Shown here in pieces: positions 1-64,000 of a stretch of 64,000 nt of DNA. Within the stretch, counting starts at the first letter, position 1. Every line of letters begins with the position of its first letter. The notes beneath the pieces were generated by a model. That model did not search any database, was not told the DNA's origin, and was given only the letters and a program-made list of their open reading frames with translations. Both the position numbers and the translations under genes were made by a program. Source of the DNA: Meghimatium bilineatum (lineage: Eukaryota > Mollusca > Gastropoda > Stylommatophora > Philomycidae); assembly GCA_034231615.1 (NCBI GenBank), contig CM067310.1, forward strand, positions 2,958,510 to 3,022,509. The letters are read 5' to 3'.

Positions 1-12
1 ACTAAGACTTAC

Positions 13-99
13 TTTATAACGCATACAGGACTCGTCAAAACCCAGTCAGGGGCAATGAGTGTACCGGCACAGACATGGGTTGTATCCTGGTACGTCAGT
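13..99 (-). CDS. Serine-protease homologue exon 4 (TAAHC-equivalent exon with His replaced)
   Basis: Phase 2 in (A completes an Arg codon), phase 2 out, with a GTAAGTC donor at bases 12-6. It reads LTYQDTTHVC then AGTLIAPDWVLTSPVC. The block aligns with the S1 CGGTLI...WVLTAAHC box, and Val stands at the His57 position. The upstream TAG acceptor has a poor pyrimidine tract, so the exact 5' edge is slightly less sure. The remainder of the gene lies outside the window. Confidence 0.75.
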
Positions 100-3000
100 C
101 TATTTGCTGGATCCAATTTGGACCTACAACGTTATATACATTATATTAGATTATATACATTTCTAAAGAAATTCAACAACGATTAAATTCACCAACTACT
201 AAATTCACATAAATTCATCTACTACTAAATTCACATAAATTCACCAACTACTAAATTCATATAAATTCATCAACTACTAAATTCATATAAATTCACCAAC
301 GATTAAATTCACATAAATTCACCAACTACTAAATTCACATAAATTCACCAACTACTAAATTCATATAAATTCACCAACTACTAAATTCATATAAATTCAC
401 CAACGACTAAATTCATATAAATTTACCAACGATTAAATTCATATAAATTCATCTACTACTAAATTCACCAACTACTAAATTCATATAAATTCACCAACTA
501 CTAAATTCATATAAATTTACCAACGATTAAATTCATATAAATTCACCAACTACTAAATTCACCAACTACTAAATTCATATAAATTCACCAACTACTAAAT
601 TCATATAAATTCACCAACGATTAAATTCATATAAATTCACCTACTACTAAATTCACATAAATTCACCATCGACTAAATTCACATACATTCACCAACGATT
701 AAATTCACAGAGATAATATTGTAATCATTGAATTGTTCCACCGCATATAACATTGCTATTAAACGTGTGTTAAATTGATTTTCCCGTAACCATATAACCT
801 TTCAGTGTTGCGGAGGTGCCACTCTGGAAACATCAACACAAATATACCACCATGTCTCCTTGTTCTCAATTCCTTGCTTAAGTGTGTAGATTCTTAATTC
901 TGTCCATTCTTTAATATTATCAATAAATACTTTCTTTTAACCCCCTCATCGCTCTTGTTCTTTTTCTTCCTAAACTGTTCATTGAAAGATAGTTTTGGGA
1001 AGAGAATCATGCCTCATAATGTGGCCAAACCACACAAGTTTGTGACATGACACCACTGCCATGAGATGTTCTTGTCAAACAACACAAGTTTGTGACTTTT
1101 TCCCACTGCCATGAGATGTTCTTGTCAAACCACACAAACTTGTGACATTTCACCACTGCTATGAGATGTTCTTGTCAAACCACACAAACTTGTGACATTT
1201 CAACACTGCCATGAGATGTTCTTGTCAAACCCCACAAGTTTGTGACATTTCACCACTGCCATGAGATGTTCTTGTCAAACCACACAAGTTTGTGACATTT
1301 CGCCACTGCCATGAGATGTTCTTGTCAAACAACACAAGTTTGTGACATTTCGCCACTGTCATGAGATGTTCTTGTCAAACCACACACGCTTGTGACATTT
1401 CAACACTGCCATGAGATGTTCTTGTCAAACAACACAAGTTTGTGACATTTCGCCACTGCCATGAGATGTTCTTGTCAAACCACACAAGTTTGTGACATTT
1501 CGCCACTGTCATGAGATGTTCTTGTTGATGAAATGTAACTTCTGTTTCACATCTGCCATCATTTGTGACTATGTGTCCAAATATTTGATAATGTTTTACT
1601 TGTTGTAGTTTCTCTCCATGTATGTTTATGTTTAGCTCTTGTTCCTCTGTGTCTTTGATGATTATCATGTTTTTTGTTGTTGTGGATATTTGTTGTCCAT
1701 ATTCATTAATTGATTTATTGACTTGATTTATTAGTCTTTGTAGTTCATGTTCACTTTCTGCTAAAAGAACAGTGCCTTTTGCATATCTCAGGTTGTTTAC
1801 TATTTTCCCAAAGATCTTGAGTCCTGTCATTCCTTCTATCTGTTTAAAGATATTTTCTGCGTAGATATTAAATAGGCTTGGTGATAAAATACATCCTTGT
1901 CTTACCCCTTTTCTTATTTCTATATATGGTGAGTATAGGTAGCTATTTCTTGAAGACATTTGATAAATATTTCATGTTGGACTCTGTCAAAGGCCTTGCT
2001 GTAGTCTATGAAGCAAATATAGATACTTTTTTGGACTTCTATATATTTATCTATCACTAGTCGGATACTCAGTATAGTTTCTCTGGTTCCTTTGTTTTTC
2101 CTAAAACCGAATTGTTCTTCACCGACCTCCATGTCTATCTTGTTCTTAATTCTTTCATGTATTATCTTGAGAAGTATTTTAGTTAGATGGCTCATTAGAC
2201 TTATTGTTCTATATTCTGTACAGTCCACAGCCCTGGGCTTCCTAGGTAGTGGTATGAATATTGATGATGTTAGGTCTTTAGGTATGTGGCCTGTTTCACA
2301 TATGTCATTGCAAAGTTCTGTGATAGTATCCACACCAAAATCATTTAGATTTTTTATTATGTCTGCTGTTATGTTGTCAGAGCCTTTTGACCTTTCCACA
2401 TTTTATTGATTTTATTGCATGTTCTACTTCTGCTTTCAGTATTGCTGGTCCACCATTGTTGTGTATTGTTGGTTTTTTGTTCCGTTGATCATTCTCACGT
2501 TCTTTCCAGGCTTAGGTTGCCGCACGTGTGGGTATATAGGCATATATATATAATAAATTTATAAAATAAATTTCAATCACAACTTATCAAATCGAACTCT
2601 GTTACATAAACATACCTCAGAGATAAACACTGTTACATAAACATATCTCAGATATATCAAATTAAACACTGTTACATAAACATACCTCAGAGATACGATA
2701 AAGGGCCAGTCACACGGACCAGTAAGTGTACCATCTAATATTCTGGACGATGGCTCCATGCTACCAAGTCCACAAGTCAGTGGAGGTGTCACTACAATAC
2801 CGTCCGGGTTTTTTACTGTCCCTTTTGGAGTAGATATTTATTGTAGCCATTAATGAATTTATATTGTCTTGAAAATTATATATATATATTTTATGAATGT
2901 TATAAAACTTGCAAGATGATACTTTTTGTTTATGTATTCTGCATGTATTTAACTTTGTCAAAAAATATTTTTCTCTCTTAAAAAAAAGTATGTAAATGAA

Positions 3001-6000
3001 AAATATCTGCGTTTTTACAAGGAATAATGCTCTTATTTTGTTTCACTTTAGCTAGTTTTCTGAAATGAAATATTCAGTATTGATACCACTTTAGTTAATT
3101 TATGCATTAAATGTTTGTAAAAAATATGCTCATTTCTTTCCAAAAATCATATTATATAGAAAAGGGTTATGAATGAACAAACATGTGTTGAAATGAAAAA
3201 AACATTTGTACGAAATTAGCAAACATTGGTTAGAAATGTTAGAAATGAACAAAGATTTGTTAGAAATGAACAATATGTGTTAAAAAAGTCAGAAATGAAA
3301 AAAAAACATTTGTAAGAAATTAGCAAACATTTATTAGAAATGAACAAATATGTGTTAGAAATGTTAGAAATGAACAAATATTTGTTAGAAATATTAGAAA
3401 TGAACAAATATTTGTTAGAAATGTTAGAAACGAACACATATTTGTTAGAAATGAACAAACATGTGAAAAAAACATCATCATCATCGCAGTCATTATACCA
3501 AACTTCACTTACCATTAGGGTAATACGGAAGGAGAGACCGGACTGTTTACTCTCATCTCCAGACCTACTACATTACTGCCAGGTCCGTAGATAAAGGGGA
3601 AGATGTTTAATATACCCCTCCCTTTCAACATCATTAAGTGCCGTCTCCGCAACGAAGGTTGGCTGCAACGGATCTCCAACATCCCCTGTTTGTTGTCTAG
3701 GTGGTGCATTCTGCTAGACTGTAACCTGTCCATCGTGTGATGTTACTCTCCCATTTGTATCTCTGCCTACCTCTTGCTTTACCTTCAAGTAAGGTCTTTA
3801 ATAAGGTCTTTTAAAATTTGGTCTTTTAATGTGACCCAAGTATTTTATTTGCCTGATCTTTATTTCTCTTAGTAATTCTTTCTTCATATTAAGTGTCTTT
3901 AGCACCTCTTTATTTGTTTTCTTCTCTTTCCATGATGTTCTCCCTATTCTTCTATATACCCACATCTCAAAGGCATCAATTCTGTCTTCTAATTGTTTAT
4001 TTATTGTCCATGTTTCTGAACCATACATTAATATATAATAGTTGTAGCATTTTATAATTCTCATTTTTAACTTGTTTGTAATTTGTTTAGATGTTAATAT
4101 TTTCCTCATGTCATTGACAGTACTTTTAGCTATTCCTATTATCCTTTTAACTTCCTCCCATTAGCAAATCGGAATATGGAATTTAGCACTAGAAACATGG
4201 CCAAAAGGTGGGTAAAAATTTAGCACTAGAAACATGGCTAAAAGGTGGGTAAAAATTTAGCACTAGAAACATGGCCAAAAGGTGGGTAAAAATTTAGCAC
4301 TAGAAACATGGCTAAAAGGTGGGTAATAATTTAGCACTAGAAACATGGCTAAAAGGTGGGTAAAAATTTAGCACTAGAAACATGGCTAAAAGGTGGGTAA
4401 TAATTTAGCACTAGAAACATGGCTAAAAGGTGGGTAAAAATTTAGCACTAGAAACATGGCCAAAAGGTGGGTAATAATTTAGCACTAGAAACATGGCTAA
4501 AAGGTGGGTAAAAATTTAGCACTAGAAACATGGCCAAAAGGTGGGTAAAAATTTAGCACTAGAAACATGGCTAAAAGGTGGGTAATAATTTAGCACTAGA
4601 AACATGGCCAAAAGGTGGGTAATAATTTAGCACTAGAAACATGGCTAAAAGGTGGGTAAAAATTTAGCACTAGAAACATGGCCAAAAGGTGGGTAATAAT
4701 TTAGCACTAGAAACATGGCCAAAAGGTGGGTAAAAATTTAGCACTAGAAACATGGCTAAAAGGTGGGTAAAAATTTAGCACTAGAAACATGGCTAAAAGG
4801 TGGGTAATAATTTAGCACTAGAAACATGGCTAAAAGGTGGGTAAAAATTTAGCACTAGAAACATGGCTAAAAGGTGGGTAAAAATTTAGCACTAGAAACA
4901 TGGCTAAAAGGTGGGTAAAAATTTAGCACTAGAAACATGGCTAAAAGGTGGGTAAAAAGCTCCAAAAATATTCCTCCTGATTATTTAGAAATTTTCACCA
5001 AAAGAGTCATACAACTTTACATTTATTAAACAAGACGACCTGTCACCCTAATACGCGTCAGTAATTGTTGTTGAGGTAAATCCCCCCTCCCCACTTCCGT
5101 TAAGATATCATATCTACGGCCCTAGTTCTTGATCACATTGCAACAATCTTTCAGAGCCCAGATTGGCCTCATCATCCATCTGAAGACTCACAGACAATCA
5201 AACCAAACTTGACATTTCTTAATGCCATGCATATCATCGCTTGCGGAGGAGGAACAACATTATCATCACCACTATCATCATGACTAACCATCATCATCAA
5301 CATTTTGATGTGCCCTTACCTTGTGCGTTGTTAGCACAGCATTTCTTGTCCACTGTTATACATCCAACATAATTCCGGTAGGGGGCGTACTCAAATGTTC
5401 CCGAAGGGCATGGGTCCCTTAAGCCAACACATACTCCACCGTACTTGAGCCTTGAATCACAGACTGAAAAAAATTAGTGGAGAAATACAAGTATTTTTAA
5501 TCAATCCCAGTTAAAATATTCAATTTGTCGTCTGTGCTTCTAGTCGTCGTCTGCGGTGCTGGGATTAATTTGGCTATATTCCTATTTTCATTAATCTTTT
5601 TTTTTTAAGGGAAACATCCCTTAGTAAATCAGAAAATGACTTTTCATTCTAGAATTTAGCAATAATTTTTTTAGCTAATAAAAAAAAAAAAAAATGGTCA
5701 AATATCCCCACACCCTGATTTCAGAGAAAAAGGTCACCAATAATCTCATGGTAAGTATGGAATTGCACACGAAAATGGGGAAATATTTTCTTTTTAAGTC
5801 AGATACGCTTTTCTTGCTGAAGACATATCTCAAGCCCTGGCCTTATTTAGATGTATTATATAGTCTGGGATTATCTGGTTGGTTTTTTTTCATAACAATC
5901 TGACGTGATCTCTAATATATAGGTGGTAACATTTGTCACTATTTCAACCATATACAGATGGCATATTCTTTCTAGAACCTGTTCTTCTTTATTATCCCCA

Positions 6001-9000
6001 TACATTTGTGTTTTCGGCTATAGCATTTAAATGCTTGTATGGCGTATATGACGGGACGACAGAAAAACCGCATGTAGATTCTTCTTCTTCTTCTTTCGTT
6101 CACTTGAAACATGTCTATATCTGTAATTCTGTCTCCTTAATAAAACTCACTGTCTTTTGTAGGTCATACAGTGTCCCATAGAGTTTTGATTCCAGTGTTG
6201 TTTCCTCTGGCCAATATGTCTGCCTCAGCGTTTCATGCTCAGAACACTATTGAAGTATATGTTTGGCACTCTGTGCTGCCTGTCCACATGTACACATGGC
6301 CGTGTTGCCAATCTTGAACTTTGTATACATGTGACTGCGGAGTCGGTTGTAGATAAAGAGTTTATTATAGCAATAATAATTCTGAATTTAATAGAATGGG
6401 GGTCTCTCGCGGTGTGGGTGAGTCATTCGCTTTGTGATTAAGGTGTTGTGGGTTTGTATCCGGCTAAAAAAGCCTTTTTATGTTGTATATTTTCTAGGTG
6501 ATCCCTGGCGATTATCAATTGAAGCTACGGAGTTACGTGCTGTTAGTGGTACTCTGGACTGGTGGTGTGCGACTGCGCTAAGAGGGACCAGGTATATAAG
6601 AGTTAACCATCGAAGCCGTAGATATGCTTCTGAAAAGTGGGAGGTGGGATGAGTTGCCTAAAAAATAAATGGTCATTTCCTACTTTTCGTGCAATTCTTT
6701 TTTAAGGAAAATTATTTTCTTATTTTTATGCAATTTTTTTTCGCGAGATTCTGGTGACTTTTTTAAGGAAAAACTATTAGGCGGGTTTCCTACTATTTGT
6801 ATTGCTTTCTCGTACAAAACTATTAGACGAGCTTCCTACTATTTGCATTGAATTTTCCTATAAAACTATTAGGCGGGTTTCATGCTATTTGTATTGAATT
6901 TTCCTATAAAACTATTAGACGAGTTTCCTACTATTTGTATTGAATTTTCCTATAAAACTATTAGACAAGTTTACTACTATTTGTATTGAATTTTCCTATA
7001 AAATTATTAGGCGGATTTCCTACTATTTGTATTGAATTTTCCTATAAAACTATTAGGCGGATTTCCTACTATTTGTATTGAATTTTCCTATAAAACTATT
7101 AGGCGGATTTCCTACTATTTGTATTGAATTTTCCTATAAAACTATTAAGCAGGTTTCATGCTATTTGTATTGATTTCTCGTACTAAATGTTATATTCTGA
7201 TTTCCTAAGAGTTTATGGAGTTTGAACCATCCCTCTCTCTTATCTACCGGCATGGCAACCATATTTACAATGAAGTTAATCTTCTATGTCTTTTCAAACC
7301 CTTGTGATATATCGGACTTAAATATAATGCATTGACTCACTGTATGTTTACACAAGCAGTCAGTATTACTACAGGAGGCAGTAGTTTAGAGCGGTGTTAC
7401 CACTGATGATTTATAAATAATCCCACATCACCCCGTAAAAAACACTCAGATAACCCCAGAATATATGATCCAATAGAAATAAGGTAATAAGGTCAGGTCA
7501 GTTGGTAATATACCTTTTAAAAGAAATGTGTCCATTTTCGGGAGCAATGAAATCGTTTTCATGAAACGTGGGGTGACCTTTTTCTTGGAAATCGGAAAAA
7601 TACCCTTTTTACAAAATACCTAGGTTTTTCTTTAAAATGTCCAGATTTGGGAAAAATTGGTTAAAATTAACTCCAGAAGACGGCCAAAAACGCCAGATCT
7701 AATTTAATAAAAAAAAAAAATGTGGCAACGCTAGTTTAAAGGTACACCAAATAGGCATATTTGAAAGCAAATTAAGTCTAACACGAATTTCAAACGTAAA
7801 ACACCTCAATGTTCTCGCTTGCCGTCTGTTTGCGCATACGATCACAGTGTTTACTCTGTGAGGTAACTGCAAACGAAAACTCAACAAAGGCGAAACAGAT
7901 TTTAGAAACATGTTCTGAAGTCGGGTGCTCTGACACACCCCGTGTGTACAGACCGTGTCCAAGGGTATGTTGATATTTGCTTGAGATCGTGTGTAGTCAG
8001 GCGTGATCACGCAGAAGTATCCGTCACACGTTCCAGGTATAAATTTATTCCTTTCCTGCGACTAAACCGTTCTTGTGAATTATCATCATCATTAATTGCC
8101 GTCTCCGCAACGAAGTTTGGCTGCAAGAAACATGTTCTTTAAGAAATATTAAGAGACACGACGGCATGAAGAGAGTGTTAATGGAGGGGATGATAGAAGG
8201 CAACAGGGGTAAAGGCCGACCAAGACGCCGTTGGACAAAAGACATTCAATAATGCCTGTGCATGTCACTAGAAGATGCAGAGCAACTTGCTCAAGACCGC
8301 GGAGAATTCAAGAGATCCATAGGAAAGACTACTTTCTGGAAAGAATATGTCACTTGATGATGAATTTCGTCTGTAACATTTGTTTTCAAAAGTCTATATT
8401 CTTCTTTCCATTTCTGCTGTAATTGTCCAACTCTCGCATCCGTATATAAGAATATGTATTATTATAAATTTATATAGTTTTATAATTTATATAGTTTTAT
8501 AATTTATATAGTTGTATAATTTATATAGTTTTATAATTTATATAGTTTTATAATTTATATAGTTTTATAATTTATATAGTTTTATAATTTATATAGTTTT
8601 ATAATTTATATAGTTTTATTTTCTCGGCTGTACTTATTCTATTCTGCTATATGGTCTTTACTCTAGACATTGCAGCACAGGCTATTTCAAGTCTTATTTA
8701 ACACTATTATATGCACTGCAATCTGAGTTCACAAAATATCAAATCACAAGCTATCGCATCCACGCTTTAATCCACGATTCCTAATAGCAATAAACAAATT
8801 ATTTCGTCACACCTTTGATCGTGCGAGTTTAACAACAGACATCTAGATACATGGACAAAAAAACGCATCACAATTAAAGGGTATTTCCTTCTGAATTTCT
8901 GCTATTGATCCAATTCTCACTAGGAGGTCTCTACTAGTCTTAGGGACAACATTCTACTAGTCTGAGGGACAGCATTCTACTAGTCTGAGGGACAACATTC

Positions 9001-11939
9001 TACTAGTCTTAGGGACAACATTCTACTAGTCTTAGGGACAACATTCTACTAGTCTTAGGGACAACATTCTAATAGTCTTAGGGACAACATTATACTAGTC
9101 TTAGGGACAACATTCTAATAGTCTGAGGGACAACATTCTACTAGTCTGAGGGACACCATTCTACTAGTCTTAGGGACAACATTCTACTAGTCTTAGGGAC
9201 AACATTCTACTAGTCTTAGGGACAACATTCTACTAGTCTTAGGGACAACATTCTACTAGTCTGAGGGACAGCATTCTACTAGTCTGAGGGACAACATTCT
9301 ACTAGTCTTAGGGACAACATTCTACTAGTCTTAGGGACAACATTCTACTAGTCTTAGGGACAACATTCTAATAGTCTTAGGGACAAGATTCTACTAGTCT
9401 TAGGGACAACATTCTAATAGTCTGAGGGACAACATTCTACTAGTCTGAGGGACACCATTCTACTAGTCTTAGGGACAACATTCTACTAGTCTTAGGGACA
9501 ACATTCTACTAGTCTTAGGGACAACATTCTACTAGTCTTAGGGACAACATTCTACTAGTCTTAGGGACAACATTCTACTAGTCTGAGGGACAACATTCTA
9601 ATAGTCTGAGGGACAACATTCTAATAGTCTGAGGGACAACATTCTACTAGTCTTAGGGACAACATTCTACTAGTCTTAGGGACAACATTCTACTAGTCTT
9701 AGGGACAACATTCTAATAGTCTGAGGGACAACATTCTACTAGTCTGAGGGACACCATTCTACTAGTCTTAGGGACAACATTCTACTAGTCTTAGGGACAC
9801 CATTCTACTAGTCTTAGGGACAACATTCTACTAGTCTTAGGGACAACATTCTACTAGTCTGAGGGACAACATTCTACTAGTCTGAGGGACAACATTCTAA
9901 TAGTCTGAGGGACAACATTCTAATAGTCTGAGGGACAACATTCTAATAGTCTGAGGGACAACATTCTAATAGTCTGAGGGACAACATTCTAATAGTCTGA
10001 GGGACAACATTCTAATAGTCTGAGGGACAACATTCTAATAGTCTGAGGGACAACATTCTAATAGTCTGAGGGACAACATTCTAATAGTCTGAGGGACAAC
10101 ATTCTAATAGTCTGAGGGACAGCATTCTAATAGTCTGAGGGACAACATTCTACTAGTCTTAGGGACAACATTCTACTAGTCTTAGGGACAACATTCTACT
10201 AGTCTTAGGGACAACATTCTAATAGTCTTAGGGACAACATTCTACTAGTCTTAGGGACAACATTCTAATAGTCTGAGAGACAACATTCTACTAGTCTGAG
10301 GGACGCCATTCTACTAGTCTTAGGGACAACATTCTACTAGTCTTAGGGACAACATTCTACTAGTCTTAGGGACAACATTCTACTAGTCTTAGGGACAACA
10401 TTCTACTAGTCTGAGGGACAACATTCTACTAGTCTGAGGGACAACATTCTAATAGTCTGAGGGACAACATTCTAATAGTCTGAGGGACAACATTCTACTA
10501 GTCTTAGGGACAACATTCTACTAGTCTTAGGGACAACATTCTACTAGTCTTAGGGACAACATTCTAATAGTCTGAGGGACAACATTCTACTAGTCTGAGG
10601 GACACCATTCTACTAGTCTTAGGGACAACATTCTACTAGTCTTAGGGACAACATTCTACTAGTCTTAGGGACAACATTCTACTAGTCTTAGGGACAACAT
10701 TCTTCTAGTCTTAGGGACAACATTCTACTAGTCTGAGGGACAACATTCTACTAGTCTGAGGGACAACATTCTAATAGTCTGAGGGACAACATTCTAATAG
10801 TCTGAGGGACAACATTCTAATAGTCTGAGGGACAACATTCTAATAGTCTGAGGGACAACATTCTAATAGTCTGAGGGACAACATTCTAATAGTCTGAGGG
10901 ACAACATTCTAATAGTCTGAGGGACAACATTCTAATAGTCTGTGGGACAACATTCTAATAGTCTGAGGGACAACATTCTACTAGTCTGAGGGACAACATT
11001 CTAATAGTCTGAGGGACAACATTCTAATAGTCTGAGGGACAACATTCTAATAGTCTGAGGGACAACATTCTACTGTATGAAGGACATCATTCTACAAGTT
11101 AGAAAACAAGTACTTCTGCAAGATATATTTTCTCTTTGACCACATACAGTGTTATTTCTATTGATGTATCCAACCTTGTCGTACTTTTCTTTGACTGGTG
11201 ACGTAAAGTGAACAATTATTCGTTACCAAATAGAGGGTCAACAACCAAAACGAGTGACGTGAGATCAGCACGCATAACTATTCTTTAGAAGGACTCGGCA
11301 AATATTGTACGTGAAATCCCGACTATTTTTGGTAAGTCGACTCTTTCTGTGACGTTTTACAAGCCCGTTAGGTATCCTTTTGTATATCTAGATGAAAATG
11401 AGTGAACACTTGTTTAGAACTAACTGAGACTTGGTGAGATAGTGTTTGACTGAATTTTTGATTTTGAAAAAAGCAGTGAAAAAAACACTGCCTTTGATCA
11501 CAGCAAGTCTGCAAGGACCAAGCAATGAAGGACTATCACAAAACCCAACTAACAGATAGGGACAGTCCGATCGAACAATCCTGAATTTGGACCACGGACA
11601 TGAAATGCTTGTCCACTTCCGCAGTTACAAGATAACAAGTGAGTGAAAAGTGAGTGAAAAGTAGACCAGTGAGTTAGAAATATGTAAGTAAACAAGTGTG
11701 AATTAGGTAAGTAGAAAATTGAGTGAGGAATAAACACATAGATTTAAATAGACATGAAGTATGACATATGCATAGAAGTGTTTAGTCGTACAGTATTGAG
11801 AGTATATACCAGCAAAAGAATGAAAGTGTTGTTGAAGTAAGAACGTCTGGTACTTACTTGGTGTCTGAAACATTGCCTGTCCAATCATACATGCTAGGAC
11901 AACCAATGTGACGATACTTGTGCAGTACATGTTGCTCAT
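13..11939 (-). CDS. Clip-like serine-protease homologue (pseudoprotease), N-terminal part, spliced
   Basis: Four exons join in phase: 11858-11939, 5320-5463, 2686-2821 and 13-99; the gene continues past base 1. About 150 residues are visible. Residues 1-22 form a signal peptide. Residues 29-70 carry six cysteines spaced C-x9-C-x6-C-x15-C-x6-CC, with GGVCVGLRDPC resembling the GxCVxLxxC core of arthropod clip domains. A linker with Cys92 leads to R102-ILDG, the usual trypsin-type activation cleavage. DWPFIVSLR and CAGTLIAPDWVLTSPVC follow, matching the WPWQVSLR and CGGTLI...WVLTAAHC blocks of S1 proteases. Cys131 and Cys147 are 16 apart, like chymotrypsin C42 and C58. The catalytic His57 position is Val146, so I infer an inactive, secreted serine-protease homologue. 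Family knowledge: such proteins act as cofactors in immune or coagulation cascades; that role is not shown here. A big-defensin-like knot is an alternative reading of the Cys module. Confidence 0.8.
175..708. repeat. Minisatellite, 26-bp unit
   Basis: AT-rich unit around TAAATTCATATAAATTCACC, about 20 variable copies, in the intron upstream of serine-protease homologue exon 4. Confidence 0.95.
780..2520 (-). mobile_element. Degraded RTE-like LINE, reverse transcriptase and C-terminus
   Basis: Minus-strand frames read SKGSDNITADIIKNL, EEQFGFRKNKGTRETI, the motif A-like block CFIDYSKAFDRVQHE and, after a frameshift, KGVRQGCILSPSLFNIYAE. The YADD catalytic box reads YAKG, so the copy is dead. 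The C-terminal KLVWFGHIMRHDSLPKTIFQ segment lies beyond an internal 50-bp tandem expansion (1022-1528). Confidence 0.9.
1022..1528. repeat. 50-bp tandem repeat inside a LINE ORF
   Basis: About ten copies of a 50-bp unit containing ATGAGATGTTCTTGTCAAAC. The unit is a piece of the LINE coding region (minus strand, VAKCHKLVWF), and single-copy LINE sequence lies on both sides. Confidence 0.93.
2577..2685. repeat. Short tandem repeat made from an exon-intron junction
   Basis: Two further copies of the 31-39 bp sequence around CTGAGGTATGTTTATG follow the donor of serine-protease homologue exon 3. Confidence 0.85.
2686..2821 (-). CDS. Serine-protease homologue exon 3 (linker, activation site, start of protease fold)
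   Basis: Encodes about 45 residues including TCGLGS, SSRILDGTL and PCDWPFIVSLR. The donor is CTGAG/GTATGT (phase 2). The acceptor (CCAAAAG/GG) has a weak pyrimidine tract, but it is the site that keeps phase 1 with the upstream exon. The donor is repeated three times in the next 110 bases (see findings). Confidence 0.78.
3205..3462. repeat. Minisatellite, about 15-30 bp unit
   Basis: Degenerate repeats of TTAGAAATGAACAAATATTT and shorter derivatives. Confidence 0.9.
3625..4160 (-). mobile_element. LINE 3' end
   Basis: The minus strand reads YGSETWTINKQLEDRIDAFE, MWVYRRIGRTSWKEKKTNKE and IKIRQIKYLGHIKR, the usual C-terminus of RT-encoding LINEs, followed by a 3' region with TTCGTTGCGGAGACGGCAC shared by several copies in the window. 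Confidence 0.88.
4172..4958. repeat. Minisatellite, 37-bp unit
   Basis: About 21 copies around TAGCACTAGAAACATGG, with two alternating variants (GCTAA/GCCAA and GGTAAAAA/GGTAATAA). Intron of the serine-protease homologue. Confidence 0.97.
4959..5319. other. Intron sequence, nothing recognised
   Basis: Non-repetitive intron ending in (CATCAT)n-like sequence at about 5260-5300. No ORF or element seen. Confidence 0.5.
5320..5463 (-). CDS. Serine-protease homologue exon 2 (clip-like six-cysteine module)
   Basis: The acceptor is TTTTTTCAG and the donor is G/GTAAGG; both edges are phase 1. The 48-residue module sits on one exon, as expected for a shuffled domain. Cysteines fall at residues 29, 39, 46, 62, 69 and 70 of the assembled protein, ending in an adjacent pair. 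GGVCVGLRDPC is the clip-like core. Confidence 0.8.
5464..6389. other. Intron sequence with A-tract
   Basis: A poly-A run at 5680-5693 and a TTC run near 6080. The short plus-strand ORFs here have no recognisable domain. Confidence 0.5.
6390..6620 (+). mobile_element. Possible decayed tRNA-derived SINE
   Basis: Has a B-box-like GGGTTTGTATCCGG with an A-box-like sequence about 50 bases upstream. The match is degenerate, so confidence is low. Confidence 0.3.
6768..7190. repeat. Minisatellite, about 46-bp unit
   Basis: About nine copies around TTTTCCTATAAAACTATTAG. Confidence 0.95.
7191..8084. other. Intron sequence, nothing recognised
   Basis: No repeats or convincing coding sequence. Contains a short A-run at about 7708. 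Confidence 0.45.
8085..8360 (+). mobile_element. LINE 3' end fragments
   Basis: 8088-8130 is the 3' terminus of the family seen at 3625-4160, in the other orientation on the same strand. From 8135 the plus strand reads RHDGMKRVLMEGMIEGNRGK then GRPRRRWTKDIQ, a LINE C-terminus. A stop follows, with more homology (LEDAEQLAQDRGEFK). Confidence 0.8.
8461..8618. repeat. Minisatellite, 17-bp unit
   Basis: About nine copies of ATAGTTTTATAATTTAT. Confidence 0.95.
8925..11077. repeat. Large minisatellite, 23-bp unit, with 299-bp higher-order structure
   Basis: About 93 copies of a 23-bp unit (CTAGTCTTAGGGACAACATT plus TCTA-type ends). Variants TTAGG/TGAGG, TACTAG/TAATAG and the rare GACACC are phased; GACACC-type marks at 9151, 9450, 9749, 10301 and 10600 are all multiples of 23 apart, mostly 299 (13 units). 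Within intron 1 of the serine-protease homologue. Confidence 0.97.
11100..11390 (+). repeat. Unclassified interspersed repeat R1, copy 1
   Basis: Shares GGCAAATATTGT, CTATTTTTGGTAA, TTTACAAG and TATCCTTTT in the same order and spacing with 57060-57350, and its last part with 25430-25560. No coding capacity seen. Confidence 0.65.
11391..11857. other. Intron sequence next to exon 1
   Basis: Two to three small GTGAGTGAAAAGT-like repeats near 11640; otherwise nothing recognised. Confidence 0.45.
11858..11939 (-). CDS. Serine-protease homologue exon 1 (signal peptide)
   Basis: Starts at the ATG at 11939 and encodes 27 codons plus one base, ending CCAA before a GTAAGTA donor (phase 1). The hydrophobic core TSIVTLVVLACMIG followed by GQA is a typical secretory signal. 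An in-frame ATG lies 19 codons upstream (11996), but starting there would bury the signal peptide, so the downstream start is preferred. The following intron is about 6.4 kb and contains a 2.15-kb minisatellite. Confidence 0.75.
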
Positions 11940-12671
11940 TGTGGAGATTATTTCCAGATCTTGTACACTGATTGTGTCTATAACAAAGCCAGCCAATAAC
12001 TAAAAGCCGGCACTGGTGTCAAAAGTTGTTAGACAAACTCCGTAATCAGCTTAACACCCAGTCTCACTAAGAACGTTTACCAAGAGATCCGTCTGCACTG
12101 TAACCCTTGAGGGAAAAATGCATGCAGGAAGAAGGACGTGATTTACATTTGGTTTACACTGTTTGATGTATCTGGCTACACTTTACACACACATTCACTC
12201 TCACAGACTTACATCCACCCACATATACCACCACTCGTACGCTGGTCACGTGAGATTTTTGTTCCATTTGCCGTCATGTCTTAGAAGTTCAAATATATAT
12301 TTTTTGTTCAGGTTCTAAAAAAAGCCTGACCAAGTTTATATGACAAGCAGAGATCCCGGGGGCTAGGAACCGGATTGTAGATTTACATCCTTAAGCTTCA
12401 ATTGAAAAGGCTCTAGCTTTTTCACTTTGCAAATAACGGCTGTCTAAGGTAAATACGGAATTCTACTGAGGTCTATGACAAGAGGGAGGAATGTAGGTAA
12501 GAACAGACGTGTCGATTTGTCATGATTTATCCGTATCAATAATAATGTTTAAGATTTGAACACAGCTGACGCATCTTCTAGGGGTCGATATCGTGATAAA
12601 CTTGCCTGTTTGGATTATGAGAATAATTTGATACGATATTTCCGAGTTCGTATATTTTTAAAATTAAGTCC
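11940..12671. other. 5' flank of the serine-protease homologue
   Basis: Would hold the minus-strand promoter and 5' UTR. I cannot point to a convincing core promoter element. Confidence 0.4.
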
Positions 12672-13048
12672 GAAAAGAAGTAACATGTCATGAATGTGAA
12701 TAGAAGCGAAGTAACATTTCATGAATGTGGTTAGATGTTAAGTAACATGTCATGAATGTGAATAGAAGTGAAGTAACATTTCATGAATGTGGTTAGATGT
12801 TAAGTAACATGTCATGAATGTGAATAGAAGCGAAGTAACATTTCATGAATGTGGTTAGATGTTAAGTAACATGTCATGAATGTGAATAGAAGCGAAATAA
12901 CATTTCATGAATGTGGTTAGATGTTAAGTAACATGTAATGAATGTGAATAGAAGCGAAGTAACATTTCATGAATGTGGTTAGATGTGAAGTAACATGTCA
13001 TGAATGTGAATAGAAGCGAAGTAACATTTCATGAATGTGGTTAGATGT
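12672..13048. repeat. Minisatellite, about 62-bp dimeric unit
   Basis: Alternating halves AAGTAACATGTCATGAATG and AAGTAACATTTCATGAATG with different spacers, about six dimers. Confidence 0.95.
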
Positions 13049-13085
13049 AATCTAGGATGGTTGAGTATGTGACTGGCTTACGCTA

Positions 13086-14800
13086 GGGTGAACATCCGTT
13101 CCATTTTTTCTGGGAATGTCCCCTTCTTGGGCTGTTGTCTCATTGCCCCAATGAAACTCAAAGGGGACGTTAAATTGTCCCTTTTCCAATTTAAGTCACA
13201 TTTTATTCCCTTATTTATAAGTGGGACATGACCGCAGCAGCTTTTGAAGCTTTATTCGTTATAAATTTTTCCATTTTTATCTTATATATCAATCAAATAT
13301 TTGTACAAAATGGGAGATTACCCTCTGTTATATAAAACATATTTCCCGACAGTTACCATTCGTTACACGATGTTTACATAGTACTTTTCTGAAGTCAATA
13401 AAGTTTTAGGCGCTAAGTATCCTGCATGATGCCGAAAAGAAAGTGCAGTTTCAGTAGAAACATCAAAGAAGAATATCACTTCTTTAAAGAAGACGACACA
13501 CTAGGCAAGGTGCAATGTACCGTGTGTTATTTCGTGTTTTCCATTGACAATGTAGGTTGTTATAATGTAAAACAGCACTTGAATATGCAGAAACACAAAA
13601 TGGCAATAGCTGCTAGCAGTTCAAGCCACGGTGTTGCATCATTTTTTACAAGAGGTGAGACAGGGCAGTTAACTGATGAAAGCAAGCGTCTAATAGTCCA
13701 AGAAGTTCTGTTTGCATTTCAGGCAGTGAAACATAACCTTTTTTATGAGATCAATGGATTGCACGTTTACGATTGTTAGAAATTTATTTGAAAATAAGTG
13801 TACATGTGGGCGAGCGAAGTGCAAATCAATTTTAGTAAATGTCCTATCACCTTTTTCAATGTGAGAAATAGACATAGAATTGAAAGAAGCTTAATATATT
13901 TCAGTTATGGTGGACACATCAAACCATAGGGGGGAGGGGGGATTTGAAGTTGATACCGGCCGGTTCTTGTTAGGTATTTTATTCCGGATAATGGTATTCG
14001 AATCAAGGTGATTGAGTTTCAGAGCATAACTGGGGAAACAGCGGAACTGTTCGCAGATCACATCTTGAGCATTTTGCAGTAACATCAATTGACAGAAAAT
14101 GTTATTGCATTTTTCTGGTGATAGTTGTAACAACACCTTTGGTGGATATTTCTTCTTCTTCTTCTGCGTTCGTTCTCAAACTCCTGCAGATTAGCAGGAT
14201 GTGGTCCGGAGAACGGAATTCGTTCTGTCATGGTTTACAGTATTGCTGCGATATCTGCGCCTTTCGACTTGACACATCCGACTTCAGCACGGCTGTGGGT
14301 CACTGACCCTATATGGAATGGGACAGCCAACTCCATCCCATAACCTCCTTAGTCGCCTTTTAGAACATGCGTGGAAGATAAACAGTGTTGCTATTCTTTG
14401 CTCCCCTTTCAGGCCCCGGCAGCACACGGGCACAACACAAAAGAGCGGGTTCCAACAATGTACTTGCAAGACTCAATAAAGTCTTAAAAAACAACATTCA
14501 TGGTATTGGTTGTGCTGCTCACATTGTCCACAATGGTGTTCAGACAAGTACTGATATGTTGCCAGTCGACATTTAAACAATTGTGAACAAAGTCTTGCAG
14601 TATTTTCATATTTACTCAGTGAGAGTAGAGGAGTTGAAGAATTTCTGTGAATTTGTAGAAATAGAATTCAAACGTGTTCTTGGCATTTTTTTCTCTGAAT
14701 TTTTTGTTAACATGAAGCAATTAAAAAAAAAGAGAATTGCATTATTTGTATACACTGAAATACATACACTTGTAAAACATTGAATAAAGTAACTTATACT
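13086..14800 (+). pseudogene. hAT-type transposase remnant (BED finger, ZBED/SCAND3-like), split by a SINE
   Basis: The 5' end CTAGGGTGAACATCCG resembles hAT termini. 13426-13779 encodes a BED zinc finger: VQCTVCYFVFS...HLNMQKHK gives the C-x2-C...H-x4-H ligands. After a stop, 13955-14140 reads VIEFQSITGETAELFADHIL and a degenerate NNTFGG. After the SINE, 14430-14750 reads GSNNVLARLNKVLKNNIHGI, GCAAHIVHNGVQT and FCEFVEIEFKRVLG. Order and motifs match hAT transposases, and stops and the insertion make it non-functional. Confidence 0.85.
14148..14440 (-). mobile_element. SINE-1 copy, inserted in the hAT remnant
   Basis: About 290 bp, tail (GAA)n on the minus strand. Contains the family blocks GCAGGATGTGGTCCGGAGAA, CTGCGATATCTGCGCCTTTC and CCATAACCTCCTTAGTCGCC. 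Confidence 0.9.
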
Positions 14801-14814
14801 GCACATGAATATCC

Positions 14815-15290
14815 CATATTTTGCTATGGATGTCAGACATGGACGCTAACTAAATAACAAGAGAGAGAGATTACTACATGTGAAATGAGATGTCTTAGAA
14901 AGCAACAAACAGAACAAGAAAAAAATCATATGAGGAATGATGAGATTACAAAAACTGTTTGAATAAGATTTGTTTTTAAATATGTTGAAAAACAGAAATT
15001 TAACTGGTTCGGTCACTTAGTGAGAATAAATCCTTATTGGTCAGCAAGAAGAACATACAGAGTGAAAATGGAAACAGCAAATTGCAGATCAAGACCAAGA
15101 AGAAGGTGGCTTGAAGGAGTTATCTACATTCTGAGTCTCACAATACTACTGTATACCAAGCGACCATACCGTAGCCTGAAAAGCGATTGTCAATCAATCG
15201 GGCGACGCCTTACAGCACAAGCAGAGAAAAGACAATTGACAGACATCATTCAATACATATTCAGGTGAGAAATAAACAGGGAATAAATCT
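14815..15290 (+). mobile_element. LINE 3' end fragment
   Basis: The plus strand reads CYGCQTWTLTK, then EKQKFNWFGHLVRINPYWSA and RSRPRRRWLEGV in different frames, ending with RRLTAQAEKRQLT. Decayed. Confidence 0.8.
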
Positions 15291-15544
15291 GATATGCAGA
15301 CATCTTACCTGAAACCAAAGCTGTTTCTTTAATCTTAGAAATATCTCATTGAATGTTATGTTTCCACCAAGAAACATGTAAGTGGGAGAAAGTAGGCCTA
15401 CAAGGTGTGTTTGCAAATCTAAAGAGTTTCAGAGGTCAAGCTGAGAATTTGCTATTTGTTTTTTTAAGGTTAGACATGCCGACCTTTTTTTGTGTAGCGA
15501 TATGTGTCTCCATTGAGTGGGAGTCACAATGATGACCGTTTTGT
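15291..15544. other. Nothing recognised
   Basis: Short unique stretch between a LINE end and a repeat array. Confidence 0.4.
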
Positions 15545-15765
15545 TAATGTTGTCAGAGTCATAATAGTGTTTTAATGTTGTCAGTCACAATGATGTTTTA
15601 ATGTTGTCAGTCACAACGATGTTTTAATGTTGTCAGTCACAACGATGTTTTAATGTTGTCAGTCACAATGATGTTTTAATGGTGTTAGTGTCGCAATGAT
15701 GACAGATTTGTTGATCTGGTGAGAGTCATAATGATGGCAGTTTTATTAATGTTGTGAGTGTCATA
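15545..15765. repeat. Minisatellite, 26-bp unit
   Basis: Copies of TTTTAATGTTGTCAGTCACA with diverged flanks. Confidence 0.93.
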
Positions 15766-15787
15766 ATGATGTTTTAATATTGTTAGA

Positions 15788-15885
15788 GTGATGCCGCTGA
15801 ATACGGATGTGTCGGGCCATTTGTGCAAATAAAACAGCGACATAACACATTTCCATTTTCTGAACTACATATCTAAAGATATACT
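15788..15885 (+). mobile_element. SINE-2 fragment
   Basis: Matches the family block GGATGTGTCGGGCCATT then AAATAAAACAGCGAC; truncated before the tail. Confidence 0.75.
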
Positions 15886-16117
15886 GACGATACAGTTCTG
15901 ACTGAAGGGAGCAAACATGCACTTCAAGCCCTGCTAGATCTGGTAGTACAGGAAAGTGAAAACAAAGGCCCCAGTCTAAACAACAACAAGAAAACAGAAT
16001 AAATGGTTGTTTGAAATAAATACATGTTTGAAAGAAATACATGTTTGAAAGAAATACACGCTGTACAAATTAGTATTACTATCAATGATGCAAAATATAC
16101 ATACTAGGAATGTACAT

Positions 16118-16362
16118 ACCTGTGCAGTGTTGTTGTGGTCTGTGTATCGTTGTGCAGTGTTGTTGTTGTCGAGGTCTGTGTATCGTTGTGCAGTGTTGTT
16201 GTGGTCTGTGTATCGTTGTGCAGTGTTGTTGTTGTTGTGGTCTGTGTATCGTTGTGCAGTGTTGTTGTTATCGTGGTATCTGTATCGTTGTGCACTGTTG
16301 TTGTTATTGTGGTCTGTGTATCGTTGTGCACTGTTGTTGTTATTGTGGTCTGTGTATCGTTC
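16118..16362. repeat. Minisatellite, about 30-39 bp unit
   Basis: Units built from GTGTATCGTTGTGCAGTGTT and GTTGTTGTGGTC. Open in several frames on both strands because stop codons are absent from the unit; not coding. Confidence 0.93.
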
Positions 16363-16435
16363 GCTTCGCTTTCTGCTCAATGAGCGTTAGCATCTATATG
16401 TTTCTGACATTAAATTCTGTGAGTCTTAACAGTGA

Positions 16436-16506
16436 CAAACCTTCCAGACAAACCTTCCAGACAAACCTTCCAGACAAACCTTCTAGACAAACCTTCCAGA
16501 CAAACT
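16436..16506. repeat. 13-bp tandem repeat
   Basis: Five copies of CAAACCTTCCAGA. Confidence 0.95.
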
Positions 16507-16539
16507 AGTATGCTACATTATATTTCTTCTTGATCATAT

Positions 16540-16985
16540 TATTGTCTCAAATATGTGCCACCAAGATCTAGTATTAATATCAATTATGAACCACGAAGAT
16601 GTTGTATTAATAACAAAGATTGACCACCAATATGTAGTACTAGGATTAACGAAGGACCACCAAGATGTTAAATTAAGAACAATGATGTAGTTTTAAGAAT
16701 ATGTATGTAGTTTTAAGAATAATGATGGACAACCAAAATGTAGTATTACTCTCAATAATGGACCACCAAAATGTAATTTTGAGTACAATTATCGACCACC
16801 AAGATCTAGTTTTAAGATAGTGATGTACCAGCAAGATGTGGTATTACTATCAAATATTGACAACCAAGATGTAGTATTAAGATCGTTGGTGGTTGGTTGT
16901 TGATCCAGCGGTCCATGGGCTCATGCCCTTTGACCAAATAGTATTAAGATCCGTGACGGACAACCAGAATGTAGTATCAATATGA
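16540..16985. repeat. Degenerate tandem repeat
   Basis: Diverged copies of GACCACCAAGATGTAGTATT with variable spacing, interrupted at 16891-16936 by a conserved 45-bp motif also present at 48004. Confidence 0.7.
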
Positions 16986-16999
16986 CTGACGCAAAATGA

Positions 17000-17580
17000 A
17001 ATCAAGTGGATAAATTCAAATATCCTGGCACCATTTTAACATCAGATAGCCGGTACCCAAATGAGATAAACAGTAAGGTAATACAAGTCAAATCAGCATA
17101 AGATAATCAGAAATATTCTACCCAATGGGGTACTATCAATGCTAATGCGAATTCGAGTGCTAGAATGTTATATCGAACTAATTATTCTTCATAAATGTGA
17201 AAAATGGACGGTTAAACAAAAGAGCTCAAAATGAACTGGAGGCAATTGATGTGGTTTTCGAAGATTGCTGAAATTGACATGGTCAACCAAGACAACAAAT
17301 GTAGAGGTCCCCAGAGATGATGGTGTAAAAATGACATGGTCAACGAAGACAACTAATGTAGAGGTCCTCAGAGATGCTGGTGTAAAAATGACATGGTCAA
17401 CGAAGACAACTAATGTGGAGGTCCTCAGAGATGCTGGTATAAAAATACTAAATCTATAGCAAAAATTAGAAGCATACAGTCAGGATTTTTAAGGGCATGT
17501 GATGAAAAGGGTAAAATTCTATTAACCGCCGGAAAGATCAAGGGAAAAAGAGACAGCGGAAGACGAAGATTGAAGTTGCT
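17000..17580 (+). mobile_element. LINE RT C-terminal fragment with internal triplication
   Basis: The plus strand reads degenerate FKYPGTILTSDSRYPNEI-type and MLMRIRVLECYIE-type RT C-terminal sequence, then three tandem copies (17265-17455) of a block translating TWSTKTTNVEVLRDAG, the usual SWTDRVTNEEVLRRAG region of such LINEs. Confidence 0.82.
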
Positions 17581-17689
17581 GGGTGAGTTATCACTGTGGA
17601 CATATTACACTTTCGATTGGAAGAATTCTTATGTTGATATAAATAAAAAAAAAAAACATGAATGTCATTGGAGTATGACTTATAGGAGT

Positions 17690-18470
17690 CTTTTCGGCCA
17701 GAAGACATTAGGTTTACTGACTTGTATAAGTCTCCTCGGCTGGAATTACTTAATATTCATTATTTTATTATTATTATATGAGATGTGGATATATGAGATG
17801 TGGATATATGAGATGTGGATATATAGAAGAATAGGAAGATATCGGCTGTGTGTTGTCGGGGCCAGAAAGGGGAGCACAGAATAGCAACACTGTTTACCTT
17901 CCATGCATGTCGTACGAGACGACTATGGAGGTTATAGGATGGAGTTGGCTGTCTCATCCCATATAGGGCCAGTGGCCCAAAGCCATGCTGAAGCCGGATG
18001 TGCCAGGCCGAAAGGCGCAGATATCGCAGTAATGCTATAAGCTATGACACAACGCATTCCGTTCTCCGGACTACATCCTGCTGATCTGCAGGAGGGTGAG
18101 AACGAACGCAGAAGAAGAAGAAGAAAAAGAAGAAGGAAGAAATTATTGGAAAAAGAAGAAAACGAATAAAGAAGTTCTAACAACACTTCGTTTGAAAACA
18201 AGAACTAATAAAGAAAATAAAATTCAAAAAATATTTTGTATATATTAAAAGACATGATTAAGACCTTACTTGAGAGTAGAGCTGATGGGCAGGTGAGCAA
18301 GATAGGAAGGTGAGCAAGATGGGAAGGTGAGCAAGATGTAGGCAGAGATACAAATGGGAGAGAAACGTCATGACATGGACAAGTTATAGTCTAGGAAAGT
18401 GCACCGATAGAGCAAGAGTCAGATGATTTTGCAAGATCTGCTGCTGCCAACCGTCGTTGCGAACGGTACT
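17690..18470 (+). mobile_element. LINE 3' end interrupted by SINE-1
   Basis: A MWIYRRIGR segment (with a 15-bp block repeated three times at 17778-17823) is cut by a SINE at 17845. LINE sequence (KRIKKF*QHF, KIQKIFCIY-type) resumes after 18130 and continues to a 3' region. Confidence 0.78.
17845..18130 (+). mobile_element. SINE-1 copy
   Basis: From GTGTGTTGTCGGGGCC through ATGCTGAAGCCGGATGTG to (GAA)n at 18110-18130. Confidence 0.9.
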
Positions 18471-18565
18471 TGATGCTGATTATTCTGTGTTTTCTTAGTA
18501 TTGTATGTGTGTTCTGACGAAGATTTTAGATCGAAACGTCAATTCTTGCTTATTTTTTAAATTAT

Positions 18566-18850
18566 CTTCTTCTTCTTCTTCTTCTGCGTTCGTTCTCAAA
18601 CTCCTGCAGATTAGCAGGATGTAGTCCGGAGAAAGGAATGCGTTGTGCCATGGTTTACAACATTACTGCGATATCTGCGCCTTTTGGCTTGACACATCCG
18701 ACTTCAGCATGGCTTTGGGTCACTGACCCTATATGGGATGGGACAGCCAACTCCATCCCATAACCTCCTTAGTCGCTTTTTACGACATGCGTGGAAGGTA
18801 AACAGTGCTGCTATTCTTTGCTCCTATTTCGGGCCTCGGCAACACATGGA
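18566..18850 (-). mobile_element. SINE-1 copy
   Basis: (TTC)n at 18566-18585, then the family blocks in reverse orientation through CATAACCTCCTTAGTCGC to the 5' end near 18850. Confidence 0.92.
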
Positions 18851-19744
18851 CGAAATTTTAAATTATAATTGTTCCTATTATCGTTTTAGTAGTAGAAGAA
18901 AGTTTTTGTAACATGTATTTACCCATTTACCCATTTACTACATGAACTTCTGGTAATATTGTGGTAACATTGTGTCAAAATTGAGATCAGATTAACATCA
19001 CTGCATAAGAGAGTTGCACAAAAAAGGCATCATTGCCAGCCTCTATCCCTCCAGACTTGGCCACGCCAGCAGATGAGCGGGAAAATTACACAGATTTGTA
19101 ATGTCAAAACATTCTGCGTGAAGGTACCGCCGTACTCAGAGAACGTGAGAATGAGATAGAAAGAAAGAGCGATTGAGAAAACCAATGAAAATTACCCGTG
19201 ATTATTTCTGATCTGGACGTTGGCCTGCCAAGTTCAATATGGGAGGCTTCTAATCGTAAATACGCGGGACTATTGATTTTATGTTCAAGTAGCCATCATG
19301 GTCCTTGTAGTACTGATTCTTAACGGTACGTACTCGTGTTACATTTTTGTGTCGAGGAATTAACACGTCTGTGTAGTGTGTTGTAGTTGTGTGTGTATCG
19401 ATCGAACGGTCAATATACACAGTAACTTAATGATGTTTATTGTATTTTGTCTATTGTGTACTGTTTTTTTTCCTCTCAGGTGAATGATGGTTAATAGTAT
19501 CCACACTTGCCGTTCAGGCGTCGTTCCAAGTCCAGTAGTTACATCCAAGTCCACTTCCAAGTTTCTCATTAGAAGTTCGGGAATGTTCTTGTTAGGACAA
19601 TCCATAAATTATTTCAACAAAAGGAAAGGGGGGAGGGGGCATATTTAGGGTCTTTAAAAGTGTAGTAGTTGTTGACAAGGCGGGGAGTGGTGGGGGTTGG
19701 ACAAACGTTGACGTCAGCAAAATGGTTTTGTAGACAGAAATCAA
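18851..19744. other. Intergenic, nothing recognised
   Basis: No array or conserved ORF; G-rich stretches near 19620-19700. Confidence 0.4.
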
Positions 19745-20070
19745 TCAATCAATAAACCCGTAACCCTTCAGGGTCGTAGGGATATCACATTGGAAGTCTC
19801 AGCACACAGAGTCCTCCAGCGAATTCTATCCTCAGCGATGCGGATGAGTTTGGAAATATCTTGCCCTGTCCATTCCTTGATGTTGTCTGTCCATGTCTTT
19901 ATTTGTCCTCCTCTGTTTCTTCCACCCTCGACAGTTTCCTGCAGTATTGTTTTTGACAAGGAATCGTGCCTGCATACATGTCCGAACCATGCTAGTTTTC
20001 GTCGTTTCACTATTGAAAGCAATGGCTCCTGAACACCTGCACACATCTCTACTTTATTTCTTACGTACAC
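19745..20070 (-). mobile_element. RTE-like LINE 3' end
   Basis: Clean minus-strand frame with KRRKLAWFGHVCRHDSLSKT, ILQETVEGGRNRGGQIKTW and DRIRWRTLCAETS, then a stop and an (AATC)n 3' tail at 19740-19752. Confidence 0.9.
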
Positions 20071-20329
20071 ATTGGTCTTATGTTCCCTATAGGAAATTCG
20101 TAGAATTCATCTGTAGCATTTGTACTCGCAAGCCCGTAGACAGAAATAAAATTATGTAAATGTGAAAATATTTTCTAATACTGAAAAAAAAATATGGCGT
20201 TGTGTCGCACTTTTCCCAAAACATTTCTGGACAACACCTCAATCTGTGATGAAGCATGACCTTCTCCAGTAAAGACATTTCAGCATAATTAATTAGACCT
20301 TCATTCGTAACGTTTTTGATTATTATCGT

Positions 20330-20460
20330 TATTTTGATTGGTCCCTAATTATATACTTACAGTCGCCTTAGCTATCTTTGGCATGAGATTCTAAGTTTGC
20401 AAATAATGACTAGCGGATAACACGAGAATAATCAGGAAAAGGTACGAATAAAAGCCTAAT
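20330..20460 (+). repeat. Unclassified interspersed repeat R2, copy 1
   Basis: GTCGCCTTAGCTATCTTTGG and GGCATGAGATTCTAAG match the complement of 24180-24300 in order. Confidence 0.6.
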
Positions 20461-20589
20461 TAATTCTGCAAACAGGTCTTGTATACTACCCACGGCTCAG
20501 GTGAAGTAAACGAGTGTAGTCCTGGTCGCTGAATGCAAACACCATTACTTGGCTGATTCGTAACTCACGCCAATAGAAGACATACAAAC

Positions 20590-21055
20590 ATAATCAAAAC
20601 ATACCTTCATAACATGTTCTGCAGTGCTATATAACCCCTATACTAACATATGGGTGCGAGTCTTGGACAAGAAACAGAATGGAAAGTGGGAAATTAGAGG
20701 CAACAGAGATGTGGTTCTACAGAAGAATGCTGGGAATACCATGGACTGCCAGATAAACTAATGTAGAGGTATTGAAAGAGTCAAATGCGAAACGGACCTT
20801 AATCAACAATATAAGAAAAAGGCAATCTTCTTTTTTTGGCCACTTCATGAGACAGGCAGGTTTAGAGAACACAGTCACAACAGGCAAAATTGAAGGCAAC
20901 AGAGACAGAGGGCGACAACGTGAGAAAATATTAGACAGTTTGACAACCTGTCACGGCAAGGAAACAACAACGACTTTGATATATAATACTGTGAACAGAT
21001 AGCTGTGGAGAACCATGACCGCCTACACCAGTCGGCATGGCACCTGATGATGATG
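20590..21055 (+). mobile_element. RTE-like LINE 3' end
   Basis: The plus strand reads PILTYGCESWTRNR, MWFYRRMLGIPWTAR*TNVE and RQSSFFGHFMRQAGLENTVT, ends at the HGT-stop common to RTE elements, and has a (GATGAT)n tail. Confidence 0.9.
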
Positions 21056-21884
21056 ACCTTCATAAGTGAGGTTTGTATTATTTTCTCGATTATCATTGGT
21101 CACTGTATATACTTTGTGTTGGATGACAATACCGACTAGCGAAATGCACGGAAATAATAATTTTTTTTTTTTTAAATCGTATAAAGGCTTATTTTGATCT
21201 TGATGTTCTTCCAATGGTGAGGGTCGAGGTTGATGAGATTAGTCATTGGTCAATTTGGGTTTATTCTGTGTCTCGGGGCAAGATAAATCACGGGGAAATT
21301 GGAATCAGTTTAAGATATGTGACTCGAGTTTAGTGTGTTGGAGTATTCTAAACACTTAAGAGGTTTTTGCAGTATATTTGATGGTAAAATATCATGAGTC
21401 CATGGACCGCTAGATCGAGCCAGTCTGTAGAATAAAAGACCTTCCAAAAGAATTAATTAGGACCCTTTTTTTCTTTATTCGAGACGGTCATGAATCAACA
21501 TTATATATATTTATTTTGTTTGTGTTAGTTACCAATTTGTTTCTGAGGATCCCTGTGGCGAAGTTGTTAAGTCATTTCACATGTGTTCGCAATGTTCGAC
21601 ACTGGTCTGAGATGTCTTGTTTCCAAGTGCAATTTTCTGTGTTCCCCGTTGATTATCCTTTGAAGACAACGGATTATATCTGAGAGTGGTACTTTTGACA
21701 TGCGACGTATCGCTCCCTGTGGAGAATTGGAGTACAATGACTATTACGAAGTCAGCTGTTATGAATTGTGAGTAGACGAGTGATGTTCCAGTCAACTAAG
21801 TAGATAATTATTTATATAATGTATAAATAACGTAAAAATAACATAATTTAAATTATATACATTTCTTTGTGTAAACACATAATT
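21056..21884. other. Intergenic, nothing recognised
   Basis: Unique sequence; T-run at 21164. No convincing coding exon. Confidence 0.4.
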
Positions 21885-22312
21885 AGTATGGTGTCTATTA
21901 CCTATATCAGAGCAATCAGTATGGTGGTTATTGCATCATTATGGTGTCTATTGCGTCAGTATGGTGTCTATTACTCCAGTATGGTATCTATTGCGTCAGT
22001 ATGGTGTCTATTACCTATATCAGAGCAATCAGTATGGTGGTTATTGCATCATTATGGTGTCTATTGCGTCAGTATGGTGTCTATTACGCCAGTATGGTAT
22101 CTATTGCGTCAGTATGGTGTCTATTACCTATATCAGAGCAATCAGTATGGTGGTTATTGCATCATTATGGTGTCTATTGCGTCAGTATGGTGTAAATTGT
22201 GTCAGTATGGTGTAAAATTGTGTCAGTATGGTGTCTATTGTGTCAGTATGACATCTATTGCGTCAGTATAGTGTCTATTGCGTCAGTATGGTGTCTATTA
22301 CCTATATCAAAA
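21885..22312. repeat. Compound minisatellite
   Basis: 18-bp core GTCAGTATGGTGTCTATT combined with a longer unit containing ACCTATATCAGAGCAATCAG, giving a higher-order period near 114 bp. Confidence 0.94.
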
Positions 22313-22316
22313 CATA

Positions 22317-22500
22317 CAGTGGAATCCCTCTAAAGCGCATTCTTTTATAACACATTTTCCTATATAACAAATATAACAACACTTTTAAAAATCTCCAGTT
22401 ATCTTTATTCTATATTGTTTGTACTGTAGACATATATAGCGAATTTCTGCTATTACATATCTTTTCGGTCCGGACCATGTTGTTATAATGGGATTCCACT
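22317..22500. mobile_element. Pogo/Tigger-like MITE, copy 1
   Basis: Begins TA-CAGTGGAATCCC and ends GGGATTCCACT, inverted ends of 11 bases. Internal ATATAACAA/TTGTTATAA blocks; about 184 bp, no ORF. Confidence 0.75.
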
Positions 22501-23057
22501 ATGACATTAAACCCGGATACAACGACAGCTTTACGTGTGTGATAATCCAGTTTCTCCATGCAAACCTCATCACCGTTAAAAAAAGAAAGAGATTGTTTTG
22601 TTTTCACATAAATTGTAGCCACGAAATGAGACATTTCACATTACCAGAGCACAATGTTCTTTCAAGCTTGTTGCACATCTGAAATATTTCATCTTCCCAA
22701 AAGGCAGGAGAATTGTAGTTTTCGTGTCGTTTCTTTTAATTTTAGTCTCAAGACAGGAACATCTGAACCACATATTCACACACGCCTAATGTTAAATATA
22801 TGATGTGTGCTAGGGTTTGCGAAAGTAAGCTTTATAGATTTAACTATTTACACCCGTAATTGTTTTTCAGCCGTTTCGTATTTTCGAAATTGCGATATTA
22901 AAAGTGAGGATTTATTGACGTTAGCGGCACATAGTGTGGGTCTAATTGATGATTTGAGTGTATATGTTAACCACACAGAAGGTGGGTCTAATTGATGATG
23001 TGGCGGCTACACAAGGAAAGTTATGAGGCGCAAAAGTCAATATTATTTTCTTTAATC
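22501..23057. other. Intergenic with a small LINE fragment
   Basis: 22985-23030 resembles the GTGGCGGCTACA...AAGGAAAG stretch of the RNase H LINE at 38095-38857. Nothing else recognised. Confidence 0.4.
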
Positions 23058-23283
23058 TTCATTCTCGAACTCCCACTGGATCTCTCTTGTAGAATGAGAC
23101 ATTCTCGAACTCCCACTGGATCTCTCTTGTAGAATGAGACATTCTCGAACTCCCACTGGATCACTCTTGTAGCAAGACAATGGTGCTACAAGATGTGCAG
23201 TAGGATTTAGTTCAGAGAACGGAAATACGCTGTGTTGCAGTTTTAATTACGCCAATGACCTGCCACATCCAACGTCTGTGGAT
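23058..23283 (-). mobile_element. SINE-2 copy with an internal 40-bp triplication
   Basis: Reverse-orientation SINE-2. The TTCTCGAACTCCCACTGGAT block next to the tail occurs three times at 40-bp spacing before the element continues. Confidence 0.82.
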
Positions 23284-23774
23284 CTTTCTATAATCTTTCT
23301 AAACCAAACTCACAAACTGTTAACAAACTGTTAACAAACTGTTAACAAACGTGATAGTTTTCTACACAATGCTCATCTTTGCTTGCCAAGAATGGGCATC
23401 ACTCAAATTATAATCAAGTATTGTTAACTGAGACTTGACCAAACCAAAGCCTGAGGCGTTAACATATAATGAAGCTAATTTTGATCTTATTTATAGCTAA
23501 CTATACAACATGGCTTCAAATTTGATATTTGCAAATGCATACTTCAGCAAAAGAGGGAATTTGGGGGGGGGGGGAAGAGGTAGCAAGTTCTGTAGAAATA
23601 TTTTTACCCCATGGCAAGCAATTATAGAAACTTTGTTTCTCTGATAATATTCGTACATCTAAAAATATCGCACAGATTTTAGTGTTTTTCTTGTTAAAAG
23701 AAGAACATGTGTATTTCATTTTCTTTTTAAACTGCTAATTGGCAAAAAGTATTCATCTTGTTTTGTTTTTGGTT

Positions 23775-24080
23775 TTTCTTTTGCATGAAGAGTGTGTCAC
23801 GTGATACACTATTTATTGGCACATGTTGTCACGTGATACACTATTTATTGACACATGTTGTCACGTGATACACTATTTATTTACACATGTTGTCACGTGA
23901 TGCACTATTTATTGACACATGTCACGTGATGCACTATTAATTGACACATGTTGTCACGTGATGCACTATTTATTGACACATGTTGTCACGTGATGCACTA
24001 TTTATTGACACATGTTGTCACGTGATACACTATTTATTGACACATGATGTCACGTGATACACTATTTATTGACACATGTT
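23775..24080. repeat. Minisatellite, 32-bp unit carrying CACGTG
   Basis: About nine copies of GTCACGTGATACACTATTTA plus TTGACACATGTT. Each unit has the palindromic E-box CACGTG. Confidence 0.95.
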
Positions 24081-24179
24081 GGAAATGTATAGAGTAGAAG
24101 TAAAAAGGTCACGTGAACGGAATGTTGAAACAGCGTCATTGTTTGCGTTTTTCCCCCATCACGGTTTCCAACAGAAGAC

Positions 24180-24480
24180 CCCGACATATAATTAAGTAGC
24201 ACATCATTCGTTCCTTTTCTTGATTTTTGCCGGTATTTTCGTTGGTCACTATACTTGGAGTCTCATGCCAAAAATAGCCAAAGCGACACAAGAAATAGGA
24301 AATATAATATTCTGTACATTTTCTGTTTGTATCACATCTGACCCCATTTCTATCCTTCCGGTCATTTTACTAGAATTGTGAACGCAAGTTGTATCGTCCC
24401 TACTTGTCGCTTTTGATGTATATCTGTATGTTATCCTTGATAAATACCTTTCGGTCGAAACATCGATTTGTGTGTGTGTA
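24180..24480 (-). repeat. Unclassified interspersed repeat R2, copy 2
   Basis: Reverse complement matches 20330-20460 (GTCGCTTTGGCTATTTTTGG). Its outer end carries TTTCGGTCGAAACATCGA. Confidence 0.6.
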
Positions 24481-24549
24481 TGTATGTATGCATATGTGTG
24501 TTTCGTGTTACTAGTAAAACTTCATTACCTTGCTTTAAAATTGGTAGCA

Positions 24550-24745
24550 TATCCTATCCAGGACGTAGCTATCAACCCAGCATTTGTTGGCTGTGGTGAT
24601 TTTCTAGGCAATATAAATACGTTCAGTAGGTTGCCATTGCTTTCTGAACGGTCCGGATGCACAATTGCCTGTGGTGAGGATCGAACTCGGTACCTTTGCC
24701 GTCACAGACGAGCTCTGTACCACTTCGCCACAGTGCCGGACCTTG
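24550..24745 (-). mobile_element. tRNA-derived SINE
   Basis: The minus strand begins GCACTGTGGCGAAGTGGTA (A box) and has GAGTTCGATCCTC (B box) about 45 bases on, followed by a unique body of about 120 bp. Confidence 0.85.
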
Positions 24746-24844
24746 CTTTACCTGTTGGATTTCAATTTTACGCAGTGAGTACATATAAATATAGTGAGCA
24801 CCGTGAAGTTCAGCGACAGTAAAAAATATCACACTTAATAAGGC

Positions 24845-25385
24845 TGCTTACTACACCACAGCAGTACTACCAAAGAAACAGTACTGCAGTGGATCCCTGG
24901 TCACTGCGGCATACCTGGAAATGAAAAAGCTGATCTCATGGCAAGGAAAGGGGGACCACCGGAACAAATAGAAAGTGATAATACATGAATGTAAATGTAA
25001 GACCATGTTAAAAGCAGAATAGAAGAAAAAGTGGAAGCAGATGCACCCAACTGCAGAACCAAATGAACTCTACCACACAAGGAACAAACCATCATCTTCA
25101 GACTGCGAACTGGTCACAACAGACTGAGAAGCCACATGTTCCCAAAGCTGAAGATTGGTGAGAGACCTGTGCAACTGGGAACTGAGCCCAGAGACTACAG
25201 AACACATTCTTCATGTCTGTCATCTCTACCAAGAAGAGAGGGAGAAAATATGGCCTACTGAGACGGCACTTCTTCCAGACTCGAGAGGTTCCATGGATGA
25301 CCTGAAGCGAATCACACAATTCATTGAAGCTATTGGTGCTGTAACCTAATATCTGACTGAAGAACGATGAAGAAGAAGAAGAATA
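24845..25385 (+). mobile_element. LINE 3' fragment with RNase H end
   Basis: The plus strand reads VLQWIPGHCGIPGNEKAD, the RNase H C-terminal block, then IFRLRTGHNRLRSHMFPKLK and TTEHILHVCHLYQEEREK in another frame, with a (GAA)n tail at 25370-25385. R1/Nimb-like organisation. Confidence 0.88.
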
Positions 25386-25429
25386 AGGCTGATTCTGTTG
25401 TGCTTTCAATTAGTTGTTAGGTCTTACGT

Positions 25430-25560
25430 AGCGATTTGTTAAGCGCAAAATGACAAATGATCCATGAAGACTATAAATAGTATAATCCCAGTAATTTTTT
25501 GAAGCAGTCGACTGTTTCTGTGACGTTTTACAAGCTGTTACACATCCTCTAAAATATCTT
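25430..25560 (+). repeat. Unclassified interspersed repeat R1, fragment
   Basis: GTCGACTGTTTCTGTGACG and TTTTACAAGC match the 3' part of the copy at 11100-11390. Confidence 0.5.
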
Positions 25561-25654
25561 AATGTCCATGTTTTAACACAAAACTTTAGAGATCTCGAAG
25601 TCTAAAGTTTTAGCCATCCGGTCACTCTCTCCCAACGGTTTAAAAAACATCATC

Positions 25655-26080
25655 CTTGTAAAGTTACATCCTTGTGAAGTTACACACTTGCGACTTTACA
25701 TCTTTGTGACGTTACACTCTTGTGTAGATAAATCTGTGTAAAGTTACATCCGTGTAAAGTTAAATCTGTGTAAAGTTATATCTGTGTAAAGTTGCCCCCT
25801 TGTAAAGTTACGTCTGTGTAAAGTTGCATCTGTGTAAAGTTACATCTGTGTAAAGTTACATCCGTGTAAAGTTACATCTGTGTAAAGTTATATCTGTGTA
25901 AAGTTACATCTGTGTAAAGTTATATCTGTATAAAGTTACATCTGTGTAAAGTTACATCTGTGTAAAGTTACATCTGTGTAAAGTTACATCTGTGTAAAGT
26001 TATATCTGTGTAAAGTTTCATCTGTGTAAAGTTACATTTGTGTAAAGTTACATCTGTGTAAAGTTTCATCTGTGTAGAGT
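25655..26080. repeat. 16-bp tandem repeat
   Basis: About 26 copies of GTAAAGTTACATCTGT with single-base variants. Confidence 0.97.
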
Positions 26081-26148
26081 AAATTATTGGAATAAGACAC
26101 AACACTATATTAATTATCGCTTTTATTTTATTACTACAGAAAATGTGT

Positions 26149-26310
26149 CTTCAACGAACGAAGATCTACAATGGAGAACATTACAATCTAATATTCTTGT
26201 TCTTCAACGAACGAAGATCTACAATGGAGAACATTACAATCTAATGTTCTTGTTCTTCAACGAACGAAGATCTACAATGGAGAACATTACAATCTAATGT
26301 TCTTGTTTTT
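26149..26310. repeat. 53-bp tandem repeat
   Basis: Three copies containing CAACGAACGAAGATCTACAA. Confidence 0.95.
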
Positions 26311-26429
26311 GCCAACCAAATATGACTCTAAAAAATAATTCTTCTCTTGGAAGTTGCAGCTGAAAGTTTGTATGGTCAACACTGTTTGAATAAACTATAC
26401 CGGTTTGTGTGCCTTGGAAGAATTTGGTA

Positions 26430-26580
26430 TTCAGTATGGCACGGGTAGGATCAGGCATATGTGGGGTAGAATGAGGAATGTATTCAATCGGCGAGACACG
26501 GGAATCATCAGTATGCGTACACTTCGATGCTTGCATGGGGAGATTGAGCATCTATGGGTTTGTCTGATGTGTAATGACAA
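26430..26580 (+). mobile_element. LINE 3' fragment
   Basis: The plus strand reads MRTLRCLHGEIEHLWVCLMC, like the EHLWTCPEC end of the RNase H LINE at 38095. Confidence 0.6.
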
Positions 26581-26849
26581 CGTCTTACAATCTGTATTTG
26601 CGTCTTTACTTATTCTAACAATATAAATCTGTTTGTAGTGACTTCTTGCAATACAGGCTTGTGTAGTGACTTCTCACAATACAGACTTGTGTACGGCGCT
26701 AATATCATCTATTTTTGGCGCTCTTGACAAACTCAAAACCTCTCTCATTTACATAAACTAACTTAATTTTAGTTATCGCATCCCTGTCTGCATATGCCTG
26801 TGCCGCTTTCACCTTAGGTGGCCACTACTCTCACCCATACATGTGACAC

Positions 26850-27125
26850 TGCCTGTGCCATTTCACCTCTCACCTACACATAACTTTGACACTGCATGTG
26901 CCATTTCACCTCTCACCTACACATAACTTTTACACTGCATGTGCCATTTCACCTCTCATCTACACATAACTTTTACACTGCATGTGCCATTTCACCTCTC
27001 ACCTACACATAACTTTTACACTGCTTGTGCCATTTCACCTCTCACCTACACATAACTTTTACACTGCATGTGCCATTTCACCTCTCACCTACACATAACT
27101 TTGACACTGCTTGTGCCGCTTTGAC
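26850..27125. repeat. 44-bp tandem repeat
   Basis: Six copies around CATGTGCCATTTCACCTCTC. Confidence 0.95.
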
Positions 27126-27244
27126 CTCTCACCTATGCATATATTTGACATTGTTTATGCGGTATGTTCTAGTAATACCGATGTGTTATCGGAACTCCAG
27201 CAGTTCTAACGTGTATCATCACTGTATGTATCAAGTAGATACCG

Positions 27245-27325
27245 GCTGACCACATAATGACCACATAATGACCACATAATGACCACATAATGACCACATA
27301 CTGACCACATACTGACCATATACTG
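27245..27325. repeat. 11-bp tandem repeat upstream of the channel gene
   Basis: About seven copies of GACCACATAAT, roughly 235-310 bases before the channel start codon. Confidence 0.9.
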
Positions 27326-27558
27326 AAAACAACGCTGAATATTTCACGTTCATATAAACGGCTCTGTTAGCTCCGACGATTGATCATCATCACGTGCTGA
27401 GATATCTGTACCGTATCCAGGAACATACAGGATTAAAAAACAGATGTGGATTCAAATATGCAACAGAGTATACTCTACGTGGAGGGAGCGTGAGTGAGAG
27501 TTGTAAGGTCAGGATATTTCTGCAAAGACTACACGAGTTTACTGGAATCTTCTTCAGC

Positions 27559-27625
27559 ATGGCGTCTTCAGTTGGACCTGTTGCAACTGTAGTGTCCATC
27601 CTCGTCCTGGGACTAGCCAGCACAG
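27559..27625 (+). CDS. Channel subunit exon 1 (signal peptide)
   Basis: MASSVGPVATVVSILVLGLA is a clear signal peptide, ending at ACAG/GTAAAC in phase 1. The reading frame is open upstream to another ATG at 27394, but that would place 55 residues before the signal core, so 27559 is chosen. The intron that follows is 7.4 kb and repeat-filled. Confidence 0.88.
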
Positions 27626-30600
27626 GTAAACCTATTCATTAAACATTACTTCTTTTAATTATCTTTTTCTTCTTGTATTCCATAACATGTGGCGTTGTTT
27701 ATCATAACTTGTGGCGTTGTTTATCATAACATGTGGAGTTGTTTATCATAACATGTGGCGTTGTTTATCATAACATGTGGCGTTGTTTATCATAACTTTC
27801 CACAGATTTCTGTTTCATTTGTTGTCAAACAATTCTCCTTATATTCTAAGTCATGTGGTGTTGGTTATCAAGTCTTTCCACCTACCTTCTATTTCGTGTG
27901 ATGTTAAACATATCCGATATCAATGTGATCCCATTTCACAATGTTAAACATATCCGATATCATATGCGCTCCCATTTCACAATGTTAAACATATCCGATA
28001 TCAATTTGATCCCATTTCACAATGTTAAACATATCCGATATCAATGCGATCCCATTTCACAATGTTAAATTGTCAAGTATCTTCTGTCTCGTTCTTCCCC
28101 ATAACCATCTTGCCTTTTGTCACAATTTGTTCCATCTTTCCTCTTTTCATGACATGTCCACAAAATGTAACTGTCTTTTTCTGGTGCGGGTAAGTATATC
28201 TTTTTTTTCTGGTGCGGGTAAGTATATCTTTTTTTCTGGTGCGGGTAAGTATATCTTTTTTTTCTGGTGCGGGTAAGTATATCTTTTTTTCTGGTGCGGG
28301 TAAGTATATCTTTTTTTCTGGTGCGGGTAAGTATATCTTTTTTTCTAGTGCGGGTAAGTATATCTTTTTTTCTAGTGCGGGTAAGTATATTTTTTTTCTA
28401 GTGCGGGTAAGTATATCTTTTTTCTGGTGCGGGTAAGTATATATTTTTTTCTGGTGCGCGTAAGTATATATTTTTTTCTAGTGCGGGTAAGTATATATTT
28501 TTTTCTAGTGCGGGTAAGTATATATTTTTTTTCTAGTGCGGGTAAGTATATCTTTAAAAAAAATGTAATATAACTTCTTTGAGGATATCTTCATTACGTT
28601 TTAATCTGCTAATGGTGTTCTCAACATTCTTCTATAAAACCACATCTTCGTTGCCTCAATATATCACTATATTTGCCGATTGTCCAAGATACACTTCCAT
28701 ACATCAGATTACGTTCTATCTTTGGTCAGTAAGAATGCCAACGATAACGATGTGATTAAGCATGTTCGCAGTGCTTGGGGCTTCACAGCTCAGTGCGCAG
28801 GTAAAACGATCAGGAAGGAGAGTGGTGCCTTTGCTGTTACTGCGAGTAGCATGGTCATGTAGACTATGGCGGTGACCAGTGCTCACATGGTCTTCTTTTA
28901 TCTTCATTTGACATCGCTAAAATAAACATAACAATATAGCAAACAAATGAACCAAACAAAACACAATTCGCTTTGAAGAAAAATAGATTAATGGTTACCA
29001 CCTGGTAACCAGTACAAAATCTAGACCTATTTCATATGGTCTCGTAATAGTAGTAGGCACATAGATGTCTTTCTAGAAGATCGTATTATTGTTGTACTAT
29101 AAGGAATATAATATACGATCCATGGCCATGATGACGTACAACACAGATTACGTAGTAGGCACCTTTCTATCTCTCCAGAAGATAGTAGTATTGTTGTGCT
29201 ATATGAAGTATAATCTACAATCCATTGCGATAACGGGTGTGACTCACAATATCTTTCTGAGCTACAGTTCCCCCACAGTCACTGCTAGCTGCTGATTTGA
29301 TTCCGAGACCCACTAAGTCAAGGGATGGATTATACATCTCCATAGGACAATGCCCTGAGACAGAGAGACCATGTGTTGTCAATACGTTGACCACTAGTTC
29401 GGATATTTCCTAATTTTTTTACAACTTAGTAAGGCACGCTTATATTCAAACCTACATAATGACTCTTTACATACATTAAACAAATATCCGTGTTAACATA
29501 AGCTCGTACAAGCTGGAAAGTAACAAGGGTACTACAGAATAAATTACATTTATTTGAAACTCAGCTTCTATTTCAATCAAAAATTCTGCATGTATCTAAT
29601 CATGTATAGAGAGGTTTGTTTTAGGTCCTTGAAAGCTCTCCGTAACTTGTACTTACAAATAAATGTTGTAGGTCCTTGAAAGCTCTTCGTAACTTGTACT
29701 TAAAAATAAATGTTGTAGGTCCTTTAAAGCTCTTCGTAACTTGTACTTAAAAATAAATGTTGTAGGTCCTTGAAAGCTCTTCGTAACTTGTACTTAAAAA
29801 TAAATGTTGTAGGTCCTTGAAAGGTCTTCGCAACTTGTACTGCAAAATAAATGTTGTAGGTCCTTGAAAGCTCTTCGCAACTTGTACTTAAAAAAATCTT
29901 TAGGAAGCTTGTTTTTGAAAGAATTCGAATCAAACAAACAAATAAGAGAAGATACCGGACAACAATATGTTTCTATAAACAATAAAACGAAAAATATGGA
30001 CTTATATCGGACATATACTTAGAATGAATGAAAATAAACTGTCCCTTGAAGCATTCAAATAGATAGTAGATAGGTAAATATATATAGAAAATAGTAGATA
30101 GTTTGCAGAGCAACCCTCAAAGATAGTATGACACATCATCATTAAGTGCCGCCTCTGCAACAGACCTCCAACATCCCCTGCCGTTTGTCTTGGTATGTCT
30201 ACGGTCCTGGATATAATGCGAGAACTGCATTCAGCAGTATCACTTCGATCGATCCTTGGATGGATTGATGGATGGATGGATGGATGGATGGATGAATGAA
30301 TAGATTAGATTGATATAATGATATTAATTTAAAGATGGAAAGATAAGCAGGTATACACAGATTGATATAGATCGACAGATAGGTAGGTGGGTAGATAGCT
30401 AGGCAGATATGTACGTAGATTGGTAGGTAGGTGGATAGCTAGGCAGATATGTACGTAGATTGGTAGGTAGGTATAGATTTCTGAGATAAAGAAGTATTCA
30501 TATAGCTATGATCTACGATGCTTACTTTAGTAATAACATGAGCGGCATATCTGTCTCAACGTTGCCAATACTCAATTATTATACGAGCCAAATAAGCTGG

Positions 30601-33600
30601 AGGCTGTTACCACTAGCTACTATTTCTTGGAAAATGAATTAACAAGAACAATAATCGTGCTTCAGAGACCTCAACACTATCTTTTAGCTATGAGTGGACG
30701 GCAAGTCGTTATGTGTGGACGGCAAGTCGTTATGAGTGGACGGCAAGTCGCTATGAGTGGACGGCAAGTCGTTATGTGTGGACGGCAAGTCGTTATGTGT
30801 GGACGGCAAGTCGTTATGAGTGGACGGCAAGTCGTTATGTGTGGACGGCAAGTCGTTATGAGTGGGCGGCAAGTCGCTATGAGTGGACGGCAAGTCGCTA
30901 TGAGTGGACGGCAAGTCGCTATGAGTGGACGGCAAGTCGTTATGAGTGGACGGAACGTCGTTATGAGTGGACGGCAAGTCGTTATGAGTGAATGGTAAGT
31001 CGCTATGAAGGGACAGAAATTCACTATTAATGTTGGGCAAATGAATATTAGTGGACGGCATTTTGTTATGAGTGGAGGGCACGTCCTTATTAGTGGACGA
31101 CATGTCGCTATGAGTGGACTTCAAGTTTCTATGAGAGGATGTCAAGTAATCTAAGTGGACGACAAGTTGCTATAAGTGGAGGGAATACATTAACCAGGGT
31201 GGGGGCTTTACAGCTAAAGCTGGGAGTACAGCTGTACAGGATCAGAATCTTCTAACGGCACTGAATCGCCAGACAACTAGAGTAAACGGGGTTTTCGGTA
31301 TTTGCCTAATCGCATCTCCACAAAATATGCGATTTTGTCAAGACTGTGTACTCAAGTCACCGAGAACGAACCAATCGAGACAAGGACCTTCACAACAACA
31401 ACGAACATTCCGTATAAGTATTGAAGTATCCTCAGTAACAGATATAACATCCGTATTCGTACTAAAAGGCCTAATAGGTCTTCTTGTAAACATAAATAAA
31501 ATAAAGACAGTATAACATCTTCTTGTAAACATAAATAAAATAAAGACAGCATAATTCTGCTTCAAATAATTGCTTATACAATAAATTCCAAGTAGGAAGC
31601 AAGAGGATAAATTAAAAATTCTTGAGACTAATGGGATTTGAACCAGTACGCTCAAACGTTTTCTAAACCACTGATGCGCTTTAAGCAATCCAATAATAAA
31701 CGTTATCAAATCCATTGTTACCCACCGAAGACGGATGTGTTGGGCCATTGGCGCAAATAAAACGGCAACACAACGCATTTCCATTCTCTGGACTACATCC
31801 AACTGGAAATCTTGTAGGACCATTGTCCTGTTACAATAGAAATCCAGTGGGAATTTGAGAATTAACGCTGAAGAAGAAGAAGAAGAAATCTATTGTTACG
31901 CTTTATCCAATTCACTAATACGCTGTATCCAGACCACAAATACACTTTATCCAATCCACTAATACGATGCATCCAATCCACTAATACCTTTTATCCAGTT
32001 CACTAGTACACTTTATCAAATTCACTGCTACACTTTATCTAATACACTATTACACTGTATCCAATCCACTAATATCCAGGCCACTAATAAACTTCATGCA
32101 ATCCACTAATACGCTATATCCTTGTCGACTAACAATGACCGCAGGTCTTGTCTTCCTCAAATCCTGGCATGTCTTCCTCAAATTTGTTATCACTTCACGC
32201 CATCATCTGATACTGACTCAATAATATTTACGATTATTCTCATCTTGTGGGTATTTAGATTGCAATTCCACAGTAGCAATTCCCTTGCGTGTCCAGCTCG
32301 TTAGATAGATTCGTCTGGATGTCCCGTCTACAGTAATCTTTCTCTATTTAATGGCGTATATGTTTTGCCAAGTATTTCTAAATAATTCTTGTTTATCGTT
32401 TCATTTGTCGTTTGCTTGTTCCTTCTATTTATTCGTTTTTATCTCCAATATCGTCTTCTTAGTTTTATTGTTGTCCACTTTTTTGCTTAATGGTTGTTTT
32501 TGTACAGGGTGTCTATACAGTCGCTGTGAACTTATATTGCTGGTAGTGCCACGTCAAATGCATTGTGGACAATTAATGCAGATCTGCATAACGTTATTAA
32601 GGTTACAACATTTATGTAAAAAAAACACCTCTACTGCTTGTGTCAATCGCGTATTTCGTGAAGTGTCTCGTCACACAAGAAAGTGATTTCTTGGTCAGAG
32701 AATACAGGTTAACTCTGCGGCTAACAGTAATCTGCTGAGTCACACAGTACACTGGAGCATGGAAAATACACGAAATTCGATGACGTCATATTGAACTCTC
32801 ATGAAATGGCTGCAACTATGAACGCTTTAGAATGGATGTGTTGTTTATAAAATAATTTAAAAGGGACGGAGGGGTAGACTAGAATTAATATTTTCATGTA
32901 AACTCAAACAAGGGTAATTAAAGAGGGGATGGGCACCATCAAGCAAAACTCTTTGCCCACAAACATGTCATAATGAATATTGTCATATATATATATATAT
33001 ATATACATGTCACAATAATAACGTGAATCTTCTCTGTATATGTTGCCAAGAGGTAGAAGTAGACAAAGACAAAAGAAAGTATAGATTGATAATACTAAAG
33101 ATAATACTAAAGATAATACTAAAGATAATACTAAAATTCTCCACACGTAAACAAAGAACTGAGAACAGGGAGGGCATAGCGATATTTTGCTGGTGATGTT
33201 TACAGAGTGATACTCTTACGACCCTGCAGGGTTATTGGTTTGATGGTGATTTAACACATATTTTTCATTTCAAATTTAATACACATCGACATTATGGAAA
33301 GCCTAATACTCCCTTGAACACGTCAACACTTTATCCCTGTTTCATTATACCATTCCAATTATTTCTTACACGTGCTTTGCGCTCCTTCTTGTTCATCTTT
33401 CTTACATTTTACCTTGAATTCTTGTATTTTGTTTTCTGTTTTAGTACTTTTTGAATGATTGTCCTTGTTTTTTTTTTGGTACCTGCGAATTATTTCTTTA
33501 TCTTCCCTGTTCGTTCTAAAACTCTTGCAGATTAAAAAGGTAAAGGTATGTCTCATGGCAGAAGCCTGCCGTCGGGGATGAAGATAACTCTTTGTGTACT

Positions 33601-36600
33601 GAGCTGCAGCAACTATTAGGCGGGGTGGTCAGTTCCCTTCTTTGCTGTCTTTACCTCCCATAACTCATGCGTCAGGTAATTATTTACAACTAAGTCGACT
33701 GGAGGAGTGGTCGTGTCAAGCGATAAATCACAACCCTGATATTTTTTGTCAGGACGTGGTTTCGAACCTGGCACGCTGTAATCCAGTGATAGAAAGCAAG
33801 CTCACTATCAACTAGGCTGAAAGTTGATAACAGACGCAGAAAGAAAGAGGCAGAAAGTGTTCAGTGAACGTCTATCATATTCACTTTCAGAGGCAGAAGT
33901 TTTCAGTCAAACGTTTAATCAAATTCAGTTTTGTTTGTTTGTTTGTTTTTCGTTCGCTCCATTGTAACCATCACGGATATCCGTGCGATTTCCGCCGGGA
34001 GCTTGATTACGTTGTGCCACCGTTATGCGCCTTTTAGGCCTAGCACATCCGATTTCGGCATGAAATTCAGTTTGAGACCCAGAAAGTTTTCAGTCAACGT
34101 TTATCAAATTCAGTTTCAGAGGCAGAAGTTTTCAGTCAAACGTTTAATCAAATTCAGTTTGTGACCCAGAAAGTTTTCAGTCAAACGTTTAATCAAATTC
34201 AGTTTCAGTGATTGAGATCAAGTTTTTCACTCCTCTCATATAACTATCTTGTATACATGTGAACATGTGATGTTAAATGTCATTAGAAGACATCGATGGA
34301 GAAATGGAGATATCAGGAAAGAAAGAAATACTACCCCAAGTCAAGGCTACATCGAGAGACATTAAACTAGGTGGTGTTGTCACATTGTGATAACCAACGC
34401 AACCAGACCTTGGTGCATACATCAGAAGATGGGGTTACAGACACGGAGAAGACTAAGAACTAGATGGGTGGAGAAAATCAACGAAACATAAAATAAACAC
34501 GGTCTGACGATGGCCAATGAAATTCAAAGACAGACAACTCCAATTTCTCTCCCCCTCCCCCCTCTCCTACCGCTTAACGGCGCAAGCGAAAATGACAATA
34601 GATAGATAATAGGTGAATGGATGGATATGTAGATAAAATGATAGATAGAGGAATGGATATATATATATAGATAGATGAATGGATGGAGGGTAGATAGATA
34701 GGTGTTATAGAATTAATAAAAATTGTAATAAACGTGTAGAAACTAAAGACCCGGACATTTAGGAATATTTGAAAACATCCGACCGGACCGAAATATTCAG
34801 CACTAAAAAAGAGGAAATATCCCGGAACAAAAAACAAAAACGAACAGTAGCATAAGCTTATGATAATATCCTTACTGGAACACAAAGAAGCTACAGTGAC
34901 CATCATGTATAGGTTGGTGGAAGAAGAAGAATATCTGGCATGTGAAAATCATAAAATTACATGTTTGATCAAAACCAATAATATATGAACACAGAATAGA
35001 TTCAGTAAGTCAGTATGCCTAATCTAATTTTCAGGATACAGTGCAACCATTGAAGATGTGTCGAGACTGCACTCTGATCTTTTCAGAAACTACAGACGGG
35101 AGATTCCCCCAGTATACCAGCAGGACCAGGCTGTCAAAGTTCGAATATCTTTATTTTTATTAATGATTCACGACCTGGTTAGTAAATTAGTATATTGTTT
35201 CTGTTTCATAAATCTATACGTGTATACTTCTTGCTTCTTGTTTTGTATTCTATTGTTTTTTTCTGTTAGAAATCGCAGGATTGAATGACATAGCTCTGCC
35301 GAAGATGGATGTGTCGGGCCATTGGCGCAAATAAAACGGCGACACAACGCATTTCCATTCTCTGGACTACATCCTGCTGAAAATCTAATAGGACCATGGT
35401 CCTGATACAAGAGAAATTCAGCGGGAGTTTGAGAATGTACGCTGAAGAAGAATGACATAGCAGGATTGAATGATAAGATATCGCAGGATTGAATGACATA
35501 ACAGGATTGAATGATAAGATATCGCAGGATTGAATGATAAGATATCGCAGGATTGAATGATAAGATATCGCAGGATTGAATGACATAGCAGGATTGAATG
35601 ATAAGATATCGCAGGATTGAATGATAAGATATCGCAGGATTGAATGATAAGATATCGCAGGATTGAATGATAAGATATCGCAGGATTGAATGACATAGCA
35701 GGATTGAATGATAAGATATCGCAGGATTGAATGATGGACGGTTTTAGGGAAATACCACGTATTTGCTTGATATGCAGTAATATGGTGACATCTGAGATCG
35801 GCGGTAACTCCTTCAATCCACTTTCTTCTTGGTATTCTCTCTGCATCTTGCTGTTTCAATTTTCATATTGTATGTTCAATAAGGGTTCATTCTCATTAGC
35901 AGACCGAACCATATCAGTCTGTTGTTTTTTCCCCCAATATATTTGACTACAGACGTCTCTCCAATACTTTCTGTAATCTCCTCATTCCTCAACATGATCT
36001 CTTCTTGTTCTGTTTGCAGCTTTTCGTAGACATCTCATTTCACACATAGTAAACTTTTTCTCTGTTTCTTTAGTTAGTGTCCATGTCTGACTATGATAAC
36101 AAAATACTGGTATGAGGACTGAATTATGATTTGTCTTTTTGTTTCAATTGTAATAGATTGTGTTTCAATTGAAATAAATTTGTATTTCAAGATTGTGTTT
36201 CAAGATTGTGTTTCAAGATTGTGTTTCAAGATTGTGTTTCAAGATTGTGTTTCAAGATTGTGTTTCAAGATTGTGTTTCAAGATTGTGTTTCAAGATTGT
36301 GTTTCAAGATTGTGTTTCAAGATTGTGTTTCAAGATTGGCTCAAGTGAATAAATTATGTAGTTGTTTTTTAGAATTATTTATTACTGATGTCACAGGCGT
36401 GATTTATATCAAATGTTTCCAACTGTTTATGCGTAGATGCCGATGATTCTCCTCATAATGAAGAAGCTTGTACAAACCTTGCGTATACAATGAATACATC
36501 TTTTGATTGTTCCAAAGTCTTATCTTATGTATGTAGTATGATGTCCATGTTTCTGAGCGATATAATAAAGTAATGTGTGCACTAGCTCAACAGAACTGAA

Positions 36601-39600
36601 TCTTCGTCCTATGTATCCCTTCTTCCTCTTCTTCTTCTATTACTTCGTTCGCTTTCAGACTTCCACATTGAGGACTCTGACAAAGGTAATAGTCAACACC
36701 AGGTTACGCCCATGATGTGTATTCAACCAATCAACATAAAACCGGACATATGCATACACCATTAGACAAAAACCTGACATATACATATACCATCTGGAAA
36801 AAAAACTTGACATATGCATATACCATCAGGAAAAAACTTGACATATACATATACCATCAGTGTTGGAAGCTGATATTATACGATACATAAACATAAATCT
36901 GCATGTTTATCTAACATTAACTTTTTTATAATTTATATTTATGTCATCCCACTATCAGGACATGAAAAATCAAGTCTTAACAACGAGCGGATGGTTGAAT
37001 GTGGTAAGTTAAATTAAACTTAACAACGAGTAGATGGTTGAATGTGGTAAGTTAAATTAAACTTAACAACGAGTAGATGGTTGAATGTGGTAAGTTAAAT
37101 TAAACTTAACAACGAGTAGATGGTTGAATGTGGTAAGTTAAATTAAACTTAACAACGAGTAGATGGTTGAATGTGGTAAGTTAAATTAAACTTAACGAGT
37201 AGATGGTTGAATGTGGTAAGTTAAATTAAACTTAACAACGAGTAGATGGTTGAATGTGGTAAGTTAAATTAAACTTAACAACGAGTAGATGGTTGAATGT
37301 GGTAAGTTAAATTAAACTTAACAACGAGTAGATGGTTGAATGTGGTAAGTTAAATTAAACTTAACAACGAGTAGATGGTTGAATGTGGTAAGTTAAATTA
37401 AACTTAACAATGAGTAGATGGTTGAATGTGGTAAGTTAAATTAAACTTAACAATGAGTAGATGGTTGAATGTGGTAAGTTAATAACGTGACTGCAAATTG
37501 ATGGTTAATCGTGGTAAGTTAATACTTAACTACAAGTTGATGGTTGAATCTGGTAAGTTAATAGTAAGTACAGCTTTGAGAAACTACACAGTAAAAGTCT
37601 TGGTATTTGTGTATTTTTGTGTAATATATGTGTTGTATATGTGTAGTATATGTGTAGTGTGTGTAGCATATGTGTGGTATATGTGTAGTATATGTGTGTA
37701 TAACTAGCATGCACCATGCTGGAGGATTTGACAGCAAAGTTTTAAGAATAATCAAACATAATTCATTGTGTATTACTGTCGGAGTGTACATTAAAAAAAA
37801 CGCACCCTGAACATGACGTAACGAAAGCAAGGACACGAGGTCTTTATCACATATACTATCTGAAACCTCCCTGCAAGTTCCTAACTGGAAAAATTCAATT
37901 TTGATAATTTTGTAAAATATATATTTGGACAGATACAAGGATGCACTTCAGAATTGTGCACATCACCGTAACAATTGAATGTAAACCCACATTTTCGAAG
38001 TCTGTTTTCAGCACTGTTGGTCACCTTTGAACTATACATATTAACATTCAGCACTGTTTGTGTCCTATGAACTATATATTAACATTCAGCACTCAGAAGT
38101 CGACTAAAGAGAGGAAAGTCGTGGATGGGGCGCGCAGAGGACGTTATACAGAGTGTCTGCAGATTGGAGGATGTACTACCTGGTGCCGAATGGAGTCTGG
38201 CACCCTCGGATTACCCAACAGTCTTCGAAGGAGTAATAAAACTCAATAGAGAGTGCAGGGAATGGTGTCCGACAGTGGTCGAGTCGGAGGTGCTCGCTCT
38301 GATCAGTGAGAATTCCAGGGAAGGTGATATAGTTATATATACAGATGGGTCGGTTGAGAGACACATCAGGAGTTCATGGGCTTTCACGGCTCAAAGGTGG
38401 GGGGAGACTATCAGAGAGGAAAGTGGTGCATTCGTTCAGACGACAAGCAGTTTGACAATAGAGATTCTGGCGGTGACCAAAGCTTTGCAATGGGTCTGCT
38501 CACAGACTGTCTGCGAGCATGCCTGTATCCTCAGTGACTCCATGAACATGACTGTGAAAGTTCAGACGGGGTACGTTCGAGAACAGTGGCTGGATGTAGT
38601 GAATAATTCCTGTTTGCGTACAGTGACTTTTATTTTTGTGCCGGGACTCGCGGGAGTCCGTGGTAATGAAAGGAACTTGGTTTGAAATGTGGTGTCGCTA
38701 GAAAGGAGAGTTTTCGTGGGCGAAAAAGAATGATGGTCAATCAACAACGTACTGGGACTGTCAGTCAACGTGTAATGGCGGCTACACTCAAGGAAAGATC
38801 TGAGCACCTATGGACTTGTCCGGAGTGCAATGGCGATGATCCAACGACTAACTAACTAACATTCAGCACTGTTTGTGTCCTATGAACTATATATTAGCAT
38901 TCATCATCATAATAGTAAAATTAGTGCAAAAAAAAACCCGCTACACATAAAAATACAACGCGAAAAATACTACACAATGAAATCATTTCCATTATCTTGG
39001 AAATATAATCATAAATGACGGTAGATGTGTAACAGACGTTAAAAGGAGAATAGAATTGGCTAAACAAGTTACCTTAACTGATTCCAGCCCGGGAGACTTA
39101 TACAAGTCAGTAAACCTTATGTCTTCTAGCCCAAAAGACTCCCGTGAGTCATACTCTAATGACATTCATGTTGTATTTTTAGGTATTTATATCAACATAA
39201 GAATGTTTCCAATGGAAAGTGTAATATGTCCACATTACTTCTTGCATGATTTTTATGTGTATTAATATCAATTGTGTAAAGTTATTGATAAGTTTTGATA
39301 GTGGGAGTATGTGACGTCATTTTTCCTTATATGTTTTATATATATTTTAACAATTAGAAGACACAATTTATGCTTTGAGATGTGTGTATATAGAAGATTA
39401 GAGATAACGTGAGGGAAAGAGAAGAAAACGAACAAAGAGGTTCTAACAAGGCTTAGTGTGAAAAAAAACTACTACAGGAAATAAAAATTCAACAAATAAA
39501 ATATTGTAGACTTTGTTGAAGATCTTACTTGAGCATAAAGTTGTGGGGAGTCGATCAAAAGGTAGACAGACATAAAAGAGCAATAGACGTGGATGAGATG

Positions 39601-42600
39601 AACAATATACAGTCTAGCAGAGAGAACCATAATACGAGAGACAGAGGATGCTGAAGTTCCACTGCAACGAAATCTTCGAAGCGAAGATGGCACTTAATGA
39701 TGATGATGATAAGTTTGTATAAATTTGTGAACTTTAACGATGAAGACTTGTCAAACTTGTTTCAGCATGTCAGAGACAATTGTAACCAGAGTATATCTGG
39801 AGAAATGTGTATACAGTAAAAGAATATATAAGACTTGAACGCATATGACGTCACACATTTCGTAAATAGATCCTTGTATGAAGAAATCCGTGTTTGAAGT
39901 GTATCCACTAAAATAAATTTATAAAGTTCTCATGAAAGAATCTTGATTTTTCCAAATTTCACAATTTTCAACTATATCTTCATGTGGAAAATTTCTGTGA
40001 ATGTGTTTACTCTGACAGAATTGGTGTGACGAGTTTCTTCATTGGAATAGCAGCGAGTATGGTGGCGTAGAAGAGATTACTGTTACTCAAAATCGAGTCT
40101 GGTTACCCGATCTTCTTGTGGAAAATACGTAAGTAACTGACAGTCGTAATGAAGTAACCTCTTTAGTTGTGTGCAGGTAATTGTGTACACTACTTTCTGA
40201 CACATGCATAGGTCCTTCGTAGTTGAGAGCCCGAGTCAACACCCAAACTAGGGTCGTATATGATGGGGAAGGTTGGGGGTTCATATGGAAACACACTAAT
40301 GCCTTTCTTTTAGATAAATCCCCTCTAAAGGGAAACGTGTCTACAGTCCTGGCCCGAACTCATGTAAGGTATACTGTTTCAAGGATATGGTTGTGTTAGG
40401 GGGAGGGGGCTATGCTTGCCTGTTTAGTCTCAGAATGGGGAAGGGGGTATTTCAGAACAGTGGTATCACATTATTATCACGTCCCGCCAGGAATGTAGTC
40501 GCACGAACATCACGTCCTGCCAGGGATGCAATCACAGGAACATCACGTACTGCCAGGGATGTAATCACAGGAATATCACGTCCTGCCAGGGATGCAATCA
40601 CAGGAACATCACGTACTGCCAGGGATGTAATCACAGGAATATCACGTCCTGCCAGGGATGCAATCACAGGAATATCACGTCCTGCCAGGGATGCAATCAC
40701 AGGAACATCACGTACTGCCAGGAATGTAATAACAGGATCATCACGTCCTGCCAGGGATGTAATCACAGGATCATCACGTCCTGCCAGGGATGTAATCACA
40801 GGATCATCACGTCCTGCCAGGGATGTAATCACAGGATCATCACGTCCTGCCAGGGATGTAATCACAGGTACATCACGTCCTGCCAGGGATGTAATCACAG
40901 GATCATCACGTCCTGCCAGGGATGTGATCACAGGATCATCACGTCCTGCCAGGGATGTAATCACAGGATCATCACGTCCTGCCAGGGATGTAATCATTGG
41001 ATCATCACGTCCTGCCAGGGATGTAATCACAGGAACATCACGTCCTGTCAGGGATGTAATCACAGGAACATCACGTCCTGCCAGGGATGTAATCATTGGA
41101 TCATCACGTCACGTTCATATATTTCTTTGTCATTTAGTCTATCATTCTTTTTTCAGATCTATTGACCTATTCATATCTATTGACCTATTCAGATCTATTG
41201 ACCTATTCAGATCTATTCATTAAAAATATTTTTCATTAAAAACTATTATTATTTTTTCATTAAAAAAAAACAATCGAGAAATATCGACATTTCTATTTGC
41301 ATTATTCATTATGTCCATTTTAACAGTGCTCAGAATTTTGTCGAAATTGGCAGTGACACGATATTGGTCAGCGTAAGAAACACAGGGCATATGGTGTGGG
41401 AGCCTGGGATATTGACCAAGACAATCTGCGAGGTGAACATTGGAAAATATCCCTTCGACTATCAGAAATGTGAGATCAAGTTTCTCACCTGGATGCACAC
41501 GAACAAGACACTGGATGTACAGGTGTGTTGTTGACGGATGTTTCTGGCCTTCTAGCTTATGAACATTTATTATTTACGACTGTCCATAATTTGGGTCAAT
41601 AATTAGAAAGAGAGAAAATGGTTGGGTCTATAAAAGTCAACATATGGTGACAAAGTGGGGGGGGGGGATCATGTATAACAAAAGGCTAAAGGGGGAGGGG
41701 TATTTTTCTTAACAGATGATAAAGTGGTGGTGGGAGTGGGCTCTAATTCTTGACAGATTGTTGACAAGGAAGGGGGGAGGGTGAGGAGATAGGATGTGCT
41801 AGTAAAATGAAAAAAATTATTGACGTAATTTATGATCAGTCCCAGCCCCTGGATGTGAAGTTGTTCACTTTATGGATGTGAAGTTGTTCACTTTATGGAT
41901 GTGAAGTTGTTCACTTTATGGATGTGAAGTTGTGAAGTTATCTGTGTTGTCCTTATGTCGACATCTAATACAATTCAGGGGAATAGTAAATAAAAGACTC
42001 ACTTTTTAAGGATGAATCCGCTCGTGTGTTGCCGGGGCCTGAAAGGGGAGCAAAGAATAGCAACACTGTTTACCTTCCACGCATGTCGTAAAAGGCGACT
42101 AAGGAGGTTATGGGATGTAGTTGGCTGTCCCATCCCGTATAGGGGAAGTGACCCAAAGCCATGCTGAAGTCGGATGTGTCAGGCCGAAAGGCGCAGATAT
42201 CGCAGCAATGCTGTAAACCATGACACAACGCATTCCGTTCTCCGGACTACATCCTGCTAATCTGCAGGAGTTTGAGAATGAACGCAGAAGAAGAAGAAGA
42301 ATGAATCCAGATGAACGGTATATTTTACAGTATAATCAACGAGGAATGTGCTACAACTAACAACTGCCCCACAAAAAAAAAAAAAAAAAAACAAAACCCG
42401 TGAACATATAGAAGAAAAATCACGAGAATAAACAACTGAAGAATTGCAATGCAATATCTCAGACGGGAAACAACATGGGAAGAAAATGAAAAGAACAGTA
42501 ACGAGAGAAGCAAAGATAAAAGGAAATGACTCCCTTGCTAGTATTTAGAAAAATTCCCAAAACATAAATGTACGACGAGATACAATATGAGCTGGACAAA

Positions 42601-45600
42601 TCCCCTCTTTACATATTTTGTGTCGCCTGCCAAGCCGAACCAACGAAAAGCAAGGAAATAATCTTAAAAAAAACACGACGTAAACATTGGCTGATTCTGC
42701 TTTGTTTCATTCTGTTCGGTCTTATTTCGCGATTGATCAGGATTCGAACCCTAGTTGCTGCGGCAATGATAATTGTGACAATAATGATGTTGACTCTCGA
42801 ATCAAGCTGGTTGGTAATCTGGATTTATTCTGCTGTATAATTAACAAAACGTGCAGGAAACAGGCAAGAAATAAACAGCTTAACCCTGGAAAGCAATTCT
42901 GCAGATCAGCATAGACGTCAAGAAATGGACAACTGGATTGAGTCAATGCCAAAACGATTTCATGGAAGATTAATGGCTAGATCATATGGGGCAAAACATT
43001 GAGGAAAATGTTGATATAAGCTATACTGTTTTAGCTAGGATTAACGCAGCTAGATTTATTTGAAATTATATGGGTCCAAAATAGAACTCAATATTTTCCT
43101 GGTTAAGAAATATAGATTAAAGTAAGCAACACAACTCTCCAATGTGTGGTCTATTTCATAACTCTCCGATGTGTGGTCTTTATCATAACTCTCCGATGTG
43201 TGGTCTTTATCATAACTCTCCGATGTGTGGTCTTTATCATAACTCGGAGACAAATCGCGATAACAATATTATCATCTGTTGCTAGTGTTTCCACAACATG
43301 TCTCCACAATTCATCAAAAGATTTACTCGTGACATACTTCAACAAGAGATGTCGTCGGCACATACTTCTCTCACCAGTGTGTTGCCTTGGCCCAAAAGGG
43401 AAGCAATGAATAGCGGCACTGTTATCTTCATGTAATGAGCTCTCGGTGTGGGAGCACTGTTATCTTCATGTAATGAGCTCTCGGTGTGGGAGCACTGTTA
43501 TCTTCATGTAATGAGCTCTCGGTGTGGGTGCACTGTTATCCTCCTTTAACGCCCGTGTGGGAGCACTGTTATCTTCATGTAATGAGCTCTCGGTGTGGGA
43601 GCACTGTTATCTTCATGTAATGAGCTCTTGGTGTGGGGGCACTGTTATCTTCATGTAATGAGCTCTCGGTGTGGGAACACTGTTATCTTCATGTAATGAG
43701 CTCTTGGTGTGGGAGCACTGTTATCTTCATGTAATGAGCTCTTGGTGTGTGGGCACTGTTATCTTCATGTAATGGGCTCTCGGTGTGGGGGCACTGTTAT
43801 TTTCATGTAATGGGCTCTCGGTGTGGGAGCACTGTTCTCTTCATGTAATGAGCTCTCGGTGTGGGAGCACTGTTATCTTCATTTAATGGGCTCTTGGTGT
43901 GGGGGCACTGTTATCTTCATGTAATGAGCTCTCGGTGTGGGTGCACTGTTATCCTCCTTTAACGCCCGTGTGTGGGAGCACTGTTATCTTCACGTAATGA
44001 GCTCTCGGTGTGGGAGCACTGTTATCTTCATGTAATGAGCTCTTGGTGTGGGAGCACTGTTATCTTCATGGAATGAGCTCTTGGTGTGGGGGCACTGTTA
44101 TCTTCACGTAATGGGCTCTCGTTGTGGGGGCACTGTTATCTTCATGTAATGGGCTCTCGGTGTGGGAGCACTGTTATCTTCATGTAATGGGCTCTCGGTG
44201 TGGGAGCACTGTTATCTTCATGTAATAAGCTCTCGGTGTGGGAGCACTGTTATCCCCCTTTAACAAATAAACAAACTTGCAGGTTATCAAGAACCACATT
44301 TGGCGGTTGTTTAACGCCGCACACTAGTTTGATTTGGACGTGTAACGTAACATTGCAGATAACCAAAACAATACCAGTATTGGAACACATCAAAAGACAA
44401 CAGATCAAGTGGTTTTCACACGCTTCCAGACTACCGACAGATAGCATGCCACAGATGGTCATGATACATAGACATGACGGCTATAAAGCCAGAGGCAGAT
44501 CATGTTAATGATGGATCACAGAAATCAAAGAAGCCACAGGAACAAGCTTACAAACTGCAGACAAGACGCCCATCTCCAGAGAACTCTTCTACTCCTGAAG
44601 AGAGAAGGACAACAAGGGATACAACGTATAGATAGATAGCAGACGTAACACGACTCATTATCTAACAATTTTTCCAAGGAACAGTCAAGGGTTGAATGGA
44701 AAGAGGCGACAGGAGATAATTCTGGATTTCCGATATCAAACAGTGGCCCGGGCATAATTGTTCTACACTTGTCAGAGCAGCTGAAGACTGGTGTTTGGAG
44801 GACTTTCTGCGCGGATGTATCCAGTGTGTCATCCATATAGACCTACACCTGATGGTTATGGGTCATTATTTTGTTTGTGGTGTTTATTATTATTATTATT
44901 ATAGGCAGTAATGTTCTTATAAATTATGAACATCTTAATCAAAATTATATTCGGTTTTCTATTTCTTATTTTCAAAACTTGTTTATAGCCAGAATCAGAT
45001 ACAGTTAGCCTGGATGCTACAATATCAAACGGAGAGTGGGATATCATATCTGCTGTAGCCGGGCCGTATTACTATCCATCAACCTACAGTATTGGTACAG
45101 GTTAGTTACACTAATCATTACTCTAATAACTAGGCCTTTATAACAAAGCAACACGTTCCGTGCTTGTGGAACAGTGGTTACGGGATGTTTAAAACACTAC
45201 TTCGCTAGAATATTGTTCAGTGTAGTTTCGAAATAGCTTCAATGGCTAGCTTAACCGATGGTAGAAAACATTAGCACTTAATGTAAATATTTACAACACA
45301 AACACCGTGCCTTTTGACACTGATTAAGTATCAGTCAATCAATCAATTGTCATTCCAAGTGGCGTAGGCGACCATGTTTCTCCTCAACTCTCTGCCTCTT
45401 GTTTTGTTAATAAGTTCAGTAGAAGCGTCACCAACTTGTTTAGAATCAGTATAGCAGCATCATCATTTGTTGCGTAGTATCAGAATACAAGTGTCATCAA
45501 TTGTTGCGTAGTGCCAGGAACCCAAGATGACCTAAAACAAACCACTCTATAGTTGATCAATATTGTACCGGGTGCATCCACCAATTCTCTTCTTGATTCT

Positions 45601-48600
45601 TGATCACAAAACTGGCCTCACATCACGTGGGGCATTCCCATAAGTGCTCCGCCCTCTGTTCCAGCAGCCACTTGACTCGATGGTGTTTCGAGTCTAATGC
45701 CGCCGGAACAGACGTCGACGTCAGGACACAACTCTGGCCCTTACAACAGGTTTCTTTGTTGTTTCGCCCATTCACACTGTGCCCGTAACTAGTTCAAGCA
45801 CAACGTTGGCCTGTCAGAACAATATGGTAACTGTTATCGAAGGTTACGACTACGGGATTGTATAGATGACGTGTCATGAAGCTTCTATAAGAAGATAACC
45901 TCAATATAAAGGCATGTCATTTACTAAGGTTTTCTGTTGCATGGTTGGTTTTTCTAGTGAGCCATTGATGAGACCCACAGACACAACCGATTCCACCAAT
46001 TTGGTACCGAACGACCTTTATCGCCGATCATCCTACATGCAAATATTCTGTAGTCTTTTGTTATTTATATGCTAGTTTTGTTTCGTCTCCATCTTATGTT
46101 TCTTGTTTTAGATTTTCAATGATCATATAGGATAGTACTGTTCTTTATTCATCGTGTGCTATGTTAATTTCTTGATAAAGGCCTTTGGGTCGAATAATCG
46201 ACTGATCAATTTATGATATTTGCTATGTGATTTTTTAGTAATTACGTGTGCTGCCGGGACTTGGGTGGGGAGCAAACAATAGCACCACTATTTACGTTAC
46301 ATAAATGTTGTTAGAGGCGACTAAGTTTGAGGTGTAGTTGACTTTCCAACCCATATTTAGGGTCAAAGTGTCCCAGAAGCCATGCTGAACTCGAATCTGT
46401 CAGGATGAAAGGGGCAGATATCGCTACTAAGCTGTAAACCATGGGGGAAAAACGCATTACGTTCTCTGGACAGCATCCTGATAATCTGCAGGAAGAGAGA
46501 ACGAACGTCAAAGAAGAAGAAGAAAAACATCGTTCAAGTTTTCGCCTGTCGAATTACAATTTTTCTGCTGTTTAACCAAGTGAAATATTAAATGTCTGAG
46601 TTTTTACAGTGGAATCCCTCTATACCGCATCCTTTTATAACAAATGTCCCGATATAACAACACTTCTCAAAGTCACCAATTATATTTATTGTATATTGTT
46701 TGTACTGTATATGGCAAATTTCTGTTATTACATATTTATTTCGTTGGTTGTCAATATGTTGTTATAACGGGATTTGACTAATGTCTAACTAATAATTTAT
46801 ACAGTACACACCGGCGTCAAGTTTGTAATAGAGTTACTGAGGAAGAGAACCTTCTACGTCCTCAACACCATCGTTCCAGTGGTGATGCTGTCACTGCTCA
46901 ACGTTCTGGTCTTTCTGTTGCCTGCCAGCTCTGGTGAGAAGATGGCACTGGCGGTTACTGTCTTATTATCCTTCACGGTGTATCTTAGTATCATCAGCGA
47001 AGTCATGCCACGGACATCAGAGAGTGTCTCTATTCTTGGTGAGTATTTGGTAGAGAATGTCTCTATTCTTGGTGAGTATTTGGTAGATTAGTATTGTCTC
47101 AGTGTTAACGTATGGTAGTGAAAGCTGGAAATCAACTCAAGCAACAGACAACAAACTAAACAGCTTCGAAAGCAAATGTCTTCGCAAACTGATGAACATA
47201 AAATGGAGCGACTTCGTAGCAAATAGTGATCTAAGAGACAAAACACACCAAGAGTATGTTTCAAACATCATAAGAAAACGAAGATGGACATACCTTGGTC
47301 ACATTTTACGACTAGATGTAAACAGAATAAACCAACAAGCCTTTATGTGGTCACCTGAGGGTAAAAGAAAAATAGGAAGACCTAAAACAACTCGTAAAAA
47401 CACCATTCTTAAAGAAGGGGAATTAATAGGCTGTTAGACCATGCAGGAACTAAAGCCGCAGGCAGCGGACCGCATCATATGGAGAACCAAAACCTCTGCC
47501 CTATGTGTCGCTTGCGGCACGAAAGGAACAAACTAACTAACTAATTAGGTAGAGATTGTCTCTATTCTTGGTGAGTATTTGAGAGAGAAGATGTATTGAC
47601 TTCCGGATGTTCCGGATTGTGAAAGAGTCGGTTGTCACTTAAAATAGACGGGATTTCACGTGCAATATTTGACAAGGCATTCTCCAAATAGTCATGTGTG
47701 CTGTTCTCACTCAGCATCACGGATCTTGGCCGATGTGACCGATCATAGGTAGTTGCTGTATACTTTGCGTCGCTAGCCAAAGAAAAGCATGGAAAAGTCG
47801 GATATATCAAGATACGCGAGGCTACATGAGATTAGCGTGGAGAAACTAAATGTTCTAGAGAAGTACTTGTTTTCTAGCTTATTACAAGTGAGAATGTGGT
47901 CAACACGGGAAGTCCCGAAGGAAACAACCCTTAAATGTGATGCGTATCTGGTCCATGTATCTACACGGCTTTGGAATATCTCTATTCTATTAAAGCTGGA
48001 TTGGGTCAAAGGGCATGAGCCCATGGACCGCTGGATCAGCAACCATTAACGCTGGAAGAAAGGAATTGTTGAAAAATGTTTAATCTCTTGATATTTTGTA
48101 GAGATGAGTCTTTGGGGATATGAGTCTTTGGAGAGTTGAGTCTTTGGAGAGATGAGTCTTTGGAGAGTTGAGTCTTTGGAGAGTTGAGTCTTTGGAGAGA
48201 TGAGTCATTTCCATTTGTTGTCTGTTGAATCTGTTGTGAGTGCTCTATTTGTTGTCTGTTTAATCTGTTGATAGTTCTCTATTTGTTGAATCTATTGAGA
48301 GCACTCTATCTGTTGTCTGTTAACTCTATCGAGCGTGTTTTTATGATCTTGCAACAATTATATGACAAGAAATATAAAAAAAAACGTGTTAAAAAAAGAC
48401 TTACGTGTTCTACCATGGATTCTTGTAGTAACAGTCCAGACATCTAAATTTAAGCTTCCGTTCTCTGGAGACTCGTGGTCTATCGACAGAAATGCGGCTT
48501 CTTGATACCATTTAGTGTTTGCGTCACTGCGAGAGGATATGCCGTACTTTTCATGGATTGAGGACAGTAGCCTCACACAGTATAATAGTGTGAGTGAGAG

Positions 48601-49373
48601 AGTTTCTGTTGATAAGTCACGAGAAGGCCTCGGTAGAGCGGATGTTTACCTTTAGCTATCTAGTCTTTCTCCTCCGTGACCAGAAATCTATTGATCAAAT
48701 ATAAGCCTAATGTTTTCCTTTATAAGTTTAAAGATATAACCTGTCTTTCTTAATTGTGATCAGCTTTCCTAATGATAATTGTCTCTCTTTCTCTTCAGCG
48801 GTGTACCTGACGACACTTCTCACCTTGAGTACGATGTCTGTCCTGAGTTCTGGAGTCGTCATGAACATGATTCACCACGAAACAGACAAACCTGTACCAG
48901 TCTGCCTCAGATGGTTAGTCTGTTGCAGACTACGGCATATCAGAAAACAGCTCAACAAGGGAAGAGTCCACAAAAGAAGTAGTTTTCGTAAATCCAGACA
49001 TCAGGAGCAGCATAGTCCTCCGGAAGATAACCCTGAAGATTATACAGAAAAGTTATGGTCAGACCACGAGTTCAACAACGAGAAACACTCAGGCTACGAG
49101 AATGAAATTATCCAGATGTTTTCAGATTCTGACTGCGCAAACACTGACCAACATCAAATTGGTACTCAGGAATCCAGCATAGACGCCAAACATGTGCATC
49201 ACAATTTCACACAATTTGAAGGTAGACAAAAAGCTGAAAGATGCCCAGATGAGTGGTCACTAATCACGTGGGTGGACGTTGGAAGTGCTGTAGACACTTT
49301 ACTTTTCTGGGTATTTCTGGGATTTACTGTAACGTCTACAATGATTGTACTGATATTATTTTCTGCCCCGTAA
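27559..49373 (+). CDS. Nicotinic-type Cys-loop ligand-gated ion channel subunit, complete, 8 exons
   Basis: Join 27559-27625, 35035-35177, 36959-37003, 40019-40128, 41327-41522, 44989-45100, 46805-47038, 48799-49373: 1482 nt, 493 aa plus stop, all phases consistent. Signal peptide at 1-22. Extracellular domain: loop D NWCDEFLHW (Trp87), loop A WLPDLLVEN (114-121 region) and the Cys loop C156-x13-C170 with YPFD. M1 begins at RTFYVLN (about 239). M2 is GEKMALAVTVLLSFTV (268-283), with Glu at -1' and 20', the signature of a cation-selective channel. M3 is in exon 8, then an acidic intracellular loop, with M4 to the C-terminus. There is no vicinal Cys pair in loop C (GPYYYPSTY), and Glu replaces the loop A Tyr. 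It is thus a non-alpha or orphan-ligand subunit of the plasma membrane. The ligand is unknown. Confidence 0.94.
27683..27800. repeat. 22-bp tandem repeat
   Basis: Five copies of CATAACATGTGGCGTTGTTT, starting about 60 bases after channel exon 1. Confidence 0.93.
27900..28065. repeat. 40-bp tandem repeat
   Basis: Four copies around TTAAACATATCCGATATCA. Confidence 0.95.
28165..28555. repeat. 27-29 bp repeat carrying a consensus 5' splice site in each unit
   Basis: Fourteen units of TGCGGGTAAGTATATCTTTT-type sequence. All but one have GGGTAAGTAT, and six are preceded by a pyrimidine run and CTAG. Channel intron 1. Confidence 0.96.
28680..28905 (+). mobile_element. LINE RNase H fragment
   Basis: RSAWGFTAQCAGKTIRKESG and AFAVTASSMVM match the RNase H domain of the copy at 38095-38857 (RSSWAFTAQRWGETIREESG). 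Confidence 0.85.
28906..29609. other. Channel intron 1, nothing recognised
   Basis: Two related blocks near 29080-29110 and 29190-29225 (GTACTATAAGGA/GTGCTATATGAA) suggest an old duplication. Confidence 0.4.
29610..29892. repeat. 46-bp tandem repeat
   Basis: Six copies around GTTGTAGGTCCTTGAAAGCT. Confidence 0.95.
30252..30480. repeat. Simple and short tandem repeats
   Basis: (GGAT)n at 30252-30292, then GATA/GGTA-rich sequence with a 40-bp block repeated twice at 30400-30475. Confidence 0.85.
30690..31170. repeat. 21-bp tandem repeat
   Basis: About 14 tight copies of GAGTGGACGGCAAGTCGTTAT and diverged copies to 31170. Because 21 is a multiple of three it gives long false ORFs on both strands. 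Confidence 0.96.
31622..31690 (-). mobile_element. tRNA-like SINE head
   Basis: The minus strand has GCGCATCAGTGGTTTAGAAA (A-box region) and TGGTTCAAATCCCA (B box). Confidence 0.6.
31722..31888 (+). mobile_element. SINE-2 copy
   Basis: GGATGTGTTGGGCCATTGGC to (GAA)n at 31872-31886. Confidence 0.9.
31890..32110. repeat. Degenerate 24-bp tandem repeat
   Basis: Copies of TTTATCCAATCCACTAATAC. Confidence 0.85.
32111..33544. other. Channel intron 1, mostly unrecognised
   Basis: (AT)n at 32984-33004 and a 12-bp repeat AAAGATAATACT at 33098-33136. The ORF near 32351-32686 shows no domain. Confidence 0.45.
33545..33828 (-). mobile_element. tRNA-derived SINE with intact B box
   Basis: On the minus strand, a tRNA-like head with AGTTGATAGTGAGC and the exact B box GGTTCGAAACC, then a body of about 200 bp ending in CTTTACCTTTT. 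Confidence 0.85.
33880..34210. repeat. Irregular tandem repeat with a SINE fragment inside
   Basis: Copies of AAGTTTTCAGTCAAACGTTT. 33955-34065 interrupts them with a diverged SINE-1-like block (CGCCTTTTAGGCCTAGCACA). Confidence 0.8.
34280..34590 (+). mobile_element. Possible LINE 3' end
   Basis: RTRWVEKINET and a terminal RLTAQAK resemble the 3' end at 15040-15240; weak. Confidence 0.4.
34600..34705. repeat. GATA/GGAT simple repeats
   Basis: Interrupted ATAGATAGATGAATGGATGG-type sequence. Confidence 0.85.
35035..35177 (+). CDS. Channel subunit exon 2 (N-terminal helix and first strand)
   Basis: The acceptor is AATTTTCAG and the donor CTG/GTTAGT (phase 0). Contains DVSRLHSDLFRNYRREIPPV and ends FLLMIHDL, matching the LxxxLxxxYxxxxRPV and ...xIxDVDE segments that open nicotinic subunits. 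Confidence 0.92.
35283..35453 (+). mobile_element. SINE-2 copy with target-site duplication
   Basis: Inserted in a 23-bp array. GAATGACATAG occurs immediately before the element and again right after its (GAA)n tail. Confidence 0.92.
35460..35733. repeat. 23-bp/19-bp tandem repeat
   Basis: Copies of CGCAGGATTGAATGATAAGA. One copy lies on the other side of the SINE at 35272. Confidence 0.95.
35745..36125 (-). mobile_element. LINE 3' fragment
   Basis: KIETARCREN-type and RIPRRKWIEGVTADLR on the minus strand match the 14815-15290 copy. RT C-terminal sequence continues to about 36125. Confidence 0.7.
36185..36345. repeat. 13-bp tandem repeat
   Basis: About 12 copies of CAAGATTGTGTTT. Confidence 0.97.
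36420..36600 (-). mobile_element. LINE fragment
   Basis: The minus strand reads LLYRSETWTSYY-like RT C-terminal sequence; decayed. Confidence 0.5.
36755..36865. repeat. About 31-bp repeat
   Basis: Four copies around GACATATGCATATACCATC. Confidence 0.85.
36959..37003 (+). CDS. Channel subunit exon 3 (45-nt exon)
   Basis: Exactly 45 nt, phase 0 on both sides, CTATCAG acceptor and GTG/GTAAGT donor. Encodes DMKNQVLTTSGWLNV, equivalent to the DEKNQ-LTTNVWLK segment; the exon size is the one usual for this position in nicotinic receptor genes. Its 3' part together with the donor has been amplified into the array that follows directly. Confidence 0.93.
36976..37570. repeat. 43-bp minisatellite built from channel exon 3 and its donor
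   Basis: About 12 tight and two diverged copies. Each holds the last 27 bases of exon 3 (AACAACGAGTAGATGGTTG...) and the first 16 intron bases, GTAAGTTAAATTAAAC. Confidence 0.97.
37785..37905 (+). mobile_element. SINE body fragment
   Basis: CACCCTGAACATGAC through CTTTATCACA to CCTCCCTGCAAG matches the body of the tRNA-SINE at 51270-51480. Confidence 0.65.
38095..38857 (+). mobile_element. 5'-truncated LINE with RNase H domain, target-site duplication
   Basis: Reads to 38685 as one frame: IVIYTDGSVERHIRSSWAFT, SLTIEILAVTKALQWV, ACILSDSMNM and FVPGLAGVRGNERNLV. The first three RNase H acidic residues (D, E, D) are present, but the final NERAD Asp is lost. Stops follow, then EHLWTCPEC and an (ACTA)n tail. 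ATTCAGCACT flanks both ends. Confidence 0.92.
38985..39715 (+). mobile_element. Decayed LINE RT C-terminus
   Basis: FHYLGNII-like, RRIELAKQV, then from 39370 CVYIED*R*RE...LLQEIKIQQIKYC and the shared 3' end SKRRWHLMMM with (GAT)n. An internal part is missing. Confidence 0.75.
40019..40128 (+). CDS. Channel subunit exon 4 (loops D and A)
   Basis: The acceptor is CTCTGACAG and the donor AATAC/GTAAGT (phase 2). Encodes NWCDEFLHWNSSEYGGVE and VWLPDLLVEN, the canonical W-x-D...L-x-W and VWxPD strands. The aromatic residue normally found four residues after the loop A Asp is Glu. Confidence 0.92.
40482..41108. repeat. 33-bp minisatellite
   Basis: About 19 copies of CGTCCTGCCAGGGATGTAAT plus CACAGGATCATCA. 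An 11-codon unit, so it is open on both strands (SRPARDVITGS/GRDDPVITSLA). Confidence 0.96.
41135..41216. repeat. 18-bp tandem repeat
   Basis: Four to five copies of AGATCTATTGACCTATTC, about 110 bases before channel exon 5. Confidence 0.93.
41327..41522 (+). CDS. Channel subunit exon 5 (Cys loop, loop B)
   Basis: The acceptor is TTTAACAG and the donor GTACAG/GTGTGT (phase 0). It carries CEVNIGKYPFDYQKC, the diagnostic 13-residue Cys loop, then KFLTWMHTNKTLDVQ, in which the loop B Trp is kept but the usual TYD that follows is MHT. Confidence 0.95.
41523..42004. other. Channel intron 5, G-rich tracts and 19-bp repeat
   Basis: G runs at 41658-41667 and 41690-41790. Four copies of TTATGGATGTGAAGTTGTT at 41857-41935. 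Confidence 0.7.
42005..42301 (+). mobile_element. SINE-1 copy (full length)
   Basis: GTGTGTTGCCGGGGCCTGAA to (GAA)n at 42287-42301. The best-preserved copy here. Confidence 0.94.
42302..43139. other. Channel intron 5, unrecognised
   Basis: An A-run at 42372-42391. A plus-strand ORF at 42568-42840 has a hydrophobic C-terminal half but no domain, start context or conserved flanks that I can point to. Confidence 0.4.
43140..43245. repeat. 27-bp tandem repeat
   Basis: Four copies of CATAACTCTCCGATGTGTGG. Confidence 0.95.
43378..43415 (+). mobile_element. SINE-1 5' end, truncated at an array
   Basis: GTGTGTTGCCTTGGCCCAAA and GGGAAGCAATGAATAGC match the first 40 bases of SINE-1; the array begins where the element would continue. 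Confidence 0.75.
43413..44262. repeat. 38-bp minisatellite
   Basis: About 22 copies of GCACTGTTATCTTCATGTAA plus TGAGCTCTCGGTGTGGGA, with two copies carrying a CCTCCTTTAACGCCC variant. Confidence 0.96.
44340..44640 (+). mobile_element. I/Nimb-like LINE 3' end
   Basis: LEHIKRQQIKWFSHASRLP, HRHDGYKARGRSC and ISRELFYS; the same family as 62050-62760. Confidence 0.88.
44989..45100 (+). CDS. Channel subunit exon 6 (loop C region)
   Basis: The acceptor is TTTATAG and the donor ACAG/GTTAGT (phase 1). Encodes NGEWDIISAVAGPYYYPSTY; the GEWD motif is typical, but the alpha-type CC pair is absent. Confidence 0.9.
45101..45339. other. Channel intron 6, nothing recognised
   Basis: Unique sequence. Confidence 0.4.
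45340..45830 (-). mobile_element. LINE 3' region
   Basis: (AATC)n at 45340-45348. The minus strand has KWLLEQRAEHLWECPT-type sequence at 45640-45690, like the copy at 52830-53330. Confidence 0.65.
46245..46525 (+). mobile_element. SINE-1 copy (diverged)
   Basis: GTGTGCTGCCGGGACTTGGG through GCCATGCTGAACTCG to (GAA)n at 46513-46526. Confidence 0.88.
46607..46780. mobile_element. Pogo/Tigger-like MITE, copy 2
   Basis: TA-CAGTGGAATCCCTCTATA start and TTGTTATAACGGGATTTGACTA end. Same layout as 22317-22500; lies about 25 bases before channel exon 7. Confidence 0.75.
46805..47038 (+). CDS. Channel subunit exon 7 (M1-M2)
   Basis: Encodes M1 and the pore-lining M2 (GEKMALAVTVLLSFTV... EVMP). Acceptor TTTATACAG, donor CTTG/GTGAGT, phase 1 on both sides. 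A second identical donor lies 33 bases on, in frame, and would add 11 residues before M3. A pogo-like MITE ends only about 25 bases upstream of the exon. Confidence 0.95.
47039..47085 (+). repeat. Duplicated 5' splice site of channel exon 7
   Basis: TCTCTATTCTTG/GTGAGTATTT is repeated 33 bases on. A third copy is at 47558-47580, beyond a LINE insertion. Confidence 0.95.
47090..47545 (+). mobile_element. LINE 3' end with (ACTA)n tail
   Basis: LTYGSESWKSTQATDNKLNS, FESKCLRKLMNIKWSDFVAN and RRWTYLGHILRLDVNR, then RKIGRPKTTRKN and a CAACTAACTAACTAA tail. Separates copies 2 and 3 of the duplicated splice donor. Confidence 0.9.
47581..48798. other. Channel intron 7 remainder
   Basis: 48004-48047 repeats the motif GGTCAAAGGGCATGAGCCC also seen at 16891. 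A 16-bp repeat GAGTCTTTGGAGAGAT lies at 48105-48205. Otherwise nothing recognised. Confidence 0.6.
48799..49373 (+). CDS. Channel subunit exon 8 (M3, cytoplasmic loop, M4, stop)
   Basis: The acceptor is CTCTTCAG. Encodes M3 (AVYLTTLLTLSTMSVLSS), a loop of about 120 residues with VCLRWLVCCRLR next to the membrane and many acidic and His residues, the pre-M4 segment ITWVDVGSAVDTLLFWVF, and M4 ending LILFSAP then TAA. No AATAAA is obvious in the next 100 bases. Confidence 0.94.
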
Positions 49374-49524
49374 ATATAATCTAAAGAAAAAAGTCTTAAT
49401 GACAGCATATACTTATATTTTTACTAGATTTTGCTTGTCAGATAATGATGATAAAATAATTGTGATAGCTGTGAGCAGGTATCTGTTGACGGATCATAGC
49501 ATTTCTGACCAAAATACAAGTTCT

Positions 49525-50170
49525 TTTCAGTTGTGTAACTGAGGCGATAATCAGACTTTTCAGTTGTGTAACTGAGGCGATACTCAGACTTCTCAGATGT
49601 GTAACTGAGGCGATACTCAGACGTGTAACTGAGGCGATACTCAGACGTGTAACTGAGGCGATACTCAGACGTGTAACTGAGGCGATACTCAGACTTCTCA
49701 GATGTGTAACTGAGGCGATACTCAGACGTGTAACTGAGGCGATACTCAGACTTCTCAGATGTGTAACTGAGGCGATACTCAGACTTCATAGATGTGTAAC
49801 TGAGGCGATACTCAGACTTCTCAGTTGTGTAACTGAGGCGATACTCAGACTTCTCAGTTGTGTAACTGAGGCGATACTCAGACGTGTAACTGAGGCGATA
49901 CTCAGACGTGTAACTGAGGCGATACTCAGACTTCTCAGATGTGTAACTGAGGCGATACTCAGACGTGTAACTGAGGCGATACTCAGACTTCTCAGATGTG
50001 TAACTGAGGCGATACTCAGACTTCTCAGATGTGTAACTGAGGCGATACTCAGACTTCTCAGATGTGTAACTGAGGCGATACTCAGACTTCTCAGATGTGT
50101 AACTGAGGCGATACTCAGACTTCTCAGTTGTGTAACTGAGACGACACTCAGACTTCTCAGCTGTGTAACT
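49525..50170. repeat. 33/22-bp minisatellite downstream of the channel gene
   Basis: Units GTGTAACTGAGGCGATACTC plus AGACTTCTCAGAT (33 bp) mixed with a 22-bp form lacking the TTCTCAGAT part. The long minus-strand frame (SEYRLSYT...) is a by-product of the unit length. Confidence 0.95.
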
Positions 50171-50449
50171 GAAATGACACACGAGATCACAGGTTGTCTG
50201 AGGCATGGATGTGATAGGAGGTTTATATAGATGCATGTTTAGTCGCCAAAAATGATACACAGGCTCACAGAAGGTTGTTGGAAGCATGGATGTGTTTGGG
50301 GGTTTATATAGATGCATTTTTAGTCTCTGAAAGGAAGACTGTCTCTTGTGTTGCTAATAAGTTCAGTTGATGACTTCTCTTTGTGCAACAGTGACAACCC
50401 ATCCAAAAATTTCTCTCTTTGTCTTCCTCTGTCTCTTCAAATATTATCT
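50171..50449. other. Intergenic, short duplication
   Basis: A 70-bp block around GGTTTATATAGATGCAT occurs twice (50217-50240, 50301-50325). Confidence 0.6.
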
Positions 50450-50720
50450 TATAGCTGAGGTTAGAACAAGAACTACAAGAGTTAATAATAATTTCAAATA
50501 CCTAGGATCCTGAATATGCAGTTATGGAAAATCAAAATTGAATTAAAGATAAGGTTGGAGATTACTTTAAGTGTCCTGTCACGACTAAATCTAATATGGA
50601 AAATCAACATCAACTGTGAAGTAAAGATACAAATTTATACCACACTAGCAATTTTCTCTATAAGACAAGAGTGCATGTGTGGGCAAAAATCAATCTCAAT
50701 GGGCTGATAAATTTCTAACA
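50450..50720 (+). mobile_element. LINE RT C-terminal fragment
   Basis: NNNFKYLGS then KIELKIRLEITLSVLSRLN and IWKININCEVKIQIYTTLA; matches 61970-62040. Confidence 0.8.
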
Positions 50721-51130
50721 TCAATTTTTCATGGCATTCTCTACCATTGTCTTTTTAACTATTCTACATTTTTCAGGGTTTTTTTATACCTTTGATTTTT
50801 TCTGGAATTTTTTCTACCTCTTTTTTACACTTCTTCAGGGCTTTTTCTATATTTTTTTTCTATCTTTTCTACACTTTTTCTGGGCTTTTTTTCAACTTTT
50901 TCTACCCAAAAAGCGAATACTTTTCATCTTTTTCTATTTACATTAATTTATATATTTGCTTTTATTAGAACATTTCCACACATCTATATACTAAGTCGTC
51001 GTGTGCGCCAAGTCCAAACTCTGCGCCAGTGGATAAAAATGTGTGCACTAGTGCACAGCTTAGCAGGACAGTGTGCACAGCTTAGTGGGAACAGTGCTCA
51101 CTAGTGCACAGCTTAGCAGGAACAGTGTGC
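50721..51130. other. Intergenic, T-rich and short repeats
   Basis: T-rich 50740-50950, then three copies of GTGCACTAGTGCACAGCTTA-type sequence at 51037-51140. Confidence 0.6.
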
Positions 51131-51134
51131 ACTA

Positions 51135-51230
51135 GTGCTATTTAAAGCATTGTACGGTTATGAGAGTTGGACACTCACTGCAGATATTGAGAGATGGTTA
51201 CAGGCCTTCGAGTGCACGGCGAATTTTGCG
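51135..51230 (+). mobile_element. Small LINE fragment
   Basis: ALYGYESWTLTADIERWLQA matches the YGCETWTL block. Confidence 0.75.
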
Positions 51231-51269
51231 CATTTACTATACAGTGTTTATTTTAGTTTTTTTTTTACT

Positions 51270-51480
51270 ATAGAGTATGGCGTATGGCCGAGAGGTTAGA
51301 GCTTTGGTCTCACACTAGTGAGATCTAGATTTTGATCCCTGGTAAGGACTGGGTTTTTTTCTGTCAGAGGGTAAATTAAAAAACTCACCCTGTACATGAC
51401 ACTGCGACAGAAAGAACATGCAGCCTTTATCACAGCTACAAATTCCCTCCCTGCAACTCCTTAACGAGAAACATGCAGTA
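51270..51480 (+). mobile_element. tRNA-derived SINE
   Basis: The head GGCGTATGGCCGAGAGGTTA looks like a Ser/Leu tRNA A-box region; TTTTGATCCCTGG is the B box. The body of about 130 bp ends in CCTCCCTGCAACTCC. Confidence 0.85.
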
Positions 51481-51599
51481 TTTGGCATTTTGACTATAGA
51501 GATAATAAAAGAAATATGTACGTAAACAATCAAGTAAGGAATCCAGCATGTACACAAGAATCACTACGTTCAATGGCAAAACAACAAAAACATGTGCTG

Positions 51600-51760
51600 C
51601 TGACATGATTCTCTGTCCACACAAAAATGGTACACGTCGAAGAAGCTGATGTGACCAGAGAATCATGGACAGATAATTTCAGAAACTGGACAGGTCAAGA
51701 CTTTTTTCATACGAATTCGAATAACTGATGATAGAAATCATTGGTAGACTCTGTTGATGC
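51600..51760 (+). mobile_element. RTE-like LINE 3' fragment
   Basis: ESWTDNFRNWTGQDFF matches the DNIKEWTGQDISKL end of 19745-20070. Confidence 0.7.
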
Positions 51761-52005
51761 ATCTAATGTAGTACCCCTATATCTAATGTAGTACCCCTAT
51801 ATCTAATGTAGTACCCCTATATCTAATGTAGTACCCCTACATCTAATGTAGTACCCCTACATCTAATGTAGTACCCCTAAATCTAATGTAGTACTACCTA
51901 CATATAATGTAGTACTCCCTACATCTAATGTAGTACCCCTACATATAATGTAGTACTTCCTACATATAATGTAGTACTTCCTACATATAATGTAGTACCC
52001 CTACC
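51760..52005. repeat. 20-bp tandem repeat
   Basis: About 12 copies of ATCTAATGTAGTACCCCTAT. Confidence 0.96.
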
Positions 52006-52169
52006 ACCCTGATGGGTTGGGTTTATGAATGAATAAATGAATGAATGAATGAATGAATGAATTTTAGAAAAAAATGACAACATATCATATTATTTTTTGA
52101 ACCAAGATTTAATTAAAAAAAATACACATTTATTTATTTTAAAATGTATACATATCTGTTCATGCACCG

Positions 52170-52830
52170 ATACACACCAACAAGGAGTCTTGTTCATGCA
52201 CCGATACACACCAACAAGGAGTCTTGTTCATGCAGTGATACACACCAACAAGGAGTCTTGTTCATGCATTGATACACACCAACAAGGAGTCTTGTTCATG
52301 CAGTGATACACACCAACAAGGAGTCTTGTTCATGCAGTGATCCAAACCAATGAGGAGTCTTGTTCATGCAGTGATACACACCAACAAGGAGTCTTGTTCA
52401 TGCAGTGATACACACCAACAAGGAGTCTTGTTCATGCATTGATACACACCAACAAGGAGTCTTGTTCATGCAGTGATACACACCAACAAGGAGTCTTGTT
52501 CATGCATTGATACACACCAACAAGGAGTCTTGTTCATGCAGTGATACACACCAACAAGGAGTCTTGTTCATGCAGTGATACACACCAACAAGGAGTCTTG
52601 TTCATGCAGTGATCCAAACCAATGAGGAGTCTTGTTCATGCATTGATACACACCAACAAGGAGTCTTGTTCATGCAGTGATCCAAACCAATGAGGAATCT
52701 TGTTCATGCATTGATACACACCAACAAGGAGTCTTGTTCATGCAGTGATCCAAACCAATGAGGAGTCTTGTTCATGCAGTGATACACACCAACAAGGAGT
52801 CTTGTTCATGCATTGATACAAACCTGAGAA
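52170..52830. repeat. 34-bp minisatellite
   Basis: About 19 copies of CAACAAGGAGTCTTGTTCAT with the variant CCAAACCAATGAGG at intervals. Confidence 0.96.
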
Positions 52831-53330
52831 TCTTATTTCCTGATTAAGAACAAGCATCACAACACTGAGGACATTCCCATATATGCTCTGCTTGCTGTTC
52901 AGTCAGCCATCTAAAAGTGTATAAGCTCAGTGTCCTAGTCAGTTTCTGATTACACATTCTTCTGATCTTTCCAGAGAGGGAGCACTTTCTCCCATCACTT
53001 CTAGTCACTCCCATTTCTACCATTCTCAGAATATATACATTGTCTCCTATGACCTCCTCCTCATCTTCTTGTTTGGTATCCATGACTGCTCTAATAAATA
53101 CAATCCTGTCTCTTCTTATCTCTGTGCAGTTCACCAAGGAATCTTAATTCTGTCCAGTCTTTACTTCAATCAATCTATACTTTCCTTCGACAACCTCTTG
53201 TTCATCTACCCTAAACGGTTCCCTGCAAGATATTTTTGAAAAGAGAATCATTCCTCATCACGTGGCTAAACCACACGAGTTTGCAATGCCTCACCACTGC
53301 AATGAGATGTTCTTGTTGGCCTGCAAAAGT
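52830..53330 (-). mobile_element. Two LINE 3' fragments
   Basis: 52844-53137 reads CNQKLTRTLSLYTFRWLTEQ then QAEHIWECPQC (RNase H type LINE end). 53150-53330 reads HCKLVWFSHVMRNDSLFKN (RTE-like, the unit that is tandemly amplified at 1022-1528). Confidence 0.82.
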
Positions 53331-53417
53331 ATTTATTTTCCTTCCCATGTTTATGTCGGTTTTAAGGAATTGGTATGCACTTTGGTGAAATATATATCCA
53401 TGGTTTTAACAATCACA

Positions 53418-53423
53418 TTTATT
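53418..53423 (-). promoter_or_regulatory. Candidate polyadenylation signal of the ABCC gene
   Basis: AATAAA on the minus strand about 45 bases downstream of the stop codon. Seen only as a hexamer match. Confidence 0.4.
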
Positions 53424-53465
53424 CTGAACAACCACTCAATTTAAACTTAAAATATCATCCTTGAA

Positions 53466-64000
<10,535 letters not shown>

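Follow-up and report, generated by a model that had tools for sequence, protein, structure and literature searches.

Minisatellites that straddle splice junctions have been described in lancelets as 'mirages'. The amphioxus mirages are minisatellite-like tandem duplications at both 5' and 3' exon-intron boundaries, known in Adh3, in the globin genes BflGb6 and BflGb9 and in TnC, with similar repeats in PGBD5, and they show length instability, the copies at the boundaries being excluded from homogenisation (PMC3087553, PMC3902484). The two BflGb6 haplotypes carry 3 and 6 repeat units, somatic instability is reported at Adh3, and in lancelets data on Adh3 and the globins suggest that splicing is undisturbed by mirages (PMC3087553). 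Related cases are an interferon-induced transcript whose minisatellite contains multiple splice donors (from a title cited in PMC2572611), and the gain of introns by tandem genomic duplication of AGGT segments (PMC3443670).

The stretch of DNA analysed here, called the window, covers 64,000 nucleotides (C13:2958510-3022509) of an animal nuclear genome of 1.61 Gb in 32 contigs, and contains trypsin-like, nAChR-like and ABCC-like genes. Exons were located by tblastn, together with open frames judged by eye. An earlier note on this DNA had assigned about 18 exons to the window; homology and inspection by eye gave only 14, together with the final bases of a fifteenth, and 26 usable junctions. Six exons are nAChR-like (plus strand), six ABCC-like (minus) and two trypsin-like (minus), and the partial fifteenth belongs to the ABCC-like gene, which runs on to ~107.2 kb in window coordinates, beyond the window, with some of its exons not found. 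A PDB search with one frame of 53401-64000 gave no match, and the listed ABCC exons sit in the other two frames. The exons are as follows.

13-123, minus strand: trypsin-like exon (HVCAGTLIAPDWVLTSPVC), weak tblastn match plus splice sites
2686-2775, minus strand: part of a trypsin-like exon (RILDGTLTGPCDWPFIVSLR), open frame judged by eye; its acceptor could not be fixed, and this acceptor was excluded from the counts
36959-37003, plus strand: nAChR-like exon (DMKNQVLTTSGWLNV), tblastn, AG and GT checked
40019-40128, plus strand: nAChR-like exon, tblastn, edges without an array within 30 bp
41327-41522, plus strand: nAChR-like exon, tblastn, edges without an array within 30 bp
44989-45100, plus strand: nAChR-like exon, by eye, edges without an array within 30 bp
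46805-47038, plus strand: nAChR-like exon with transmembrane segments, tblastn
48799-49373, plus strand: last nAChR-like exon, tblastn, open frame and by eye
53475-53577, minus strand: last coding exon of the ABCC-like gene, tblastn; the coordinates are those of the homology match, and the exon continues beyond 53475 to its stop
56150-56344, minus strand: ABCC exon of the second nucleotide domain (NBD2), tblastn
58061-58227, minus strand: ABCC exon, tblastn
60126-60284, minus strand: ABCC exon (Walker A), tblastn
61662-61808, minus strand: ABCC exon, tblastn, no array within 30 bp
62917-63018, minus strand: ABCC exon, tblastn

Four related ABCC exons lie on one strand of the same contig, ~90-200 kb apart (C13:2612172, 2702087, 2815685 and 3014658), pointing to a probable tandem gene family around the window. 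Several other elements were seen by eye. Open-frame fragments resembling the reverse transcriptase of a non-LTR retrotransposon, with the C-terminal tail, occur at 1378-2402, 3801-4160, 47087-47434 and 62306-62734, and a 200-aa open frame at 38083-38685 (IVIYTDGSV...) resembles a retrotransposon RNase H domain. A repeated short element, found on both strands (31675-31855, 35289-35402, 60336-60501) with a translation like ...CVGPLAQIKRRHNAFPFSGLHP..., is possibly a SINE-like repeat. Elsewhere, near a chromosome end, a COX1-like stretch (L102, C2:121989805-121990428) contains five TGA codons, which suggests an invertebrate mitochondrial code. This stretch may be molluscan, and is either mitochondrial DNA copied into the nucleus or a piece of the mitochondrial genome that entered the assembly.

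The earlier note had flagged seven places where tandem arrays meet exon edges, and each was examined by direct sequence reading and with TRF. The arrays concerned are listed below.

2595-2695, minus strand: array crossing the donor at 2685, TRF period 39, 3 copies, spacing 31-39 bp
36976-37561, plus strand: array crossing the donor at 37004, TRF 43 bp x 13.9, 28 exon bases inside
47019-47087, plus strand: duplication crossing the donor at 47039, TRF 33 bp x 2.1, 20 exon bases
53594-54752, minus strand: array before the acceptor at 53578, TRF 38 bp x 30.5, its edge at the 17th intron base
55937-56159, minus strand: array crossing the donor at 56149, TRF 39 bp x 5.7, 10 exon bases
60013-60120, minus strand: array at the donor at 60125, TRF, 26-bp unit
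63042-63390, minus strand: array near the acceptor at 63019, TRF 27 bp x 13.1, units holding the first exon bases (ATGACCATGTCCC)
63380-63424, minus strand: longer copy of the intron end and first exon bases, with the pyrimidine tract, at the far end of that array

At all four donors named (2685, 37004, 47039 and 56149), the tandem unit indeed holds the exon end and the donor, by sequence and by TRF. The array at 2685 (exon end 2686) includes 10 exon bases, with copies at +39 (no GT) and +70 (GT), while at 37004 every one of the 13 downstream copies keeps its GT, 12 of them scoring 5.8, the same as the true donor, and one scoring 6.8. The 33-bp duplication at 47039 is in frame and open. The other three places agreed in part. 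At acceptor 63019 the 27-bp unit does hold the first ~12-14 exon bases after the AG, but 23 intron bases separate the array from the exon; its inner units match the acceptor sequence except that 22 bp, among them the pyrimidine tract, are missing, and the longer copy at 63380-63424 is a possible decoy acceptor. At acceptor 53578 the intron end with its AG (TTATAATATCTCCAG) is repeated in the units, but these contain no exon bases. The array at donor 60125 adjoins the donor, but in TRF it starts at the sixth intron base and not at the first. Arrays of up to about 30 copies beside exons were confirmed by the 30.5 copies at 53594-54752. It is hardly credible that such arrays are assembly artefacts, as they occur at unrelated loci on many chromosomes, their units have diverged, and copy numbers differ between paralogues.

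Tandem arrays are dense in this region. TRF gave 121 rows in the window, which merged into 73 arrays that occupy 32.5% of it, and in the focal 264 kb (the window plus 200 kb flanks) 251 merged arrays occupy 25.6%. Array edges have a density of 1.5 per kb in the focal region vs 0.29 per kb around the chaperonin exons (L042-L081), about a five-fold difference. Two arrays are very long and almost perfect, suggesting recent expansion: 8930-11099 (23 bp x 94) and 58242-59589 (42 bp x 32, with a 419-bp higher-order period), the latter having its edge at the 15th intron base before the acceptor of the ABCC exon 58061-58227.

To set the arrays at exon edges against chance, 65 focal junctions were placed (31 donors and 34 acceptors; 26 in the window and 39 outside), on the basis of homology and a splice-site score, most of them chosen with the arrays in view. 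A junction was counted when an array edge fell within -45..+60 bp of it, and the local background was taken from array edges at distances of 61-240 bp within the same introns. As a result, 23 of the 65 junctions had an array edge in the zone vs 10.6 expected (ratio 2.17, P=0.01), and a within-intron shuffle over 30 introns, which hold 60 of the 65 junctions, gave 12.8 expected vs the 23 seen (P=0.00025). The 39 focal junctions outside the window contributed 13 of these cases (P=0.066 against the local background). A null of random regional places was also tried; it was judged too generous, since arrays are denser in these introns than on average across the region, and the local background and the shuffle replaced it. 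With TRF cut-offs of score at least 50 and period at least 8, and relative to random regional places, array edges lay within -6..30 bp of 9 focal junctions vs 2.1 expected and within 31-60 bp of 8 vs 1.7, and 6 of the 65 were crossed by at least 8 exon bases vs 1.9. In the window, such overlaps of at least 8 exon bases exceeded chance, as had been proposed (4 of 26 junctions vs 0.78, P=0.007), but the window had been chosen for this very pattern.

Four further exon sets from elsewhere in the genome, comprising 133 exons and 256 junctions, were measured in the same way. Array edges were found at 6 of 40 junctions for 20 copies of an ABCC exon (5.9 expected), at 2 of 76 for 40 chaperonin exons (2.4 expected), at 7 of 74 for 39 ABC transmembrane exons (5.2 expected), and at 11 of 66 for 34 nAChR-family exons (3.3 expected; 3.3-fold, P=0.019). 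Pooled, the four sets gave 26 of 256 vs 16.9 expected (ratio 1.54, 0.90-2.64, P=0.08), and with the focal set 49 of 321 vs 27.8 (ratio 1.76, 1.18-2.65, P=0.004). A reading of no excess elsewhere, drawn from the ABCC, chaperonin and ABC sets (14 vs 13.5, ratio 1.04), was given up when addition of the nAChR family brought the ratio to 1.54.

The chaperonin set consisted of 40 of 51 rows, with 4 long or intronless-looking rows and the last 7 excluded; the ABC transmembrane set of 39 of 84 rows and the nAChR-family set of 34 of 142 were taken mostly in list order from rows with no internal stops and no very long open frames. Junctions were dropped for the donors of 4 chaperonin, 4 ABC and 2 nAChR exons and for the acceptor of one trypsin exon. 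Chaperonin junctions and those of L084-L086 were placed by score alone, the rest by judgement, and the acceptor of L095 was shifted from +13 to the exon-nearest copy at +43, by which it became a counted case. The sets contain related copies, which are not independent observations: L137 and L143 code for one and the same stretch of protein, and L025, L026, L027 and L039 are related. All of these stayed in the counts, except where related ABCC copies are stated to be counted once. Within an open-access library, the search terms used retrieved no comparable count of arrays at splice junctions.

Thus the excess of arrays at junctions is modest, uneven among gene families and not dramatic. The earlier note had judged the association far above chance. 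The 2.2-fold focal excess agrees with it in direction, but with 1.5-fold (0.9-2.6) at 256 junctions elsewhere the phrase was overstated, and it is too strong because arrays are dense; once their density is accounted for, a striking local pattern falls to ~1.5- to 2-fold. For a 'habit at exon edges' the evidence is mixed, with an excess in the nAChR family (11 of 66 vs 3.3) but none in the chaperonin (2 of 76 vs 2.4) or the two ABC sets (13 of 114 vs 11.1).

One explanation is that exon edges are truly favoured, either because duplication starts there more often, through replication or transcription stress linked to splice sites, or because arrays touching an exon last longer, as selection holds the exon copy constant and this copy keeps re-seeding the array. 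The focal counts under both nulls, the nAChR family and the 1.76-fold excess over all sets speak for it, as does the exon copy at 37004, which differs from the array units. On the other side, the 190 junctions of the ABCC, ABC and chaperonin sets gave no clear excess (15 vs 13.5 expected), the focal part was picked for the pattern, and most boundaries were chosen with arrays in view. We regard favoured edges as a tentative reading, with the odds somewhat against it.

The reading we prefer, with a probability of roughly 0.7, is that these are 'mirage'-type minisatellites, in which ordinary tandem duplications of ~30-50 bp chance on exon edges and then expand and contract like other arrays. Duplications would fall in introns rich in arrays, largely irrespective of where the exon edges lie, and overall the edges are struck roughly one to two times as often as expected. 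The proposal that a segment containing a splice site can be duplicated in tandem and go on to form an array is supported, and matches the published lancelet mirages.

We next compared donors with acceptors, using tests devised after the data were seen. A detector scored a junction when the 22 bases spanning it recurred within 200 bp of intron. A null sampling every intron position was dropped because positions inside long arrays inflate it; the control used instead consisted of intron 22-mers that are the exon-ward first copy. Focal donors were copied in 7 of 31 cases vs 1.0 expected (Poisson P=8e-5) and donors elsewhere in 4 of 123 vs 5.5, so it is the focal genes that account for the donor surplus. 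Acceptors were copied in 0 of 34 focal cases vs 3.8 expected, and in 2 of 133 elsewhere vs 4.5. In total, intron copies of the junction were found for 11 of 154 donors vs 2 of 167 acceptors (Fisher P=0.009), against expectations of 6.5 for donors (P=0.07) and 8.3 for acceptors (P=0.011). TRF showed the same direction: crossings by at least 8 exon bases were found at 6 of 31 focal donors and 0 of 34 focal acceptors (P=0.009), and array edges at or inside the exon vs 1-30 bp into the intron numbered 13:5 for donors and 4:12 for acceptors (P=0.015; P=0.03 with related ABCC copies counted once). The earlier suggestion that selection tolerates extra copies of splice sites therefore fits donors but not acceptors.

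Boundaries of both kinds can be crossed by arrays, donors more often. Donors also lie inside a tandem unit at L101, L138 (where a 34-bp array sits at the donor of an exon similar to 41327-41522) and L145, and acceptors are crossed at L095 (30-bp unit, open in frame) and L139 (36-bp unit). Positions 190-310 of L095 hold about four copies of the acceptor, spaced 30 bp apart, and the frame stays open through the last ones; each alternative acceptor would thus lengthen a membrane segment by ten residues. Arrays with an edge 6-27 bp short of an acceptor, of which there are 7 in the focal region and 5 elsewhere, are not predicted by chance.

These observations can be put into a candidate mechanism, whose splicing steps we infer from sequence. 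When an array crosses a donor, the first copy, joined to the exon, would stay in use, so the extra donors would be harmless and persist. When it crosses an acceptor, intact copies upstream of the true one would compete, and such arrays would therefore mostly be removed. Surviving acceptor arrays would be those whose units do not extend past the AG, those from which the acceptor signal has gone (63019, and L135, whose units by eye are like the exon head, seemingly without CACCAG), and those with units divisible by three, which could keep the frame (L095, 30 bp; L139, 36 bp). Against such a purge, units that carry the acceptor AG, which occur at 53578, L089, L095, L113 and L139, include some with few exon bases (53578, L089, L113), and at L089 (55-57 bp) and L113 (40 bp) not every unit length is divisible by three.

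Blind placement may be incomplete as an account, because focal donors reached 7 of 31 vs 1.0 and the nAChR set 3.3-fold. A fuller version would have donors crossed freely, up to a dozen equal ones in a row, acceptor crossings purged unless the signal is lost or the frame kept, and exon-anchored arrays outlasting others, giving a true excess in some families. We hold this version tentatively, at rather less than even odds. If it is true, the minisatellites here amount to a natural experiment on how splice sites are chosen: real exons followed by a series of equal donors would allow a direct test of the 'first donor wins' rule, and the donor/acceptor asymmetry would be a quantitative prediction about splice-site recognition.

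The arrays could also serve splicing, with extra donors recruiting U1 or marking alternative exons. Consistent with this, all 13 donor copies at 37004 are still strong, and a C. elegans minisatellite is over-represented near regions of alternative splicing (PMC4039745). Elsewhere copies are weaker or damaged: 4 of 5 at 56150 score 2.8-3.2 vs 6.5, GT is missing from 3 of 9 copies at 87402, 1 of 2 at 2686 and 1 of 2 at L101 (where the other scores 1.6 vs 4.7), and 16 of 21 copies of the exon at 56150 have no array at that donor. A splicing role is thus improbable.

That NBD2 exon allowed array and intron to be followed across paralogues. A genome search gave 45 rows, of which 22 were full-length including the window's; 21 were examined (the window's and 20 others), leaving out C3:9176140 (59% identity) and partial rows. 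In the 20 fetched copies AG was in place in all, and GT in 19, with GC in L037. The donor unit is 39 bp in the window; L025, L026, L027 and L039 share another of ~32 bp, whose copy number differs among these paralogues, and 16 of the 21 have no TRF array. Similar nAChR exons also have unrelated donor units by eye, in the window (37003) vs L151 and in L145 vs L146. Since splice positions are constant while arrays differ among the copies, the arrays at the NBD2 exon are younger than the introns, and arrays arise repeatedly at one place and turn over.

The earlier note had further linked the arrays to tandem duplications that create or move introns. The mechanism is a published one (PMC3443670; a globin model in PMC3087553), and the units carry complete donors. 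Across the 21 copies of this one exon, introns were not confined to duplication-bearing copies: splice positions do not differ between copies that carry arrays and copies that lack them, 16 copies having no donor array, and hence the arrays did not create or move those introns. On the evidence of this one exon, the creation or movement of introns is a very improbable account of the arrays.

In comparison with known systems, intron gain from AGGT segments shares with our arrays the tandem duplication of a segment carrying a splice signal, but in that process a piece of exon is duplicated and a new intron results (PMC3443670). Here, at the NBD2 exon, splice positions are independent of the array. 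The interferon-induced transcript, which we take to be 6-16 (G1P3/IFI6), is likened by title only: it too has a tandem repeat giving several splice donors, but in one transcript. As with the amphioxus mirages, the tandem units here span exon-intron boundaries, at donors and acceptors, and the arrays appear to be the same in kind. The differences are that the mirages considered are cases in single lancelet genes, whereas here, in another animal, junction arrays run to 14-30 copies, and junctions drawn from several chromosomes were set against a background rate. What had been a lancelet curiosity now recurs on several chromosomes of another animal, with a measured background.
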